From positions 205,434 through 269,433 of the forward strand of contig JAHBYU010000004.1 in NCBI GenBank assembly GCA_019635775.1: a DNA stretch of 64,000 nucleotides. The letters run 5' to 3'. The stretch comes from Rhizobiaceae bacterium. Its GTDB lineage: Bacteria > Pseudomonadota > Alphaproteobacteria > Rhizobiales > Rhizobiaceae. The position numbers and the translations under genes were made by a program. Below are positions 1 to 64,000 of this stretch, piece after piece (the first letter of the stretch is position 1; the number at the start of each line of letters is the position of its first letter). The notes below the pieces were generated by a model. It saw only the letters and a list, made by a program, of their open reading frames with translations, had not been told where the DNA came from and ran no database searches.

Positions 1-181
1 CGAGGTCGGGCAGGTCATCGAGTTCGAGCCGGAAGCCCAGTCGCAGGCCAAGCTTTCGGCGCGACAAAAGACGCTGTTCGTCTGTGAATTCGGCAAGCTG
101 GGACAGAACTACACGGTACGCGTCCGGCATCCTTTCGATGCCGGCCAGGACATGATGGAAGGCCTGGTTGCCAACAGGTAA
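1..181 (+). CDS. fliM: Flagellar motor switch protein FliM, C-terminal end (partial)
   Basis: Only the last 59 codons are present; the gene enters from the left edge in the frame starting at base 2 and stops with TAA at 179-181. The visible tail contains LFVCEFGKLGQNYTVRV and ends QDMMEGLVANR, which matches the C-terminal SpoA-type domain of rhizobial FliM. FliM forms the middle of the cytoplasmic C-ring of the flagellar motor and contacts FliN and FliG. The fliN start lies 28 bp beyond the stop, so the two are almost certainly cotranscribed. Confidence 0.9.
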   Translation, partial: EVGQVIEFEPEAQSQAKLSARQKTLFVCEFGKLGQNYTVRVRHPFDAGQDMMEGLVANR

Positions 182-209
182 GCCGGATCAGGAGTTGGAG
201 AAGACAGTC

Positions 210-623
210 ATGACGCAAGCCAGCGCGGCATTTGACGAGGAGCACTCGCAGGAACAGCTCAACCGGGCAATCGAGGAACTGCGCGGCGTCCTTAGTGATG
301 AAGAGCAGCAGCGACCGACCCAGCCGCAGTCAACGTCATCGCCCGCGGCGAAGCCCACATTGAACGGCCACAATACGTCGCTCATCATGGATATCCCGGT
401 CGAGGTCCAGATCGTTCTGGGCAGCACCGAGATGGCCGTGTCCGACCTGATGGGGCTCCAGAAGGGCTCGACGGTTGCGCTGAACCGGCGCGTGGGCGAG
501 CCGGTCGATGTCATGGTGAACGGTCGTCGCGTAGCGCGCGGGGAGATCACCGTTTTGCAGAATGATCCGTCGCGCTTCGGCATCACGCTGACGGAAATCA
601 GCGCTGCAACGAAGCTGGGCTGA
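210..623 (+). CDS. fliN: Flagellar motor switch protein FliN
   Basis: 137 aa. FliN is the C-ring protein that works with FliM in torque generation and rotational switching. Residues from about 60 to the end form a SpoA domain beginning MDIPVEVQIVLGST, followed by the family-typical stretch around DVMVNGRRVARGEI. The first ~55 residues are acidic, glutamine-rich and probably disordered. An in-frame ATG at 168 would overlap fliM; ATG 210 was chosen because GGAG at 197-200 sits about nine bases upstream and the protein then starts MTQASAAFDEE. It lies between fliM and fliG, the usual rhizobial order. Confidence 0.92.
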   Translation: MTQASAAFDEEHSQEQLNRAIEELRGVLSDEEQQRPTQPQSTSSPAAKPTLNGHNTSLIMDIPVEVQIVLGSTEMAVSDLMGLQKGSTVALNRRVGEPVDVMVNGRRVARGEITVLQNDPSRFGITLTEISAATKLG

Positions 624-654
624 TGGTCCTGGCGACGCTGAGGGAGATGGCAGC

Positions 655-1668
655 ATGAGCAGCGTCGTGGAGATGACGCGGGCGCAGAAGGCTGCCGCCA
701 TCCTCGTTGCGATGGGCAAACCCTCCGCGAGCAAGCTCCTCAAGTTCTTCAAGCAGGAGGAACTCAAAGCTTTGGTCGAAGGCGCGCGTCTCCTGCGCAC
801 GATCAGCCAGGCGGACCTCGAGAAGATCGTGGCCGAGTTCGAGGCCGAGTTCGCGGAGGGCGCCGGCTTGATGGACTCCAGCGACCAGATGGACACGATC
901 CTCAACGAGACGCTTTCGCCTGAGGAGATGAACGCGCTGATGGGCGTCGAGCAGCCGGCGACGGAAGACAAGGGGCCCCCGCCCGTATGGCCGGATGTGG
1001 AAAAGGCTGATCCGGTTCGGATTGCGGGCTTCCTTTCGGAGGAGCATCCGCAGACCGCGGCACTTGTCCTGTCGAAGCTTTCGCCGGGGACCGCTGCCAA
1101 CGTGCTGCTGGCGATCGACAAGGACGCGCGCAACGAGATCGTCAAGCGCATGATGTCGATGGCGGCCATCCCCGAGGTCGCGACCGGCATCATAGAGGAC
1201 CAGCTTCGTTCGCGCCTGCTTGCCGAAAGCGCCACGCGCGACACATCGGCCGGCCAGATACGCGTCGCCAGCGTCTTGAACGAACTGGACAAGGAAAAGC
1301 TCGACGAATTGATGCAGGATCTCGAGGCGGCAGGCGCGCCGGATATGGATGCCCTGCGCTCGCGGCTGTTCGCATTCGAGGACATCGTCCATCTCACGCA
1401 AAAGGCGCGTGTCGCCCTGTTCGACAGCATATCGAGCGAACTGGTCACGCTTGCTCTGCGCGACGCACCACCGGCGCTGACCGAAGCGGTTCTGTCGTCG
1501 ATCGGCGCGCGCGCGCGGCGCATGATCGAATCCGAACTGGGGCAGGGGTCCGATGGCATCAACGGGGCCGACATAACCCGGGCGCGCAAGGCGATCGCTG
1601 CCAACGCGATCCGCATGGCGCGAGACGGCGCCTTCGAATTGCCGAGCACTGAAAGCGCGGCGGCCTGA
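655..1668 (+). CDS. fliG: Flagellar motor switch protein FliG
   Basis: 337 aa, the normal FliG length. FliG is the upper part of the C-ring; it binds the MS-ring through its N-terminus and meets the stator MotA through charged residues of its C-terminal domain. The N-terminal region (TRAQKAAAILVAMGKPSASK), the middle armadillo-like part (EEHPQTAALVLSKLSP, about residues 125-140) and the C-terminal domain with SIGARARRMIESELG (about 282-296) are all recognisable. A purine-rich AGGGAG sits about nine bases before the ATG. It follows fliN after a 31-bp gap and precedes flhB by 37 bp, consistent with one flagellar operon. Confidence 0.95.
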   Translation: MSSVVEMTRAQKAAAILVAMGKPSASKLLKFFKQEELKALVEGARLLRTISQADLEKIVAEFEAEFAEGAGLMDSSDQMDTILNETLSPEEMNALMGVEQPATEDKGPPPVWPDVEKADPVRIAGFLSEEHPQTAALVLSKLSPGTAANVLLAIDKDARNEIVKRMMSMAAIPEVATGIIEDQLRSRLLAESATRDTSAGQIRVASVLNELDKEKLDELMQDLEAAGAPDMDALRSRLFAFEDIVHLTQKARVALFDSISSELVTLALRDAPPALTEAVLSSIGARARRMIESELGQGSDGINGADITRARKAIAANAIRMARDGAFELPSTESAAA

Positions 1669-1705
1669 GCCGCCTTCTCCTTGAACCCAATCGAGCGCTG
1701 TCGTC

Positions 1706-2785
1706 ATGTCGGATGAAGTCGACAAGGAGAGTAAAACCGAGGAAGCGACCGAGAAGAAAATCCGTGACACGATCGAGAAGGGCAAACTCCCTCAATCGCG
1801 TGAAACCGGCATATTCGCCTCCTTCATCGCCATCCTCATCTTCTTCGTCTTCTTCGCGGGAAACTCGATAATCGAGCTGGGAACCTTTCTCTCGATATTC
1901 CTGGAAAAACCGGATGCCTGGTCGATGGACACGTCAACCGACGTCGTGGCGCTGTCCAGGCTGGTGACGATGGAGATCGGCAAGGCGGTCGCGAGCCTGT
2001 TGATCCTTCTGGTTGTCGCCGGCGTTGGTGCCTCTGCCTTCCAGAATGTCCCGCAATTCGTCGGCGAAAGGATCCGACCGCAGGCTTCGCGCATATCGCT
2101 CTCCAAGGGGTGGTCGCGGCTTTTCGGCGTGCAGGGTTTCGCCGAATTCCTCAAGTCGCTGGGAAAGCTCTTTTTTGCGGTCGCAGTGCTCTGCTTCGTG
2201 CTTTCGGACAGCCTGAGGCAGTTCCTCGCGGGAATGCTGACGCAAACGACGGACTATGTGGCCGTGGTGCGTGGCATGGCGATCGACATCGTCGTTTCCA
2301 TCGTGCTCGTGATGGGGCTCGTCGCGGGCATCGACCTCGTCTGGTCGCGCTTCCACTGGCGGCAGGACCTCCGTATGACCAAACAGGAGGTCAAGGACGA
2401 GCTGAAGCAGTCGGAAGGTGACCCGATCGTCAAGTCGCGGCTGCGTTCGCTCGCGCGCGACAGGGCGCGACGGCGTATGATGACGGCGGTACCTCGGGCG
2501 ACTTTGGTCATTGCCAATCCGACTCACTATGCCATCGCATTGCGGTATGTGCGTGAGGAAGACAGCGCGCCGATGGTTCTGGCGAAAGGCACTGATCTCG
2601 TCGCGCTGAAGATCCGCGAAATAGCCGAGGCCAACAACGTACCGGTTTTCGAAGACGTGGCGCTTGCCCGTTCCATGTACAAGCAAGTTTCGGTCGATAG
2701 CGTCATACCGCAACAGTTCTACCAAGCTGTCGCCGAACTGATCCGGGTTGTGTACTCACAGAAGGCCAAGCGAAAGCTCCAATGA
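1706..2785 (+). CDS. flhB: Flagellar type III export switch protein FlhB
   Basis: 359 aa. FlhB is the inner-membrane export component that switches substrate specificity from rod/hook to filament proteins. The N-terminus is charged (KTEEATEKKIRDTIEKGK, family-typical), followed by four hydrophobic segments between about residues 30 and 210. The cytoplasmic domain carries the NPTH autocleavage motif, with the asparagine at about residue 271, and the following YAIALRY strand. The length is normal. It ends in an ATGA overlap with the small gene downstream, indicating translational coupling. Confidence 0.95.
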   Translation: MSDEVDKESKTEEATEKKIRDTIEKGKLPQSRETGIFASFIAILIFFVFFAGNSIIELGTFLSIFLEKPDAWSMDTSTDVVALSRLVTMEIGKAVASLLILLVVAGVGASAFQNVPQFVGERIRPQASRISLSKGWSRLFGVQGFAEFLKSLGKLFFAVAVLCFVLSDSLRQFLAGMLTQTTDYVAVVRGMAIDIVVSIVLVMGLVAGIDLVWSRFHWRQDLRMTKQEVKDELKQSEGDPIVKSRLRSLARDRARRRMMTAVPRATLVIANPTHYAIALRYVREEDSAPMVLAKGTDLVALKIREIAEANNVPVFEDVALARSMYKQVSVDSVIPQQFYQAVAELIRVVYSQKAKRKLQ

Positions 2786-3219
2786 ACCGACAGCCGCATT
2801 CAGCGTCTCGCGAGGCCATCGTGGCGGAAGCCATCAGGGAGGTTGTCGGCGAGTTGCGTCTCGTCGACGCGTCCGACTACATCGCCTTCATCCGGCTCGA
2901 GCATTTTGCGACCGTCTCGGATATCGTGGATTCGGCAGCGGAACTGTTCTTCATGCCTGGCACGCTGAGACTGGGCCACGGCGGCGAGGCTCATGTCACA
3001 TGGTCCGATCCGCCTCGCATCATCCTTGACCTGGAGCTTCGACCAGCAGGCGCGACCGTCTATTTCGCGCTGATCCTCGAAGACGAGCGGGCAGCGGTCG
3101 AGGTGAATTATGTGTCCTTCGACCGTCCAGACCCGGACCCGGAACGCAACACGGCCTTTCTTGCAGCGGCTCTCGAGAGTTCGCGCATACGCCGTACCGA
3201 GCCGGTGGCCGGACTCTGA
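2782..3219 (+). CDS. Conserved hypothetical protein coupled to flhB
   Basis: 145 aa, function not recognised. Its ATG overlaps the flhB stop by four bases, so it is probably translated together with FlhB and belongs to the flagellar operon. The protein has no signal peptide or membrane segment. Residues 12-60 look helical and the region about 70-115 alternates hydrophobic residues as in beta strands (ARIILDLELRPAG-like pattern, VYFALILEDE). I recall rhizobial flhB genes being followed by a small uncharacterised gene in this position, so a minor role in motility is the reasonable guess, but nothing in the sequence proves it. Confidence 0.7.
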   Translation: MNRQPHSASREAIVAEAIREVVGELRLVDASDYIAFIRLEHFATVSDIVDSAAELFFMPGTLRLGHGGEAHVTWSDPPRIILDLELRPAGATVYFALILEDERAAVEVNYVSFDRPDPDPERNTAFLAAALESSRIRRTEPVAGL

Positions 3220-3221
3220 AC

Positions 3222-3989
3222 CTATTCGATGAGGCCGAGCCGAAGCGCCTTGGCCACGGCGTGCATGCGGTTGACCGCATCGAGCTTCTGGGCCGTGTTG
3301 GTCAGATACTGGTTTGCGGTGTGCACCGACAGTTTCAGCGTCCGGGCGATTTCCTCGCTGGTATAGCCGTTCGCGGTGAGCTTGAGGCATTCGAGTTCGC
3401 GCTTTGAAATGGACGGGAACCGGCCGGCTTCGCCGGGCCTGATACGCGCTACGGCTTCAAACAGGGAGAAGCACCGCGCGTGGATCTCGCAAAGGCTCTC
3501 GGGTGTGAGCGTTAGCTCGAACCCGAGGAACACGACAAGGCCGCACCGCCCGCGATCCGTATGGACCGGAAACGCGATACCCGCCGTCTCGGGCACAAGC
3601 GCTTCGATCCTCATCGGCCAGACGAGCCTTTCGAAACAGTCAGCGGCGCTGCTGGCGGGTTCGTCCGCCCACCAAAGCGGCACACTCGAATTGCGGATGT
3701 GGCGAACAATGTTGGCCCGGTCGTCGCCCGTGATGTGGATCGTCTCGGACGAGATGGCCGGATAGCTGGAATCGAAGCACGGCCAGAGCAGGGGTCGGTC
3801 AGGCAATGGCGCCGAGAAAAAGAAAGCAAAGCTTTCGGCGTTGATGTCCACCGCGATCCAGCGCGCCCGCCGGACAGCATCTGGAATGGTGGTGGTGCGC
3901 TGTTGCTCGGAATAGAGCGCTGCTCCCCCGAAAAGCGGACGATGGACGTCCTGGGAGATTTCCCCGGCGATTTCGACCGCAGCGCTCAA
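3222..3989 (-). CDS. visR: LuxR-family motility regulator VisR
   Basis: 255 aa. VisN and VisR are LuxR-type proteins that together activate the flagellar, motility and chemotaxis regulon in rhizobia. The C-terminal HTH_LuxR domain (last ~65 residues) is clear: SKRELECLKLTANGYTSEEI then LKLSVHTANQYL. The N-terminal ~185 residues resemble an autoinducer-binding-like domain of uncertain ligand. An upstream reading frame stays open to 4151, but the visN stop sits at 3986-3988; the best start is the TTG at 3989-3987, which overlaps that TGA as TTGA. The TTG start and coupling to visN are inferred. It converges on the gene ending at 3219 with a two-base gap. Confidence 0.85.
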   Translation of the reverse strand: MSAAVEIAGEISQDVHRPLFGGAALYSEQQRTTTIPDAVRRARWIAVDINAESFAFFFSAPLPDRPLLWPCFDSSYPAISSETIHITGDDRANIVRHIRNSSVPLWWADEPASSAADCFERLVWPMRIEALVPETAGIAFPVHTDRGRCGLVVFLGFELTLTPESLCEIHARCFSLFEAVARIRPGEAGRFPSISKRELECLKLTANGYTSEEIARTLKLSVHTANQYLTNTAQKLDAVNRMHAVAKALRLGLIE

Positions 3990-4696
3990 ATGATGCCGTT
4001 CCTGATTGCGGTCGCGATCGCCATCGCACGGTTGCTCGCCGACAGTTTCTGGATGGCGTGCGTCACGTAGTTGTTCACCGTGTTCCCGGAAACCCCAAGG
4101 ATTAGTGCGACCTCCTCGGTGGTCTTTCCTTCGGAGACCCAAAGAAGGCATTCGCGCTCACGGTCGGATAGGGGATCCTGCGTGTCCGCCGTGGACAGCA
4201 GGTCCGACATCTTGGAGAGGGCGTATCCGCAGCGCATCTGGACGACTACCAGCTTGGCCTCATTGATGAAGTTCGGATGCTCCGATGAAAGCAACAGGAA
4301 ATGCCGTTGCCTGCCAACCTGAACAGCGAGCGCGTAGAGTTCGCGGTGGCCGAGCACGTCGAGCATGGCTGCTTCCTCGCCGCCGAGAACCTCCGGCATG
4401 GGTGGCGCGTGCGCGACAAGGAGGCCGCGCGGTCGGCTGCCGGGCGGCGCCGCCGGCAGTTGCGCCAGCCTCGCGATGACATCGAGCCCGACAAGCTCGA
4501 TTGCGTCGTGAATCCAGTTTGATGCGAGGATTCGGACCGTGTTGTGGTCTTCACTGCTCACGATGGCGACAAGCATGTAGGCATCGGCCATGACCTCGGC
4601 GGTTATCTCCATGAGGAACGCCGTCAGGTCTCCGCGCGATGCCGAACCGGCTGGCGTGAGCGTCGAAGGGTCGGAAAATGCTTGAACCGTGGTCAA
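3986..4696 (-). CDS. visN: LuxR-family motility regulator VisN
   Basis: 236 aa, the upstream member of the visN-visR pair. In Sinorhizobium and Agrobacterium the two proteins act together, apparently as a heteromer, at the top of the motility hierarchy. The C-terminal HTH_LuxR domain (about residues 173-236) reads LSDRERECLLWVSEGKTTEE, then ILGVSGNTVNNYV. The N-terminal part has the mixed alpha/beta pattern of the ligand-binding half of LuxR proteins. Its assignment as VisN rather than VisR rests on gene order (visN first) and co-location with fliMNG-flhB. The last codons overlap the TTG start of visR. Confidence 0.85.
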   Translation of the reverse strand: MTTVQAFSDPSTLTPAGSASRGDLTAFLMEITAEVMADAYMLVAIVSSEDHNTVRILASNWIHDAIELVGLDVIARLAQLPAAPPGSRPRGLLVAHAPPMPEVLGGEEAAMLDVLGHRELYALAVQVGRQRHFLLLSSEHPNFINEAKLVVVQMRCGYALSKMSDLLSTADTQDPLSDRERECLLWVSEGKTTEEVALILGVSGNTVNNYVTHAIQKLSASNRAMAIATAIRNGII

Positions 4697-5004
4697 TGGC
4701 AGGCCAGAATCATCCCGTTACCGGCGGCAGCGACTGCCGGCCGGATAGCTGCTTTCCGGTGGTGTGAAGACTCAGGTTACGTACGCTTAAAGATCGAGCC
4801 GATTCGAAGAGCGTACGCAAAACCACGAATGCCTGCGGGTAGAATTTCCGCGTCGGCGCATGTCTGATGGTTTCGCCGGCCCCCCAAGGTACGGCTGATT
4901 CGGGGATAATCTACCCGCAGACGAATCGGACATCAAATGCCGATTGACAAAAGATGGGATTCGAGTCCGCATCAAGACTCAGATCCTGACAGGCCGGTCC
5001 TCTG
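4697..5004. other. Intergenic region upstream of visN, no gene seen
   Basis: About 300 bases between the visN start and the stop of the next minus-strand gene. It must hold the visNR promoter and the end of the upstream transcript. The 7-mer CGTACGC occurs twice about 30 bases apart (near 4781 and 4812), the second inside the palindrome GCGTACGC; these could be regulator half-sites but there is no other support. Short reading frames on both strands lack ribosome-binding sites and recognisable content. Confidence 0.4.
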
Positions 5005-5574
5005 TCATCGACCCTGATCGGCATCTTTTTTACCGGGCGCGTCTTCACTCCCGATATCTTCGTCCCACATGTCCTCTGAGACGAAACCGTCCCATCCGTC
5101 CCCAGCATATTCGCCGCGCTTGACGTTTGTGTTGATGGCGCCGCATCGGCGCAGGATATCGATCACCTTCGCGACTTCATCGTCGTGGACGCGCGCCGTA
5201 ACGAGCGTACGGCCCTTGGGGATCGATCCGCCTCCGCTCGTGGCGTATCTCATGTGGCCGGTGGCATTCACGAAAATGCCCACGACGCCACCTGCAATGC
5301 AGCCCGCCGCCGCGCCGAAGATGGCGGTCGTCAGCCAACCCATGCGGGCGAAGAGGCCGAGATCCGGTATGGCAAAGCCGGCCAGCCCCGCCAGAACGCC
5401 CGCCACACCTCCGATTGCCGCACCAAGAACGGCGTCCTGGAGGATTTTCACGAACCGGTTGCGGCGAGGGCCGACGATCGTGATGTCTTCGCTGGCAACG
5501 CCGAAATCCGACAGGGCGTCGACCGCGGCGATCACCTCGTCATAGGTATCGAACAGCGCGCCGATGGTCTGCAT
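5005..5574 (-). CDS. General stress protein-like membrane protein (YflT/17M N-terminal type)
   Basis: 189 aa. The first ~45 residues (TIGALFDTYDEVIAAVDAL, then DITIVGP) resemble the general-stress-protein 17M/YflT module, often found at the start of small membrane-associated stress proteins. Residues about 47-105 contain two glycine/alanine-rich hydrophobic segments that probably form a membrane hairpin. The region after residue 115 returns to a soluble fold (RTLVTARVHDDEVAKVIDIL), and the tail is very acidic (SEDMWDEDIGSED). GAGGTCAAGG precedes the ATG. It stands alone between visN and a small plus-strand gene. The stress link comes only from family resemblance. Confidence 0.65.
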   Translation of the reverse strand: MQTIGALFDTYDEVIAAVDALSDFGVASEDITIVGPRRNRFVKILQDAVLGAAIGGVAGVLAGLAGFAIPDLGLFARMGWLTTAIFGAAAGCIAGGVVGIFVNATGHMRYATSGGGSIPKGRTLVTARVHDDEVAKVIDILRRCGAINTNVKRGEYAGDGWDGFVSEDMWDEDIGSEDAPGKKDADQGR

Positions 5575-5676
5575 GCCTTGACCTCACGAACCGGGCTTGA
5601 CCGGAAAGCGGCCTATAGCCCATCACTTGTATCCTACGCGGAAAAGCCCGCGATTGCGATGGCAGGGAGGTTCGCC

Positions 5677-5982
5677 GTGGTCGAAACGCTTTGGCGCCAT
5701 ATGTCGGGCGCCCCAAGGGATGGCAGCCGCATCCTCGTTACCGTACGCTCGTCGGAGCAGGGCCCGGCCGAGGTAGACGTTGCCTATTGGGCGAGAGCCG
5801 ACCAGTTCGGCATCGAGGGCTGGAGGGCCGCGGATTCTCATCCGGGGCAGATCATCGCCTATGCCGATCCCGAGCTGAAATGCTGGATGCCGTTGCCGTC
5901 AGCAGGTCAGGACGACGGCGCGGACCTCCCGGCGCCCTGGGCCGGCGAGGATGCAGAGGAGCTTTTCGGCTCCGGCATCTGA
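5677..5982 (+). CDS. Small conserved hypothetical protein
   Basis: 101 aa, function unknown. The frame is open well upstream, but a strong AGGGAGG at 5663-5669 lies seven bases before GTG 5677, which is chosen as the start (VVETLWRHMSGAPRDGS). An ATG at 5659 lacks a comparable site. The protein is soluble, tryptophan-rich and acidic at its end (WAGEDAEELFGSG). The central part, with short strands and the pattern APRDGSRILVTVR...WMPLP, looks like a small beta-rich domain seen in other rhizobial hypotheticals. It is transcribed convergently to the GntR regulator, with 16 bases between the stops. Confidence 0.55.
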   Translation: MVETLWRHMSGAPRDGSRILVTVRSSEQGPAEVDVAYWARADQFGIEGWRAADSHPGQIIAYADPELKCWMPLPSAGQDDGADLPAPWAGEDAEELFGSGI

Positions 5983-5998
5983 GCTCAGACCGGCTCGA

Positions 5999-6757
5999 TC
6001 AGGATTGCGGAGAATAGCGGCTGCCGAGCGAGTAGCGGTTGCCCGCATAGATCAGCCGGTTGACGGTCGCGACTGAAGTCCCCGACCATGTTCGGCGGTG
6101 AAGCAGAAGGCACGGCGTTCCCGGTTCGAGCATCAGGAGATTGGCCGTTTCATCGTCGGCGGCAATGGCGGAGATGACGTGCTCGACCTCGGTCAGCGGC
6201 GTGCTTTGCTGGAGATAGTCGAACGTGGTGGTCGTCTCGAAGTCCTGCGCTTCATAATCCGGAACCAGCCGCGAATTGACGAAACGCTCCTCCAGCAGCA
6301 CGGGAACACCGTTCTCGTGATGGATGATAACGGAATGCCCCACCGGTGACCGGCTGGCAAATTCGAAGGCGGCTGCGAGGTCCGGCGTAGGCACGATGGT
6401 TTCCAGCAGGACAACCCTGGAATGATGTTTCGCCGCGCGTTCCGCGATCTCGTCGGCGATATCGTTGATCTCGATCAGTGCCGATTGCGGCCTGGGTGGC
6501 GCGACGAACGTGCCGACACCCTGGATGCGCAGGAGATGCCCCTGCGAGGTGAGTTCGCGCAGCGCGCGGTGCACCGTCATGCGAGAGACGCCGAGCGAGG
6601 CGACCAGCTCGTTCTCGGAAGGCAGCTTCTCGTTGCGCCCCCACGCTCCGCTGCCGATGTTGGTCAGGACATATTCCTTGACCTTCTCATAGAGCGGCCC
6701 GGTTGAATCGGACAAGCCATTCGTGCGGCTGTCGCCTTTGGGTCCCGTCTCCTTCAT
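5999..6757 (-). CDS. GntR/HutC-family transcriptional regulator
   Basis: 252 aa. The N-terminal winged helix (about residues 20-85) carries KLPSENELVASLGVSRMTVH and the GVGTFV wing, both diagnostic of GntR. The C-terminal UTRA domain (about 95-245) ends in the usual LLLHRRTWSGTSVATVNRLIY stretch seen in HutC-type proteins. UTRA domains sense small metabolites, so this is the likely local repressor of the eight-gene catabolic unit in which it is the last gene. It overlaps the zinc dehydrogenase gene by four bases. A matching operator candidate lies before the ABC ATPase gene at 13215-13236. HutC itself is less likely because no hut genes are nearby. Confidence 0.88.
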   Translation of the reverse strand: MKETGPKGDSRTNGLSDSTGPLYEKVKEYVLTNIGSGAWGRNEKLPSENELVASLGVSRMTVHRALRELTSQGHLLRIQGVGTFVAPPRPQSALIEINDIADEIAERAAKHHSRVVLLETIVPTPDLAAAFEFASRSPVGHSVIIHHENGVPVLLEERFVNSRLVPDYEAQDFETTTTFDYLQQSTPLTEVEHVISAIAADDETANLLMLEPGTPCLLLHRRTWSGTSVATVNRLIYAGNRYSLGSRYSPQS

Positions 6758-7776
6758 TCGGCCGCCTTTCCGATCCGGATGATGGTCTTAAGACCGCGCG
6801 CTCCTCCGCCGAGAAGGCGCTCATAGGCGGCAGGTACGTCTTCGAGGGCGATCTGCGCATCGACCAGCCGTTCCAGTTGCGGGGCAAGACCGGGCAGGAG
6901 TGCGACGGCCTCGGGAAGCTCATCGACGAAGGCATGGCATCCGATCAGCGCGGTTTCCATTTCGACCAACGTGTTGAGGTCCAGTTCCACCGGCGCGTTC
7001 GAGATGCCGACCAGCGCGATCGAGCCGCCGCCGGACAGCAGGCCAAGCGTCGTCTTGAGAACGCCGCCGTCGCCCGTTGCGTCGCAGGCATAGAGAACCG
7101 GGCGACCGTTAAGGGCGGTTCGGATTGATGCTGCATCCAGAGTGACGGCTGTTGCCCCGGTGACCTCCGCCACGAGGTTGGCGCGCCCGGCGTTCCTGTC
7201 GGCGACGAGGACGGCGCCATCGTGGAGATGCGACAGGAGCAAGGCAACGAAGCCGCCGATCGGGCCGCATCCGATGACAAGAACCGGCTCGCCATTCGGC
7301 ACGGCCTGCTTGCGCAGGGCATGAAGCGCAACAGCAAGCGGTTCGGCCATCGCCGCGATCGCCGGATCGAGGCGGTGGTCGTGCCTGCAAAGAAGACGTG
7401 CCGGAAGCGTGACGAAATCGGCGAAACCCCCGTCGCAGACTTCGCCGATGAACCCTAGGTGGCGGCAGACATTGGTCCGTCCTGCCTTGCAGGCATCGCA
7501 TTCGCCGCACCAGAAACGCGAATCCGCGACCACCGTGTCGCCGACGACGAAGTCGGAGACGCCTTGCCCCAGCTCGGTCACGACACCTGCGAATTCATGG
7601 CCCGCGGTGGAGGGAGAGCGGCTTATCCAGTGGCCGGTCCGGTAGTTGTGAAGGTCGGAGCCGCATATGCCGGCAGCCGTGACCCGCAGCGTGACCCAGC
7701 CGCGCTCGGGCGAGGCAGGTCTGGCGATCTCCTCCACCCTTAGATCGCGCGCGGCGTACAGCCGGACGGCCCTCAT
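6754..7776 (-). CDS. Zinc-dependent medium-chain dehydrogenase (polyol/DHPS type)
   Basis: 340 aa. This is an MDR-family NAD(P)-dependent alcohol dehydrogenase of the sorbitol/threonine dehydrogenase type. Catalytic zinc ligands are visible in GICGSDLHNYRTG and TAGHEFAG; the structural zinc lobe is CGECDACKAGRTNVC; the nucleotide-binding GCGPIGGF follows at about residue 172. It should oxidise a secondary alcohol of a small diol or polyol. Its place beside the HpsN-like protein and an SDR suggests the role of one of the 2-dehydrogenases that interconvert dihydroxypropanesulfonate enantiomers (HpsO/HpsP), by inference only. It is separated by six bases from the preceding hisD-like gene. Confidence 0.85.
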   Translation of the reverse strand: MRAVRLYAARDLRVEEIARPASPERGWVTLRVTAAGICGSDLHNYRTGHWISRSPSTAGHEFAGVVTELGQGVSDFVVGDTVVADSRFWCGECDACKAGRTNVCRHLGFIGEVCDGGFADFVTLPARLLCRHDHRLDPAIAAMAEPLAVALHALRKQAVPNGEPVLVIGCGPIGGFVALLLSHLHDGAVLVADRNAGRANLVAEVTGATAVTLDAASIRTALNGRPVLYACDATGDGGVLKTTLGLLSGGGSIALVGISNAPVELDLNTLVEMETALIGCHAFVDELPEAVALLPGLAPQLERLVDAQIALEDVPAAYERLLGGGARGLKTIIRIGKAAE

Positions 7777-7782
7777 CGACGC

Positions 7783-9108
7783 CTACAGGTACTTCTTGCG
7801 CACGTCGGAGACGGCGTGCTCGTGCGAGGAGAAGCCTTCGTAGCGCGCCAGCGTCCATGCGGCCTTGGCGAAGTCGGGATAAGCGCTCTCGGTGACGTAG
7901 CCAACCGAGGATCGTTTTACAAAATCATGCACCGAAAGCGGGCCGTACGTCCGCGCCCAGCGGCTGGTCGGCAGGACAGCGTTCGGACCGAGGCCGAAAT
8001 TCGCGATGGACACCGGCGTGTGCGGCCCCATCAGGATTTCGGCGGCTTCGGTGATGTGGGCGAGATGACGGAAAGGGTCGGTGGAAAGGATTTCCAGGTG
8101 TTCCGGCGCGTAGTCGTTGACGAAGGCGTAGCTTTCCTCAAGCGACCCTGTCAGCACGATGCCGCCATAGCTTCCCGTCAACACGGCCTTGGAAAAGGCG
8201 ACGCGCTGTTCTGTCATGCGCCCCCAGTGCTCGGGCAGGGAAGCCAGCGCTTCCTCCGCGACGCGCCGGCTGTGTGTGATCAGATAGGCCGAGGAATCCG
8301 GACCGTGTTCCGCCTCGATCAGAAGGTCGAGCGCGGCAAGCCCGCCCTTCACCGTGTCGTCCGCAAGGATGATGGATTCGGACGGTCCGGCCGGCAATCC
8401 GGGATCGATCACACCGGCCAGCAGGCGCTTGGCGGCGACGACCCACGGGCTTCCGGGCCCGACTATCTTGAGCGCGGGCTTCACGGTCTCCGTGCCGTAG
8501 GCGGCAGCGGCAACAGCTTGCGCGCCGCCCACCTTGTAGATGGTTTCGACACCGGCGATACGCGCTGCAACGAGGGTGGCGGCGTCGACCGATCCGTCGG
8601 GAGCAGGGGGCGTCAGGATGGCCAGTTCAGGTACGCCGGCGACGACGGCGGGCACGGCGGTCATCATCGTCACCGATGGAAATGCACCCTTGCCGCGCGG
8701 AACGTAGATGGCGACCGACTTGATGGGCGTGATGCGATCGCCGGCATAGGCGCCGGGACGGATTTCCTTCAGCCACATCGCTTCCGGCTTCTGCTCCTCG
8801 TGGAAACGCCGGATGTTGTCGATGCCGAAGCGGATTGCTTCAACGACTTCCTCGTCGACCTTCGAGAAGGCCCCGTCGATTTCCGCCCCTGTGACCTTCA
8901 AGCTTCCGGGCTGAACGTCAGCCTTGTCGAGTTCGCGGGCGAAGCGCAACAGGGCGGCGTCACCTTGCGTGCGGACGGCGTCGATGATCGGCTGCACTTT
9001 CTCCGTGAAGCTCGAAAGGTCGGTCTCCGATCGCCGAAGCAACGCGTTGCGGCCAGTTGCGTCGAGCTTTGAGAGGTCGTGAAAGGAAACATCAGTCATC
9101 TGGTTCAC
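7783..9108 (-). CDS. Histidinol dehydrogenase-family protein, HpsN-like
   Basis: 441 aa, the normal HisD length. HisD oxidises an alcohol to a carboxylate in two NAD-dependent steps; HpsN is the homologue that turns (R)-dihydroxypropanesulfonate into sulfolactate. Catalytic Glu/His are kept in APEHLE (336-337), and AEHGPDS (266-272) and SSHEHAV (His429) keep the zinc histidines. Compared with E. coli HisD, the zinc-site Gln259 is Glu265, Asp360 is Asn370, and His367 is Ala377. Together with the absence of any his gene and the ABC/dehydrogenase context, this argues against histidine synthesis. The stop overlaps nothing; the start overlaps the permease by four bases. Confidence 0.85.
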   Translation of the reverse strand: MNQMTDVSFHDLSKLDATGRNALLRRSETDLSSFTEKVQPIIDAVRTQGDAALLRFARELDKADVQPGSLKVTGAEIDGAFSKVDEEVVEAIRFGIDNIRRFHEEQKPEAMWLKEIRPGAYAGDRITPIKSVAIYVPRGKGAFPSVTMMTAVPAVVAGVPELAILTPPAPDGSVDAATLVAARIAGVETIYKVGGAQAVAAAAYGTETVKPALKIVGPGSPWVVAAKRLLAGVIDPGLPAGPSESIILADDTVKGGLAALDLLIEAEHGPDSSAYLITHSRRVAEEALASLPEHWGRMTEQRVAFSKAVLTGSYGGIVLTGSLEESYAFVNDYAPEHLEILSTDPFRHLAHITEAAEILMGPHTPVSIANFGLGPNAVLPTSRWARTYGPLSVHDFVKRSSVGYVTESAYPDFAKAAWTLARYEGFSSHEHAVSDVRKKYL

Positions 9109-9905
9109 TTCGACTTGAGAAAAATCTCCAGCCCCACCAGCCGATCGAGCGCGACGACAGCCACGACGGCCGACGCGATGAAGATCACCGAGATCGCGGC
9201 GAGGTCGGGGGTGATGATGGAGCGGATAGAGTTGTAGATCTGGACCGGCAGGGTGACGATGCGCGCGTCCACCAAGAGCAGGCTGACGAGAAATTCATTG
9301 AGCGCCAGGATGAACATCAGCAGCGCGCCGCTGATGACACCGGGCATGACGGCCGGCAGCGTCACGTGGAAAAATGTGGACAACGGAGGCGCTCCGCAAT
9401 TGGCTGCGGCAAGCTCCAGATCGGGTTCGAGGCCAGATGCGCTCGCCATCACCGCCCAGACCATGAAGGGCAGGTTGATGACCGCGCAGGCTATGCCGAC
9501 AGGCCAGAGCTGGCCAAGCAGGCGCAACTCTCCGAACAGGAGCATCAGGCCGATGCCGGAGCCGATGAGCGGGATGGTGAAGGGGAGCAGCAGGTAGACC
9601 TGGATCGGCGTCTCGAAACGCACGCGGTATTTCGCAAGCGCTATGCCAGCAAGCGTGCCGACCGGAATGGCGACGATAGTGCAGACGGTCGCGACATAGA
9701 GCGAGCGACCGAAAGCGCGCCAGAGATCGCTCGCGCCTGCGATCTTCGAATACCATTTGAGCGAAAGCCCTTCGGGGGGAAAGGCGATGATGTTGCCGGC
9801 GGTGAAGGACGCGCCCAGCACCACGATGGTCGGGATGGACAGGATCGCCAGTACGCAGATGACGATCGTCCAGAACACGACGCGCTGGCTGAGCGGCATG
9901 GTCAT
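9105..9905 (-). CDS. ABC transporter permease, PotC type
   Basis: 266 aa. Inner-membrane permease of a spermidine/putrescine-type (PotABCD, CysTW-superfamily) importer. About six hydrophobic segments are visible. The cytoplasmic EAA loop is present as LELAAANCGAPPLSTFFHVTLP (residues about 168-189), where the ATPase docks. It overlaps the second permease by four bases upstream and the HpsN-like gene by four bases downstream, showing tight coupling. The substrate is set by the periplasmic protein of the same operon; the family imports polyamines, iron, thiosulfate and small organic anions including phosphonates. Confidence 0.88.
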   Translation of the reverse strand: MTMPLSQRVVFWTIVICVLAILSIPTIVVLGASFTAGNIIAFPPEGLSLKWYSKIAGASDLWRAFGRSLYVATVCTIVAIPVGTLAGIALAKYRVRFETPIQVYLLLPFTIPLIGSGIGLMLLFGELRLLGQLWPVGIACAVINLPFMVWAVMASASGLEPDLELAAANCGAPPLSTFFHVTLPAVMPGVISGALLMFILALNEFLVSLLLVDARIVTLPVQIYNSIRSIITPDLAAISVIFIASAVVAVVALDRLVGLEIFLKSK

Positions 9906-10843
9906 CGGCGCGCTCCCCGGCTGGCCAGCGTGCCCGCTCCAAAGATCATGAAGACCAAGCCGGCCAGGATCGAGCCGACAGCGACCAGCAGAAGCGCCAG
10001 CGTAGAGCCAAGGCCCTGGTCGGAGGTTCGGAAGAACTGGTCGTAGATGGCGTTGGCTATGAAATCCTGCGAGCCGCCGCCAAGGATTGCGGGCATGGCG
10101 AAATCCGTAAGCGACAGGGTGAGGACGACGAGACCTGCACCGACCAGCCCGGGCTTAACCAGTGGCAGCACGACATGGAACATCGTGCGTACCCAGTTTG
10201 CGCCGAGCGACTGCGCCGCCGATTCGAGTTCCTCCGGGATCGCCGTCATGGCCGGTGCGAGCATCAGCACCGCGAAGGGGAGCATGTACTGGATGAGGCC
10301 GAACAGGACGGCTGGATAGTTGTAGAGCAGGCGAAGCGGCGCAACGCCGATCAGTCCAAGCGCTTCGTTGACCATACCCTGGTTGCCGAGAACGATCAGC
10401 CACCCATAGGCGCGCACGACCTGGCCGATGAAGAAAGGCAGGAACAATGCGATAAGCAGGAGCTTGCGTAGCCCGGCCGAACGCGTCCGCACCATAAGAT
10501 AGGCGTATGGGAAGGCGAGGATCAGGGTCAGCACGGTGACGATGACCGCGCCGAGCAGGCTGCGGGTCGCGACAGTGCGGAAGAGGCCTTCGGTCAGGGC
10601 GCGTTCGTAGTTGGCGAGCGTGCGGTAATCGGATGGAAGGAAGGTCGAGGTGTCGAGCGTGCGCAGGCTGGAATCGGCGATCTCGACCAGCCCCAGCACA
10701 AGCAGGCCGACCAGCAGGATGGCCGGAAGAAGCAGCAGATACGGGATTGCCTTGCCGAATCGCGCCGGCCAGAGCGTGGCGGCAACGGCTTCCACCGCGT
10801 CCATCACGCGCCAGCTCAGCGGATAGGCTTTTGTCGATCGCAC
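9902..10843 (-). CDS. ABC transporter permease, PotB type
   Basis: 313 aa. Partner permease of the PotC-type protein. The first hydrophobic segment (YLLLLPAILLVGLLVLGLVE) starts near residue 34, followed by a periplasmic loop and about five more segments. The EAA motif reads LESAAQSLGANWVRTMFHVV (about residues 207-226). It is preceded by a GC-rich hairpin separating it from the binding-protein gene, and overlaps potC-like by four bases. Together with the ATPase and the Tat-exported binding protein it makes a complete importer for the island's substrate. Confidence 0.88.
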   Translation of the reverse strand: MRSTKAYPLSWRVMDAVEAVAATLWPARFGKAIPYLLLLPAILLVGLLVLGLVEIADSSLRTLDTSTFLPSDYRTLANYERALTEGLFRTVATRSLLGAVIVTVLTLILAFPYAYLMVRTRSAGLRKLLLIALFLPFFIGQVVRAYGWLIVLGNQGMVNEALGLIGVAPLRLLYNYPAVLFGLIQYMLPFAVLMLAPAMTAIPEELESAAQSLGANWVRTMFHVVLPLVKPGLVGAGLVVLTLSLTDFAMPAILGGGSQDFIANAIYDQFFRTSDQGLGSTLALLLVAVGSILAGLVFMIFGAGTLASRGARR

Positions 10844-10867
10844 GATAAATTATCCGAATGGCTTGAG

Positions 10868-10891
10868 GGACCGCCGCCGGAGCGGCGGTCC
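10868..10891 (-). terminator. Intercistronic stem-loop after binding-protein gene
   Basis: GGACCGCCGC and GCGGCGGTCC pair perfectly as a 10-bp stem around a four-base loop, 8 bases past the stop of the binding-protein gene. No T-run follows. A hairpin at this place usually stabilises the binding-protein message or causes partial termination, giving more binding protein than permease. This role is inferred. Confidence 0.6.
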
Positions 10892-10898
10892 TGTCCGG

Positions 10899-12005
10899 TC
10901 AGCCCTGCATGATCGACTTGAACTTGGCGAACCAGTCGCTTTCGTTCTCGACCTGGACCTTGGACGATATGCGGATCAGGTGCTCGAAATCCTCCGGCTT
11001 GGTCGGGTAGGATGGGTCGTTGACCAGGTCGGCCGGAGGATTGACACCGGGAACGACGCCCGGCAGGCCGAGACCGTCGAGCCAGACCTGCTGTGCCTCG
11101 GGGGTCAGCGCGAAGTTGATGTATTCCTTCGCCCAATAGAGTTCATTCTCGGGCAGGCCCTTCGGAATCCAGAGGCCGTCAGTGTCGAACTTGCAGCCCT
11201 CCTCCGGAACGGTCCAGGCGATGTCGACACCGTTCTTCCTGGCTTCGCGCGCGTTGGTGGAGATCGTGCAGGCCGCGTCGATCTCGCCGCGCTGGAACCA
11301 AGTGGTGAAGTCCGGATCCTCGCCGAGCAGCGGCTGCTGCGCCTTTATCTGAGTGATGAAATCCCAGGCTGGCTGCATGTTGGCCGGGATGTCCTCCAGC
11401 TTGCCGCCGCCGGCGACCTGCGCCGGGAAATGGAAACCGATGCCGTCATTGTAGAAGGCGAGACGGCCCTTGAACTTCGGATCGAGCAGGTCCTTCCATG
11501 ACTTCGGCGCGCCGTTCGGGAAAGCCTCAGGACGGTAAGCGAGCACGTATACATAGCCATAGGTGTTGACGATCGGATAGCCGTCGAGCCCCACCGGCTT
11601 GGCCAGATCGGTGGTGTTCTTGAGGTTGGGCAGATCGGAAAGGTCTTCGGTGACGCCGCGCAAAGCCGACTTGGTGGCGTTGGTCGTGGTGTCCCAGTTG
11701 ATGTGAATCGGCGGAACGCGCCCCTGTGCCACCGCTGCCCACACCTTGGGCTGGATTTCGTTGTCCTCGGTCAGGTCGTGGCGCACGGCGATGCCGGTCT
11801 TTGCCGTGAACGGGTCGGAGACGCCGGCCTTCAGGCTGTCGACCCAGCTTCCTCCCCAGGCGCGGACAATGATCTCGGAGGGCTTGGCAGGCTCCTGCGC
11901 GAAGCCCGGCCTGACGCCGAGGGCCGCGGCGCCGCCCAGCGCGGCGGCTCCCTGAACGAATGTGCGGCGATTGACGGAACTGGTGAATACCCCTGTCTTC
12001 TTCAT
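10899..12005 (-). CDS. Periplasmic binding protein, PotD-like, Tat signal
   Basis: 368 aa. The N-terminus has the twin-arginine signal NRRTFVQGAAALGGAAALG and a likely cut after GFAQ, so it is exported folded. The mature protein has the PotD/AfuA-type pattern (SEIIVRAWGGSWVDSLKAG, later WKDLLDPKFKGRLAFYNDG). It should deliver the substrate to the two permeases. ATG 12005 is preferred over ATG 12011 because GAGGAG then lies seven bases upstream. The ligand cannot be read from sequence; the enzymes around it point to a small polar diol or sulfonate rather than a polyamine. Confidence 0.87.
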   Translation of the reverse strand: MKKTGVFTSSVNRRTFVQGAAALGGAAALGVRPGFAQEPAKPSEIIVRAWGGSWVDSLKAGVSDPFTAKTGIAVRHDLTEDNEIQPKVWAAVAQGRVPPIHINWDTTTNATKSALRGVTEDLSDLPNLKNTTDLAKPVGLDGYPIVNTYGYVYVLAYRPEAFPNGAPKSWKDLLDPKFKGRLAFYNDGIGFHFPAQVAGGGKLEDIPANMQPAWDFITQIKAQQPLLGEDPDFTTWFQRGEIDAACTISTNAREARKNGVDIAWTVPEEGCKFDTDGLWIPKGLPENELYWAKEYINFALTPEAQQVWLDGLGLPGVVPGVNPPADLVNDPSYPTKPEDFEHLIRISSKVQVENESDWFAKFKSIMQG

Positions 12006-12022
12006 TGTCATTCTCCTCTGGT

Positions 12023-13177
12023 TTACCGGCTACTCGCGGCTTCCGGTTTTGCGTTGAAAACATGCATGTCTGCTCCGTTCCAGCCGACGGAAACTGCGTC
12101 GCCCGGTTCGAACTGGTTGTGACCGGCGGGGTCGCGGTCGAAGATGCGCATGATGTTGCCTTGAGCCAGCGCGACCTCTACCTCATAGACCACGCGATCG
12201 CCCTCGAAGATCACGTCGGCGACGACGCCCGGCAAGACCGTTTCGAGCCCGGCAAGATCGGCGATGTCGCCGGCAATGCGGATTTGCTCGGCGCGGATCG
12301 CGCCGCGCACCGCGTCTCCAAGCCGAGCAGCTTCGGTGCCATGCGTCCTTCGGCCGAGAAATGTCTGGCCGCCCTGCGAAAAGGCAATCTCGTTGCCTTT
12401 CGCTTCGGACACTGTTCCGTCGATGAAGTTTGTCACGCCAATGAAGCCCGCTACGAACGCGCTGGCGGGCTTGCGATAGGTATCGACCGGGTGGGCATTC
12501 TGCCTGATCTCGCCGCCGTCCATGACGATCACCTCGTCGGAGACAACGAGCGCCTCGCGCTGGTCGTGCGTCACGTTGATGGTGGTGACGCCGAGTTCGC
12601 GCTGGATGCGGCGGAATTCCAGTTGCATCTCCTCGCGCAGCTTGCGATCGAGCGCTGCCAGCGGTTCATCGAGCAGGAGCAGGTCCGGCTCGAAGACAAG
12701 CGCCCGGGCGATAGCCACGCGCTGCTGCTGCCCGCCGGACAGTTCATGCGGGCGGCGATTTCCGAGACCGCCAAGCTTGACAAGGTCGAGATAGCGTTCG
12801 ACGCGCTCGGGGATAAGGCGCGCGTCGGTGCGGCGCATCTTCAGCGGAAATGCGATGTTCTGTGCAGCCGTCATGTGCGGAAAGAGCGCAAGCCGCTGGA
12901 ACACCATGCCGATGGAGCGCTTGTGCGGCGGGACTGCGCCTACTGCCTGTCCGCCAATAAAGATTTCCCCGCTGGTCGGATGCAGGAAGCCGGCGATCAT
13001 GCGCAGGAGCGTCGTCTTGCCGGAACCGGAGGGGCCGAGAATCGTCAGGAACCGACCGCTCGCCAGGTCGAAGGAAGCCGATCTGACGGCATGCAGGCTG
13101 TCATAGACCATGCTGACATCCCTGACCGAAACGGCCGGGACAGCGTCATCTGCCTTGCGATCAGGCTGGTGGCGCAT
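12023..13177 (-). CDS. ABC transporter ATP-binding protein, PotA type
   Basis: 384 aa. Walker A is GPSGSGKTT (about residue 48), the signature is LSGGQQQR, Walker B is LLLLDEP, and the switch histidine is in VTHD. A C-terminal TOBE-like domain (about 290-375) is normal for PotA/FbpC/MalK-type ATPases. It drives import through the two permeases encoded downstream. The binding-protein gene begins 17 bases after its stop. An 88-base gap upstream holds a GntR-type operator candidate, so the main regulated promoter of the island probably lies there. Confidence 0.92.
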   Translation of the reverse strand: MRHQPDRKADDAVPAVSVRDVSMVYDSLHAVRSASFDLASGRFLTILGPSGSGKTTLLRMIAGFLHPTSGEIFIGGQAVGAVPPHKRSIGMVFQRLALFPHMTAAQNIAFPLKMRRTDARLIPERVERYLDLVKLGGLGNRRPHELSGGQQQRVAIARALVFEPDLLLLDEPLAALDRKLREEMQLEFRRIQRELGVTTINVTHDQREALVVSDEVIVMDGGEIRQNAHPVDTYRKPASAFVAGFIGVTNFIDGTVSEAKGNEIAFSQGGQTFLGRRTHGTEAARLGDAVRGAIRAEQIRIAGDIADLAGLETVLPGVVADVIFEGDRVVYEVEVALAQGNIMRIFDRDPAGHNQFEPGDAVSVGWNGADMHVFNAKPEAASSR

Positions 13178-13214
13178 ATGGTTTCCTTGGCGCGGCGGAT
13201 CGGACCTTCACTGT

Positions 13215-13236
13215 GGTATATACAAGCATGTACAAG
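13215..13236 (-). promoter_or_regulatory. Candidate GntR/HutC-type operator
   Basis: The segment contains the palindrome GTATATAC (13216-13223) and two TACAAG repeats ten bases apart (13221-13226 and 13231-13236), in the 88-base gap upstream of the ABC ATPase gene. HutC-type GntR proteins commonly bind GTATATAC-centred sites. The 10-mer ATACAAGCAT here (13220-13229) recurs at 14078-14087 upstream of the SDR gene. The regulator at 5999-6757 is the obvious candidate partner. Confidence 0.5.
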
Positions 13237-13265
13237 TTGCTCCGGCAACTGGTTTCCTGTCCCGC

Positions 13266-14042
13266 TCAGATCGAGGCAAGGAAACCGCCGTCCACGGGAA
13301 TGCACTGGCCGGTCACATAGGCGGAAGCGCCGCTGGCGAGAAACAGGACGGCGCCGGAAAGGTCATCCATGCTGCCGAAGCGCTTCAGCGGAATCTTGCC
13401 GAGCATGGACTGTTCCCATGCCGTGTCCTGATAGAAGACCTCGGTCATGTCCGTCCGGAAATAGCCTGGCGCGATCGCGTTGACGCGGATGCCGGCGCTG
13501 GCCCACTCGGCGGCCAGGGCGCGCGTCATGCCCAAAAGCCCCGATTTGGACGACCCGTATGGCACGGCGGTCGGAATGCCGACATAGGAGGTGAGGGAGC
13601 ACAGATTGACGATGCTGCCTCCCTGCCCGGACGCAGCCATCTGGCGCGCCGCAGCCTGCGCACAGAAGAAAGCACCTTTGAGATTCGTATCGACGATCCG
13701 GTCCCAAAGCGCCTCGTCCACATCGAGCGACGGACGGATTTCCTCATAGCCGGCGTTATTGATCAGGATATCGATCCCGCCGAGTTTGTCTTGCAGGCCG
13801 TCGAATGCACGTTTCGTCGCGTCGGTGTCACGAACATCGAGCCCCGCGGATACGGCAAGACGGCCGGCAGACCGGATCGATGCGACCGTCCCCTCCAGCG
13901 CGCCTGCGTTCCGTGCGGTCACGCCGACCGAAGCGCCGGCGCGTGCGAGCGTCTCTGCTATGGCGCGACCGATGCCCCGGCTGGCCCCGGTGACAACGGC
14001 CTTGCGACCCTCCAGCGAAAACAGCCGGGAGATATCCTGCAT
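13266..14042 (-). CDS. Short-chain dehydrogenase/reductase
   Basis: 258 aa, classical SDR length. The Rossmann glycine motif is TGASRGIG (about residues 18-25), NNAG is present (DILINNAGYEE), and the catalytic Ser and YxxxK are in NLCSLTSYVG and YGSSKSG. The C-terminal VTGQCIPVDGG is typical. It is an NAD(P)-dependent oxidoreductase of an alcohol or ketone. As the first gene of the minus-strand island with a zinc dehydrogenase and an HpsN-like enzyme, it may be one of two opposite-enantiomer dehydrogenases (HpsO/HpsP-like). ATG 14042 is the start; an upstream open stretch lacks coding character. Confidence 0.85.
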   Translation of the reverse strand: MQDISRLFSLEGRKAVVTGASRGIGRAIAETLARAGASVGVTARNAGALEGTVASIRSAGRLAVSAGLDVRDTDATKRAFDGLQDKLGGIDILINNAGYEEIRPSLDVDEALWDRIVDTNLKGAFFCAQAAARQMAASGQGGSIVNLCSLTSYVGIPTAVPYGSSKSGLLGMTRALAAEWASAGIRVNAIAPGYFRTDMTEVFYQDTAWEQSMLGKIPLKRFGSMDDLSGAVLFLASGASAYVTGQCIPVDGGFLASI

Positions 14043-14077
14043 TGCATGCCTCGAATTGGGTTTCGCCAGTTTCAGCC

Positions 14078-14087
14078 ATACAAGCAT
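14078..14087 (-). promoter_or_regulatory. Second copy of ATACAAGCAT upstream of SDR gene
   Basis: This 10-mer is identical to bases 13220-13229 inside the GntR operator candidate. It lies 36 bases upstream of the SDR start codon, where a repressor site would be expected. The flanks are not conserved, so it may be a half-site or chance. Confidence 0.35.
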
Positions 14088-14140
14088 CGGAAACGCATCG
14101 CGTACAGCCTGCGAACTGAGACATGGAGCCACGCCCGGAG

Positions 14141-14479
14141 TCAGACGCCGCAGTTGGCCCGTCTGGCAGCGGTGAGCGCCTGCTGCTCTTCCTGAAGGCG
14201 CGCGATGCGTTTGCTTTGCCGTTCCATGACCTTGTCGGCGACCTGTCGGCCGCCAAGGACCCATGTCGGAATGTCGGTGCGGGCGGTGTTTCCCCGCTGT
14301 ATCGCGACGCGCGAGATGTCGGCGGCGGTTCTCGCGATCTGTTGATTGAGTTCAACGCAGGTCATTCCGGCATAGCCGGAGGAATCCAGCGGCCTTTGGC
14401 CAAGGGACGAGCAGGCCGTCAGCGAAAGGAGGAGGAATATGGCCGGGGAGGACTTTTTCGCATTGGAGGCTTGCCGCAT
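14141..14479 (-). CDS. Small putative lipoprotein
   Basis: 112 aa, function unknown. The start at 14479 gives a lipoprotein signal: charged MRQASNAKKS, hydrophobic AIFLLLSL and lipobox LTAC, with the lipidated Cys at about residue 22. GGAAG lies a few bases upstream. The mature part is helical and charged (TCVELNQQIARTAADISRVA and KVMERQSKRIARLQEEQQAL), probably a coiled coil, with two more cysteines. It lies between two catabolic islands transcribed in opposite directions and need not belong to either. An outer-membrane or periplasmic structural role is possible but unproven. Confidence 0.65.
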   Translation of the reverse strand: MRQASNAKKSSPAIFLLLSLTACSSLGQRPLDSSGYAGMTCVELNQQIARTAADISRVAIQRGNTARTDIPTWVLGGRQVADKVMERQSKRIARLQEEQQALTAARRANCGV

Positions 14480-14592
14480 TTCATCTTCCAGGGTTCGGAC
14501 AGGCTGAAGAGGCTGAGTTTCGACCGGCCCTGTCTCGTTGCACGATACCCGAATTCCCCGCGCCATGAAAACGCTGGCGAACCAATTGATGT

Positions 14593-14606
14593 GAAATAAA
14601 TTTCAG
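14593..14606. promoter_or_regulatory. Palindrome TGAAATAAATTTCA upstream of sugar operon
   Basis: A perfect 14-bp palindrome 26 bases before the -35 element of the operon promoter. A related GAAATTTC palindrome occurs at 14689-14696 downstream of the promoter. Either could be a regulator site, though AT-rich palindromes also arise easily. Confidence 0.35.
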
Positions 14607-14631
14607 TATATGAATTTTCTGGCAAAGTTAT

Positions 14632-14660
14632 TGACAGTGTTCCTGAAGTGCTGTTTGTAT
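14632..14660 (+). promoter_or_regulatory. Sigma-70-type promoter of the sugar/polyol operon
   Basis: TTGACA at 14632-14637 is separated by 17 bases from TTGTAT at 14655-14660. The -35 is consensus, the -10 weaker, as expected for a regulated promoter. Transcription would begin near 14667, about 90 bases before the binding-protein start. Confidence 0.55.
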
Positions 14661-14666
14661 CCCGCC

Positions 14667-14686
14667 ATTGCGATAAAAATCGCAAT
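14667..14686 (+). promoter_or_regulatory. Perfect 20-bp palindromic operator candidate
   Basis: ATTGCGAT, AAAA, ATCGCAAT: eight-base arms pair exactly. It begins at the predicted transcription start, so a bound SorC-type repressor (gene at 18418-19398) would block transcription. The match is seen directly; the partner is inferred. Confidence 0.6.
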
Positions 14687-14758
14687 ATGAAATTTCTTGC
14701 ATTCGTCTCGATCTGCCATCAGCGTCGACGCGAGGCAGGAGCCAAAGCGGAGGAGAAA

Positions 14759-15778
14759 ATGAGTAAGTTTGGATTAGCCGGGGCCTTGGCCGCGGCGACG
14801 ATGACTGCTGCGCTAGCCTCGACGACAGCGGCAAGCGCACAGAGCAAGTTCCAGTGCAAGCCGGGTGAAACCTACGTCATGAACGTCATGGTCTCGGCGC
14901 ATCCCTATTGGGTGCCTGTCTATCAGGGCTTCAAGCAGGCGGCCGAGGCGATGGGCTGCGAGACGGTGTTTTCCGGAACGCCGGACTACGACATCACGAA
15001 GCAGATCGCATCTTTCGAGCAGGACCTGGTGAAGAATCCGGCCGGTGTGCTCCTGCACCCCATGCAGTCTGATCCCTTCATCGAGCCGATCAACCAGGCG
15101 ATCGCCAATGGCGTGAGCGTGGTGACTTTCGCGGCCGACTCGCCGAAATCGAAGCGCACGGCCTACATCACTTCCGATAATCTGGCGGAGGCCAAGTTCG
15201 CTGCCGAGGAAATCGTCAAGCAGGTTGGCGACAGCGCCGAATATGCGGTCCTCGAAAATCCGGGTCAGAGCAACCACGACCTGCGCGTGACCGCGCTGAT
15301 CGACTACATGGAAAAGAACTATCCCAACATGAAGCTGGTCGGCCGGCAGGCCACGAACCAGGATTCGAATGCCGCCTACAAGGCTACTGCGTCGATCCTG
15401 CAGGCCAACCCGAACCTCAAGGCGATGTGGATTCCGGAAGCCGGCTCGGCTGAAGGCGCTGTTACCGCGGTGCTGGAAGCGAAGGCTGACGTGCTCATCA
15501 TGCATGCGGACGTGACGCCCGCCACGCTCGAACACATCAAGGCCGGCAACATCCATATGTCGCTCAACCCGAACCAGGGCGTGCAGGGCTATATGGGCTT
15601 CATCGCCACATTCCTCGGCGCGCATCCGGACCTGTTCGATCCGTTCAACGACTACAAGGTGTCCGGGTACAACCCGATGCAGATCCCCTTCGTGGACAAC
15701 GGCTTTGCCGTCATCACCAAGGAGAACGCGGACTCCTTCGACCTGAACAAATACATGGAAGGGCGCGACCCGAGCTAA
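14759..15778 (+). CDS. Sugar ABC transporter periplasmic binding protein (CUT2/RbsB type)
   Basis: 339 aa. A Sec signal peptide (MSKFGLAGALAAATMTAALA, cut near ASAQ) precedes a Peripla_BP_4 domain. The mature start YVMNVMVSAHPYWVPVYQGF and the PMQSDPFIEPINQAIANG, VTFAADSPKSKR patterns are typical of RbsB/LsrB-like proteins. ATG 14759 is preceded by GGAGG nine bases upstream. It is the first gene of the operon and should bind a sugar or polyol and hand it to the permease at 17398. A strong hairpin follows the stop, probably to raise its level. Confidence 0.9.
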   Translation: MSKFGLAGALAAATMTAALASTTAASAQSKFQCKPGETYVMNVMVSAHPYWVPVYQGFKQAAEAMGCETVFSGTPDYDITKQIASFEQDLVKNPAGVLLHPMQSDPFIEPINQAIANGVSVVTFAADSPKSKRTAYITSDNLAEAKFAAEEIVKQVGDSAEYAVLENPGQSNHDLRVTALIDYMEKNYPNMKLVGRQATNQDSNAAYKATASILQANPNLKAMWIPEAGSAEGAVTAVLEAKADVLIMHADVTPATLEHIKAGNIHMSLNPNQGVQGYMGFIATFLGAHPDLFDPFNDYKVSGYNPMQIPFVDNGFAVITKENADSFDLNKYMEGRDPS

Positions 15779-15795
15779 GGCCTCGAAGCGTCAAT

Positions 15796-15822
15796 GCCCG
15801 CGCCGTACGAGGCGGCGCGGGC
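15796..15822 (+). terminator. Intercistronic stem-loop after sugar binding-protein gene
   Basis: GCCCGCGCCG and CGGCGCGGGC form a perfect 10-bp stem with a seven-base loop, 17 bases past the stop. A weak T-run follows (AATTT). It would stabilise or partly terminate the message. It also covers the region just after ATG 15794, which argues against that codon as the ATPase start. Confidence 0.6.
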
Positions 15823-15853
15823 GCCAATTTCAATCGAATGCAAGGCTGACGGC

Positions 15854-17401
15854 ATGTCCGGGGACGCTGGAAACGACCCGATCCTGAAGATCACCGATCT
15901 CACCAAGTCGTTCGGTCCGGTGAAGGCGCTTCGTGGCGTCGACTTCGAACTGCGGCGCGGCGAAATCCACGCGATCGCCGGCGAGAACGGCGCGGGCAAG
16001 TCGACGCTGATGAACATCATCGACGGCATCCATCGTCCGGACGCCGGAACCATTTTGCTTGACGGCAAGCCGGTCAACATCACGTCGCCAGCCATGGCGC
16101 AGCAGCTTGGCATCGGGTTCGTCCATCAGGAAATCGCTCTTTGCCCGGACGTCTCGGTGGCCGAGAACATCTTCATGTCGGGAACCAACACGACACGATC
16201 GATGCTCATGGACTACACGACCCTGGAGCGGAAGGCCGGCGAGATCCTCGGGCAACTGGGCGATATCGATCCGTCGGTGCTGGTGCGGACACTTTCGATC
16301 TCCCAGCAGCAACTGGTCGAGATCGCCAAGGCGCTGACGCTGGACTGCCGTGTGCTCATCCTGGACGAACCGACCGCCGCGCTGACGGAGCGCGAGGCGC
16401 AGATCCTGTTCGGCATCATGCGCAATCTGGCTGCTCGGGGCATATCGATCATCTACATCTCGCACCGCATGGTCGAGATATTCGACAACTGCGACCGCGT
16501 GACTGTGTTGCGCGACGGGCAATACATCACGACCAGGAACGTCGCCGAGACGACCCCAGGAGAGGTGGTCAGCGCGATGGTCGGCCGTGTCATCGACAAT
16601 CTCTATCCGCCCAAGCAGGGCGAAGCCGAACGTTCCGGCGAGATCATTCTCGACATACGCAACCTGAGCGAACGCAGTCGTTTCCGGGACATTTCCTTCC
16701 AGTTGCGCAGGGGCGAGATCCTCGGGCTCGCCGGGCTGATAGGCGCAGGACGCAGCGAGATCGTCAGAGGAATATGCAAGCTGGAAGGCGAGGTGACTGG
16801 CGAGGTGTCGCTTCGTGGCCGCAAGCTTGAGCTAGCACATTACGGCGACAGCATCGGCGAGGGGATCGTCTATCTCTCGGAAGACCGCAAGGGCGACGGG
16901 CTTTTTCTCGACATGTCGATCGCGGCGAACGTCTCGGCGCTGTCGGTGGAGCAGGTCGCCTCCGGGGCGGGAATCATCGACGAGCGTCGGGAAAAGCAGC
17001 AGGCGGAAAGTCTGGGCGCACAGCTCAATCTGAAATGCGCCCATGTCGGGCAGCCGGTCTCGGCGCTTTCGGGTGGAAATCAGCAGAAGGTGGCGATCGC
17101 CAAGATGCTGTCTGTCAATCCCAAGGTGATCTTCCTCGATGAGCCTACGCGAGGCGTCGATGTCGGAGCAAAGGCCGAAATCCACCGCAGCCTGCGCAAC
17201 CTTGCGCGCGATGGGGTTGGCATCGTGGTGATTTCCTCCGAGTTGCCGGAGCTGATCGGTGTCTGTGACCGTGTTCTGGTCGTGCGCGAAGGAAGCATCT
17301 CCGGCGAAGTGGCCGGCGACGAGATGACCGAGGACCGGATCATGTATCTCGCGTCGATCGGCGAAGAGCGGGCTGGCGTCATGAGGGCGGAACAGGCATG
17401 A
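15854..17401 (+). CDS. Sugar ABC transporter ATP-binding protein (RbsA type)
   Basis: 515 aa with two ABC domains, the RbsA/MglA/LsrA layout. The first half has Walker [10 protein letters not shown], signature LSISQQQL and Walker [10 protein letters not shown]; the second has the degenerate GLIGAGRSE and the signature LSGGNQQK with LDEPTRGVD. This asymmetry is normal in CUT2 ATPases. An ATG at 15794 is in frame but its translation lies across a strong hairpin and looks non-coding; ATG 15854 ([16 protein letters not shown]) has AAGG upstream. It overlaps the permease gene by four bases. Confidence 0.9.
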
Positions 17402-18402
17402 CCGTAACGACAACACCTGCCGGCAAGGAGCGCGGCATACAGGAAGGCCCGATGGGCGCTGTGCGCCGGTTGCTTCGCATGCGCGAGACCGGGCTGATCC
17501 TGATCATCCTCGCACTGTTCATCGCGATGTCCTTCGCGTCGCCCTACTTCCTGACGTGGAACAACCTGCGGGCGATGGCGATGGCTTTCGCGGTAGAGGG
17601 CATCGTCGTGGTCGGCATGACGATCCTGCTGATCTCGGGGGGCATCGACCTTTCCGTCGGTTCCGTGACGGCGCTTGCGATGGTGATCGCCGGGCTGTTG
17701 TTCCTGAATGGGGTGGATCCGTGGATCGCCTCGGGAATCGCGATCGCGGCCTGTACCGCGATAGGCGCAGGCATGGGCTTCTTCGTGACGCGGGTGGGGT
17801 TGCATCATTTCATCGTTTCGCTGGCCGTGATGGTGATCGCGCGCGGCTTGTGCCTGCTGGGCACCGGGGGACGACCGCTCGGGCTCTACACGCTGCCGCC
17901 TGAGTTCAAGTTCATCGGCCAGGGTTCGATCGGGGTGATTCCTGTCGTGATCATCATCTTCGTCGTTGTGGTTGTGGTGTTCGACTTCCTGCTGCGCCGC
18001 ACGACGGTTTTCAGGAAGGTGTTCTACACGGGCAGCAATGAAAAGGCGGCGGCCTATTCCGGCATCCGCACAAAGAAAGTCGTGTTCCTGACGACTACGC
18101 TCTGCTCGGCCCTCTGCGGCTTTGCAGGCATCATTTACATGGCCCGCTTTGGCTCGGCTCAGCCGACCTTCGGCATCGGCATGGAGCTCAACGTCATCGC
18201 GGCGGCGGTTATCGGCGGGGCAAGCCTGTCAGGCGGCTCGGGCACGATCTTCGGCGCTATTCTGGGGACCGTTCTGCTTTCTGTGGTGTCGAGTTCGCTC
18301 GCCCTGCTTGACGTGTCGGTCTACTGGCAGGACATCATCCGCGGGTCGATCCTGCTCACTGCGGTGACGATCGACCACTACCTTAGCAAACGTCGCGGCT
18401 GA
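17398..18402 (+). CDS. Sugar ABC transporter permease (RbsC type)
   Basis: 334 aa, about ten hydrophobic segments, BPD_transp_2 family. Family motifs include [14 protein letters not shown] (near residue 77) and the late [20 protein letters not shown]. As only one permease is encoded, it likely works as a homodimer, unlike the LsrC/LsrD pair. The ATG overlaps the ATPase stop as ATGA. The SorC-type regulator starts 15 bases after its stop. Confidence 0.92.
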
Positions 18403-18417
18403 TCGGGATACGCAGGC

Positions 18418-19398
18418 ATGGCTGAACGGAAAGAAGAATTCGAGTCCATCCGGCAGATCTACACGGTCTGCGTGCTGCACTTCATCGACGGGATGAAGCA
18501 GTCCGACATCGCGACCACGCTCAACCTTTCAACGTCCAAGGTGAACCGGCTGATCACGCAAGGGCGCAAGCTCGGAATGGTCAAGATCGCCATCGAGAGC
18601 CCCTTCCAGGGCCTCGTCAATCTCGAGAAGCGCCTTGTCGAAAAGGCGGGTCTGTCGAGCGCGGTGGTCGCGCCGACCGTTTCCGGCAGCCCGGACACGA
18701 CGCTGAGCCAGGTCGGACGCGCGGCCGCGAACCAGCTTCTGGAGACGTTGCGTGACGGTGACGTCATAGCGATCACCGGCGGAAAGGCGGTGAGCGCCGT
18801 CATGGAAAACCTCGCGCCGGAACGGTCGTTCGACGTGACCGTTGTCCCGCTGACGGGAGGGGTACAAGGCAAGTACTACACGGACGTCAACCACCTCGCC
18901 TCGCGCCTGGCCGAACGTCTGGGAGGAAAAAGCATGCTGGTGCATGCGCCGCTCTTTGCCGAGAGCCGCGAGCAGCGCGACATGCTGATGCAGATGGGAT
19001 CGGTCAAGGAAGTGTTCGATCTCGCCCGCAAGGCATCGGTGGCGCTGACCGGCATCGGCTCGATCCTGGCGCCGGGATCGAGCTACTACGACCTGCATCC
19101 CATGCCGAACCCTGATCGGCAGTTTCTCGTCAAGAGCGGGGTGCGCGGCGAGTTTCTCGCGCATCTGATCCGTGAAGATGGAACGGTCGGAGACTATCCG
19201 CTGAACTCGCGGCTGGTCGCGCTCGAACCGGGAGACCTTTCAAGTTGCCGGCACAAGATCGGCGTTGCCGCCGGTCCGGAGAAGGTTCTGCCTATCCGCG
19301 CCGTCCTCAACGGGCGTTTCCTGGATTCGCTGGTCGTCGACGAGGAGACCGCCGGTGCCGTGATCGAAGCGATGGAGAATCTGCAGAATGTCGCATGA
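18418..19398 (+). CDS. SorC/DeoR-type transcriptional regulator
   Basis: 326 aa. The N-terminal HTH (about residues 22-50, GMKQSDIATTLNLSTSKVNR) is followed by a SorC sugar-phosphate-binding domain. Typical stretches are VAPTVSGSPD, LRDGDVIAITGGKAVSAV, LTGGVQGK and ALTGIGSILAPGSSYYDL. The group includes LsrR, EryD, DeoR and SorC, which respond to phosphorylated sugars made by the operon's own kinase. Here it is encoded inside the operon and probably represses it through the 20-bp palindrome at 14667-14686. It overlaps the aldo/keto reductase gene by 11 bases. Confidence 0.9.
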   Translation: MAERKEEFESIRQIYTVCVLHFIDGMKQSDIATTLNLSTSKVNRLITQGRKLGMVKIAIESPFQGLVNLEKRLVEKAGLSSAVVAPTVSGSPDTTLSQVGRAAANQLLETLRDGDVIAITGGKAVSAVMENLAPERSFDVTVVPLTGGVQGKYYTDVNHLASRLAERLGGKSMLVHAPLFAESREQRDMLMQMGSVKEVFDLARKASVALTGIGSILAPGSSYYDLHPMPNPDRQFLVKSGVRGEFLAHLIREDGTVGDYPLNSRLVALEPGDLSSCRHKIGVAAGPEKVLPIRAVLNGRFLDSLVVDEETAGAVIEAMENLQNVA

Positions 19399-20383
19399 AA
19401 TGCTCACCCGCGAGATCGGTTCGTCCGGCGTGCGTGCCTCGGCCATCGGGCTCGGCACATGGGCGATCGGCGGCTGGATGTGGGGCGGAACGGACGAGGC
19501 GAAATCGATCGCGGCCATACAGGCCTCGATCGACGAGGGCGTCAGCCTGATCGACACCGCGCCGGCCTATGGCCAGGGCCGTGCCGAGGAGATCGTCGGC
19601 AAGGCGATCCGGGGCCGCCGCGAAAAGGTTGTGCTGGCGACGAAATGCGGGCTCGTGTGGCACACCACGAAAGGCAACCACTTTTTCGATTACGACGGCC
19701 GCCCGGTCCATCGCTATCTGGGTGCCGAGTCCATACGTCACGAGATCGAGCAGAGCCTCAAGCGGCTGGGCACGGACCATATCGATCACTACATCACGCA
19801 CTGGCAGGATCCGACGACGCCGGTTGCCGAGACGATGGATACGCTCAAGGCGCTGAAGGCGGAGGGCAAGATTCGCTCCATCGGCGCAAGCAACCTCTCT
19901 GTCGCGGAGCTCGAGTCTTACGTGGCGGTCGGCGGCCTCGACGCTATCCAGGAAGAGTTTTCCATGGTGAAGCGGGACATCGAGGCGACGCTGCTTCCCA
20001 TTGCGAGGGCGTCCGGTATTTCGACGCTCAGCTACTCGTCACTGGCGCTCGGCTTGCTGTCGGGAAAGATCGGTCCGGACCGGTTGTTCACGGGAGACGA
20101 CCAGCGCAGGGACAATCCTCGCTTCTCGAAGGCGAACCGGGACAAGGTCGCCCAGCTGATGCGTGACATCGCCGCTGTCGTCCGCGCACATGACGCAACG
20201 CCGGCGCAGATCGTGATTGCATGGACGCTTCAGCAGCCGGGTATAAGCTTTGCGCTGTGCGGCGCGCGCGATCCGCAGCAGGCAAGCGAAAATGCGAGGG
20301 CGGGCCGTATCCGCCTTTCGGGTACCGAGATCCAGACGATAAGCGAGGCAGTCACGCGCCATCTGACAAATCTCGACGCCTGA
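19388..20383 (+). CDS. Aldo/keto reductase
   Basis: 331 aa, normal AKR length (TIM barrel). The start EIGSSGVRASAIGLGTWAIG is family-typical; the tetrad Asp and Tyr lie in SLIDTAPAYGQGRAEE, with Lys in VLATKCG and His in DHYITHWQDP. NADPH-binding residues are toward the C-terminus (SFALCGARDPQQASEN). It interconverts an aldehyde or ketose and its alcohol. In the operon it may reduce or oxidise the imported sugar before phosphorylation. The YajO/MocA-like subgroup is the closest I can say. Confidence 0.85.
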   Translation: MSHEMLTREIGSSGVRASAIGLGTWAIGGWMWGGTDEAKSIAAIQASIDEGVSLIDTAPAYGQGRAEEIVGKAIRGRREKVVLATKCGLVWHTTKGNHFFDYDGRPVHRYLGAESIRHEIEQSLKRLGTDHIDHYITHWQDPTTPVAETMDTLKALKAEGKIRSIGASNLSVAELESYVAVGGLDAIQEEFSMVKRDIEATLLPIARASGISTLSYSSLALGLLSGKIGPDRLFTGDDQRRDNPRFSKANRDKVAQLMRDIAAVVRAHDATPAQIVIAWTLQQPGISFALCGARDPQQASENARAGRIRLSGTEIQTISEAVTRHLTNLDA

Positions 20384-20410
20384 AGACGTAACATCATTGA
20401 ACAGGAGCAA

Positions 20411-20429
20411 CACCGTCATCTCGACGGTG
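20411..20429 (+). terminator. Small stem-loop before GlpD-like gene
   Basis: CACCGTC and GACGGTG pair as a seven-base stem around ATCTC, 12 bases before the ATG of the next gene and 27 after the AKR stop. No T-run. It may tune translation of the GlpD-like gene or mark a processing site. Confidence 0.35.
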
Positions 20430-20441
20430 AACAGGTAAAGC

Positions 20442-22172
20442 ATGTCCGCACAACGTGACGACAACATCGAACTGATACGCCGCGACGGCGCGTTAGACGT
20501 TGTCGTCGTTGGCGGCGGCATCAACGGAATCGGCGTTTACCGCGATCTGGCTCTGCAGGGCTTGCGCGTTCTGCTGGTCGAGCGAAACGACTTCTGCTCG
20601 GGATGCAGCGCGGCGCCCTCACGCATGATCCACGGCGGCCTTCGCTATCTGGAAAATGGCGAGTTCGACCTCGTGCGTGAATCGCTCAGGGAGCGAGACG
20701 CGCTTCTGGTCAATGCGCCCCACATGGTCCGGCCGTTGCCGACAACTATTCCGATCTGGTCGGTGTTCTCGGGACTGATGAACGGGGTGGCCGGATTCTT
20801 CGGCCTGACCGACAGGCCTGCCAGCCGGGGAGCTGTGCCGATCAAGATCGGCCTCTCGCTCTACGACTGGACGACCAGACATCGCCGCGTGCTTCCGAAA
20901 CACAGCTTTCGCGGGGCGAAGGAGACGTTGCGCAGATGGCCGAAACTTTCGCGCAGGCTGCGCTTTTCGGCGACCTACTATGATGCCTGGATCAGCTACC
21001 CGGAGCGGCTGGGTGTTGAAATGGTGCTCGACACAAAACGGCTCGCGCCAGAGAGCGTCGCGCTCAACTATGCCGAGATCGTCAGATCGGAAGGTGAGTT
21101 TGTTCTTTTCGACCGGGCAGGGGGAGCAAGGCTGCCGGTTGCCGCAAAGATTATCGTCAATGCGACTGGCGCCTGGCTGGACGAGGCGCTAGGCCTGCTG
21201 TCGGACAAGGACGGCGGCGAAGAGCCGTTCGTCTCCGGCACCAAGGGATCGCATCTGATACTCGACTGTCCGCCCCTTCGCGATGCTCTCGGCGGACACA
21301 TGATCTTTTTCGAGAATCTGGACGGACGTGTGTGTGTCGTTTTCCCGTACCTTGGCAAGGTCCTTGCCGGGTCGACCGATATCCGGGTCAAGGCTGCGGC
21401 GCGCGTGCGATGCGAAGCCGAGGAGCGGGACTATATCCTCGATGCCTTGCGGCTGGTTTTTCCCGAGATAGCCATCAGCGCGGGCAACATCGTGTTCAGC
21501 TACAGCGGCATCCGTCCGCTGCCGAAAAGCGACCAGCAATTCACGGGTCGGATAACGCGCGGGCACTTCATTCACCGGATTGATGGAACCGTGCCGCAAC
21601 TGTGCATGGTGGGCGGCAAATGGACGACGTTTCGTGCCTTTGCCGAGCAGGCGGCAGACGCCGTGCTGGCCGAACTGGGAAAAAGTCGGGCTACGGATAC
21701 ACTGAACCTCCCAATCGGCGGCGGGCTCGGATTTCCGCGCGAAGGCGAGGTGCTCGACGCGTACCTGGCGAGGAAATACGCGATAGGGCCCGAGCGGGCT
21801 GCCTATCTTGCCGACGCATACGGAACGCGCGCGGAGGAACTGTTGCGCTTTTGCATGGCGCGCGATGATGACAAGCCCCTTGATGCAGTGACGCAGGCGA
21901 CCGAGGCGGAAATTGCATATCTGGCCACCAACGAATTTGTTGTCACGCTCGAGGACATGCTTCTCCGCCGGACGTCGCTTTGCATCAGGGGCGATGTTTC
22001 CGCCGACATCGTACGCCGGGTTGCCGATGTGATGGCGCGCGAACTTCGCTGGAGCCCGGGACAGGCCTCCGATGAAGTGGATGCCTTCGTGCGCAATCTG
22101 GACGATTATCATGGCGTCTCGCGAGAGACGCTCGAACAACGCTCGCAAGACAGGAGATTGACATGCGCGTGA
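20442..22172 (+). CDS. FAD-dependent glycerol-3-phosphate dehydrogenase-like protein
   Basis: 576 aa. GlpD-family membrane-associated flavoenzyme. The FAD-binding VVVGGGINGIGVYRDLALQG (about residues 17-37) and SRMIHGGLRYLENGEFDLVR (about 61-80) are diagnostic; the middle carries VNATGAWLDEAL and the C-terminal DAO_C-like domain is present. Known relatives include EryB, which oxidises erythritol phosphate, so the substrate may be a polyol phosphate rather than glycerol-3-phosphate. The neighbours (kinase, aldolase, SorC regulator) favour the polyol reading. Electrons would enter the quinone pool. It overlaps the aldolase gene by 10 bases. Confidence 0.85.
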   Translation: MSAQRDDNIELIRRDGALDVVVVGGGINGIGVYRDLALQGLRVLLVERNDFCSGCSAAPSRMIHGGLRYLENGEFDLVRESLRERDALLVNAPHMVRPLPTTIPIWSVFSGLMNGVAGFFGLTDRPASRGAVPIKIGLSLYDWTTRHRRVLPKHSFRGAKETLRRWPKLSRRLRFSATYYDAWISYPERLGVEMVLDTKRLAPESVALNYAEIVRSEGEFVLFDRAGGARLPVAAKIIVNATGAWLDEALGLLSDKDGGEEPFVSGTKGSHLILDCPPLRDALGGHMIFFENLDGRVCVVFPYLGKVLAGSTDIRVKAAARVRCEAEERDYILDALRLVFPEIAISAGNIVFSYSGIRPLPKSDQQFTGRITRGHFIHRIDGTVPQLCMVGGKWTTFRAFAEQAADAVLAELGKSRATDTLNLPIGGGLGFPREGEVLDAYLARKYAIGPERAAYLADAYGTRAEELLRFCMARDDDKPLDAVTQATEAEIAYLATNEFVVTLEDMLLRRTSLCIRGDVSADIVRRVADVMARELRWSPGQASDEVDAFVRNLDDYHGVSRETLEQRSQDRRLTCA

Positions 22173-23017
22173 GTGCCAAGGCCCGCATGAACAGGCTTTT
22201 CACCAACGGCGGCTGCCTAGACGTCGCGCTGGACCACGGCGTGTGCAACGAGCCGAGCTTCCTCGTAGGTCTGGAGGACATGCCGCGCGTGGTGGACACG
22301 CTGATACGCGCCAGGCCCGATGCGATACAGATGGCCTACGGCCAGGCCGACCTGCTGCAGAACAGGCCCGAAAAGGACAAGCCAGCGCTGGTCATGCGCC
22401 TCGACATGGGCAATCCCTACAATGCGCAGCGCCATCGCGTGATGTGGGCCCTCCTGCAGAACCATGAGGAGCCAATCGCCGGCGCACTGGAGATGGACGC
22501 CGCCTGCGTGGTCGTCAATCTGTTCATGTTGCCCGACGAGCCGGACCTCTTCCGCCAGTGCGTCGAGAACATCAGCAAGGTGCGCGCGGCATGCCACAAA
22601 TACGGAATGCCATTGATGATCGAGCCGCTTGTTATGCTGCCAAATGACGTCCGGGGCGGATACCAGGTCGACGGAGACGCGGAAAAGATCGTCACGCTGG
22701 TCCGCCTCGCGTCGGAGATGGGCGCGGACATCATCAAGGCCGATCCAACCGACAATCCGGAGGATTTCCACCGCGTTGTCGAAACCGCGCGCGTGCCGGT
22801 CCTGGTGCGCGGCGGTGGCAAGGAGGACCTCAAGGCCGTGATGATGAAATCTGCAGCGCTTGTCAGGCAGGGTGCGAAAGGCATGGTGTACGGGCGCAAC
22901 ATATACCAGCATGACAATCCGCAGGCCGTCGTGGACGCACTCATGGCGATCATCCACAAGAGCGCAAGCGGCGAAGAGGCGTGGGACATCTACAATCGAG
23001 GCTCGGCGCGTGGCTGA
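22163..23017 (+). CDS. Class I aldolase, LsrF/DhnA family
   Basis: 284 aa, TIM barrel of the DeoC/FbaB/LacD clan. Strong LsrF-like features: CLDVALDHGV (Asp24), SEMGADIIKADPTD with the probable Schiff-base lysine at Lys192, VPVLVRGGGKED, and GAKGMVYGRNIYQHDNP. LsrF acts as a thiolase-like enzyme on phosphorylated AI-2 product, while relatives cleave ketose phosphates. In this operon it would split or cleave the oxidised sugar phosphate into central metabolites. Overlaps of 10 and 8 bases with both neighbours show tight coupling. Confidence 0.85.
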   Translation: MRVSAKARMNRLFTNGGCLDVALDHGVCNEPSFLVGLEDMPRVVDTLIRARPDAIQMAYGQADLLQNRPEKDKPALVMRLDMGNPYNAQRHRVMWALLQNHEEPIAGALEMDAACVVVNLFMLPDEPDLFRQCVENISKVRAACHKYGMPLMIEPLVMLPNDVRGGYQVDGDAEKIVTLVRLASEMGADIIKADPTDNPEDFHRVVETARVPVLVRGGGKEDLKAVMMKSAALVRQGAKGMVYGRNIYQHDNPQAVVDALMAIIHKSASGEEAWDIYNRGSARG

Positions 23018-24527
23018 GGAAGGCCCTTACCTGCTCGGTCTGGACGCCGGCAACACGGTCATCAAGGCCGTGCTGTTCGACCTCCGGGGCAATCAGCTTG
23101 CCGCGCATGGCATTGACGGCGCCACGCACAAGCCTGCACCCGGCATGGTCGAGCGTTCGGTGCAGGAGTTACGAGACAACGCCCGAACCGCGATCTCCGG
23201 CTGCATTGCCAGGGCTGGCGTCGATCCGGCGCGCATTGCGGCGATCGGAACCGCCGGCCACGGAAACGGGCTCTATCTGCTCGACAAGAGCCATTCTGCG
23301 CTGATCGGAATCCAGTCGCTCGACACCCGCGCGGCGGCGCTTGCCAATGAGCTCGACAAGGCAGCCGGCGGGGCGATGCATTCGATTTCCCTGCAACGGC
23401 CGTGGCCGTCACAGACGCCGGTGCTTCTTGCGTGGCTGAAAAGACACCGACTGGATCTCTACGAGCGCGCCGGCACCTTGCTCTTCGCAAAGGACGTCCT
23501 GACCTGGTTCCTGACGGGGGAGCGGGTCAGCGAGATATCCGACATGTCGGGAGCCGGACTGCTGAGCCTGCCCGATGCCAGGTACAGTCCGCGGTTGCTG
23601 TCGCTCTACGGGCTGGCCGACGCCGAGGCGATGCTGCCCCGGCTGGTTCATCCTTGCGATGTGGTCGGCGGGGTTTCGAGTGAGGCCGCTGCCGAGACCG
23701 GGTTGGTGGCAGGAACGCCGGTCGTCGCTGGCTATTTCGACGTGGTCGCTTCCGCGCTCGGGTCCGGCGCGGTGGGCGCCGGGGCGGCATCGATCGTCGC
23801 GGGAAGCTGGTCGATCAATCAGGTCTTCTCCGATGCGCCTGTCCGCGACGAGCGGGTGTTCATGGTCGCGGCCTACGCTCCCGGTCGCTTCGTCAATATG
23901 GAAAACAGCGCAACCTCGGCTGCAAATCTTGAATGGTATGTGCGGACCCTGGTCGAGCGCGGCGGGCATCACGAGGATCCGTTCGGTTTCGTCAACCGGG
24001 CGGTCGGCGAGGTCACGCCTTCGCATGACGATCCGATGTTCCAGCCCTTCCTCTATGGCGGCAGATTGGGCGCCCATCAGCGCGGTGGCTTGTTCGGCGT
24101 TGCCGGATGGCACGGAGAAGGGCACCTGCTGCGCGCCATCATGGAAGGCGTGATGTTCGAGCATCGTCGCCATGCCGAGGTTCTGGCGGACGCTGGCGTC
24201 ACGTTTTCGAGCGCAGCGCTTTCGGGCGGCGGCTCCCGTTCGCCGCTTTGGCCGCAGATGTTTGCCGACGGGCTCGGCGTCCCGGTCACCGTGGCCGAAG
24301 CCGAGGAGACGGGCGCGCTTGGCGCGGCGATCGGCGCTTCGGTCGGTACGGGCCTCCATGCCGACGAGGTCGGAGCTGTGGCGGCCATGTCGAGGCCGAG
24401 GCGAACCTTCTCCCCCGATCGAGCGATGCAGGCGCATTATGAAAGGCGCTATGCTATCTGGATGAAGCTGATGAAGGCCGTCGACCCGCTCTGGCGGGAA
24501 CTGGGAGAAGGAAAGCCGGACGCATGA
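23010..24527 (+). CDS. FGGY-family carbohydrate kinase
   Basis: 505 aa. GTG 23010 is the start, eight bases inside the aldolase gene; the frame further upstream is the aldolase shadow. The N-terminal phosphate-binding loop LGLDAGNTVIKAVLFD and the second domain's ALSGGGSRSPLWPQMFADGL are FGGY hallmarks; the catalytic aspartate should lie in VVAGYFDVVASALGSG. The protein resembles erythritol/xylulose-type kinases (EryA, LyxK) more than glycerol kinase. It would phosphorylate the imported sugar or polyol and produce the signal for the SorC regulator. It overlaps the GMC gene by four bases. Confidence 0.87.
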   Translation: MAEEGPYLLGLDAGNTVIKAVLFDLRGNQLAAHGIDGATHKPAPGMVERSVQELRDNARTAISGCIARAGVDPARIAAIGTAGHGNGLYLLDKSHSALIGIQSLDTRAAALANELDKAAGGAMHSISLQRPWPSQTPVLLAWLKRHRLDLYERAGTLLFAKDVLTWFLTGERVSEISDMSGAGLLSLPDARYSPRLLSLYGLADAEAMLPRLVHPCDVVGGVSSEAAAETGLVAGTPVVAGYFDVVASALGSGAVGAGAASIVAGSWSINQVFSDAPVRDERVFMVAAYAPGRFVNMENSATSAANLEWYVRTLVERGGHHEDPFGFVNRAVGEVTPSHDDPMFQPFLYGGRLGAHQRGGLFGVAGWHGEGHLLRAIMEGVMFEHRRHAEVLADAGVTFSSAALSGGGSRSPLWPQMFADGLGVPVTVAEAEETGALGAAIGASVGTGLHADEVGAVAAMSRPRRTFSPDRAMQAHYERRYAIWMKLMKAVDPLWRELGEGKPDA

Positions 24528-26131
24528 CGCTTGAGGGGCGTTACGACTATATTGTCGTCGGTGCGGGCACAGCGGGCTGTGTGCTTGCCAACCGGCTGAC
24601 GGCTGACGGAAAGACGCGCGTCCTGCTGCTGGAGGCCGGGGGATCGGACAATTACCACTGGGTCCATATTCCCGTCGGATACCTCTATTGCATCGGCAAC
24701 CCGCGCACCGACTGGATGATGAAGACTGCATCCGAGCCGGGGCTCAACGGACGGTCGCTTGTCTATCCGCGCGGCAAGGTTCTCGGCGGCTGCAGCTCCG
24801 TCAACGGCATGATCTACATGCGCGGCCAGGCGGCCGACTACGACCACTGGAGGCAGCTGGGCAATGTGGGCTGGGGCTGGGACGATGTGCTGCCCTGGTT
24901 TCTCAAGTCGGAGGACTATCACGGCGGCAAAAGCGCCCTGCACGGCAGCGGTGGCGAATGGAAGGTCGCCAGGCAGCGGCTTGGCTGGGACATTTTGCGG
25001 GCGGTGCAGGAGGGAGCGAAGGAATTTGGCATCATGCCGCGCGCCGACTTCAATGACGGCAGCAATGAGGGCTCCGGTCTTTTCGAGGTGAACCAGCACC
25101 GCGGCATCCGCTGGAATACCGCCAAGGGCTTCCTGCGGCCGGCGCTGAAGCGCCGCAATCTGAGGCTTGTCACCCATGCGCTGGCCGACAGCCTGATCGT
25201 GGAAGGCAGGCGTGTCGCAGGCATTCGCTACTGGCAGGGCGGCAGTCTGCATGAGGCGCGTGCGGATGGAGAGGTCCTGCTGTCGGCGGGTGCTATCAAT
25301 TCGCCCAAGCTGCTCGAACAGTCCGGCATAGGTCGGCCCGATGTCCTGCAAGCCATGGGCGTCGACATGGTGCACGAGAGCGTCGGTGTCGGCGAGAACC
25401 TGCAGGATCACCTTCAGATTCGAACGGTCTTCAAGGTAACCGGCGCCCTGACGCTAAACCAGATGTTCAACAGCACGGTCGGCAAGGCGCGCATTGCGCT
25501 CCAATATGCGCTGATGCAGTCGGGTCCGATGTCGATGGCGCCCAGCCAGTTCGGCATGTTCACCCGCTCGGATGCGTCGCGCGAGACGCCAGACCTCGAA
25601 TACCATGTACAGCCTCTTTCGACCGACAAGCTGGGCGACCCCCTGCACCCGTTTCCGGCGATAACCGTATCGGTCTGCAACCTTCGGCCGGAAAGCGTCG
25701 GCAGCGTTCATGCGCAAAGCCGCGATCCGAACGCCCAGCCGGAGATCAGGCTGAACTACCTGTCCGCGGACAGGGACAAGGACGTCGCGGTCAAGGCGGT
25801 GCGGCAGGCACGCCGGATCATGACCGCCAGGGCGCTGGAACGCTACAGGCCCGAAGAAATCCTGCCCGGTACCGGCCATGAAAGCGACGCGGCGCTCCTG
25901 CAGAGGATCGGCGATATTGCGACAACGATTTTTCATCCCGTCGGTACGTGCCGCATGGGCACGGACGACGACGCCGTGGTGACGCCAGACCTTCGCCTGC
26001 GCGGCCTTGCCGGGCTGCGGGTCGTCGATGCCTCGATCATGCCCAAGATCGTGTCGGGCAACACGGCTTCGCCGGTCGTGATGATCGCGGAGAAGGCGGC
26101 CGACATGATCCTCAGAGACGCCAGGGCGTAA
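24524..26131 (+). CDS. GMC-family oxidoreductase
   Basis: 535 aa, normal for bacterial GMC (choline dehydrogenase-like). The dinucleotide motif IVVGAGTAGCVLANRL (residues 8-23) with LLLEAGG, the GMC signature YPRGKVLGGCSSVNGMIY, and the C-terminal HPVGTCRMG and SGNTASPVV (the His/Asn active pair) are present. GMC enzymes oxidise alcohol groups with FAD. No signal peptide is seen, so it acts in the cytoplasm. Its coupling to the kinase gene by ATGA places it in the same pathway, perhaps oxidising a polyol or sugar before phosphorylation. Confidence 0.88.
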   Translation: MTLEGRYDYIVVGAGTAGCVLANRLTADGKTRVLLLEAGGSDNYHWVHIPVGYLYCIGNPRTDWMMKTASEPGLNGRSLVYPRGKVLGGCSSVNGMIYMRGQAADYDHWRQLGNVGWGWDDVLPWFLKSEDYHGGKSALHGSGGEWKVARQRLGWDILRAVQEGAKEFGIMPRADFNDGSNEGSGLFEVNQHRGIRWNTAKGFLRPALKRRNLRLVTHALADSLIVEGRRVAGIRYWQGGSLHEARADGEVLLSAGAINSPKLLEQSGIGRPDVLQAMGVDMVHESVGVGENLQDHLQIRTVFKVTGALTLNQMFNSTVGKARIALQYALMQSGPMSMAPSQFGMFTRSDASRETPDLEYHVQPLSTDKLGDPLHPFPAITVSVCNLRPESVGSVHAQSRDPNAQPEIRLNYLSADRDKDVAVKAVRQARRIMTARALERYRPEEILPGTGHESDAALLQRIGDIATTIFHPVGTCRMGTDDDAVVTPDLRLRGLAGLRVVDASIMPKIVSGNTASPVVMIAEKAADMILRDARA

Positions 26132-26282
26132 GCTGAGGGGCCGGCCATGCTTTTTGGGGCCCTGCTCAAGAGGTAAACGGACCCTCTAGAAAGCCGCATC
26201 CCTGTTTGCCGATGTGTTAACGAAAGAAAGACACAGTGCGGGATGCGGGCGCGACTTCGCGTCCGGTGACGGAACAGGCCGC

Positions 26283-27227
26283 ATGATTACGATTGACGAC
26301 ATCGAAACCGCGAGGGAGCGCATCGCTCCCCATATCAGGCGCACGCCGATCCACGAGGCGTCGCATCCGCTGAAACCGCTCCCGGTCAAGGCGAGCGTGG
26401 TCTTGAAGCTGGAACTGTTGCAGGTGACCGGCTCATTCAAGGCGCGAGGCGCGATGAATCGTCTGCTTGGTGCGCCCGCCGAGGATATCAGGACGGGGAT
26501 CTGCACTGCGTCCGGGGGAAATCACGGGTTGGCTGTGGCGCGCACGGCGAGGGTCGCCGGCGTTCCCGCCACCGTCTTCGTGCCCGAAAACGTGTCGCCG
26601 GCCAAGGTCGAAAAGATGCAAAAATGGGGTGCGGATGTCCGCATCGCCGGAGTGGACTGGAACGCCTCCAACGAAGCCGCGCTTGAGCATGCGCGAACCA
26701 CCGGAGCTTCCTATTTCCACCCGTTCGCCGATCCCCTCGTGGTGGCGGGGCAGGGGACGCTCGGGCTGGAGATACTCGACCAGATATGGGACTTCGACAC
26801 CATCGTCATTGCCGTTGGCGGCGGTGGACTGGTCGCCGGGCTTTCGACAGCGATCAAGGCGCGACGACCCGAGGCGCGGGTTGTCGCCGTCGAGCCCGTT
26901 GGGTCGCCGACCATTCATGCAAGCCTGGCGGCCGGCAGGGTGGTGACGCTTCCCGAGATCACCAGCCGCGTCGCAACGATGAGCTGCCGGCGCACCGACG
27001 AACGCGTCTTCGAGATCGCGCGCCGCACCATCGACGCCGCCGTTCTCGTTTCGGACGAGGCCATGCTGGAAGCTTCACGCTGGCTATGGTTCGAAATGGG
27101 TATCGCTGCCGATCTATCGGGCGCCGCATCGATTGCCGCGTTGCAGAGCGGCAACCCAGTCTTTGCCGGCAGCAGGCGCATCTGCGCGCTGGTGTGCGGG
27201 GCAGGGGCGGAAGGGATCACGTCGTGA
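26283..27227 (+). CDS. Threonine/serine dehydratase-like PLP enzyme
   Basis: 314 aa, the short form without an ACT domain. The PLP lysine is in TGSFKARGA (about residue 50), the phosphate loop is ASGGNHG, and the glycine-rich VAVGGGGLVAGL binds the cofactor phosphate. It would deaminate threonine or serine (or a hydroxy-aspartate) to the oxo-acid, or racemise serine; the subgroup cannot be fixed. It starts 151 bases after the GMC gene, so is likely a separate unit. Neighbours give no clear pathway link. ATG 26283 was chosen because it gives the standard ITIDDIETARERI start. Confidence 0.82.
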   Translation: MITIDDIETARERIAPHIRRTPIHEASHPLKPLPVKASVVLKLELLQVTGSFKARGAMNRLLGAPAEDIRTGICTASGGNHGLAVARTARVAGVPATVFVPENVSPAKVEKMQKWGADVRIAGVDWNASNEAALEHARTTGASYFHPFADPLVVAGQGTLGLEILDQIWDFDTIVIAVGGGGLVAGLSTAIKARRPEARVVAVEPVGSPTIHASLAAGRVVTLPEITSRVATMSCRRTDERVFEIARRTIDAAVLVSDEAMLEASRWLWFEMGIAADLSGAASIAALQSGNPVFAGSRRICALVCGAGAEGITS

Positions 27228-27242
27228 AGGATCTGGCGCCGC

Positions 27243-27647
27243 CTATTTGATTGCCCGCGCGATCAGTGCGCAGGCGAGGCTCGAAACGATGTGAACGCAC
27301 AAAAGCAATACCGCAAAGGTGGTGTCGAGACCTTCGCCGTAGATGTAGACGAGCCCGCAGGCCAACCCGGCAACCATCGCGACCAGAATCGAGACGCGTC
27401 CCGTAAACAGGGCGAAAACCGCAGTCGCGATGCCTGCCAGAGCGGCCTGTATCCCGCCTATAAACCACGCCAGCGCGATCGACAGCAGTCCACCATAGAA
27501 GATCATCCCGGCGGTGCCTTGCGGCTGGCCGGTCAGCAACGCTCCAGCCCCCCCCAGCAGGCTGAACGTCAGCGCTCCGACGGGCGGACCGAGCGCAATG
27601 AATACCGCAACGATCGCCAGCGCCTGCCCGTAGCCGATTTTCCGCAT
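27243..27647 (-). CDS. Small integral membrane protein, unknown function
   Basis: 134 aa with four predicted membrane segments (about residues 8-30, 42-66, 70-95 and 105-130) and short loops. No enzyme motif. It starts MRKIGYGQALAIVAVFIALG. It lies between a dehydratase gene (convergent, 15 bases) and the ribokinase gene, 23 bases after that gene's stop on the same strand, so it may be read through from the sugar unit. A family name is not apparent. Confidence 0.6.
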   Translation of the reverse strand: MRKIGYGQALAIVAVFIALGPPVGALTFSLLGGAGALLTGQPQGTAGMIFYGGLLSIALAWFIGGIQAALAGIATAVFALFTGRVSILVAMVAGLACGLVYIYGEGLDTTFAVLLLCVHIVSSLACALIARAIK

Positions 27648-27670
27648 GGACCGTCTCGACCCTGAAAGAC

Positions 27671-28597
27671 CTAGGTGCGAAGGAGCTGTTCGACTTCCTC
27701 CAGCGAGGGCATGGACGGGGCTGTCCCCGGACGCGTCACGGAGATGCCCGCCACCGCGCAGGCGAAGCGCACGGCCTCTATTGGCGAGAAACCCCGCGCC
27801 AGTGCGGCTGCCAGCCCCCCGTTGAAGGCGTCCCCCGCGCCGGTTGTCTCCACGACGGGGCCGGCCGCGATTGCGGGCACGTGCTCGGACAATCCTTTCG
27901 TGTGCAACAGCGCGCCTTTCTCGCCAAGCGTGATAATGGCCGTGCCTATTCCCATCGAAAGCAGCCTGTCGGCGGCGCGCCGCGCGTCGTCCACGCTTTC
28001 GACCTTCATGCCAGTCAGTTCCGCGGTCTCGGTTTCATTGGGCGTCAGATAGTCCGACAGGCCATAGATGCGTTCCGGCAGCGGTGCGGCAGGGGCCGGG
28101 TTGAGGATTGTGGTCACACCGGCTTCCCGCGCGATTTCGAGCGCGCGGCCGGCGGCTTCCATGGGTTGCTCGAGCTGTGTCACGAAAACGCCCGCCGATC
28201 GGATCAGCGCCGCGTTCGCCTCGATGTCGGCCGGCGATATGAGGGACGCCGCGCCCGGCGAAACGATGATGGCGTTGTTGCCGGTGCTTTCCTCGATGAA
28301 GATGTAGGCTGCCCCGGTATAGCTTTCAGGGGTCTCGATCACGGCTGACTTCACGCCAGCCTCGCTCCATGTCGTGCGCGCCATCTCCGCAAACGGGTCG
28401 CGGCCGAGCCGGGTGATGAAGGTTACGTCCGCCCCGAGCCGGCCGGCGGCGACGGCCTGGTTCGATCCCTTGCCGCCCGGCCCCAGCTTGAACCCTGAGC
28501 CGAGGATCGTCTCGCCCATGCGCGGTGGGCGCGCGGCGCGGTAGGCTGTGTCGGCGACGAATACGCCAAGAATGACGACGGGCTTCTGTGCTGGCAT
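27671..28597 (-). CDS. PfkB-family sugar kinase, ribokinase-like
   Basis: 308 aa, ribokinase size. The first PfkB signature is GGKGSNQAVAAGRLGA (about residues 37-52), the second contains TGAGDAFNGGLA with the catalytic Asp near 253. It uses ATP to phosphorylate a sugar, ribose being the textbook substrate. It follows an RbsD/FucU gene by three bases and an ABC ATPase gene, so the unit imports, anomerises and phosphorylates a sugar. The actual sugar may differ, since the transporter here is CUT1 rather than RbsABC. Confidence 0.88.
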   Translation of the reverse strand: MPAQKPVVILGVFVADTAYRAARPPRMGETILGSGFKLGPGGKGSNQAVAAGRLGADVTFITRLGRDPFAEMARTTWSEAGVKSAVIETPESYTGAAYIFIEESTGNNAIIVSPGAASLISPADIEANAALIRSAGVFVTQLEQPMEAAGRALEIAREAGVTTILNPAPAAPLPERIYGLSDYLTPNETETAELTGMKVESVDDARRAADRLLSMGIGTAIITLGEKGALLHTKGLSEHVPAIAAGPVVETTGAGDAFNGGLAAALARGFSPIEAVRFACAVAGISVTRPGTAPSMPSLEEVEQLLRT

Positions 28598-28600
28598 GGC

Positions 28601-29056
28601 CTATTGCGCGTCCGGCGGGATGACGCCCTTGCGGAAGGCAAAGCAGCCATAGAAGCGGCGCTCGCCGGTCTGGATGACGCAGTAGGCCTGTTTCGAACGT
28701 TCATAAAAGGCATAGCGCTCGATCGAAATCATCGGCCAGCGTTTTCCCTCGGCCTTGTCGATCACCTTCTGCACTTCCTTCTGCACGGGGGGCACTTCCT
28801 TCGGCTTGCCGACGATTTCCATGCGGGCGGCAGCGTCGTCGACAAAACTGTCGAGCGGATAGACCGATAGGATGGCTTCTGCAGCCTGCGCGGCGGTCGT
28901 GTTGTCAAGCCGCAGCAGCTTGCCGAGACGCGTCTGCCTCGCCACGGAGTCGGCCGGAAAATTGGTATCGCAGATAATCAGGTCGTCGCCATGTCCCATG
29001 GCGCGCAGCGCATAGAGCACGTCCGCGTTCAGCAGCGGATGGATACCTTTGAGCAT
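28601..29056 (-). CDS. RbsD/FucU-family sugar mutarotase
   Basis: 151 aa. The family interconverts anomers or pyranose/furanose forms of ribose and fucose. Recognisable parts: LKGIHPLLNADVLYALRAMG at the start (catalytic His in GHGDDLIICD, about residue 23), and the C-terminal IERYAFYERSKQAYCVIQTG. The length and tail look more FucU-like than RbsD-like. The frame is open upstream, but ATG 29056 has GGAGG nine bases before it. It lies between the ATPase gene (40-base gap) and the kinase. Confidence 0.87.
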   Translation of the reverse strand: MLKGIHPLLNADVLYALRAMGHGDDLIICDTNFPADSVARQTRLGKLLRLDNTTAAQAAEAILSVYPLDSFVDDAAARMEIVGKPKEVPPVQKEVQKVIDKAEGKRWPMISIERYAFYERSKQAYCVIQTGERRFYGCFAFRKGVIPPDAQ

Positions 29057-29096
29057 GTCTTGAATTCCTCCCGGATAAGATGCGATCAGCCTGCGG

Positions 29097-30149
<1,053 letters not shown>

Positions 30150-30412
30150 TTTCCCCCCGAATGGACCTTTTGGTGACCGAAGCTAGCCAAGGTGAAGGGG
30201 CAAGTCCATCGCCCGTTTTCACCGGTAAATCAACTTTTCCCAATCGCGTTGACTCCAAACGGGCTTCATCCATAGTGTCACGCCGATTGCCTGTATTGGA
30301 CGTCCGTCCGGCTCTGGACGGGAGGATGCCAAGACCGAACAGCCGGGCGGCTTTGGGAGTGAACGCCCGGTGCAATGGATCGAATCTGAACGGAAGCTTG
30401 GGAGGTAGTTCT
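30150..30412. promoter_or_regulatory. Divergent promoter region of the CUT1 sugar island
   Basis: 263 bases between the ATPase (minus) and binding-protein (plus) starts. GGTGAA at 30191 and TTCACC at 30218 form inverted arms, and the second lies in TTTCACCGGTAAA, centred on the palindrome ACCGGT. Sites of this shape suit LacI- or GntR-type regulators, but no local regulator gene is present in this island. GGGAGG before 30413 is the binding-protein ribosome-binding site. Confidence 0.4.
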
Positions 30413-32074
30413 ATGAAAGTCAGTCACTACGAGTATCTGATGCGCGCCGGCGCGACCCGACGCGCGGTGCTGAAAGGCGCGGCGAGCATGGCGGCTGTTG
30501 CCGCGGCTTCGAGCGGAACGCTGGGGGCCCTTACGCGGCAGGCGTTCGCGCAGGACAATTTGCGCGCCGAACTTCTGAAAATTCCTGGTGTGGGCGCTGG
30601 GTCGCCGACAGACGCGGACTGGCAGAAGGTTGGCGAAATGTGCCTGGCGGCGACCAAGGCCAATGTTGCCGAGGGTGAGTTCGCCGGCGTCGAACTGACC
30701 TTCATGGGGCTGAACAACCAGAACCTGCACAATTTCCTGTTTCGGGGCTTCCTCAAGCCGTGGGAGGCCTACACGGGCGCAAAGATCAACTGGATCGACC
30801 TCGCGCAGGCCGACTATAACGCACGCCTGCAACAGTCGATCGCGACCGGAACCGTCGATTTCGACATCATCGAAATGGGCGCGCCGTTCGAGGGCGATAC
30901 TGCAAGCAAGGGCCTGCTCGACGAGATGCCTGACTGGGTGGCGACCCAGATCGAAGCCGACGATCTGGTCGGATATCTGAAGCCGCCGGTCGGCACATGG
31001 GACGGCAAGACCTACCGGATTACCATCGACGGAGACTGCCACACCTTCGCATACCGCAAGGACTACCTGACCGACCCGGCCATCTCGGGCGCAACGGGGG
31101 TCACCGAGATGCCGACTACGTGGCAGCAGGTCAATGAATGGTCCAAGAAGATCAAGGGCCAGAAGGATCCGCTGACCGGTCTGGATGCCTACGGTTTCCT
31201 CGACCCGCTGAAGGGCTGGGGCGGCTTCGGCTTCTACTTCCTGGAAGACCGCGCCACCGCCTATGCCAAGCATCCCGACGACAAGGCCTGGCTGTTCGAT
31301 CCGGACACGATGAAGCCGCGCGTGAACAACCCTGCCTTCGTGCAGGCCATCCAGGACGTGATGGATCTGATCGCCGCCGGCGCCTATCCGTCGGACCAGA
31401 TCAACGCCGATCCTGGCACGACGGCCTTCCAGCAGTTCCTAGCGGGCACTGGCGCGGGCCTTACCTGGTGGGGCGATGTGGGTTCGATGGCGCGGACGTC
31501 TGACACTTCCGTGGTCGGCGATGTCGTCGGATTCTCGATCAACCCCGGCTCGGACCGCGTCTACAACTCCAAGACGGGCGAGTGGGAGACGCCTGACGGC
31601 GGCAACTTCGCGCCGAACATGGCCTATATCGGCTGGGGCGTTTATGTGACCAGCCGGGTCTCCGGGGACGAGAAAAAGCGCAAGGCCGCATGGTCCGCCG
31701 CCGCTCATCTTGGTGGCAAGGACCTCAGCCTGTGGACTTCGGCTTATCCGTCCGGCTTCCAGCCCTATCGTCAGTCGCACTTCAACTATGATGAATGGGA
31801 AGCCGCCGGATACGACCGCGCCTATATCGAGAACTATCTCGGTTCGAACGCCGACAGCTACAACCATCCGAACGCTGCGATCGAGCCGCGCATTCCCGGC
31901 ATCTTCCAGTACTACTCGGTTGCCGAGGACGAACTGGCGAAAGGCTTCGCCGGCCAGTACAAGTCGGCGCAGGAGACGGCCGACGCCATCGCCGCCGCCT
32001 GGGAGAAGATCACCGACCAGATCGGTCGCGAAAGCCAGATCAAGCTCTACAAGGCCTCTCTCGGCCTCTCGTGA
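30413..32074 (+). CDS. Sugar ABC transporter periplasmic binding protein (CUT1), Tat signal
   Basis: 553 aa, longer than most CUT1 binding proteins. The twin-arginine signal TRRAVLKGAASMAAVAAASS is followed by cleavage near QAFAQ. The domain start VELTFMGLNNQNLHNFLFRG and later WWGDVGSMARTSD, NMAYIGWGVYV are extracellular solute-binding type. ATG 30413 is preceded by GGGAGG; the upstream open frame has no coding character. The large size and many aromatic residues suggest a bigger ligand such as an oligosaccharide or glycoside. A GC hairpin follows the stop before the permease gene. Confidence 0.88.
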   Translation: MKVSHYEYLMRAGATRRAVLKGAASMAAVAAASSGTLGALTRQAFAQDNLRAELLKIPGVGAGSPTDADWQKVGEMCLAATKANVAEGEFAGVELTFMGLNNQNLHNFLFRGFLKPWEAYTGAKINWIDLAQADYNARLQQSIATGTVDFDIIEMGAPFEGDTASKGLLDEMPDWVATQIEADDLVGYLKPPVGTWDGKTYRITIDGDCHTFAYRKDYLTDPAISGATGVTEMPTTWQQVNEWSKKIKGQKDPLTGLDAYGFLDPLKGWGGFGFYFLEDRATAYAKHPDDKAWLFDPDTMKPRVNNPAFVQAIQDVMDLIAAGAYPSDQINADPGTTAFQQFLAGTGAGLTWWGDVGSMARTSDTSVVGDVVGFSINPGSDRVYNSKTGEWETPDGGNFAPNMAYIGWGVYVTSRVSGDEKKRKAAWSAAAHLGGKDLSLWTSAYPSGFQPYRQSHFNYDEWEAAGYDRAYIENYLGSNADSYNHPNAAIEPRIPGIFQYYSVAEDELAKGFAGQYKSAQETADAIAAAWEKITDQIGRESQIKLYKASLGLS

Positions 32075-32083
32075 CATAGAAAT

Positions 32084-32106
32084 GGGGCGCGCGAAGAGCG
32101 CGCCCC
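32084..32106 (+). terminator. Intercistronic stem-loop after CUT1 binding-protein gene
   Basis: GGGGCGCGC and GCGCGCCCC form a perfect nine-base stem with loop GAAGA, 9 bases past the stop, followed by TCCTTTCCTT. This could be a partial terminator or mRNA-stabilising element between binding protein and permeases. Confidence 0.65.
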
Positions 32107-32148
32107 TCCTTTCCTTGACGATATGAACGGCATGACATCGGGGGCGTA

Positions 32149-33252
32149 TTGAGTCAGGGCGATCTTCTTCACGTCGTCACCGCTGACGACATATCGGACA
32201 GGCGAAGATTGTTCGGCCGCGCCATCGTGTGGGGGTCTGCGCTGATCGTGGCGCTTGTCGCCGCCGCGCAGGCCGCGCAGCATGCCGGCTACATCAATCT
32301 GGGCTTCCAGACCTGGCGGCCGACATTATTTGCCTACATCCTGTGGGCTGTCTGTCTCTGCTGGAGCCAGGTGCTGATACGCGGCGAACATGGAAAGCGC
32401 ACGCTTTTCGTACTGCCGGCTGCTCTCTTCGTGGTATCGCTCACCGTCTTTCCGCTGTTGTTCGGGTTGGTCATCGCCTTCTCGAGCTGGAACCTTTCCT
32501 CTCCGGACGGGCGGCAGTTCAATGGGCTGGACAATATCCGCCAGATGTGGAGCGATCCGTTCTACTGGAACGCGCTGCGCAACATGGTCTGGTACAGCTT
32601 GGCGATCCTCGTCGAATATGTCATCGCCTTCGCTCTCGCCCTGCTGCTGAACTCCGAAATCCGGGCGCGCAAGTTCTTCCGCGTCGCCTTCCTGCTGCCG
32701 CTGATGCTATCGCCGGTGGCGGTGAGCTGGATGATCGGCAAGTCGATGCTGGAGATCCGTTTCGGCCCGATCGCGCGCTTCGCGCGCTGGCTCGGCTGGG
32801 ACAACCCGTCCTTCTTCGGGTCGCCAGAAGTCGCGCGCGCCACGATCATGTTGCTGGACGCCTGGACGTTCATTCCGTTCATGATGATCATGATCCTCGC
32901 CGGCCTGCAGGCCATTCCCAAGGAACTGACAGAGGCCGCCAAGGTCGATGGCGCGAGCCCCTGGAAGAGCTTCTGGGAGGTGACGTTCCCGCTGATGCTG
33001 CCGGTGTCCATCACGGCGATCCTGATCCGCATCATCTTCAAGCTGAAGCTTGCCGACATCGTCATCAACCTGACGGCAGGCGGGCCGGGCGGCGCGACCG
33101 ATACGGTGACGTCGTTCATCTTCCGTGAGTACCGGGACCGATCCAATGTCGGTTATGGAACGCTGCTGGCCATGGTTTACCTGGTCATCATCATCATCGC
33201 CATGACCATCCTGTTGAAACTGGCGGACAGGTTCGCGAGGCCACGGACATGA
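32149..33252 (+). CDS. Sugar ABC transporter permease (CUT1), long N-terminus
   Basis: 367 aa, against ~300 usual. The core six-segment permease starts near residue 80 (TLFVLPAALFVVSLTVFPLL), and the EAA loop reads LTEAAKVDGASPWKSFWEV (about residue 262). The first ~75 residues add two extra hydrophobic segments (AIVWGSALIVALVAAAQAA and LFAYILWAVCLCWSQ). The likely start is TTG 32149 with GGGGG just upstream; no better ATG precedes the extra segments. It overlaps the second permease by four bases. Confidence 0.87.
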   Translation: MSQGDLLHVVTADDISDRRRLFGRAIVWGSALIVALVAAAQAAQHAGYINLGFQTWRPTLFAYILWAVCLCWSQVLIRGEHGKRTLFVLPAALFVVSLTVFPLLFGLVIAFSSWNLSSPDGRQFNGLDNIRQMWSDPFYWNALRNMVWYSLAILVEYVIAFALALLLNSEIRARKFFRVAFLLPLMLSPVAVSWMIGKSMLEIRFGPIARFARWLGWDNPSFFGSPEVARATIMLLDAWTFIPFMMIMILAGLQAIPKELTEAAKVDGASPWKSFWEVTFPLMLPVSITAILIRIIFKLKLADIVINLTAGGPGGATDTVTSFIFREYRDRSNVGYGTLLAMVYLVIIIIAMTILLKLADRFARPRT

Positions 33253-34166
33253 GCGAGGCGATCTTTCGCGACGGCGAGAGCGACCGCGCCTTTACGGCAA
33301 GACGCTTCGCGGGCAAGACGGTCATCTATCTCCTGCTGGTGGCGTGGGCGATCGTTTGCCTGTTTCCGATCTACTGGACGATCAGCACGAGCTTCAAGAC
33401 CGCCCCCAACGTCATGCAGGGCGCGCTCATTCCGTGGGTGGACTACAAGCCGGCCTGGCTCGGATGGCGTTCGCTTGGCCTCTCGCCCGAGACCATCGGC
33501 GCGGAAAGCACCGTGCGCGACGAGTTCATGAAGCGCTTCTTCAATTCCGCGATCACCGCGATCTCAGCCTCGTCGATAGCGGTGATCCTCGGTTCGCTCG
33601 CAGCCTACGGCCTTTCGCGGTTTTCCTACCGGTTCGGCTTCATGCGGAACTCGGACATCTCCTTCTTCTTTCTGTCGCAGCTGATCCTGCCGCCCGTGGT
33701 GCTGGCGCTGCCGTTCCTCGTTCTCTACAAGCAGCTCGCGCTTCTGGACACGCGCATCGGCCTAATCCTGCTCTACACGCTGACCGTTCTGCCGATCGTC
33801 ATCTGGATCATGCGCGACCAGTTCGAATCCATTCCGACGGAGCTGGAAGAGGCCGCGCTGGTGGACGGGCTGTCGATCTGGGGCGCGTTTTTCAGCGTCA
33901 TCCTGCCGATAGCGCTTCCGGGCATGATCGCGGCCTTCATCCTCAGCCTCGTCCTCACCTGGAACGAGTATTTCTTTGCCGCGCTGCTGACGTCGACGCA
34001 CGCCAATACGCTGCCGGTCATGGTGGCGTCGCAGACCGGCAGCCAGGGCATAAGCTGGTGGTCGATGGCGGCGCTGTCCTTCGCGGCCATCGTGCCGCTC
34101 ATCGTCATAGGCGTGCTGCTGGAGCGCTATCTGATCAAGGGTATGACGGCTGGCGCGGTGAAGTAG
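33249..34166 (+). CDS. Sugar ABC transporter permease (CUT1)
   Basis: 305 aa, six hydrophobic segments. The first is near residue 27 (VIYLLLVAWAIVCLFPIYWT) and the EAA loop is LEEAALVDGLSIWGAFFSVI (about 198-217). MalG/UgpE-like. It pairs with the permease upstream, which it overlaps as ATGA, and ends 41 bases before a convergent SIS gene. The transporter is completed by the ATPase on the other strand. Confidence 0.92.
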   Translation: MSEAIFRDGESDRAFTARRFAGKTVIYLLLVAWAIVCLFPIYWTISTSFKTAPNVMQGALIPWVDYKPAWLGWRSLGLSPETIGAESTVRDEFMKRFFNSAITAISASSIAVILGSLAAYGLSRFSYRFGFMRNSDISFFFLSQLILPPVVLALPFLVLYKQLALLDTRIGLILLYTLTVLPIVIWIMRDQFESIPTELEEAALVDGLSIWGAFFSVILPIALPGMIAAFILSLVLTWNEYFFAALLTSTHANTLPVMVASQTGSQGISWWSMAALSFAAIVPLIVIGVLLERYLIKGMTAGAVK

Positions 34167-34207
34167 CTGGCCGCAGGCGTTCTGGCCGGACGCTGTCGAG
34201 CGGCTGG

Positions 34208-34765
34208 CTATTCCATGTTGGTATGACGCGCGCGCATCGCGTCGGGCGTCGCGTGCAGCATGTCCTTCAGCTTCAGCACCATGATCTCGAACAGGAGGAA
34301 AAGCGCGCCTTCGAAGACAGACCCCATGGGCAGTACGGATTTGCGTTGCGCGCCCTGATCGTCGGCCATCGTCTGCGCCGGAATGAGGATCGTCTCGTCC
34401 GACAGCGCGGCCGCGCTGGAGCCCGGCTGTGCGGTCACCAGCAGGTTCCACGCTCCGGCATCGCGCGCGACCTTCATCAGCGTCAGCACGGTCGTCGTTT
34501 CCCCGGGTCCCGAACTGGCGAAGAACACGTCGTTTTCGCCGAGCGCCGGCATGGTCATGTCGCCGACCACCGCGACGGGCAGGCCGAGATGAAACAGGCG
34601 CATGGCGAAGCCCTTCATCTGCAGCGCCTCGCGGCCACAGCCATAGATTCCGATGCGTCGCGCATTGGCGAGCGCAAGGCAGGCGCGGTCGACAGCCTCG
34701 TCGTCGACGCCCGAGAGCACCGTCTCCAGCTCGCCGAGTGCCCGGCCAAAAAGCGCGTTGGTCAT
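34208..34765 (-). CDS. SIS-domain protein, 6-phospho-3-hexuloisomerase (HxlB)-like
   Basis: 185 aa, one SIS domain spanning most of the protein. Sugar isomerase markers are RIGIYGCGREALQMKGFAMR, FASSGPGETTTVL and the C-terminal SVFEGALFLLFEIMVLKL. HxlB-type proteins isomerise ketose phosphates; other single-SIS proteins only bind them. It overlaps the FGGY kinase gene by four bases and is last in a BtpA-M42-kinase-SIS unit, consistent with acting on the kinase product. Confidence 0.82.
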   Translation of the reverse strand: MTNALFGRALGELETVLSGVDDEAVDRACLALANARRIGIYGCGREALQMKGFAMRLFHLGLPVAVVGDMTMPALGENDVFFASSGPGETTTVLTLMKVARDAGAWNLLVTAQPGSSAAALSDETILIPAQTMADDQGAQRKSVLPMGSVFEGALFLLFEIMVLKLKDMLHATPDAMRARHTNME

Positions 34766-36255
34766 GAAAGGTCCGCCATCAGGTCGCGGTTGCGATCGTA
34801 GAGTTCGCGGAAGATCCGGTACTGCCGCGCATAGACGGCGCCGTTCCTGCGCTCGGACACTATCCGGCGCGCTTCGGGGTTCCAGGCCGAGATATCCTTC
34901 TTTTTCACGTCACCGACGGCGAGAGCGGCAAGGAAGGCGTCGCCATAGCTTGCGCCGACCGTCTTGGCGCAGACCGTCTGCGCCATGCGAGATATGTCCG
35001 AGGTGGCCTGCGACCAGATTTTGTTCTTGGTGCCGCCGCCGACGGCGAGAAGCTTCCTGGGAACTTCGCCGATCTCGCGATAGGTGTCGATGATATGGGT
35101 CGTGCCGCAGGCGATGCCTTCCAGAAGCGCGCGGTAGAGGTCGCCACGCGTGTGGGTGAGGTTCAAACCGAAGATCACGCCTTTCGCGTCGGAGTCGTGG
35201 ATGGGCGTGCGCTCGCCCGAGAAGTACGGAAGCATCACCAGCCCGTTCGCGCCGGGAGGAGAGCGCCCGGCTTCAGCCGCCAGCTTCGGGAAGGCACTTG
35301 CGGTTTCCAGGTCGCGCCCGGCGACGTCGCGGAACCAGTGGGTCAGCGTGCCGCTGGTGGCCAGCCCCGCCATCGAGGCATGCTCGCCTGGAAACAGCCA
35401 CGGCGCATACCAGAGCCGCTTATCGGCGATGCGCTTTTTCGAGAGCATGATGGTGAAGATGGTGGAGCCGTACATGATCATCATGTCGCCGGATCTGACC
35501 ACGCCCACCGAAAGCGCTTCGGACCCTGCGTCGATCGTGCCGGCGATCACGGGCGTGCCTTTAGCCAGCCCAGTCGCGCGTCCAGCGGCGGCCGTGACGT
35601 GCCCGGCAATGTCGGTGGTCCACATCACCTTGGGCAGGCGTTCGGGCTCGATAATGCCCGGCGCCAGTTCCGTGCTCCAGCCCTGGCGGTCGATGAGATA
35701 GAAGGGCGAGAAGTTGGCGGCCGAATAGTGGTCGATGACGCATTCGCCGGTCAGCTTCTGCACCAGATATGTGGTCGAGGTGACGATCTTCGCGGCCTTG
35801 TCGAAGATGTCGCGCCTGTTCTTCTTGAGCCACAGGATTTTGGGGCCGACGGATTGCGAGGTCAGCGCATTGCCGCAGAGGTGGAGTATGCGCTCCTTGC
35901 CGATGGCGGCGTCCAGTTCCTCGATTTCGCGGGCTGCGCGCGTGTCGACGCCATAGAGAGCCGCGTTGCAGAGCGCCTCGCCATTGGCATCGACCGGCAG
36001 CATGCAGGGTCCGATGGCGCTGGCGCCAACGGCGCGGATCGTTTCCGGCGCGATGCCGCTTTGCGCCAGCATCGCGCGGCAGATGAAGGTGAAGTCGCCC
36101 CACCAATCCTGTTTCGGACGGTGTTCGGCCCATCCCGGCTGCGGCACCAGCAGCTTGTGCGGGCGTGATGCGCTGGTCACGACGCGGCCCTTGTCATCGA
36201 CGATGACGCCCTTCGATTCGAAGGTTCCGATGTCGATGCCGAGATAATGCCTCAT
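34762..36255 (-). CDS. FGGY-family carbohydrate kinase (xylulokinase-like)
   Basis: 497 aa. The first ATP-site motif is YLGIDIGTFESKGVIVDD, the catalytic Asp lies in VIAGTIDAGSEALSVG, and the second domain has LLAVGGGTKNKIWSQATSDI. The overall pattern is nearest xylulose kinase. It would phosphorylate a free ketose or polyol. This is the second FGGY kinase in the window and is not close to the one at 23010 in sequence. It overlaps M42 and SIS genes by four bases on both sides. Confidence 0.88.
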   Translation of the reverse strand: MRHYLGIDIGTFESKGVIVDDKGRVVTSASRPHKLLVPQPGWAEHRPKQDWWGDFTFICRAMLAQSGIAPETIRAVGASAIGPCMLPVDANGEALCNAALYGVDTRAAREIEELDAAIGKERILHLCGNALTSQSVGPKILWLKKNRRDIFDKAAKIVTSTTYLVQKLTGECVIDHYSAANFSPFYLIDRQGWSTELAPGIIEPERLPKVMWTTDIAGHVTAAAGRATGLAKGTPVIAGTIDAGSEALSVGVVRSGDMMIMYGSTIFTIMLSKKRIADKRLWYAPWLFPGEHASMAGLATSGTLTHWFRDVAGRDLETASAFPKLAAEAGRSPPGANGLVMLPYFSGERTPIHDSDAKGVIFGLNLTHTRGDLYRALLEGIACGTTHIIDTYREIGEVPRKLLAVGGGTKNKIWSQATSDISRMAQTVCAKTVGASYGDAFLAALAVGDVKKKDISAWNPEARRIVSERRNGAVYARQYRIFRELYDRNRDLMADLS

Positions 36256-37382
36256 TCGTAGTCGTCCCGGTCGAGGCTGAAGCTCTCGTCGATCCGACTG
36301 ATCGCCTCAACGAGAAGCGCAGCGAGCCCCTCGAGGTCGGCAAGGTCGCAGACCTCGAGCGAAGAATGCGAATAGCGCATCGGGAAACCCACATCGATGG
36401 AGGCGACGCCGCCGCCGACGAGCTGGACATAGGAGGAGTCGGTGAGCGCCCCGACATGGGCGCTTCGTTGCAGGGGAATGTCCATGCTGCGCGCCGATTG
36501 CTCGAAAAGGGAGACGAGCGCGGGATGCGGGATGGTTCCGTTCAGCGTTCCGCGTCCGTGGAAGGAATACATGCTCATCGCAGGTCCGCCTCCAAGCTTC
36601 ACGTCTCCGCGATAGGCCATGTCCGGCGTGTCCGTCGCCAACAGCAGGTCCAACTGGATGGCGATGTCAGGCTGAAGCAACTGGGCGGCGGTCAGCGCGC
36701 CGCGCAGGTTGAACTCCTCCTGGACCGAGAAGACGAAATGCACAGTCGGTCTGGCCGGTCGATCGAGGATTTGTCGCGCAGCTTCGACGATCACCGCGCA
36801 GCCCGCGCGGTCATCGACCGAGGTACCGGCGATGCGGTCCCCGGAAAGCGCGAGCCAGTGCGGCCGGTAGACTACGGGCGAGCCGATATCGACGCCTGCT
36901 GCAAGCGCTTCCCCGGCGCTTGCGAAGCCTGCGTCTATGTAGAGGTCCTGATAGGGCACGACCTTGTACTTTTCATCCGGCGTGGTCGCGTGGTGGCTCT
37001 TGTTGGCGATGATGCCGCGACGGTCGCGGCCGGGCGCGACGCAGATCAGCACCTCCTGCGAGGCAAGGGCACGTTCCGGCACGCCGCCCAGGCGCTCGAT
37101 GCGCAGGAAGCCGTTGGGTTCGATCTTGCGAACGATGAAGCCCAGTTGATCCATGTGTGTGAACAGCATGACCGACGGCGCGTCAGAGTCGCCATCGAGG
37201 GTCGCGATCAGGTTGCCGAGCCCGTCGGTACGCGTGACAAGCCCAAGCTCCTGCATGCGCGCGGCAAGATATTTGCGCACGCGCCCTTCATATCCCGAAA
37301 GACCGGGAATGAGCATGAGGTCGCACAGAAGCGACCGGATGCGCTCCCGCTCTTCGCTGTCGAATGACGCTGCCTCGCTCAT
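36252..37382 (-). CDS. M42-family metallo-hydrolase (SgcX/FrvX-like)
   Basis: 376 aa. Metal-site features include FTHMDQLGFIV, the bridging Asp in SVDDRAGCAV, the general-base Glu pair in SVQEEFNLRG, and the histidine in MRYSHSSLEV. The family covers tetrahedral aminopeptidases and proteins called endoglucanase in older databases. E. coli SgcX lies beside SgcQ in a sugar cluster, and here too the next gene is SgcQ-like. Start ATG 37382 overlaps the BtpA gene stop by four bases; the longer frame would lie inside that gene. Confidence 0.85.
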   Translation of the reverse strand: MSEAASFDSEERERIRSLLCDLMLIPGLSGYEGRVRKYLAARMQELGLVTRTDGLGNLIATLDGDSDAPSVMLFTHMDQLGFIVRKIEPNGFLRIERLGGVPERALASQEVLICVAPGRDRRGIIANKSHHATTPDEKYKVVPYQDLYIDAGFASAGEALAAGVDIGSPVVYRPHWLALSGDRIAGTSVDDRAGCAVIVEAARQILDRPARPTVHFVFSVQEEFNLRGALTAAQLLQPDIAIQLDLLLATDTPDMAYRGDVKLGGGPAMSMYSFHGRGTLNGTIPHPALVSLFEQSARSMDIPLQRSAHVGALTDSSYVQLVGGGVASIDVGFPMRYSHSSLEVCDLADLEGLAALLVEAISRIDESFSLDRDDYE

Positions 37383-38191
37383 GACCCGCGTGCCGCCCGT
37401 GCCAGTCTCATGAACTCCGCCGCGCGTTCCGGATCGACGGCGTTCCACGTGTTGCCGTCGACCTTGAGCGACGAGCCCACGATACAGCCATCCGCAAGGC
37501 GCAGGACATCGGCAACTGTGGCATGCTTGACGCCGGTGTTGGCGAGGACCGGCGTATCCGGCAGAACCTTCTTGACCGCTTCCAGATCGCTCAGCGCGGC
37601 GGCTTCACCGGTAATCTGTCCCGAAACCAGGATTGCGTCGGGAATACTGGAGAACACGGCGCTGCGTGCACGGTCGGGCAGGCTGCGCTGGTCGAGCGAG
37701 TGCGCAAATTCCGCCGAGACGTTGTACAGCAATGCCAGGTCCTGCCGATGCAGCCGGTCGCGGTAGCGCATCGCCTTGCCTGCATCAGGCGTCCATGGAC
37801 CCATGTCGGAGGCGTAGGTGCCGGTGAATATCTCACGCACGAAGGCCGCGCCGGTTCCGGCCGCGAGCGCAATCGAAGACATAGGGTCCCACAGGACGTT
37901 GACGCCAAACGGTATCGTTATCCTGTCGCGCACGCGGCCGATGGCGTAGGCCATGGTAGCCGTCGATGCGGTGTCCACCGCGAACTCATAGGGGCGGTCG
38001 TTTTCGTTGCCGAACATGATGGCGTCGAAACCGGCCTTCTGCAGCGCATCGATGTCTTTCGCGATGCCGTCTATAAGGCTCTCCAGCCCGCCTTGCGCAT
38101 CATAGAGCGGTGAGCCCGGCAGTGCCCCGAAGTGAACCATGCCGATCACGGGCTTGCGCGCGCCAAATACGCGCCTGAATTTGTGAGTCAC
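37379..38191 (-). CDS. BtpA/SgcQ-family protein
   Basis: 270 aa TIM-barrel-like protein of the BtpA family (putative nucleosidase/phosphosugar-binding proteins). VIGMVHFGALPGSPLYD near the start is diagnostic, with FDAIMFGNENDRP and VLANTGVKHATVADVLRLAD later. Cyanobacterial BtpA affects photosystem I accumulation, but homologues beside sugar genes (E. coli SgcQ) are uncharacterised. GTG 38191 was chosen because GGAGG lies four bases upstream and the domain begins at once; the frame is open to 38266. It is first in the minus-strand unit. Confidence 0.85.
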   Translation of the reverse strand: MTHKFRRVFGARKPVIGMVHFGALPGSPLYDAQGGLESLIDGIAKDIDALQKAGFDAIMFGNENDRPYEFAVDTASTATMAYAIGRVRDRITIPFGVNVLWDPMSSIALAAGTGAAFVREIFTGTYASDMGPWTPDAGKAMRYRDRLHRQDLALLYNVSAEFAHSLDQRSLPDRARSAVFSSIPDAILVSGQITGEAAALSDLEAVKKVLPDTPVLANTGVKHATVADVLRLADGCIVGSSLKVDGNTWNAVDPERAAEFMRLARAARGS

Positions 38192-38284
38192 ATTTCCTCC
38201 GGTCGTGCTTCCAGCAACGCTTTCGTTGTCGCGATGATGATTAGCAATCGTCCGCAGCCCTGCCAACTGCCGAGCTGACCGAGA

Positions 38285-39211
38285 TTAGCTTCGCAGTCTG
38301 CGGGAAACCGGGTCCCGGGCGGTGACGATGATGAGCAGCCCGGCGAATGTTATCAGCGCACCGACCGCGATGCTCGGCGGTGCCCAGCCATGACCGAGAA
38401 GGATCTCTATGACAATGACGAAGCTTGGGATGAGATACGCATAGGGAAAGATCTTAGCCGCGGGCAGGTGCATCGAGGCGTATTGGAGCAGCAGGAACGA
38501 AATGGCGGTCGCCCCCACAACCAGATAGGCGATCGTGGTCCAGACCGTCCAGCTCAGGCTCCTCCAGTCCGTCTGGCCGAATTCCGGGATCGCAAGTGGC
38601 ACGAGGCAAATCGTGCACCCGATCAGAGTCCAGACCGTAAATTCGAAGGTGCTCTCGCCCCTGCTGAGAAGCCGAACCAGCGGCGCGTAAACCGCCTGGC
38701 AAACGCAGCCGATGAAGAACAGCATCTCGCCTGTCCCGACATGAAACTGCATCATCCGCGCCGGATCACCCCGGAAGATGACCCAGAGCGCCCCTGCGGC
38801 GGCGACAATCAATCCGAACCAGACTATGGCGCGCGTTCGCTGGCCTAGCAGCACGATGCCGAAGACCGCCGTCATGAAGGGGATAAGGGTAAACACCGCG
38901 CTGGTCGAAACAGGATCGGTGATCCGAAGCGCCAGGAACATCATGACGAAGTAGACGGCCATGAGCGCACCCAGCAGGAGAAAGCGCCACGGTTGCCGTG
39001 GCAGCTTGAGCCTGCCGCCAGCAGCCTTGAACAGTCCGGCCATCAGAACACTTGCCGCCACGAAGCGAACAGCATTGAGCGTTGCAACAGGCAAGTGGGG
39101 AGCCGCGAGAGCACCGGCCGAGAACGAACCGGCTATGATAAGCGCATATCCGAGCATGCCGACATGCGCCAGAAGTACGGTTCGCGGCGTTTGTAGCGCG
39201 CCTGTCGGCAT
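38285..39211 (-). CDS. EamA/DMT-family transporter
   Basis: 308 aa with about ten hydrophobic segments in two EamA repeats (roughly 15-140 and 155-300). Glycine/proline patterns such as ALRITDPVSTSAVFTLIPFM and FPYAYLIPSFVIVIEILLG are typical of drug/metabolite transporters. The substrate is unknown. It is transcribed divergently from matA, so it could move a malonate-pathway metabolite, although known malonate carriers (MatC, MdcF) are of other families. It lies 94 bases from the BtpA gene start and need not be cotranscribed with it. Confidence 0.85.
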   Translation of the reverse strand: MPTGALQTPRTVLLAHVGMLGYALIIAGSFSAGALAAPHLPVATLNAVRFVAASVLMAGLFKAAGGRLKLPRQPWRFLLLGALMAVYFVMMFLALRITDPVSTSAVFTLIPFMTAVFGIVLLGQRTRAIVWFGLIVAAAGALWVIFRGDPARMMQFHVGTGEMLFFIGCVCQAVYAPLVRLLSRGESTFEFTVWTLIGCTICLVPLAIPEFGQTDWRSLSWTVWTTIAYLVVGATAISFLLLQYASMHLPAAKIFPYAYLIPSFVIVIEILLGHGWAPPSIAVGALITFAGLLIIVTARDPVSRRLRS

Positions 39212-39372
39212 GTTCTGTCTTCCTCGCGAGGCTCGAACTTACCGCGTAGAACGCGTGCCTTGCATAGCTTATTTTATGGATATACAGTCCATTATATGGA
39301 TATTTATCTGAACGACAACGGCCTGTTTCCGGGCGTTTAGGGCGGATTGGATTTCGGGTGGAGCGAACGAAG
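39212..39372. promoter_or_regulatory. Divergent promoter region with TATGGATAT repeats
   Basis: 161 bases between the DMT transporter and matA. TATGGATAT occurs at 39275-39283 and 39295-39303, exactly 20 bases apart (about two helical turns), and ATGGA-N7-TCCAT (39276-39292) forms a palindrome. TGGATATTT (39297-39305) is shared with the hyuA operator region at 42461-42469. This suggests a DNA-binding protein site, possibly the IclR regulator. Confidence 0.5.
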
Positions 39373-40710
39373 ATGTCCTTTCTCGGCGACATGCTGTCAG
39401 CCATCGCCGAGCGCGGAAAGGCGCTCGTCGACTTTACGGCGATCCCTCAGGCAGCGACACCAGTGGAGCAGGTCGCGGCACTTTGCAGAAGTCTGCTAAG
39501 CTCGCGCGGCGAGGCAGGCGCGTTGGCTACCGCTACCGAGGTGTTCGAGCGCTACCGCAAACTGGACGGTTCGCAGCGTCAGATGTTCTTCCGTGTGTTG
39601 CTGGACGAGTTCGGTCCGGACATGGAACCGCTCCTCACGGCTGCCCGCGCCTTTGTCTCGTCGCCCGACGATCGGGCCGCGGAGACATTGCATCACCTGT
39701 CCGAACCGAGACGACAGAATCTCTTTCGCCTGCTGAACCAGTCCACGCACGGAACCGCCGAACTGATTGGCATGCGCGCCGACCTGCTGGCGATGCTGCC
39801 TGACGATCCAGGCCTGCGTCCGGTGGACAGGGACTTCCAGCATCTGTTCCGCTCGTGGTTCAATCGCGGCTTTCTCGAACTGAGGCGTATCGACTGGGAG
39901 ACGCCGGCTGTAATCCTCGAAAGGATCATACGTTACGAGGCCGTGCACGAGATCAAGGACTGGGAGGATCTGCGGCGGCGCATCGACCCTGCGGACCGGC
40001 GGCTTTACGCCTTTTTTCACCCGCGCCTGCGCGACGAGCCATTGATCTTTGTCGAGGTGGCGCTGGCCCGGGACATGGTGGGCTCGATCGCTTCCATCCT
40101 GAACCCCGAGCGCGAGATCATCGGCACGGATCAGGCACAGACCGCCGTCTTCTATTCCATATCGGACTGCCAGCCGGGACTGCGCGGAATTTCCTTCGGC
40201 AACTTCCTGATCAAGCAAGTCGTTCAGGAACTGCGGGCCGAACTTCCGAAGCTGCAGAAGTTCGTCACGCTGTCGCCCGTGCCGCTATTTGCTCGCTGGC
40301 TTGGCCGGCAGCCGATCGACAAACTCGGCCTCGATGCCTTGTCGCAGCCGAACTGGTGGTTGGAACCCGACGCGGCGGAAGCGATCGAGCAGAAACTGCC
40401 GGCACTGGCTGCCCTCTATCTGACCGAACTGCGCGATTCGACCGGCAGGCTGCTTGATCCCGTCGCGCGTTTCCATCTCGGCAACGGTGCGCGACTGGAA
40501 AGGATCAACTGGCTCGCCAACACCAGCAGCGCCGGCATGGCCTCTTCGCATGGCATCATGGTCAATTATCTCTACAAGCTTGACGAAATCGAGCGCAATC
40601 ACGAGGCCTACGCATCCGGTCATCCAGTGGCGGCCGCCGGGCCTGTGCGTCGACTTGCGAACCAGGGAACGCGCTTGCTGGAGCAAGGCACTACAGACGA
40701 GGGGAAATGA
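39373..40710 (+). CDS. matA: Malonyl-CoA decarboxylase
   Basis: 445 aa. Converts malonyl-CoA to acetyl-CoA and CO2. The N-terminal helical domain and the C-terminal acyltransferase-like domain are both present; FVTLSPVPLFARWLG carries the conserved catalytic Ser region, and FHLGNGARLERINWLANTSS through MVNYLYKLDEIERNHEAY is the family C-terminus with the catalytic His. ATG 39373 has GGAG about ten bases upstream; a GTG at 39358 is also in frame. It overlaps matB as ATGA. A matR regulator or matC carrier is not present next to it. Confidence 0.93.
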   Translation: MSFLGDMLSAIAERGKALVDFTAIPQAATPVEQVAALCRSLLSSRGEAGALATATEVFERYRKLDGSQRQMFFRVLLDEFGPDMEPLLTAARAFVSSPDDRAAETLHHLSEPRRQNLFRLLNQSTHGTAELIGMRADLLAMLPDDPGLRPVDRDFQHLFRSWFNRGFLELRRIDWETPAVILERIIRYEAVHEIKDWEDLRRRIDPADRRLYAFFHPRLRDEPLIFVEVALARDMVGSIASILNPEREIIGTDQAQTAVFYSISDCQPGLRGISFGNFLIKQVVQELRAELPKLQKFVTLSPVPLFARWLGRQPIDKLGLDALSQPNWWLEPDAAEAIEQKLPALAALYLTELRDSTGRLLDPVARFHLGNGARLERINWLANTSSAGMASSHGIMVNYLYKLDEIERNHEAYASGHPVAAAGPVRRLANQGTRLLEQGTTDEGK

Positions 40711-42224
40711 GAATGGGCAACTTGTTCACTACGGTCGCGGAACGCATCACCGATCCCGCGCGTCCGTTCCTGCGGGACAGCGCCGGAAACGTTTTCAGCT
40801 ATGGCGACATGATTGCGGCCTCGGGGCATTACGGCAACGCTATTCTGTCGTTTGGCGTGAAGCCGGGCGATCGCGTAGCCGTGCAGACCGGCAAGCATGT
40901 CGACAGTGTTTGGCTTTATCTCGCCTGCCTGCGCGCTGGCGCAGTCTATCTGCCGCTGAATCCGGCCTATACGCCAGCCGAGGTCGACTATTTCGTGTCG
41001 GATGCGGAGCCGGCATTGCTGGTCTGCGAGCCGGCCACGCTGGAGACGCTTCGCGCAGGACTGGGTAAGAAGGCGATCCGCATGGAGACGCTCGATGCTT
41101 CCGGCAAGGGGTCTCTGCAGGCGCTGGCCGCAACCATGCTGCCGGAATTCTCCACGGTGGAGCGCGATGCGGACGACCTCGCCGCGATCCTCTACACATC
41201 CGGCACCACGGGCCGATCGAAAGGCGCGATGATCAGCCACGAGAACCTGCGCTCCAACGCGCTGGCGCTGGTCGAAATCTGGCATTTTACGGCCGGCGAC
41301 GTGTTGCTGCATGCGCTGCCGATCTTCCATACGCATGGCCTGTTCGTCGCCATCAACACCGTGATGCTGTCAGGGTCCTCGATGATCTACCTGCCGAAGT
41401 TCGATCTCGACGCGGTGCTCGGCGAGATGCCCTCGGCAACCACGATGATGGGCGTGCCGACCTTCTACACCCGTTTATTATCAGACAAGCGGTTTAACCG
41501 CGCCGCGGCGAGCCACATGCGCCTTTTCGTTTCAGGCTCGGCACCGTTGTCGGCAGAGACGCATCGCGCGTTCACGGCACGAACCGGGCACGCGATTCTC
41601 GAGCGTTACGGGATGACAGAGACCAACATGATCACGTCCAATCCATATGATGGCGAAAGGCGGCCCGGCGCGGTCGGATTTCCGCTGCCAGGCGTTTCTG
41701 TGCGCATTGCCGAGCCCGACACAGGAAAACCCCTGCCGCAAGGTGGGATCGGCGTCATCGAACTCAAGGGCCCCAATGTCTTTAAGGGCTATTGGCACAT
41801 GCCGGAAAAGACGGCACAGGAGTTTCGCCCGGACGGCTGGTTCATTACCGGCGATCTTGGCTACGTCGATCCCGATGGATATTTCACGATCTCCGGCCGA
41901 GCGAAGGATCTGATCATATCGGGTGGATTCAACGTATATCCGGCAGAAGTCGAAAATGCCCTGGATGCACTTTCCTCTATTGGAGAATCGGCTGTGATTG
42001 GCTTGCCCCATGCGGATTTCGGAGAGGCGGTGACCGCAGTTGTTACGCCCCGGCCGGGCATGACTGTCGATGAAAGCGCTGTTCGTGCCGAGCTTGAGAA
42101 CGTGTTGGCCAAGTTCAAGATACCGAAGCGCATCCTGATCGCGGATGCGTTGCCGCGAAATGCCATGGGCAAGGTTCAGAAGAACGCGCTTCGCGAACAA
42201 TATTCAGGGCTCTACGCGTCCTAG
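40707..42224 (+). CDS. matB: Malonyl-CoA synthetase (malonate-CoA ligase)
   Basis: 505 aa, ANL adenylate-forming family. Activates malonate with ATP and CoA to malonyl-CoA. Motifs: P-loop LYTSGTTGRSKGA (about residues 163-175), ERYGMTETNM, the hinge TGDLGYVDPDGYFTISGRAKD and the C-terminal catalytic lysine in PRNAMGKVQKN. The sequence is of MatB/ACSF3 type. With MatA it converts free malonate to acetyl-CoA. The likely source of malonate is the N-heterocycle/amide cluster just downstream, or uptake from plant tissue as in other rhizobia. Confidence 0.93.
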   Translation: MRMGNLFTTVAERITDPARPFLRDSAGNVFSYGDMIAASGHYGNAILSFGVKPGDRVAVQTGKHVDSVWLYLACLRAGAVYLPLNPAYTPAEVDYFVSDAEPALLVCEPATLETLRAGLGKKAIRMETLDASGKGSLQALAATMLPEFSTVERDADDLAAILYTSGTTGRSKGAMISHENLRSNALALVEIWHFTAGDVLLHALPIFHTHGLFVAINTVMLSGSSMIYLPKFDLDAVLGEMPSATTMMGVPTFYTRLLSDKRFNRAAASHMRLFVSGSAPLSAETHRAFTARTGHAILERYGMTETNMITSNPYDGERRPGAVGFPLPGVSVRIAEPDTGKPLPQGGIGVIELKGPNVFKGYWHMPEKTAQEFRPDGWFITGDLGYVDPDGYFTISGRAKDLIISGGFNVYPAEVENALDALSSIGESAVIGLPHADFGEAVTAVVTPRPGMTVDESAVRAELENVLAKFKIPKRILIADALPRNAMGKVQKNALREQYSGLYAS

Positions 42225-42411
42225 GACAGTGCCGCCTGTCGTGCCGTCCCATCCCGTGATGTCGTTCCTGTGCGTCCGAAGCCCGATTGGTTCGCGGCAC
42301 CGGACCGGCTTTACGGGCCACTTGGCATCGCGAGCCGGCAGGTGTGTTTTGAATGCCCGGAGACGCCCCACAACTGGTTTCCATTGATTGGACGAAGTGT
42401 CGAAAAAGGAC
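42225..42411. other. Spacer after matB, no gene seen
   Basis: The part of the matB-hyuA gap before the hyuA promoter holds no supportable gene and no clear terminator with a T-run. Short GC-rich inverted segments occur but are not convincing. Confidence 0.3.
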
Positions 42412-42466
42412 TTGTCACCGGGTTTAGAATATGCGCTAAATGAACGTCGTATCCGTATAGTGGATA
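42412..42466 (+). promoter_or_regulatory. hyuA promoter with IclR-type operator
   Basis: A possible -35 TTGTCA (42412-42417) and -10 CTAAAT (42436-42441) are 18 bases apart. Next comes TATCC-N7-GGATA (42450-42466), which includes ATAGTGGATA (42457-42466), the reverse complement of the 10-mer at the IclR/amidase and molybdenum hydroxylase promoters. The operator lies between the probable start of transcription and the ribosome-binding site GGAGGG. Confidence 0.6.
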
Positions 42467-42480
42467 TTTGGAGGGTTCAG

Positions 42481-44541
42481 ATGAATGTCAGGGTAGCCAT
42501 CGACACCGGCGGAACGTTCACCGATGTGGTGGCGATCAACCAGGGCACCGGTGCGATCACCGCGATCAAGACGCCGTCTACGCCAAGCGATCCGAGCGTG
42601 GGTCTGCTCGACGGGGTCAGAAAGGTTCTGGAAAAGGTCGGCGCCCAGCCTCAAGATCTTGCGATGTTGCTGCATGGCTCGACCGTTGCCACGAATGCTG
42701 TGCTGGAGCACAAGTTTGCCGGTCTTGGGCTGATCGTTACGCGCGGCTTCCGTCACATGATCGAGATTGCTCGCCAGTCGGTACCTGACGGCTACGGAAA
42801 CTCATTCTTCTGGGTCAAGCCGCCGCGTCTGGTGCCGTTGCATCTGGTGCGCGAAGTGCCCGGGCGCATGAAGTTCGATGGCCGCGAATTGGAGCCGATC
42901 GACGAGGAAGCCACTCTCCAGGCCGTGCGTGAGTTGGTCGAGGACGGCGTGAAGTGCATCGGGGTCTGCCTGCTTCACTCCTACGCCAACGGCGAGCATG
43001 AGCAGCGAATAGGCGAACTGATCGAGAAGAATTTTCCGGGCGTTTTCGTTTCGCTGTCCTCCGTCGTCCTGCCGGAGTATCGCGAATACGAGCGTGCAAT
43101 GACCACCTTGGTCGACGTTCTTGTGAAGCCGTATTGCAAGACCTATCTGCAGAGCGCAGCAGACCGATTGCGTTCGCAATCGGGAGACATCCCGTTCCTG
43201 ATCATGCAGTCGAACGGGGGCGTGGTGAAGCATTCGACAGCGGGCGCAAAGCCGGTAACGATGCTGCTTTCGGGGCCGGCCGCAGGGATCCTCGGCGCGA
43301 TCCATATGGCCACGCTTGCCGGTTACGACAACATTCTCACGTCGGACGTCGGCGGAACCTCGACGGACATCGCCATCATCGAGAAGCAGACCCCGATGTA
43401 CACGTCGGAGTCCATGATCGAGCACTACCCGGTGAAGACCCCGATGCTCGACATCGTGACCGTAGGCTCCGGAGGCGGTTCGATCGCGTGGACGGACCCG
43501 TATGGAAGCCTTAAGGTCGGCCCACAAAGCGCCGGCGCCGATCCCGGGCCGATCTGCTACGGGCGAGGCGGCACGCAGCCGACCGTAACCGACGCGGCGA
43601 TCGTGCTGGGCCGCCTGCCGACGTCGCTGATAGGCGGCGAGATCCAGCTCGACCTCGATGCCGCCCGCAAGGCCTATGAGGAGCTGGGTCAGCAGCATAA
43701 TATGAAGCCTGAAGAGGTTGCTGCCGGGGTCCTGGAGATTGCGGCCGTCAACCAGGTGTTCGGCATCCGCAAGGTGACCACCTCGCGCGGCCGCGATCCG
43801 GGCAATTACGCAATGGTTGCCTTCGGCGGCGCAGGCGGTCTTTTCGCAACCGAGGTTGCCGACTTCCTTGGTATGAAAACGGTCATATCGCCGCCCGATC
43901 CGGGCAATCTCTGCGCGCTTGGCCTCCATGTGTCCGATGTGCGCCGCGACTACATTCGCACCATCGTGAGACGGCAGTCGACTGCGGATATTTCCGAGAT
44001 CGTCTCGGTCTGGAACGCGCTTGCGGAAGAAGGGCGACGCGACATCCGCGCGGAAGGCATCGCCGATTCCGACATCAAGATCGAATATGTCGCCGACGTC
44101 CGTTACTTCGGCGAGGGCCATGAAGTGCAGGTCGTCGCCCCGGATGGTTTCTCCGGTGAGGATGCCGTCGCACATATGTGGAAGGAGTTTCATCGTGTCC
44201 ACGACGAATCCTTCGGCTTTCACTACGAGGGCGAGCAGGACGTGGAACTGGTGAACTTGCGCGTGCGTGCCGTGGGTGTCCAGAATCGACCGCAGATCAA
44301 TGCGACGGAGAATACCGCCCAGCCCGCCAAGCCATTCGGGTCGCGCACCGTCTACTGGAAGGGCGCTGGCTGGATCGATAGCCCGCTCTATGAACGAACC
44401 GAACTGGCGGCCGGTCAGGCTATACCCGGTCCGGCGATCATCCAGGAATACGGCTCGACCGTTGTCGTGCCCGGCGGGTGGACATGTACCGCAGACCGCT
44501 ACCGGAATCTCATCCTGACCGCGAGGGAGACGCAGTCGTGA
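42481..44541 (+). CDS. hyuA: Hydantoinase/oxoprolinase subunit A (HyuA)
   Basis: 686 aa. ATP-dependent cyclic-amide hydrolase subunit, of the N-methylhydantoinase, 5-oxoprolinase, acetophenone carboxylase and caprolactamase family. The actin-like ATP-binding fold is shown by AIDTGGTFTDVVAI at the start and TSDVGGTSTDIAII (about residue 300), with SVVLPEYREYERAMTT and SAGADPGPICYGRGG typical of the family. The A subunit binds ATP and primes the ring for opening. ATG 42481 follows GGAGGG; the longer open frame runs through the operator. It overlaps hyuB by four bases. Confidence 0.92.
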   Translation: MNVRVAIDTGGTFTDVVAINQGTGAITAIKTPSTPSDPSVGLLDGVRKVLEKVGAQPQDLAMLLHGSTVATNAVLEHKFAGLGLIVTRGFRHMIEIARQSVPDGYGNSFFWVKPPRLVPLHLVREVPGRMKFDGRELEPIDEEATLQAVRELVEDGVKCIGVCLLHSYANGEHEQRIGELIEKNFPGVFVSLSSVVLPEYREYERAMTTLVDVLVKPYCKTYLQSAADRLRSQSGDIPFLIMQSNGGVVKHSTAGAKPVTMLLSGPAAGILGAIHMATLAGYDNILTSDVGGTSTDIAIIEKQTPMYTSESMIEHYPVKTPMLDIVTVGSGGGSIAWTDPYGSLKVGPQSAGADPGPICYGRGGTQPTVTDAAIVLGRLPTSLIGGEIQLDLDAARKAYEELGQQHNMKPEEVAAGVLEIAAVNQVFGIRKVTTSRGRDPGNYAMVAFGGAGGLFATEVADFLGMKTVISPPDPGNLCALGLHVSDVRRDYIRTIVRRQSTADISEIVSVWNALAEEGRRDIRAEGIADSDIKIEYVADVRYFGEGHEVQVVAPDGFSGEDAVAHMWKEFHRVHDESFGFHYEGEQDVELVNLRVRAVGVQNRPQINATENTAQPAKPFGSRTVYWKGAGWIDSPLYERTELAAGQAIPGPAIIQEYGSTVVVPGGWTCTADRYRNLILTARETQS

Positions 44542-46454
44542 GCAACGAAAACAAGGTGAAGCTCGGACCGATCGAGCTGGAAGTCATCCACGGCACCATC
44601 CGCGCGGCGGAGCTGGAGATCGAGGCAGCGGTGGAGCGCACAGCGCGTTCGCCGATGATCCGTGACCAGCACGACTATCGTGTCGCGCTGTTCGACGCGA
44701 AGGGACGCAAGCTTACAGGGCGCTCCTATTCAGCGATCGTGGAGCCGGTGTTTGAATATTTTGGCGAGGACAAGATCTTCCCGGGCGACGTGTTCTTCTG
44801 GAATGATCCGTACAATTCGTGCGGCGGCATCGGGCATGTGCCCGACCTTTGCACAACAGTCCCCATCTTCCACCAGGACAAGCTGATCGGCTTCAGCCAG
44901 GTCTTCGGTCATCATGACGATATCGGCGGCGCGGTTCCGGGCAGCTTGCCGGTTCATGCGACTGACAGCTGGATGGAAGGTGTCCTTATTCCGCCGATCA
45001 AGCTCTACGAGCGCGGTGTGCTTAACGAAGCGGCTTTTCGTATCATCACACGCAACTCGCGCCTCGAGGATCACCTGGCCGGCGACCTAGATGCGGAGAT
45101 CGGCGCCTGCAAGCTTGGCTCGCGGCGGATCGTCTCGCTGGCGGAACGCTACGGCGTCGAGGTGCTCGAAGCCGCTTTCGATCAGATCCTCAAGAATGCC
45201 GCCGAGATATTCCGCAGGGAAATCCTGCCGAAGATCAAGGACGGTGTCTATCACTACGAGGACTATATCGAAGCTGATGGCGTGGAAGAGGGCAAGATCC
45301 ACGCGCTTCGCCTCACGATGACGAAGACGCCAGACAAGATCACGCTCGACTTCAACGGCACGGACCCCGAGGCCAAGGGACCGATCAACTGGTCGCTGGA
45401 TGAAGTGGAAGGGCGCTACTTCCGCAAATGGCTGGCGCCCGTGCTGAGGTCGCTTGCGGCTTCTCCGGAGCGCGCCGCCGAAATCGACTCCAACGAAGGC
45501 GTTCTGGACGTCATCGATGTCGTTTTCCCTGAAAAGGGAACGCTCATCACGCCGACATTCGGCAAGCCAACCGGCATGCGCTTCTTCCTGATGCTGCGCT
45601 CGCTGGGTGTTTTTGCCGCCTGCCTGTCCAAGGCGACGGCCGGCCGCATGCCTGCGGATCATGAGACGATCCGAATCTGGGGCCTGACGGGCGGGCGCAA
45701 TCGCGACGACTTCTTCCTGTTCCGTGAAGTGCTGGGTGGTGGGGGACCCGGCCGTCCCTGGGCTGACGGTTCGGATGTCGTGCATATCGTGCCCAACTCG
45801 CGCAACCTGCCAGCGGAGTTTTCCGAGACCCGCTATCCGATCATGGTCGAGCAACTCGCGCTCAAGCAGGATTCCGGCGGAGCCGGCTTCCGGCGCGGCG
45901 GGTTTGGCTACGATAAAAAGATCCGTGCGCTCGACGAATGCCGGCTGATCTCCAACGCCGACCGCTCAGTCCTGGGTTGCTACGGGGTGAACGGCGGGAA
46001 GACAGGCCAGAACTATCAGGTCTCCGTGATTGCCGAAAACGGCAGCGAGACCGTCTACCCGGGTATGTCGGATACGGTCGTGGTGAAGCCCGGCGCATCG
46101 GTGCGGGTCGTGACCACGGGTGGTGGCGGTTGGGGAGATCCGCTGGCTCGTGAGGTGGATACGGTCGTCTACGATCTCCAGTGCGGCCTGATATCCGAGC
46201 GAAGCGCCCGAGAAGACTACGGCGTGTCGGTCTTGCTCAAGGGCAGGAAATGGACGCATGACGCGGCACAGACCAAGGCGTTGAGAGAAAAGCTTCGCAA
46301 GGAGCGCGGCATTCCACCCATGTTTGATCGCGGCGAAGCCTTCCGGGCCATGAAGGCGAAGGGCATGGTCAGATATCCGGACAACTGGAGCGATCCGGAT
46401 GAGGGATGGGATGCCGTGGGCGAGGGCGCTTCCTTCGCACAGGCGGCGGAATAG
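44538..46454 (+). CDS. hyuB: Hydantoinase/oxoprolinase subunit B (HyuB)
   Basis: 638 aa. Partner of HyuA, needed for ring opening. GTG 44538 overlaps the hyuA TGA as GTGA. HyuB hallmarks: ARSPMIRDQHDYRVALFDA, NDPYNSCGGIGHVPDLCTTV, FGHHDDIGGAVPGSLP, and the C-terminal TTGGGGWGDPLAREVD. Together the two subunits spend ATP to cleave a cyclic amide or lactam to an open-chain acid. The substrate may be a hydantoin, an oxidised pyrimidine-like ring or a lactam; the surrounding Mo hydroxylase and amidase favour an N-heterocycle. Confidence 0.92.
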   Translation: MSNENKVKLGPIELEVIHGTIRAAELEIEAAVERTARSPMIRDQHDYRVALFDAKGRKLTGRSYSAIVEPVFEYFGEDKIFPGDVFFWNDPYNSCGGIGHVPDLCTTVPIFHQDKLIGFSQVFGHHDDIGGAVPGSLPVHATDSWMEGVLIPPIKLYERGVLNEAAFRIITRNSRLEDHLAGDLDAEIGACKLGSRRIVSLAERYGVEVLEAAFDQILKNAAEIFRREILPKIKDGVYHYEDYIEADGVEEGKIHALRLTMTKTPDKITLDFNGTDPEAKGPINWSLDEVEGRYFRKWLAPVLRSLAASPERAAEIDSNEGVLDVIDVVFPEKGTLITPTFGKPTGMRFFLMLRSLGVFAACLSKATAGRMPADHETIRIWGLTGGRNRDDFFLFREVLGGGGPGRPWADGSDVVHIVPNSRNLPAEFSETRYPIMVEQLALKQDSGGAGFRRGGFGYDKKIRALDECRLISNADRSVLGCYGVNGGKTGQNYQVSVIAENGSETVYPGMSDTVVVKPGASVRVVTTGGGGWGDPLAREVDTVVYDLQCGLISERSAREDYGVSVLLKGRKWTHDAAQTKALREKLRKERGIPPMFDRGEAFRAMKAKGMVRYPDNWSDPDEGWDAVGEGASFAQAAE

Positions 46455-46482
46455 CCCGGCCTCGACAGCGGAAGGAGTTGCC

Positions 46483-47028
46483 ATGCAGATCAAGCAATCC
46501 GTTACGGTGAACCGTCCGCGCGAAGAGGTCTGGGCACTCTTCCAGGACATTCCGACGATAGCCGGATGCATGCCAGGTGCAGAGCTGACACGCGACAATG
46601 GAAACGGCAGCTATGCCGGCGTCGTGTCGATCAAGCTGGGACCGTTCAAGGCCGCCTTCGAAGGAGAAGTCCAGCATGAGTCCGATGCCGAGAATTTCTC
46701 CGGCAAGGCCGAAGGGCGTGGCGTGGACAAGAAGGGTGGCAGCCGGTCGCGAATGACGATGGCCTATGCATTGGCGGACAAGGGCGACGCCACCGAGTTG
46801 ACTGTTAATGCAGACATCCAGCTAAGTGGTCCTGTTGCCCAGTTCGGAAGACCAGGAATCGTCACCGAGACGGCGAAACTGCTGATCCAGCAGTTTGTCG
46901 CAAATGTAGAGGCCGAACTTAACGGCAACGGTGGGGCATCCGAAGCCGCGAAGGAACTCAGCGCCCTCAAACTCGGCAGCAAGGTCGTTGGCGCCTCGGT
47001 AAAGCGCTGGCTCGGCAAGGAAGGCTAA
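46483..47028 (+). CDS. CoxG/SRPBCC-family protein
   Basis: 181 aa. SRPBCC-fold protein related to CoxG, the accessory subunit found with CO dehydrogenase-type molybdenum enzymes. The domain start MQIKQSVTVNRPREEVWALF and MPGAELT are typical; the C-terminal helix (about 125-181) would suit membrane or quinone contact, which is known for CoxG. GGAAGGAG precedes the ATG. Its presence links the hydantoinase operon to the molybdenum hydroxylase encoded at 50466-54271, although they are separate transcripts. Confidence 0.8.
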   Translation: MQIKQSVTVNRPREEVWALFQDIPTIAGCMPGAELTRDNGNGSYAGVVSIKLGPFKAAFEGEVQHESDAENFSGKAEGRGVDKKGGSRSRMTMAYALADKGDATELTVNADIQLSGPVAQFGRPGIVTETAKLLIQQFVANVEAELNGNGGASEAAKELSALKLGSKVVGASVKRWLGKEG

Positions 47029-47047
47029 AAACCTGCAGGAGACGATG

Positions 47048-47845
47048 ATGGAACACCGTATGTCCTTCATGACCCAGATGGAAATCGCCGAAGCGATCGC
47101 CGCCGGTCGTGCCGTGATCGTCCCGACAGGCGCGACGGAGGCACATGGTCCGCATATGCCCGTCGACACAGATACGCATCAGGCCGAGCATATCGCCGTC
47201 CTGCTGGCGGAGCGTATCGGGGCGATTGTCGCGCCGCCAGTCGCCTATGGCGTGTCGATGACCTTCGAGCATTTTCCCGGAACGATCTCGCTGTCGATCC
47301 CCACCTATCAACTCATGCTGTTCGAGATCGGCGCTGCGCTGGTCAAGCAAGGCTTCAGCCACGTCATCCTGTTGAATGGCAACCGTCCCAGCGGTACCGC
47401 CAATGACCAGGTGGCGCGCCACATGGTGGATCAGCTCGACACGGCTCATAATTTCAAGGTGTCGGCCGTCAGCTACTGGGAGCCCGCGGCCGACAAGATC
47501 CACGCCATGCGCAAGTCGGTGGTCGGCGGGATGGGACATGGATGCGAACTGGAAGCTTCCTTCCAGCTCGCCACCCGTCCGGAACTGGTAAAAATGGAAA
47601 AGCTAAAAGGCGCAAAATACGGCCCCGTGGGATGGGATCTGGTCGCTCCGACAAACCCCACACGAACCTATGCGCGCAGACCGCGTCCCGAGGTGGGGCA
47701 TGCGGCGATCTTCGGCGACCCGACTGTCGCGAGCGAGGAAATGGGACGCAAGTCGATCGAGATCATTGTCGACGTGCTGGAGGAGACCTTCACCAACCTG
47801 CAGGGGTCCTATCAGGACCGACCGGGGATGACGAAGACGGCCTAG
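47048..47845 (+). CDS. Creatininase-family amidohydrolase
   Basis: 265 aa. The family hydrolyses cyclic or formyl amides with two metals (creatininase, FAPy deformylase, MftE). The N-terminal metal site ATEAHGPHMPVDTDTHQAE is intact, as is the later Glu in GHGCELEAS. However the usual NGHGGN (or NGHYEN) segment reads NGNRPS here, replacing the histidine ligand by Asn. So metal content or substrate may be unusual. ATG 47048 has AGGAG six bases upstream; ATG 47045 is the alternative. The stop overlaps that of the convergent IclR gene. Confidence 0.8.
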   Translation: MEHRMSFMTQMEIAEAIAAGRAVIVPTGATEAHGPHMPVDTDTHQAEHIAVLLAERIGAIVAPPVAYGVSMTFEHFPGTISLSIPTYQLMLFEIGAALVKQGFSHVILLNGNRPSGTANDQVARHMVDQLDTAHNFKVSAVSYWEPAADKIHAMRKSVVGGMGHGCELEASFQLATRPELVKMEKLKGAKYGPVGWDLVAPTNPTRTYARRPRPEVGHAAIFGDPTVASEEMGRKSIEIIVDVLEETFTNLQGSYQDRPGMTKTA

Positions 47846-48699
47846 GCGACCAGACCGGGATGCCAGCCGAGTTCCGCCGAGAGCGAGTGGCTCATCAGGA
47901 GAAGAGATTCCTTCAACTCGTCCATGAGCGCGTGGTCGCGTGCGACCTTCTTGAGATAGACGAAGCATATGCAACCGACCACCGCAGCTTTCGAGCTGAA
48001 CACCGGTGCTGCGATGGAGCCGGTGAAGGTCTGCACATCGCCTTCCGTCTGGGCGAAGCCCTCGGCCCGGACCTCGGCCAGCCTTTTGCGCAATGCGTCC
48101 GGTTCGGTGATGGTCAGCGGGGTCAATTGCTCGAGCGGCTGGGAGCAATAAACCGAAAGGAACTCGGGAGATTCATAGGCAAGCAGTACCAAGCCTTTCG
48201 ATCCCGCGTGAAGGGGTATGTGGTAGCCATACTGAGCCTTGGAAATTTCCTGAACCTGGCGTTTCTCGGCATGAATGACCACGGAGAAGCTACCGATCCG
48301 CTCCACCACCTGAACATCGACGCCGGTGATGCTGCGGTCCTTGGCCAGGTAGGAGATCGCCGATTTCAGCATTTTGTTGTTGGCCAGGTAGGACGATCCC
48401 AGATGCCACATGCGTGGCCCGATCTCATAATGAGACGTCTCGGGGTTCAGCATGAGAAACTGGGCCTTTTCCAGCTTTTTGACAGTCCGGTGCGCAGTCG
48501 CCCAAGGAAGGCCCATGTCGCGCATCACGTCGACCACCCGGCAGGGCCGGGCGGCGATCAGGTCGAGTACGGCGAAGGAGCGCTCAAGGCCCTGCTTGGC
48601 TTCCGCAGATTTCGTATCCATGGCCGTCGGCTTTTGCAAAGCATAGCTCGCGGCGCCGGCTTCATCAGCCGGCTGTCGTTTCCCTGGTGTTTTCCCCAT
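47842..48699 (-). CDS. IclR-family transcriptional regulator
   Basis: 285 aa. An N-terminal winged helix (about residues 36-95: LERSFAVLDLIAARPCRVVD, LPWATAHRTVKKLEKAQFL) is followed by the IclR effector domain (about 110-275) with HIPLHAGSKGLVLLAY and GSIAAPVFSSKAAVVG. IclR proteins sense small acids or heterocycle intermediates and can repress or activate. It is divergent from the amidase gene and convergent with the creatininase-family gene. The TATCCACTAT site 38 bases upstream of its start and the same 10-mer before hyuA and the Mo hydroxylase genes make it the probable master regulator. Confidence 0.88.
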   Translation of the reverse strand: MGKTPGKRQPADEAGAASYALQKPTAMDTKSAEAKQGLERSFAVLDLIAARPCRVVDVMRDMGLPWATAHRTVKKLEKAQFLMLNPETSHYEIGPRMWHLGSSYLANNKMLKSAISYLAKDRSITGVDVQVVERIGSFSVVIHAEKRQVQEISKAQYGYHIPLHAGSKGLVLLAYESPEFLSVYCSQPLEQLTPLTITEPDALRKRLAEVRAEGFAQTEGDVQTFTGSIAAPVFSSKAAVVGCICFVYLKKVARDHALMDELKESLLLMSHSLSAELGWHPGLVA

Positions 48700-48730
48700 A
48701 GCAAGTTTTCTACCGATTATTCACTCTGCA

Positions 48731-48747
48731 GATACCGTATCCACTAT
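48731..48747. promoter_or_regulatory. IclR-type operator between iclR and amidase genes
   Basis: Contains GATAC-C-GTATC (48731-48741), a perfect short palindrome, overlapping TATCCACTAT (48738-48747), the 10-mer found at two other promoters in this region. It lies between the two divergent start codons (48699 and 48795), fitting autoregulation and amidase control. Confidence 0.6.
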
Positions 48748-48794
48748 TTCGATGGTTTTCCAGCCATAGAGCGCGCTGCCGCGGGAGACGCAAA

Positions 48795-50240
48795 GTGACC
48801 GAGCAATTGTGGTCCAAGGACGCAGTCTCAATCGTTTCCCATTTACGCGCAGGTGAAATCAGCGCGCAAGAAGTGCTGGGGGCTCTGGAACAGCGCGTGA
48901 ATGCGGTCAATCCCGTCGTCAATGCGCTGCCGACGCTTTGCTTTGACCGTGCGCGCGGACGGCTGGACGAATGGCGCTTGGGCACAGACAGTCTGCTTTG
49001 CGGCCTGCCGATACCGATCAAGGATTCCTACGCTGTGTCCGGCGTGCGCACCACCTACGGCTCGCGCGTTTACGAGCATCACGTGCCGGACCATTCGGAT
49101 TTCTTCGTGGAGGCGATCGAAGACTCGGGCGGCATTGTCTACGGAAAGTCGAACACGCCAGAATTCGAGGCAGGGGCCAACACCTTCAACGACGTTTTTG
49201 GCCCGACCCTCAATCCCTGGGATGTTCGGCTCTCGCCCGCCGGGTCGTCCGGAGGCGCGGCGGTGGCCGTTGCCACGGGGATGGCCTTCATTGCCCAAGG
49301 GTCTGACTTTGCCTGTTCGCTGCGATATCCAGCTGCTTTTTGCGGTCTCGTCGGTTTGCGGCCGAGCCCCGGGGTAGTGCCGCAAGGGCCGGACGGGGTC
49401 CCAGGCCAGACGCTTTCTGTCATAGGGCCGCTGGCGCGCACTGTCGCGGATGCCGGGCTGGGGCTTGAGATGATGGCGCGTCTCGATGTCCGGGATCCGT
49501 TGTCGCGTAGACCCGACGCGCGTTTCTCGCAGACGGCGCGGCAGCCGGAAAAGCCTGCGCGCCTCGCGTTCTCTGTAAATCTTCGCTTGGCCGACATCGA
49601 CCCTCAGATAGAGGAGGTCGTGACGCAGGCGGTGAAGGCGCTGTCAAATGCAGGCGCGGACATTGCGCATGCAGTTCCCGACCTCTCTTCCGCTGACGAA
49701 GCATTCCGCGTCTTGCGGGCCCACCAGTTCGCCGCATCGCGCGGCGAACTTCTCGATGGGCCCGGCCGCGACCTCCTTAAACCGGAAGTCATATGGAACA
49801 TCGAGAGGGGACTTGAACTTGGCGGAGCGGATATTTCCGCAGCAGTAAGAAAGCAGGCACGTTGCCGTTCCAATCTGCTTGCCTTCCTTGACAGTCACGA
49901 ATTCCTGTTGAGCGCCACAGCGCCCGTTGCGCCTTACCCTGTGGGCGAGCGCTATGTGTCGCGAATAGCCGGCCGCGAACTTGCAACCTATCTGGATTGG
50001 CTGGTGCTGGGATATGCGATCACCGTGACGGGATGTCCGGCGATTTCCATTCCATGCGGCTTCACGCCGGCAGGTCTTCCGGTAGGCCTCCAGATCGTGG
50101 GGCGACCGTATGATGAAGCGCGGCTGCTGTCGGTCGCGGCATGGTGCGAAAGCGTTCTCGGCTGCGCCCTGACGCAGCCAATCGATCCGAAATCTTGGGC
50201 GCCCGAAGCTTTGGAAAGCGCGGTCAGTGGCAAAGCCTGA
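48795..50240 (+). CDS. Amidase-signature-family amidase
   Basis: 481 aa. AS-family Ser-cisSer-Lys hydrolase. The catalytic Lys is in PIPIKDSYAVSG (about residue 75), the cis-Ser region is SPAGSSGGAA (about 150) and the nucleophile is in GSDFACSLRYPAAFCG (about 175), close to the standard GTDxGGSIRxPA. GTG 48795 has GGGAG about nine bases upstream. AS enzymes hydrolyse linear amides or ureido groups, so this could act after ring opening, for example on a ureido acid. Divergent from the IclR gene, it starts a segment that reaches the Mo hydroxylase genes. Confidence 0.88.
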   Translation: MTEQLWSKDAVSIVSHLRAGEISAQEVLGALEQRVNAVNPVVNALPTLCFDRARGRLDEWRLGTDSLLCGLPIPIKDSYAVSGVRTTYGSRVYEHHVPDHSDFFVEAIEDSGGIVYGKSNTPEFEAGANTFNDVFGPTLNPWDVRLSPAGSSGGAAVAVATGMAFIAQGSDFACSLRYPAAFCGLVGLRPSPGVVPQGPDGVPGQTLSVIGPLARTVADAGLGLEMMARLDVRDPLSRRPDARFSQTARQPEKPARLAFSVNLRLADIDPQIEEVVTQAVKALSNAGADIAHAVPDLSSADEAFRVLRAHQFAASRGELLDGPGRDLLKPEVIWNIERGLELGGADISAAVRKQARCRSNLLAFLDSHEFLLSATAPVAPYPVGERYVSRIAGRELATYLDWLVLGYAITVTGCPAISIPCGFTPAGLPVGLQIVGRPYDEARLLSVAAWCESVLGCALTQPIDPKSWAPEALESAVSGKA

Positions 50241-50281
50241 GCCCCTTGAACAAGACCTGAACGAGTCTTTCAAAAAGCCGG

Positions 50282-50311
50282 TTGACACTGCTCGAAACCA
50301 GAACCTATAGT
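50282..50311 (+). promoter_or_regulatory. Strong sigma-70 promoter of Mo hydroxylase operon
   Basis: TTGACA (50282-50287) and TATAGT (50306-50311) are 18 bases apart, close to consensus. Transcription would start near 50318, before the operator at 50328-50344. The remaining ~120 bases of leader before GTG 50466 contain no supportable gene. Confidence 0.65.
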
Positions 50312-50327
50312 CAAATAGTCGATACAA

Positions 50328-50344
50328 TATCCACTATCAGGATA
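50328..50344 (+). promoter_or_regulatory. IclR-type operator of Mo hydroxylase operon
   Basis: TATCC-ACTATCA-GGATA is a 17-bp inverted repeat with the same arms and spacing as the hyuA site (42450-42466). It includes TATCCACTAT at 50328-50337. Being about ten bases after the predicted transcription start, it suits repression. Confidence 0.65.
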
Positions 50345-50465
50345 CTGACGACGGGGAACAAGATAGGCTTGCCGGGTGCGTCGAGCCGTGGGAGACCAGA
50401 CACCAAAGAGGTGCGATCTCCGACGAAAACAGCGCTTCAGTCGAGCCTCATAGCTGGGGAATGAC

Positions 50466-51335
50466 GTGAAACCACCGCTATTCGACTATCTGGTCGCGCG
50501 GTCGTCGGAGGAGGCGGTCAAGCTGCTTTCGGAATATCCCGGCGCGATGATTCTCGCGGGCGGCCAAAGCCTCATCCCGGCGATGAACTTCCGCCTTGCG
50601 GCGCCAGCCGCGCTCATTGACATAAACCGCATTTCCGACCTGCGCCGGATCGATATCGTCGATGGCAACGTTCGCGTCGGCGCTGCGGTCAGACATCGGG
50701 ATCTGGAACAGAACGACGCGGCATTCGCCGCCAATCCACTTTTGCGAGCAGCGCTCTATCATGTGGCTCATGTCCCCATACGAAACCGCGGCACTACCGT
50801 CGGAAGTCTCTGTCACGCGGATGCCGCAGCCGAAATGCCGATGGTGCTGTTGCTGACAGGCGGTTGGGTGACGGCGGAAGGTCCTTCCGGGCAGAGGGAT
50901 ATCCCGGCGGAAGAATTCTTCGAATTTCACATGACGACGTCTCGGGAAGCCGACGAGATGATTGTCAGCGCCACTTTTCCTGGACTGCCGACCGGAGCCG
51001 GCCATGCCTTTGCGGAGTTCGCAAGGCGCAAGGGCGACTACGCTATTGCAGCAGTCGGCGCCATCGTCGAGCGTGGAGCGGACGGCGTGATCTCGTCGGC
51101 GCGCATTGCAGCATGCGGAATATCATCCCGCCCCGTGAGATTGTCCGAGGTCGAGGCGGCCTTGGTGGATACGAAACTGTCTGACGATGATATCCATCGC
51201 GCGGGCGAACTGGCGAAGCAGTCCGTGACGGCGCCTGACGACGCCCACGCCACGACCGCCTATCGCCAGCATCTGCTTGCGTCGCTGACGCGCAGGGTTG
51301 TCAGACAGGCCGCAGGCATCATGAAAGAAAGCTGA
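50466..51335 (+). CDS. Molybdenum hydroxylase FAD subunit (CoxM-like)
   Basis: 289 aa. The medium subunit of a xanthine-dehydrogenase/CO-dehydrogenase-family enzyme, which passes electrons from Fe-S to FAD. FAD loops are visible in MILAGGQSLIPAMNFRL (about 29-45) and TTVGSLCHADAAAEMP (about 112-127, where TxGGxxxxADP is usual); the CODH FAD C-terminal domain follows. GTG 50466 was chosen: GGGGA lies six bases upstream and an ATG at 50461 is followed at once by a stop. The order M-S-L is the cox-type order. Confidence 0.9.
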   Translation: MKPPLFDYLVARSSEEAVKLLSEYPGAMILAGGQSLIPAMNFRLAAPAALIDINRISDLRRIDIVDGNVRVGAAVRHRDLEQNDAAFAANPLLRAALYHVAHVPIRNRGTTVGSLCHADAAAEMPMVLLLTGGWVTAEGPSGQRDIPAEEFFEFHMTTSREADEMIVSATFPGLPTGAGHAFAEFARRKGDYAIAAVGAIVERGADGVISSARIAACGISSRPVRLSEVEAALVDTKLSDDDIHRAGELAKQSVTAPDDAHATTAYRQHLLASLTRRVVRQAAGIMKES

Positions 51336-51339
51336 TCCG

Positions 51340-51873
51340 ATGAGCAGGCACGAGCACCTAGAACGCTCCATACCCAGCACATCCGCCGACCCGAAAGCCG
51401 AGGTCACGCTGACGGTAAACGGCGTGTCAGTCACGCGTGAAGTCAGCACCCGCATGCTGCTTTCCGACTTCATCCGTCATGGTCTGCGCCTGACCGGAAC
51501 GCATGTCGGCTGCGAGCATGGCGTGTGCGGCGCCTGTACAGTGATGATCGACGGACGCGCGGCGCGCTCTTGCCTCACCTTCGCCGTGCAGGCCGATGGC
51601 GCGGACATCCGTACGATCGAGAGCGAGGCGGAAGAGGACGGGACTCTAAGCGCGTTGCAGCAGGCCTTCCAGGAATGCCACGGCCTCCAGTGTGGCTACT
51701 GCACTCCAGGCATGATCATGAACATACGTGCCCATTTCGATTCCGGAGAGGAACTCGACCTCTCCGATGAGGGCATACGCGAACTGATTTCGGGCAATCT
51801 CTGTCGTTGCACGGGGTATGCAAATATCGTCAAGGCAGTTCGCCGCGCGGCTGAACTTGCCGGGAAAGCCTGA
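51340..51873 (+). CDS. Molybdenum hydroxylase 2Fe-2S subunit (CoxS-like)
   Basis: 177 aa. Two [2Fe-2S] clusters: the N-terminal ferredoxin fold with CEHGVCGACTVMIDG (about 52-66) and C-terminal helical domain with CGYCTPGMIM and LCRCTGYANI. It carries electrons from the molybdenum site to FAD. The ~20-residue N-terminal extension before VTLTVNG is a little longer than usual. It begins four bases after the FAD subunit stop and ends 10 bases before the large subunit start. Confidence 0.93.
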   Translation: MSRHEHLERSIPSTSADPKAEVTLTVNGVSVTREVSTRMLLSDFIRHGLRLTGTHVGCEHGVCGACTVMIDGRAARSCLTFAVQADGADIRTIESEAEEDGTLSALQQAFQECHGLQCGYCTPGMIMNIRAHFDSGEELDLSDEGIRELISGNLCRCTGYANIVKAVRRAAELAGKA

Positions 51874-51883
51874 GGGGTCGCAG

Positions 51884-54271
51884 ATGTCCACCCGCAAGTT
51901 CGGCGCCCCGATCAAGCGCAACATCGATCCAAAGCTTCTGACCGGGAACGGGGCTTTCACCGACGACATAAACCTGCCAGGCGTCTTGCATGCCGCGTTC
52001 GTGCGTAGCCCGTTTGCCCGAGCCCGGATCAACGGCATCGACACGAGCTTGGCGGAGCAGGCCGATGGCGTTGTCGCCGTCTACACCTGCGACAACATCG
52101 GACATCTGGATATCGAGTTGCCGCTGCTGATCCCGCATCCGTCGATGACAGCCGCGCGAACCCAGCGTCCGCTGGCTCGCGGGGATGTCTATTATGTCGG
52201 GCAGACGGTTGCCATGGTAGTCGCAGTGGACCGCTATGTCGCGGAGGATGCGGCAAATCTGGTCGATGTCGATTACCACCCGCTCGACGTCGAGCTTGAT
52301 CTGGAAAAAGCGATCGAAGACGGAACGCCGCTGGTGCATCCGACGCATCCCAACAACATTGCAGCAGACTTTACCCAGGTGTGCGGCAACCCTGAAGCGG
52401 CCTTCGCAGAGGCCGAGCATGTCACGCGCATAAGGGTGCAGGTTGACCGCTCCACTGCGGCTGCCATGGAATGCAGGACGGTTGCTGCGCGTTACGATTC
52501 CGTGCGTGGCGAACTGACCGTCTGGGATGGCACCCAGGCGCCCCTTGGCGTGCGCGGTGGCCTCGCGTCCATTTTCGGGTTGGACGAAGACAAGGTTCGC
52601 GTCATCGCGCCCGATGTTGGCGGCGGTTTCGGCCAGAAGGTGATGTTCCCCTATCCGGACGAACTCCTCGTGCCGCATGCTGCGATTCAACTCGGCCGTC
52701 CGGTGAAATATATCGAGGACAGGCGGGAGAACTTCATCGGTTCCAACCAGGAACGCACTCAGATTCACGAGATCGAACTGTTCGCCAAAAAGAATGGCGA
52801 GGTCATCGCCCTGCGAGACAGTTTCCTGCATGATACCGGTGCGTTCATTCCTTACGGGATCGCAGTCGCGCAGGTGGCCTCGACATCGATTGCCGGACCT
52901 TACCAGATCCCCAACATCCACGTCCGGTTCCGGGCTGTGTACACGCCAACCGTACCAGTGACCCCTTATCGCGGCTGCGGTCGACCGCAGGCCTGTTTTG
53001 CGATCGAACGCGCTATGGACCAACTGGCCGAGGAACTTGGCATCGATCGCTTCGAGATCAGGCGACGTAACCTTATCCGTGACGAACAATTTCCCTATAC
53101 GCGAGAAGGGCTGCTCTTTGCAGATGGGTTACGGGTCAAGCTCGACAGCGGCCAATACACCAAGGCCCTTGAGATGGCGCGCGAGGCGATCGGCTGGGAC
53201 AATTTCGCAGCCAGTCAGGAAGCCGCGCGCAAGGAAGGCAAGGCGATCGGACTGGGACTTGCCTACTATGTCGAGGGAACCGGACTTGGTCCCTATGAAG
53301 GCGGGCACATCAAGATTCACCCGATCACCGGCAAGGTCTACGTAAATACCGGCCTGACATCGCAAGGGCAGGGACATGACACCGTGTTCGCCCAGATCGT
53401 CTCCGACCAGCTTGGCGTCGCCGTCGAGGACGTGATCGTGGTGGAGGGAGACACGGGCACCTTTGAATGGGGTGTTGCGACCTTCGCCAGCCGTGCGGCC
53501 GTGGTTTCGGGCAATGCGATCCACAAGACAGCGATCAAGGTTCGGGAGCAGACCATCAAGGCCGCGGCGAACATGCTTGAGGCCGACCCCGCCGACATTG
53601 AACTTGAGGATGGCCACGCTGTCGTTGCAGGTACGGACCGCAAGGTCTCGCTTGCCGCCATCGCCACTGCGACCAATCCTCTGCGCTACGCGTTCAACTC
53701 GGCTGCACAGGCTGCGACACAGTTCGCTCCCGCCAGCCGTCACGACGGGCCGCCGCTGATCGATGGCCAGCATCCCGGCCTGGAGGCGACGGATTACTTC
53801 AGCCCGGAATGCGCAACGTGGGCCTATGGCGTTCATGCCGCGATCGTCGAGATCGACCGGGACACCTGCGACGTCGAGGTCAAGAAGTACATCTGCATCC
53901 ACGACTGCGGGAACATGATCAATCCTGTGATTGTCGACGGCCAGGTGATGGGTGGATTCGCGCAAGGCATCGGCGGCGCGCTCTACGAGCGGATCGAGTA
54001 CGATACCGAGGGCAATCCGACGAACGCTAACTTCGTCGACTTCCTCATTCCCTATGCGACCGAAGTGCCGGCGATCGAGATATCGCACCTCGAAACGCCT
54101 TCACCGCTCAATCCCCTTGGCGTCAAGGGCGTGGGGGAGGCAGGCTGCATCGCGGTGGGCGCGACATTGGCTTCAGGCATTGAGGATGCGCTCAGGCCTT
54201 TCGGGGGAAAGAAATTCCACCAGACACCGATCACGCCGAGCATGATCTTCGGCGCGATTTCCAACGGATGA
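51884..54271 (+). CDS. Molybdenum hydroxylase large subunit (CoxL-like, form II)
   Basis: 795 aa. Holds the molybdopterin cofactor and active site. GGGFGQK (about 246-252) binds the cofactor; the catalytic Glu is in KGVGEAG near residue 752. The active-site loop reads PYRGCGRPQ (361-369) rather than the AYxCSFR of true aerobic CO dehydrogenase, so CO is not the expected substrate; the usual form II loop is AYRGAGR. Such enzymes typically hydroxylate carbons of N-heterocycles. The substrate is probably imported by the BMP transporter encoded downstream. Confidence 0.92.
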   Translation: MSTRKFGAPIKRNIDPKLLTGNGAFTDDINLPGVLHAAFVRSPFARARINGIDTSLAEQADGVVAVYTCDNIGHLDIELPLLIPHPSMTAARTQRPLARGDVYYVGQTVAMVVAVDRYVAEDAANLVDVDYHPLDVELDLEKAIEDGTPLVHPTHPNNIAADFTQVCGNPEAAFAEAEHVTRIRVQVDRSTAAAMECRTVAARYDSVRGELTVWDGTQAPLGVRGGLASIFGLDEDKVRVIAPDVGGGFGQKVMFPYPDELLVPHAAIQLGRPVKYIEDRRENFIGSNQERTQIHEIELFAKKNGEVIALRDSFLHDTGAFIPYGIAVAQVASTSIAGPYQIPNIHVRFRAVYTPTVPVTPYRGCGRPQACFAIERAMDQLAEELGIDRFEIRRRNLIRDEQFPYTREGLLFADGLRVKLDSGQYTKALEMAREAIGWDNFAASQEAARKEGKAIGLGLAYYVEGTGLGPYEGGHIKIHPITGKVYVNTGLTSQGQGHDTVFAQIVSDQLGVAVEDVIVVEGDTGTFEWGVATFASRAAVVSGNAIHKTAIKVREQTIKAAANMLEADPADIELEDGHAVVAGTDRKVSLAAIATATNPLRYAFNSAAQAATQFAPASRHDGPPLIDGQHPGLEATDYFSPECATWAYGVHAAIVEIDRDTCDVEVKKYICIHDCGNMINPVIVDGQVMGGFAQGIGGALYERIEYDTEGNPTNANFVDFLIPYATEVPAIEISHLETPSPLNPLGVKGVGEAGCIAVGATLASGIEDALRPFGGKKFHQTPITPSMIFGAISNG

Positions 54272-54361
54272 ACGAGGCTCCGATCGAGTGGCCATCGGGG
54301 CTGAAAACAAGACGGGTTGGCTACGCAAACAATAACAAGGTCAAACTCGAAGGAGCATGAA

Positions 54362-55447
54362 ATGGGCATGACTCGACTCTCATCAACGCTGGCATGGGGA
54401 CTGGCGTTATCCGTTGTCCCGGCCGTCATCCACGCCGAGCCTTTCAAACTGGAAGGCGATCCAAACCCCGCTCTCGTCATCTTTTCGCAAAAGAACGACG
54501 GAGGCTGGTCGCAGTCTCTGGATGAGGCACGCGCCAAGGTCGAAAAAGAACTCGGGATAACCATCCCGGTGGTGGAGAACGTACCCGAAAATGCGACCGC
54601 GATCCGTCCTGCGGTGGAGCTTTTCATCGACCGTGGCTCGAATATCATCATCGGATCGGCCTTCGGATATTCCGATACCTTCCTCGAACTCGCCAAGCAG
54701 TACCCGAACGTCGCGTTCATCAATCCGGCGGGTACAACCAACGCTGCAAACCTGCAGTCGATCTACGGCCGTACCTACGAATCTCAGTATCTTTGCGGCA
54801 TGGCGGCTGGTGCCCTTTCGAAAAGCGGAAAGATCGGCTTCGTGGCCGCAAATCCGTTTGGCCTCGTCAACTGGACGGTTAACGCCTATGCGCTGGGCGC
54901 GCAGAAGATCAATCCTGACGCCACTGTCACAGTGGTTTTCACCGGTGCCTGGAACGATCCTGTCAAGGAACGCGCTGCTACCGAAGCACTGATCGAGCAG
55001 GGGATTGACGTTGTCGGTCAGCACGTCGATTCGCCGACGCCGCAGATCGTGGCCCAGGAGAAGGGCGTATACGGAACGGGCCATCATCGCGACCTTAGCG
55101 AATTCAGCACTGCCACACAGTGCTCGTCGGTCTGGGTCTGGGACAAGTACCTGACGCCGACCATCCAGAAGATCGCCGCTGGCGAGTGGGAGACATCCCC
55201 CTACGGCGCCTTCCTCTCGATCAAGGAAGGCGGAACGGATATCGCCTGCTGCGGTGACGCCGTTTCCGAAGACGTCAAAAAGCAGATCATGGACGAGCGC
55301 CAGGCGATCATTGACGGAAAACAAGTCTATGCCGGTCCTCTTTCCGACCGGGACGGCAAGGAGCGGGTCAAGGAGGGCGAGGTTCTGTCCGACGCGGATC
55401 TCTGGGGCATGGACTGGTACGTCAAAGGCGTCATCAGCCAGCAATGA
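54362..55447 (+). CDS. BMP-family ABC transporter substrate-binding protein
   Basis: 361 aa. Basic-membrane-protein (PnrA/BmpA) family; characterised members bind purine or pyrimidine nucleosides. A Sec signal MGMTRLSSTLAWGLALSVVP with cleavage near IHA precedes it; there is no lipobox cysteine. Typical stretches: NDGGWSQSLDEARAKVEKEL, NIIIGSAFGYSDTFLELAK, FVAANPFGLVNW. ATG 54362 has AAGGAG upstream. It would bring a nucleoside, base or similar heterocycle to the permeases, fitting the hydroxylase. It overlaps the ATPase gene by ATGA. Confidence 0.9.
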   Translation: MGMTRLSSTLAWGLALSVVPAVIHAEPFKLEGDPNPALVIFSQKNDGGWSQSLDEARAKVEKELGITIPVVENVPENATAIRPAVELFIDRGSNIIIGSAFGYSDTFLELAKQYPNVAFINPAGTTNAANLQSIYGRTYESQYLCGMAAGALSKSGKIGFVAANPFGLVNWTVNAYALGAQKINPDATVTVVFTGAWNDPVKERAATEALIEQGIDVVGQHVDSPTPQIVAQEKGVYGTGHHRDLSEFSTATQCSSVWVWDKYLTPTIQKIAAGEWETSPYGAFLSIKEGGTDIACCGDAVSEDVKKQIMDERQAIIDGKQVYAGPLSDRDGKERVKEGEVLSDADLWGMDWYVKGVISQQ

Positions 55448-57003
55448 ATGCCATGACGGGCCACATGCGGGACACCGCCCGCCTCGGCCTGGGCGCTTCC
55501 GATGCCCCGCCGGCCCTGTCGCTGGCGGGCGTATCGAAGACCTTTGGTGATTTCGCTGCGCTGAGTGGCGTGGATTTCGACCTCCGAGCGGGAGAAATCC
55601 ACGCCCTTCTAGGGGAGAATGGCGCCGGCAAGTCCACACTGATGAACATCGTGGCGGGTATCTACACGCCGGACAGCGGAACGGTATCGCTGCATGGCCA
55701 ACCGGTGGTCATTCAGGGTCCCTCCGACGCCCAGCAAATGGGCGTCGGCATGGTGCATCAACACTACAAGCTCGTGAAGCCGTTCACCGGACTTGAGAAT
55801 ATCCTGCTTTCCCACCCGCAAGGATCTTTCAGGGCAGCGCGGGAACGAATTCTGGTGCTCACCAAGGAGGCGGTCGACCGTATCGGATTCGACGTCGACC
55901 TGAACAAGCCGGTCGAACACATGTCCGTCTCCGAGCAGCAGCGCATCGAGATACTCAAAGTGCTTGTCGCGGGCGCGAAGGTGATCATCCTTGATGAGCC
56001 GACCGCCGTGCTGACGGACACAGAATCGGCGCGACTGTTCGAGGCGATGCACAACCTTGCGCGGGAGGGTCACCCGATCGTGCTTGTCACGCACAAATTG
56101 TCCGAGGCCCTAAACCATGCCGACCGCATCACGGTAATGCGGGGAGGCAAGGTGGTGCGCACGGTCCTTCCTTCCGAAGTCGGCGAAGCGGAACTCACCG
56201 AACTCATCGTCGGCAGCACGATCGGCAGTCGTGGATACAAGGGCTGCACGCCCGGAGCGCCGGTGCTCAAGCTTCGCGCCATCGAGCGCCACGACAGTCG
56301 TGGCGGCGCTCTGCGCAACCTGACCTTTGATGTCCGGGCAGGGGAAATCTACGGTATCGCAGGCGTGGGCGGTAACGGGCAAAACGCCCTTGTCGAGGTC
56401 ATTACCGGTCTGGGCACGGCAGATGCCGGCAACATCTGGCTGCAGGGATATGGCGACGTGACCAACCGCCCTTCCGAACAGATGCGCCGGTGCGGGATTG
56501 CTTGCATACCGTCCGACCGGCAGTCGGATGCCTTGGCCGGCGAACTCCGCATCGCGGACAACTATGCGATAGGTGGAGTTATCAAAGGACTTTACGGCTC
56601 CGTCTTGAAAGTCGATCGTCGCCGCATCGAGGCCGATACGCGCGAGGCGATCCGGCGTTTCGAGGTCATGGGTGTGCGGAGCGCACACCAGAAGGCTGGG
56701 CTCCTGTCAGGAGGCAATGCCCAGAAGCTGGTGATCGCCCGCGAATTTTCGGGCGAACCCACGTTGATCCTTGCGCATTCGCCGAGCCGCGGCCTCGACG
56801 TCCGCGCATCTTCAGCGATCCATGATCATCTGCGCGCTGCTCGAGACAGGGGAGCGGGCGTTATCCTGATCAGCGAGGATCTGGATGAGGTCCTTATGTT
56901 GGCGGACCGCATTGGCGTCATGAACAGAGGGTCAATCGTCGCGGAGTTCGAAGTGCCGGCGGATAGGCAGGCGATCGGAAAGGCTATGGTGGGTCATGGC
57001 TGA
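55444..57003 (+). CDS. BMP-type ABC transporter ATP-binding protein
   Basis: 519 aa, two ABC halves. The N-terminal Walker A is GENGAGKST, signature SVSEQQRIE and Walker B ILDEPTAVL. The C-terminal half has degenerate Walker A GVGGNGQNA, signature LLSGGNAQKL and LAHSPSRGLDV in place of a normal Walker B, which is common in YufO/NupO-type ATPases. It should energise import through the two permeases. It overlaps the first permease gene by eight bases. Confidence 0.9.
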   Translation: MNAMTGHMRDTARLGLGASDAPPALSLAGVSKTFGDFAALSGVDFDLRAGEIHALLGENGAGKSTLMNIVAGIYTPDSGTVSLHGQPVVIQGPSDAQQMGVGMVHQHYKLVKPFTGLENILLSHPQGSFRAARERILVLTKEAVDRIGFDVDLNKPVEHMSVSEQQRIEILKVLVAGAKVIILDEPTAVLTDTESARLFEAMHNLAREGHPIVLVTHKLSEALNHADRITVMRGGKVVRTVLPSEVGEAELTELIVGSTIGSRGYKGCTPGAPVLKLRAIERHDSRGGALRNLTFDVRAGEIYGIAGVGGNGQNALVEVITGLGTADAGNIWLQGYGDVTNRPSEQMRRCGIACIPSDRQSDALAGELRIADNYAIGGVIKGLYGSVLKVDRRRIEADTREAIRRFEVMGVRSAHQKAGLLSGGNAQKLVIAREFSGEPTLILAHSPSRGLDVRASSAIHDHLRAARDRGAGVILISEDLDEVLMLADRIGVMNRGSIVAEFEVPADRQAIGKAMVGHG

Positions 57004-58093
57004 GATCGCGGTTCCGAAGGCTGCTGCGCGGCGTGGCTTCTTTGGCCGCTTCAATCTCGAAGTGCGGGGACATATGCCGATTGCGCAGCAGGTGCTGGTG
57101 GTGAGCGCCGGTATCCTGCTCGGACTATTGCTCTCGGCCTTGCTCCTGATCGCGTCGGGGGTGAAACCCTCCGGTCTGGCAAACGAATTCATCGTCGCCA
57201 TCTTCTCGAGCAAGAGGAACGTGGCTGCGGTGCTTTCGTATGCCGCTCCGCTGACCATCGTTGGTCTTGCCGCCACGCTCGCCTTTAAGGCGCGCTTCTG
57301 GAACATCGGCATCGAGGGACAGATCATCTTTGGCGCAATCGGGGCGACGCTGGTCGCCAATTCCGACTTCGGGCCTGCCTCGATGCGCATCGTGACGATG
57401 GCGCTTGCCGCGATGGTCGCCGGCATGCTCTGGATCGCGCTGCCGCTGTTCCTGAAGATCAGGCTGCAGGTGAATGAAATCATCAGCACCCTGCTGATGA
57501 ATTACATCGCCTTCAACTTTCTCCTGCATCTGCTCTATGGCTCATGGAAGGATCCGCAGAGCGCGTTTCCGAACTCAAAGCTCTTTGACGATGTCGAACG
57601 GTTGATGCCTGTCGGCTGGCAAAACCTCAACCTTTCCGTGCCGATCGCCATCGTGCTGGTGCTTTGCGTGGCATGGCTGCTCGGAATGAGCCGATATGGC
57701 TTCCTCCTGAACTTCGTCTATTCCAATGCACGCATGGCGAGGGCGATGGGAGTGCGGATCGCCGGCCTGACGGTGCTGTTTGCACTCGCATCCGGCGCGC
57801 TGTCAGGGTTCGGCGGTTTCATGATCAGCACGGGCATCGAGAGCCGCCTCACGCAGTCATTTTTCATAGGATACGGCTTTTCCGGAATCCTCATTGCCTT
57901 CCTTGCCAGAAACAATCCGTTTGCGGTCGCCTTCTTTGCAATCCTGATTGCCGTCCTGATGGTCGCCGGCCAAAGCCTCCAGGTTTTCTACCAGATCCCC
58001 TTTGCGATGGTTCAGCTTATCCAGGCGATCATCGTGATCTGCGTGGCCGCTTCCGAGTTCTTCATCCACTACCGGATCAGAATGGTGGGATAG
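56996..58093 (+). CDS. BMP-type ABC transporter permease 1
   Basis: 365 aa with about nine hydrophobic segments; BPD_transp_2 family, YufP/NupP-like. LAFKARFWNIGIEGQIIFGAI (about residue 94) and INEIISTLLMNYIA-like VNEIISTLLMNYIAFN are family motifs. A ~20-residue N-terminal cytoplasmic extension precedes the first segment. It begins eight bases before the ATPase stop. The second permease gene follows after seven bases. Confidence 0.9.
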   Translation: MAEIAVPKAAARRGFFGRFNLEVRGHMPIAQQVLVVSAGILLGLLLSALLLIASGVKPSGLANEFIVAIFSSKRNVAAVLSYAAPLTIVGLAATLAFKARFWNIGIEGQIIFGAIGATLVANSDFGPASMRIVTMALAAMVAGMLWIALPLFLKIRLQVNEIISTLLMNYIAFNFLLHLLYGSWKDPQSAFPNSKLFDDVERLMPVGWQNLNLSVPIAIVLVLCVAWLLGMSRYGFLLNFVYSNARMARAMGVRIAGLTVLFALASGALSGFGGFMISTGIESRLTQSFFIGYGFSGILIAFLARNNPFAVAFFAILIAVLMVAGQSLQVFYQIPFAMVQLIQAIIVICVAASEFFIHYRIRMVG

Positions 58094-58100
58094 GACGGAC

Positions 58101-59033
58101 ATGGATTTCCTCGTCAACTGGCTGGCCAACGTTCCGGGTTTTGCCGTGCCCTTTGCGCTGGCTGCTCTCGGGCTCATAGTCTGCGAGAAATCCGGCGTTC
58201 TGAACCTTGGCGCGGAAGGCTACATGCTCGCCGGTGCGATGGCCGGCGCGGGCGCAATGCTGTCGCTTGATGTGCATCCGCTTGTAGCCCTGGGTATCGC
58301 TGCGCTGTTTTCCGCACTCCTGTCGCTGCTTTTTGCGTTGCTTGTGATCACTCTTCGCGTGAACCAGGTGATATCGGGACTCGTCATCGTCTTCTTCGCA
58401 CAAGGCTTGACGGCATTGATCGCGACAAGTCAGGGGTGGACTAATCGGTCTTTTTCGGGACTGGGCGAGTTGAATTTCGGTCCCCTGTCGACGCTGCCTG
58501 TGGTCGGACGAATTTTCTTTCAGCAGGACATCGTCGTCTACCTCACGGTTCTTGTCTTCGCCGTCACGGTGCATGTGCTGCGCGCAACGCATGTCGGGAT
58601 GCGGCTTCGCGCGGTCGGTGAGAACCCGGAGGCGGCGGACGCAGCTGGCATACCAGTTGGCCTATACCGGCTTGGCGCCGTGGTCGTAGGATGCATGCTT
58701 ATCGGGTTGGCGGGTGGCTACCTGACGGTCGCCGTTTCAAAGATCTGGGTAGACGGTATGTCGGGCGGGAGGGGCTGGATAGCCATTGCTCTCGTCATAT
58801 TCGCCCGCTGGCAGCCCTGGTCGGCTTTGGCTGGTGCCGTCATCTTCGGCTGCATAGAGGCGCTTATTCCACGAATGGCGGCGATAGGCCTGCAACTTCC
58901 GCAATATTTCGTTCTGATGCTGCCCTATGTGGTGACGCTTGGCGTCATGGTCTGGACCAGCCTCTCCGCCAGCCGCCACAGCGGCCAGCCCGGCGCTCTT
59001 GGGCAGCCCTTCGTTCGAGAGGAACGCCGCTAG
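58101..59033 (+). CDS. BMP-type ABC transporter permease 2
   Basis: 310 aa, about nine hydrophobic segments, YufQ/NupQ-like. Near the start it has GLIVCEKSGVLNLGAEGYML, then LRVNQVISGLVIVFFAQGL and VGENPEAADAAGIPVG, all typical of this permease subfamily. It forms the heterodimeric channel with permease 1. It ends the Mo hydroxylase/transporter operon; about 190 bases follow before the sulfide cluster. Confidence 0.9.
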   Translation: MDFLVNWLANVPGFAVPFALAALGLIVCEKSGVLNLGAEGYMLAGAMAGAGAMLSLDVHPLVALGIAALFSALLSLLFALLVITLRVNQVISGLVIVFFAQGLTALIATSQGWTNRSFSGLGELNFGPLSTLPVVGRIFFQQDIVVYLTVLVFAVTVHVLRATHVGMRLRAVGENPEAADAAGIPVGLYRLGAVVVGCMLIGLAGGYLTVAVSKIWVDGMSGGRGWIAIALVIFARWQPWSALAGAVIFGCIEALIPRMAAIGLQLPQYFVLMLPYVVTLGVMVWTSLSASRHSGQPGALGQPFVREERR

Positions 59034-59131
59034 GCCCCTATTTGGCCAATCCTTCCCGGCAGGCCACGCTCAGTCGAGCTTCATATGCCATCGGCATTCG
59101 GCCCGTCGGCGCTGAGCGCCGCGCGGCAATA

Positions 59132-59157
59132 ATTGCAAAAAAAATATTGCAAAAAAA
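59132..59157 (+). promoter_or_regulatory. Tandem ATTGCAAAAAAA repeat upstream of sulfide operon
   Basis: ATTGC followed by eight A (59132-59144) and ATTGC followed by seven A (59146-59157) stand side by side, in the only AT-rich stretch of the gap before the MBL gene. It may be an A-tract UP element or the BigR binding region, as known BigR sites are AT-rich. Confidence 0.4.
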
Positions 59158-59221
59158 CGATATCAACTGTATCTGACAGTCAGCCGCCATGCGGCTGGTC
59201 AGAAAGAACAAGGGAAGTCCG

Positions 59222-60106
59222 ATGCCTGCCAAGCCCGAAGTCACCGGTTTCTTCGATTCGCGTACATGGTCTATCCAGTACGTGGTCGCGGATCCTGAGA
59301 CGAAGAAGTGCGCGATCATCGATCCGGTGCTCGACTATGACGAGAAGTCGGCTGCGACTGCGACTGTCCATGCCGACAACATACTGAAGTTCATCGCTGA
59401 CAAAGGTTACCAAGTCGAGTGGATTCTCGACACTCACCCACATGCCGACCACTTCTCGGCAGCCGCCTACCTTAAGGACAAGACCGGCGCTCCGACAGGA
59501 ATCGGGGAGAAGGTTGTCGAGGTGCAGAAACTCTGGAAGGAATTCTACAACTGGCCTGATTTTCCGGCGGACGGTTCGCAGTGGGACAAGCTTTTCGCTG
59601 ATGGGGAGGCCTTCAAGGTAGGTAACATCCCTGCCAAGGTGATGTTCTCTCCTGGCCACACCCTGGCCTCGATCACCTACGTTATCGGCGATGCGGCTTT
59701 CGTCCATGACACGCTGTTCATGCCCGATTCAGGCACGGCCCGTGCTGATTTCCCCGGCGGCTCGGCAAAGGTGCTCTGGAAGTCGATACAGGACATCCTG
59801 GCCCTTCCTGACGACACACGTGTCTTTACGGGCCACGACTACCAGCCTGGCGGCCGTGAGCCGTTGTGGGAGTCGACCGTGGCCGAACAGAAGGCCAAGA
59901 ATATTCATATGTCGGTCTACAAGACCGAAAGCGAGTTCGTGACCGCGCGCGAGGCGCGCGACAAGACTCTCGCCATGCCCAAGCTGATCCTCCATGCCCT
60001 CCAGATCAACACCAATGCCGGAAGACTGCCGGATCCGGAGGACAATGGCAGGCGATATCTCAAGATTCCCTTGAACCTCCTCGAAGGTGCGGCGTGGGGT
60101 AGTTGA
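59222..60106 (+). CDS. Metallo-beta-lactamase-fold persulfide dioxygenase-like protein (Blh/SDO)
   Basis: 294 aa. Mononuclear-iron MBL-fold sulfur dioxygenase family (ETHE1/Blh), which oxidises glutathione persulfide to sulfite. Metal-binding THPHADHFSAAAYL (about 68-81), the SPGHT loop and FTGHDY are present. ATG 59222 is preceded by AAGGGAAG; a 59189 start is possible but the domain begins right after 59222. In the classical bigR operon this domain is fused to a DUF442 domain; here that domain is a separate gene at 61635. The stop overlaps the bigR start by one base. Confidence 0.88.
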   Translation: MPAKPEVTGFFDSRTWSIQYVVADPETKKCAIIDPVLDYDEKSAATATVHADNILKFIADKGYQVEWILDTHPHADHFSAAAYLKDKTGAPTGIGEKVVEVQKLWKEFYNWPDFPADGSQWDKLFADGEAFKVGNIPAKVMFSPGHTLASITYVIGDAAFVHDTLFMPDSGTARADFPGGSAKVLWKSIQDILALPDDTRVFTGHDYQPGGREPLWESTVAEQKAKNIHMSVYKTESEFVTAREARDKTLAMPKLILHALQINTNAGRLPDPEDNGRRYLKIPLNLLEGAAWGS

Positions 60107-60429
60107 TGGATGCGATGCTGCTCTCCGACGAAGTGCGCGAGCTTAAGACGAAGGTTGGCGAGGCGTCGGCCTTTCTGAAGAAGCTTTCCAATCCGGATCG
60201 TCTGATGGTCGCCTGCGCGCTTATCGAAGGCGAGCGTTCGGTCCGCGAGCTGGAAGATGCGCTCGGTATACGTCAGCCCGGTCTGTCGCAACAGCTCGCC
60301 GAGCTGCGGGAGGCGGGTCTCATCTCAGGACGCAAGGAAGGCAAGCAGGTTTTCTACCGGCTTGCAGATTCACGCGTGGAAACGTTCGTCCACACGATGC
60401 ATCGGCTGTTCTGCAAGCAGGTATTCTGA
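60106..60429 (+). CDS. bigR: ArsR-family sulfide/persulfide-responsive repressor BigR
   Basis: 107 aa ArsR winged helix. The recognition region reads SVRELEDALGIRQPGLSQQL and wing SGRKEGKQVFYRL. Two cysteines, Cys37 and Cys103, are placed like the pair that forms a di- or polysulfide bond in Xylella and related BigR/SqrR proteins, releasing DNA when sulfide is present. Gene context (persulfide dioxygenase, YeeE permeases, rhodanese-like protein) supports the name. TGATG coupling to the dioxygenase gene. Confidence 0.87.
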   Translation: MDAMLLSDEVRELKTKVGEASAFLKKLSNPDRLMVACALIEGERSVRELEDALGIRQPGLSQQLAELREAGLISGRKEGKQVFYRLADSRVETFVHTMHRLFCKQVF

Positions 60430-60494
60430 CCCACTCGGGCTTTGTGAACAGCAAGCGAGTGTTTCAGCCGCCGAATTCTCGAAAGGAAATGGCC

Positions 60495-60716
60495 ATGAAA
60501 GTAAATGTCGGAACGCCTGATCGCATTGCCCGTCTTGTCGTCGGTGTGCTGCTGCTACTCGCTCCATTCTTCACCGGATGGGCAATCTTCGCCAATCCTC
60601 TCTGGAGCTGGATTTTCGTGGTCGTCGGGCTGGTTCTAACCCTGACCGGATTGGTTCGCTTCTGTCCGGCCTACTCTATCTTCAACCTGTCGACATCGGG
60701 GAGACGCTCACGATGA
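60495..60716 (+). CDS. DUF2892/YgaP-like small membrane protein
   Basis: 73 aa. Two hydrophobic segments (about 12-30 and 35-53) and the start MKVNVGTPDRIARLVVG match the DUF2892 transmembrane domain found at the C-terminus of YgaP rhodanese. The cysteine in VRFCPAYSIF is conserved in this group. ATG 60495 is preferred over 60489 because AAAGGA then lies at a proper distance. It overlaps the first YeeE-type gene by four bases and probably serves sulfur handling at the membrane. Confidence 0.82.
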   Translation: MKVNVGTPDRIARLVVGVLLLLAPFFTGWAIFANPLWSWIFVVVGLVLTLTGLVRFCPAYSIFNLSTSGRRSR

Positions 60717-61141
60717 CCGAATTTACACCGTGGCTGTCGCTGCTTGGCGGTTGCCTGATTGGCGTTTCGACCGTCTTGTTGATGGCTTTTCATGGCCGGA
60801 TCGCAGGCATGACGGGGATCGTGTCAGGCCTTCTGCCGCCGATCTCCAACGATTGGGCCTGGCGTGCGGCTTTCCTGATTGGCGCGATCGCCTCACCTGC
60901 CTTGATCTTCGTCACGACGGGATACACCGTCCCGTTTGAAAGTCCTACCCCGACAACCTGGTTGGTCGTCGGAGGGCTGATTGTGGGCGTGGGCGTTCAT
61001 TTCGGCTCGGGATGTACTTCGGGTCACGGTGTCTGTGGCATGGCGCGCCTGTCCCGGCGTTCCATCGTCGCCACACTCGTATTCATGGGCACAACGGCGG
61101 CTACCGTATTTGTTGTCCGACACGTACTTGGAGGCTTTTGA
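60713..61141 (+). CDS. YeeE/YedE-family sulfur transporter, half 1
   Basis: 142 aa, four hydrophobic segments. The signature FGSGCTSGHGVCGMARLSRRS (near residue 98) contains the cysteines thought to relay sulfur in YeeE (thiosulfate) and related PmpA proteins. It is one half of the pmpAB-type pair often linked to BigR. ATG overlaps the DUF2892 stop; its own stop is coupled by TGATG to the second half. Confidence 0.88.
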   Translation: MTEFTPWLSLLGGCLIGVSTVLLMAFHGRIAGMTGIVSGLLPPISNDWAWRAAFLIGAIASPALIFVTTGYTVPFESPTPTTWLVVGGLIVGVGVHFGSGCTSGHGVCGMARLSRRSIVATLVFMGTTAATVFVVRHVLGGF

Positions 61142-61584
61142 TGAACCGCGTTGTGTCCGCCCTTGTCATCGGACTACTGTTTGGCGTCGGCATAGCACTT
61201 TCAGGCATGGCCAATCCAGCCAAGGTGCTGAACTTCTTCGACTTCGCCGGCACGTGGGACCCATCGCTTGCGTTTGTCATGGGCGGCGCTTTGCTCGTCA
61301 CAACGATTGGCTATGCTTTCGTGCTCAAGCGCCCGGCGCCGATCTTCGACGACCAGTTCCACCTGCCTAGGAAACGGGACCTCGACCTGCCGCTCATTGC
61401 AGGCTCGGCCGTTTTTGGCATTGGCTGGGGTATCTCAGGCTACTGTCCTGGAGGCGCAATCCCGGCGCTGGGGCTCGGCAAGGCCGACGCCTGGCTGTTC
61501 GTCGGCTCCATGATTGCGGGCATCGCGCTGGCGCGGTTTGCCCAACAAACATTCGCGGCCCGGACTGTCCCTCAAACATCATAG
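61141..61584 (+). CDS. YeeE/YedE-family sulfur transporter, half 2
   Basis: 147 aa, four hydrophobic segments. ALSGMANPAKVLNFFDFAG (about 20-38) and WGISGYCPGGAIPALGLG (about 98-115) are the PmpB/YedE half signatures, with the sulfur-relay Cys in GYCPGG. With half 1 it probably forms a full sulfur-compound channel. It starts within the TGATG overlap and is followed after 50 bases by the DUF442 gene. Confidence 0.88.
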   Translation: MNRVVSALVIGLLFGVGIALSGMANPAKVLNFFDFAGTWDPSLAFVMGGALLVTTIGYAFVLKRPAPIFDDQFHLPRKRDLDLPLIAGSAVFGIGWGISGYCPGGAIPALGLGKADAWLFVGSMIAGIALARFAQQTFAARTVPQTS

Positions 61585-61634
61585 GAGCCGAGTGGAGAAT
61601 GCGGTCCACTGGCAGCCATTGAAAGGGCGTGAAG

Positions 61635-61961
61635 ATGAACATCAGAAAGCTCGACGAACGTTTTGCGGTGACTGGCCAGATACGTCCCGAAGAGGTCGAG
61701 ACCCTGGCAGACCAGGGTTACGTGGCCATCCTGTGCGCGCGTCCTGACGGCGAAGAACCCGGTCAGCCTGTCTTTTCGGAGATCGCACGTGCGGCACAGA
61801 AACATGGGCTCAAAGCTTTCCACTTTCCGGTTTCTGGCAAACCCACTGAGGAGCAGGTCAATCAGTTCGCGAAGGCGTTCGCTACAATCGATGGTCCGGT
61901 TCTCGGCTATTGCCGTTCGGGTGACCGCGCGACAGCACTCTATTCGTCGATAGAACGCTAG
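61635..61961 (+). CDS. DUF442 rhodanese/phosphatase-like protein (Blh N-terminal domain)
   Basis: 108 aa. DUF442 (beta-lactamase hydrolase-like phosphatase) domain with the rhodanese-type CRxGxR loop, seen as GYCRSGDRATAL (catalytic Cys about residue 96). In Xylella/Agrobacterium Blh this domain is fused ahead of the MBL domain, where it supplies thiosulfate sulfurtransferase activity; here it is free-standing. ATG 61635 is preferred to GTG 61629. Probably the last gene of the sulfide operon. Confidence 0.85.
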   Translation: MNIRKLDERFAVTGQIRPEEVETLADQGYVAILCARPDGEEPGQPVFSEIARAAQKHGLKAFHFPVSGKPTEEQVNQFAKAFATIDGPVLGYCRSGDRATALYSSIER

Positions 61962-62042
61962 CCCCACCCTTCGATAAGGTGTGCACGCCGCCAGCCCCGG
62001 ACCTGCTGGCCCGGAACACTGGATCTTGTCAGTAGATCAGCC

Positions 62043-63788
62043 ATGGGAAATGCCTCTAAATATCTCCCGTTCCTTCAATGGTGCAGAGTCTATGATGGCG
62101 CCGCGCTGACTGGCGACCTTCTGGCGGCCGTCATCGTGACCATCATGCTGATACCGCAGTCGCTGGCCTACGCCATGCTGGCGGGACTCCCGCCGGAGAT
62201 AGGTCTCTACGCGTCTATTCTGCCGCTAGTGGCTTATGCGATCTTTGGCACCAGCCGCACGCTGGCCGTCGGGCCTGTTGCCGTCGTCTCGTTGATGACT
62301 GCGTCGGCGGTAGGCCAGATCGCGACACAGGGCACGATGGGTTACATCGAAGCTTCCGTCGCCATGGCTTTGCTGTCCGGCGCGATGCTCGCCCTTATGG
62401 GCGTATTTCGTCTCGGCTTCCTTGCGAACTTCCTCTCCCACCCTGTCATCTCCGGTTTCATTACCGCTTCCGGCCTGCTGATCGCTTCCGGCCAGGTCAG
62501 GCACATCCTGGGCATCGCAGGTGGCGGAAACACCTTGCCGGACATTACGATTTCGCTCGGACGCCAGTTCTCCGCAGCCAACCCCGCCACGCTTGCTATC
62601 GGCGTTGGGGTTCTGGTTTTCCTTGTCTTTGCTCGCAGGTACCTCAAGCGCGTCCTTGTTGGCGTGTACGTTCCCGTGAGGGCGGCCGACATGATGGCGA
62701 AAGCCGCGCCGATCCTTGCAGTCGCCTTGACGATAGGCTTGGCCGACACGTTCGACCTGGGGGCGCGAGGCGTCGCTTTGGTCGGCGCCGTCCCCTCTGG
62801 GTTGCCTGCCCTCGGCTTTCCCAAGGTCTCGCTCGATCTCTTGTCGGCGTTGATCCTGCCTGCATTTCTCATCTCGGTGGTTGGTTTCGTTGAGACAGTT
62901 TCTGTCGCACAGACGCTTGCCTCGAAGCGGCGTCAGCGCATCGAACCGGATCAGGAACTGATCGGGCTGGGCGCCGCCAATATCGCTGCAGGCCTCTCCT
63001 CGGGTTATCCGGTTACCGGCGGTTTCGCTCGCTCGGTCGTCAATTTCGATGCCGGTGCGCAAACACCGGCTGCCGGTGTTTTCACAGCGGTCGGCATCGC
63101 GCTCGCCGCCCTCTTCTTGACGCCAATGCTTGCAAATCTCCCGCAGGCGACGCTGGCGGCCACGATTATCGTGGCGGTGCTTTCACTGGTCGATTTCGGC
63201 GCCATCAAACGCGTCTTTGCCTACTCGAAATCCGACTTCGCGGCCATGGCGGCGACGATTCTCGTGACTCTCGGCTGGGGTGTGGAACTGGGCATTGTCG
63301 CCGGCGTCCTGCTTTCGCTTGGCCTGCACCTCTACCGCACCAGCAGGCCGCATACCGCAATCGTCGGCCAGGTACCCGGTACCGAACACTACCGCAACGT
63401 GGAGCGGCATGCCGTCATAACCCAGCCTGACATCCTGTCGATCCGGGTCGACGAGAGCCTCTATTTCGCCAATTCCCGCTATCTCGAAGACAGGATCGCC
63501 GCGTTGGTAGCCGAGCGGTCCGACCTAAAGCACATCGTGCTGATGTGTTCTGCTGTCAACGCGATCGATGCCTCCGCGTTCGAAAGCCTGGAGGAGATCA
63601 ACCACCGCCTGACGGACGCAGGCATTGGCTTTCACCTTTCTGAGGTGAAGGGCCCCGTGATGGATCGGCTTGCTTCAACAAATTTCCTGAAGCATCTCAA
63701 TGGCAGAGTGTTTTTGAGCCAGCACGAGGCAACAACGACGTTGCGCAGGGCGATACTGAACCCCCAGGATAACGGCCTGACTCCATAG
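62043..63788 (+). CDS. SulP-family anion permease with STAS domain
   Basis: 581 aa. The SulP signature PQSLAYAMLAGLPPEIGLYA (about 38-57) and GPVAVVSLM begin a 10-12 segment membrane domain to about residue 430; the C-terminal STAS domain (about 465-575) has the conserved SAVNAIDASAFESL. Such proteins carry sulfate, or other anions such as bicarbonate. Its place 81 bases after the persulfide oxidation cluster suggests sulfate or sulfite export or import. Start ATG 62043 lacks a strong ribosome-binding site but gives a standard N-terminus. Confidence 0.9.
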   Translation: MGNASKYLPFLQWCRVYDGAALTGDLLAAVIVTIMLIPQSLAYAMLAGLPPEIGLYASILPLVAYAIFGTSRTLAVGPVAVVSLMTASAVGQIATQGTMGYIEASVAMALLSGAMLALMGVFRLGFLANFLSHPVISGFITASGLLIASGQVRHILGIAGGGNTLPDITISLGRQFSAANPATLAIGVGVLVFLVFARRYLKRVLVGVYVPVRAADMMAKAAPILAVALTIGLADTFDLGARGVALVGAVPSGLPALGFPKVSLDLLSALILPAFLISVVGFVETVSVAQTLASKRRQRIEPDQELIGLGAANIAAGLSSGYPVTGGFARSVVNFDAGAQTPAAGVFTAVGIALAALFLTPMLANLPQATLAATIIVAVLSLVDFGAIKRVFAYSKSDFAAMAATILVTLGWGVELGIVAGVLLSLGLHLYRTSRPHTAIVGQVPGTEHYRNVERHAVITQPDILSIRVDESLYFANSRYLEDRIAALVAERSDLKHIVLMCSAVNAIDASAFESLEEINHRLTDAGIGFHLSEVKGPVMDRLASTNFLKHLNGRVFLSQHEATTTLRRAILNPQDNGLTP

Positions 63789-64000
63789 AAGTCGCAGCTT
63801 CGGTTCTTTGCAATACCTCATATGGCCTGGTTTTGCGTGGGAGCTCCAGCACACGCGCTGCACACAAGTCGAATCCACCCAGACCGATCAATGGTAGCGG
63901 AGGATCGCTACCGTCAATCCCCACACCTACCGGATATTCGCTACAGGCTCCGATTGTTCTCCCGGACATTGGCAGCCTAGCCGTCGACTGCACCTCGCGG
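63789..64000. other. End of window, no gene supported
   Basis: The last 212 bases are GC-moderate with only short frames. A minus-strand frame of 98 codons (63697-63993) overlaps the end of the SulP gene and lacks recognisable content, so it is not annotated. No terminator with a clear T-run is visible after the SulP stop. Confidence 0.35.

Follow-up and report, generated by a model that had tools for sequence, protein, structure and literature searches.

Knowledge of an oxidative route for pyrimidine breakdown goes back to the 1950s (Hayaishi and Kornberg 1952, as cited in PMC3706326). As described in PMC3758960 and PMC3706326, the pathway of Rhodococcus and mycobacteria employs uracil/thymine dehydrogenase, the barbiturase Bar and ureidomalonase and, according to the former source, ends in malonate. 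The gene island reported here would match this pathway in its reaction types, whereas its composition differs: It carries HyuAB, a creatininase-like protein and an amidase-signature (AS) amidase, and its molybdenum enzyme is of the CoxMSL type. In the open-access literature that we surveyed, which was limited in extent, barbiturase was the only enzyme of the oxidative route that we found tied to a gene family, and no paper was recognisable as describing the gene set of the island. The Rut pathway and the reductive (PreA/dihydropyrimidinase) pathway have the presumed substrate class in common with the island. In cyanuric acid degradation, ring opening precedes the action of a biuret amidase; triazine chemistry is not known to yield malonate, which sets it apart from the island. 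The ring is opened by AtzD. The biuret amidases are AtzE and BiuH, of AS or isochorismatase type (PMC5806882). For subunit A of caprolactamase CapAB and the ATP-dependent hydantoinases, PMC8453981 defines the ATP motifs DxGGTxTD, DxGGT and GxxPGP. Like these enzymes, the island HyuAB is built of two subunits and has the ATP motifs and the metal residues; HyuAB differs from CapAB in scoring below both caprolactamase cut-offs and in its gene setting.

Composition and Recurrence of the Island

All coordinates are positions in the window, i.e., the whole stretch of 64,000 nt that was analysed. Fifteen intact genes occupy 39373–59033 as open reading frames, and all but the minus-strand gene iclR are encoded on the plus strand. 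Ten of the 14 gaps are overlaps or measure at most 25 bp; the others amount to 90, 95, 225 (amidase–coxM) and 253 bp (matB–hyuA). A search for RNA families gave no match at gathering scores within the window. Every gene named in the initial annotation was recovered here as an open frame, and the catalytic motifs expected of HyuA, HyuB, the amidase and CoxL are intact. Pfam cut-offs are passed by HyuA, HyuB, CoxG, the creatininase-like protein, the amidase and the three Cox subunits.

Via similarity to the creatininase-like protein, the island was found in 19 alphaproteobacterial genomes, either complete or partial at contig ends (contigs terminate within the islands of G224, G659, G1006, G1010 and G1012, among several); the counts given below do not represent independent events because the member genomes are related. 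The neighbourhood is kept around creatininase-like orthologues of 64–94% identity, which is more than chance. HyuA or HyuB was seen in 18 islands, a BMP gene in 17 and the AS amidase in 12 of the 19. At the same time the island is rare, occurring in 4/297 genomes of the order and 4/385 of the class, own genome counted in, and in a draw from the phylum our genome was the sole carrier (1/398). Among 25 creatininase-homologue loci, 13 (L020–L032, 28–33% identity) lacked any match to hyuAB, Cox, BMP, amidase or mat genes within the surrounding sequence available and are excluded from every island count. In a plasmid collection, none of 390 records with creatininase homologues reached 60% identity.

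Candidate Enzymes of Ring Opening and Amide Hydrolysis

HyuA (42478..44541) and HyuB (44538..46454) are the putative ATP-binding and metal-binding subunits of an ATP-dependent lactam/hydantoin hydrolase. HyuA matches Pfam Hydantoinase_A; among the NCBIfam models, caprolactamase alpha scores highest against it (519 bits, cut-off 1000), and its best solved relative is the N-methylhydantoinase 7hk5 (487 bits). The ATP motifs DTGGTFTD, DVGGT and GxxPGP (residues 9–16, 290–294 and 353–358) are invariant in 16 island copies, motif alignments here and below omitting copies truncated at contig ends. HyuB matches Pfam Hydantoinase_B with 447 bits and scores 231 bits against a caprolactamase model with a cut-off of 1000. 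Its Asp-His-Asp-His metal site (D43 or D46, H100, D103, H125 or H126), assigned by motif spacing and not by alignment to CapB, is invariant in 18 copies.

The creatininase-family protein (47045..47845) reaches 178 bits with Pfam Creatininase (cut-off 31.3) and 107.7 bits with the NCBIfam creatininase model (cut-off 235). Aligned to 1q3k, it retains E32, H34 and D43 of the metal ligands, which we take to be Glu34, His36, Asp45, His120 and Glu122, while all 16 aligned sequences have N113 and P115 at the positions of His120 and Glu122. The two missing ligands and the score below the cut-off speak against creatinine breakdown, and we do not class the protein as a creatininase; any role of it in the pathway is hypothetical. 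In most islands, iclR adjoins or neighbours the creatininase-like gene. Here, the IclR-family protein (47842..48699, minus strand), a predicted regulator of the island genes, is encoded divergently from the amidase and has the PcaR/PcaU family as its best NCBIfam match (93.5 bits, cut-off 284.75).

The AS hydrolase (48795..50240; Pfam Amidase 289 bits) is a candidate acyl-urea or ureido-acid hydrolase, and its Lys76-Ser151-Ser175 triad is invariant in 11 island copies. In the portions of the G1004 and G376 islands that were covered, an isochorismatase-fold hydrolase is encoded and no AS amidase was found; the same two protein types occur among the biuret amidases (PMC5806882). The nucleoside and nucleobase genes in or beside other islands and this apparent substitution fit a chemistry of oxidised pyrimidines and acyl-ureas. 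Counting against the pathway proposed below, the island holds three hydrolases, whereas the textbook scheme has two hydrolysis steps.

Molybdenum Hydroxylase and Possible Alternative Entry Modules

The predicted hydroxylase comprises a CoxM-type FAD subunit (50466..51335; Pfam FAD_binding_5 and CO_deh_flav_C), a CoxS-type 2Fe-2S subunit (51340..51873; Pfam Fer2_2 and Fer2) and the CoxL-type molybdenum subunit (51881..54271), and is accompanied by the accessory protein CoxG (46480..47028; Pfam COXG 61.6 bits). An enzyme of this type would suit the uracil/thymine dehydrogenase step of the oxidative route. CoxL passes NF040766, CODH_aero_grp5, with 1015 bits (cut-off 950). Its YRGCGR loop and Glu753 are invariant in 14/14 island copies; the active-site loop of form I aerobic CO dehydrogenase is CSFR, so that this form is rejected for CoxL.

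In two islands, L036 and L009, an XDH-type enzyme together with XdhC-type and cytosine-deaminase-family genes replaces CoxMSL; the XDH subunit of L036 exceeds its curated cut-off, and its L009 counterpart shares 67% identity with it. In L036 and L049, the cytosine-deaminase-family proteins stay below the cut-off in all NCBIfam matches shown and carry a tyrosine at the position of a glutamate in E. coli CodA, which we take to be Glu217. A uridine-phosphorylase-family gene lies within the L013 island (271 bits, cut-off 280); its product does not contain F-x3-Q-x-R, presumably the base-binding motif of E. coli uridine phosphorylase. About 1 kb beyond coxM of the Methylorubrum zatmanii island lie urate genes, which encode OHCU decarboxylase and HIU hydrolase domains. 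Taken together, the context of the island points to nucleobases.

Importer

The putative importer consists of a BMP-type periplasmic binding protein (54362..55447), an ABC transporter ATPase (55444..57003; NCBIfam ABC_ATP_B6 369 bits, cut-off 670) and two permeases (56996..58093, ABC_B6_perm_2 136 bits, cut-off 400; 58101..59033, ABC_B6_perm_1 167 bits, cut-off 465). The closest solved relatives of the binding protein are guanine-bound AtzT, a BMP-type binding protein from an s-triazine degrader (203 bits), and 3s99, in which adenine was modelled. W49 and W197 correspond to the aromatic Tyr45/Trp194 sandwich of AtzT and are conserved without exception in the 18 sequences that 17 genomes contribute, whereas the guanine-contacting Ser97, Glu165, Asn218 and Asn220 of AtzT are Ala, Leu, His and Asp here. 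With the sandwich kept and these four polar positions changed, the protein does not correspond to a guanine binder of the AtzT type. A single outlier, the BMP protein of L036 with its other entry module, differs from the rest at three of the four guanine-contact side-chain positions. H221 and D223 are likewise His and Asp in 3s99, so that the ligand may also be a purine; furthermore, the affinity of AtzT for uracil and barbiturate is very weak, which counts against the pyrimidine assignment.

Linkage to Malonate Genes

The island starts with matA (39373..40710), encoding a malonyl-CoA decarboxylase with both Pfam domains (MCD 327 bits, MCD_N 90 bits) and no NCBIfam match, and matB (40707..42224), encoding a malonyl-CoA synthetase (NF005702 799 bits, cut-off 558); five MatB homologues linked to other islands score 705–802 bits. 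Conserved linkage of matAB with hyuAB and the molybdenum hydroxylase had been singled out in the initial annotation for a comparison of gene neighbourhoods, and the link held: matA and/or matB accompany the island in 11/19 genomes in at least four arrangements. For G1006, we infer the link from two contigs, each with a part of coxL. In G079, the IclR gene is divergent from a matB–matA–amidase run, in which the matA match contains one in-frame TGA and a stop-free part of 408 residues with both decarboxylase domains. The remaining 8/19 islands have no nearby mat gene, in some cases because their contigs end, and this counts against a malonate-producing function.

Within 20 kb, matA was found for 5/18 island CoxL entries and 0/97 other CoxL-like entries in these 19 genomes (p = 6e-5 by Fisher's test, kinship among genomes not being corrected for here or at the other distances); within 10 kb the counts were 3/18 and 0/97 (p = 0.003), within 30 kb 5/18 and 1/97 (p = 3e-4). 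Moreover, matA homologues occur in 18/19 island genomes vs 129/372 genomes of the class.

Relation to Known Pyrimidine Routes and Proposed Pathway

A profile search of our own genome gave no match for AtzD/barbiturase, and the same model detected an AtzD/Bar-family gene in one of the 19 island genomes (G452). RutA reached at best 170.9 bits in our genome (cut-off 498.3), and PreA, the dihydropyrimidine dehydrogenase subunit, had no match there at E ≤ 1e-30. With the model name confirmed on the match in G1002, PreA exceeds its cut-off in 8/19 island genomes, which means that the island does not merely stand in for the reductive pathway.

From gene content, intact motifs, recurrence and linkage, we consider it close to an even chance that the island serves to import a pyrimidine-type nucleobase (uracil or one of its close derivatives) and to degrade it oxidatively to malonyl-CoA and acetyl-CoA. 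In the order of steps suggested by the gene families, the BMP-ABC system would import a flat heterocycle, and CoxMSL with CoxG would hydroxylate a ring carbon, which would produce a 2,4,6-trioxo ring of the barbiturate type. HyuAB would then spend ATP to open a ring amide, yielding an acyl-urea such as ureidomalonate, from which the AS amidase, perhaps replaced by the isochorismatase-fold enzyme in two islands, would release malonate and urea or a carbamoyl product. MatB would convert malonate into malonyl-CoA and MatA would decarboxylate the latter to acetyl-CoA. In some relatives, the XDH-type enzyme and the cytosine-deaminase-family amidohydrolase may provide another entry into the same lower pathway. 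The malonate link and the nucleobase-type neighbours lend partial support to the pyrimidine-to-malonate assignment of the initial annotation; a pyrimidine-type ring is a safer assignment than uracil itself because of the occurrence of PreA, the BMP residues common to 3s99 and the departure of the entry enzymes from the specificity residues that we assume for uridine and cytosine.

More tentatively, and with somewhat less than even probability, these genes may constitute an undescribed, self-contained alphaproteobacterial oxidative pyrimidine pathway: HyuAB would stand in for barbiturase, the AS amidase or isochorismatase-fold enzyme for ureidomalonase, and one malonate-producing core would be fed by exchangeable entry modules, either CoxMSL or XDH with the deaminase-family protein, accompanied in one case by an importer type of their own. 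ATP-dependent HyuAB enzymes would thereby gain an additional role, and a subgroup of CoxL-type proteins that NCBIfam labels CO dehydrogenase would receive a likely function. The island is a concrete candidate gene set, rare and conserved, and since named strains carry it (Aminobacter niigataensis DSM 7050, Mesorhizobium sp. Root552 and Methylorubrum zatmanii LMG 6087), it is directly testable.

Possible Alternative Substrates

The non-canonical specificity positions of the phosphorylase and deaminase relatives, together with the coexistence of PreA and the island, would also suit a modified or N/O-substituted pyrimidine in place of uracil or cytosine, such as a methylated base, the thiamine pyrimidine or a man-made pyrimidine, whose substituents the Rieske oxygenases of some islands would strip. 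A Rieske oxygenase with a VanA_C domain is encoded near the L011 island, a 34% relative of it lies in L012/L052 beside a ferredoxin-reductase-type gene, and a ring-hydroxylating-type Rieske protein is found near the importer genes of G452. These are, however, chance sightings near 3/19 islands and not a systematic count, and no gene indicates one specific substituent; we hold this substrate class to be unlikely.

We judge it rather improbable that the substrate is a purine-derived, hydantoin-type or lactam compound, with matAB nearby for another reason, e.g., general malonate use. Caprolactamase and N-methylhydantoinase as closest HyuA relatives, purine-holding BMP relatives with two base contacts as in 3s99, XDH-type enzymes in two islands and the urate genes beside one argue for such a compound; however, the mat linkage recurs in different orders, including the run in G079, matA is absent within 20 kb of all 97 other CoxL-like entries of the island genomes, and hydantoin and purine routes are not known to end in malonate. 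Very improbable, finally, is an ATP-dependent carboxylase of the acetone or acetophenone type acting on a non-nitrogen substrate: HyuAB belongs to the same superfamily, but HyuA scores 298 bits against acetophenone carboxylase gamma, less than against either hydrolase relative, and the island also encodes amide hydrolases and a nucleobase-type importer.

Conservation and rarity of the island

The island extends in the window from the start of matA at 39373 to the end of the second permease gene at 59033, exactly as the initial annotation had delimited it, and comprises in order matA, matB, hyuA, hyuB, coxG, a creatininase-family gene, a divergent iclR, an AS amidase gene, coxM, coxS, coxL, and the genes for a BMP binding protein, an ABC ATPase and two permeases. 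Intergenic distances range from −8 to 95 bp, except for matB–hyuA (253 bp) and amidase–coxM (225 bp), and the function-related motifs of the encoded proteins are unbroken and invariant across the compared island copies. The creatininase-like protein (window 47045–47845) has an invariant N111-G-N-R-P115 in 16 of 16 aligned copies: creatininase reads NGHYE at this site, two residues of which are metal ligands, and both are lost in every aligned island copy.

This protein served as the marker for finding islands. Counting the genome under study, it occurs in 4 of 297 genomes of the order, 4 of 385 of the class and 1 of 398 of the phylum, the last being the genome under study itself. A scan of named genome contigs yielded 25 loci: All 12 with at least 72% marker identity carry the island, whole or in part, while the DNA stretches examined around the remaining 13 (28–33%) contain no island gene. 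These 12, the genome under study, three genomes from the order draw and three from the class draw make up 19 island genomes, distributed over Mesorhizobium, Aminobacter, Methylorubrum, Rhodobacteraceae and further members of the class. Seventeen of them contain a CoxL orthologue with at least 70% identity; in the two that do not, G079 and Mesorhizobium sp. Root552 (G1002), an XDH-type enzyme is encoded in the island. The island is a real, conserved and rare catabolic unit.

Linkage to malonate genes

A matA homologue is present in 18 of 19 island genomes compared to 129 of 372 class genomes, four of the latter being island genomes themselves (18/19 versus 125/368, Fisher p about 1e-7, kinship of the genomes being ignored). 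Examination of the gene neighborhoods bore out the linkage, with 11 of the 19 genomes having a mat gene close to the island, at variable positions: It lies on the upstream side of hyuA on the same strand in the genome under study (G000) and G1001, is transcribed divergently from the creatininase-like gene in G1003 and G1005, and lies past the permeases in G1006 and G1007, the link in G1006 being inferred across two contigs that each hold part of coxL. In G1009, G1011 and G1012, matB lies upstream of hyuA on the opposite strand, and in these three as well as in G1007 it is the sole mat gene seen near the island. G079 has matB-matA-amidase as a single run adjoining iclR, and in G1002 about 16 kb separate matA from the creatininase-like gene. 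As a control within the same 19 genomes, matA is located less than 20 kb from 5 of 18 island CoxL genes versus 0 of 97 other CoxL-like genes; at 30 kb the counts are 5 of 18 and 1 of 97. Five further island-linked MatB proteins that we scored pass the malonyl-CoA synthase cut-off, and malonyl-CoA decarboxylase domains are encoded by matA in the window as well as in G1006 and G079. Malonate as the predicted product of the pathway has good genomic support.

Nature of the degraded ring

The nearest solved relatives of the BMP binding protein are AtzT, which holds guanine, and 3s99, in which adenine was modeled. The base-sandwiching aromatic residues W49 and W197 are invariant in 18 sequences, whereas the AtzT side chains that touch guanine are replaced: A100, H221 and D223 are each found in 17 of 18 sequences, the exception at all three being the protein of L036, an island locus with an XDH entry module, and position 168 is Leu, Ile or Val in all 18. 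The retained sandwich together with the replaced contacts makes a flat ring the likely ligand and guanine an improbable one; since His221 and Asp223 are shared with 3s99, the protein may bind an adenine-like compound.

Several context clues point to a nucleobase. A uridine-phosphorylase-family gene lies inside the island at locus L013; XDH-type subunits, an XdhC-type gene and a cytosine-deaminase-family amidohydrolase occur at L036 and at the loci L009/L049; and the gene abutting the Methylorubrum zatmanii island encodes both an OHCU decarboxylase and an HIU hydrolase domain. In the examined island stretches of two genomes, G1004 and G376, no AS amidase was seen, and isochorismatase-fold hydrolases (64% mutual identity) adjoin coxM or a permease. 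PMC5806882 reports a comparable enzyme swap for biuret, AtzE versus BiuH, and this analogy suggests an acyl-urea as the substrate of the amidase step. Malonate and an acyl-urea would fit what carbons 4-5-6 of an oxidized pyrimidine give; PMC3758960 describes the known route, which leads from pyrimidine to malonate and urea with barbiturate and ureidomalonate as intermediates, and PMC3706326 mentions it.

Other observations speak against a simple uracil reading. The L013 phosphorylase scores just below the cut-off (271 versus 280) and lacks the F-x3-Q-x-R motif of E. coli uridine phosphorylase; in L036 and L049, the deaminase-family protein carries a tyrosine at the position of Glu217 in E. coli cytosine deaminase. 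In these residues both entry enzymes depart from the textbook proteins. Eight of the 19 island genomes encode a PreA above the model cut-off, the enzyme that starts the reductive pyrimidine route, and one encodes such a RutA; in 10, including the genome under study, neither reaches its cut-off. That genome has two dihydropyrimidinase-family genes over the cut-off, one flanked by efflux and CydDC genes, the other, a hydantoinase gene, beside a second BMP importer and an 8-oxoguanine deaminase (score 550, cut-off 532) in another base-degradation cluster (L059, G000:C19:17000–27369). An AtzD/barbiturase-family gene was found in only one of the 19 genomes, G452 (L064, G452:C53:64–1146, 401 bits), on a contig other than that of the island.

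The initial annotation had proposed a possible degradation of an N-heterocycle to malonate by the reaction types of the oxidative uracil route, with HyuAB or the creatininase-like enzyme replacing barbiturase. This proposal is partly supported. A pyrimidine is the best reading of the ring, with roughly even chances of being right, and we are less sure that it is precisely uracil. The proposal is directly testable in named strains.

Accessory and neighboring genes

Near the L011 island lie a Rieske oxygenase gene with a VanA_C domain (L011 11860–12930) and a second Cox-type Mo hydroxylase (16807–20437); a related Rieske gene (34%) with a ferredoxin-reductase-type gene lies near L012 (18683–19657). 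Removal of methyl groups is a possible role for these Rieske genes. Six islands have EamA/DMT-type permease genes, which either neighbor mat genes or occupy the stretch from the iclR/amidase end to coxM (window 38285–39211; L008 1197–2099; L053 8320–9210; L010 13458–14408; L012 13268–14137; L033 15500–16537), possibly an extra transporter of the island. Genes for an FGGY carbohydrate kinase, an M42 peptidase and a BtpA/SgcQ-family protein adjoin the island on the minus strand (window 34762–38266). Past its other end, window 59222–61584 is perhaps a sulfur cluster, with a persulfide-dioxygenase-like MBL protein (Blh model 577 versus a cut-off of 625) followed by small membrane-protein frames that by eye resemble YeeE/YedE.
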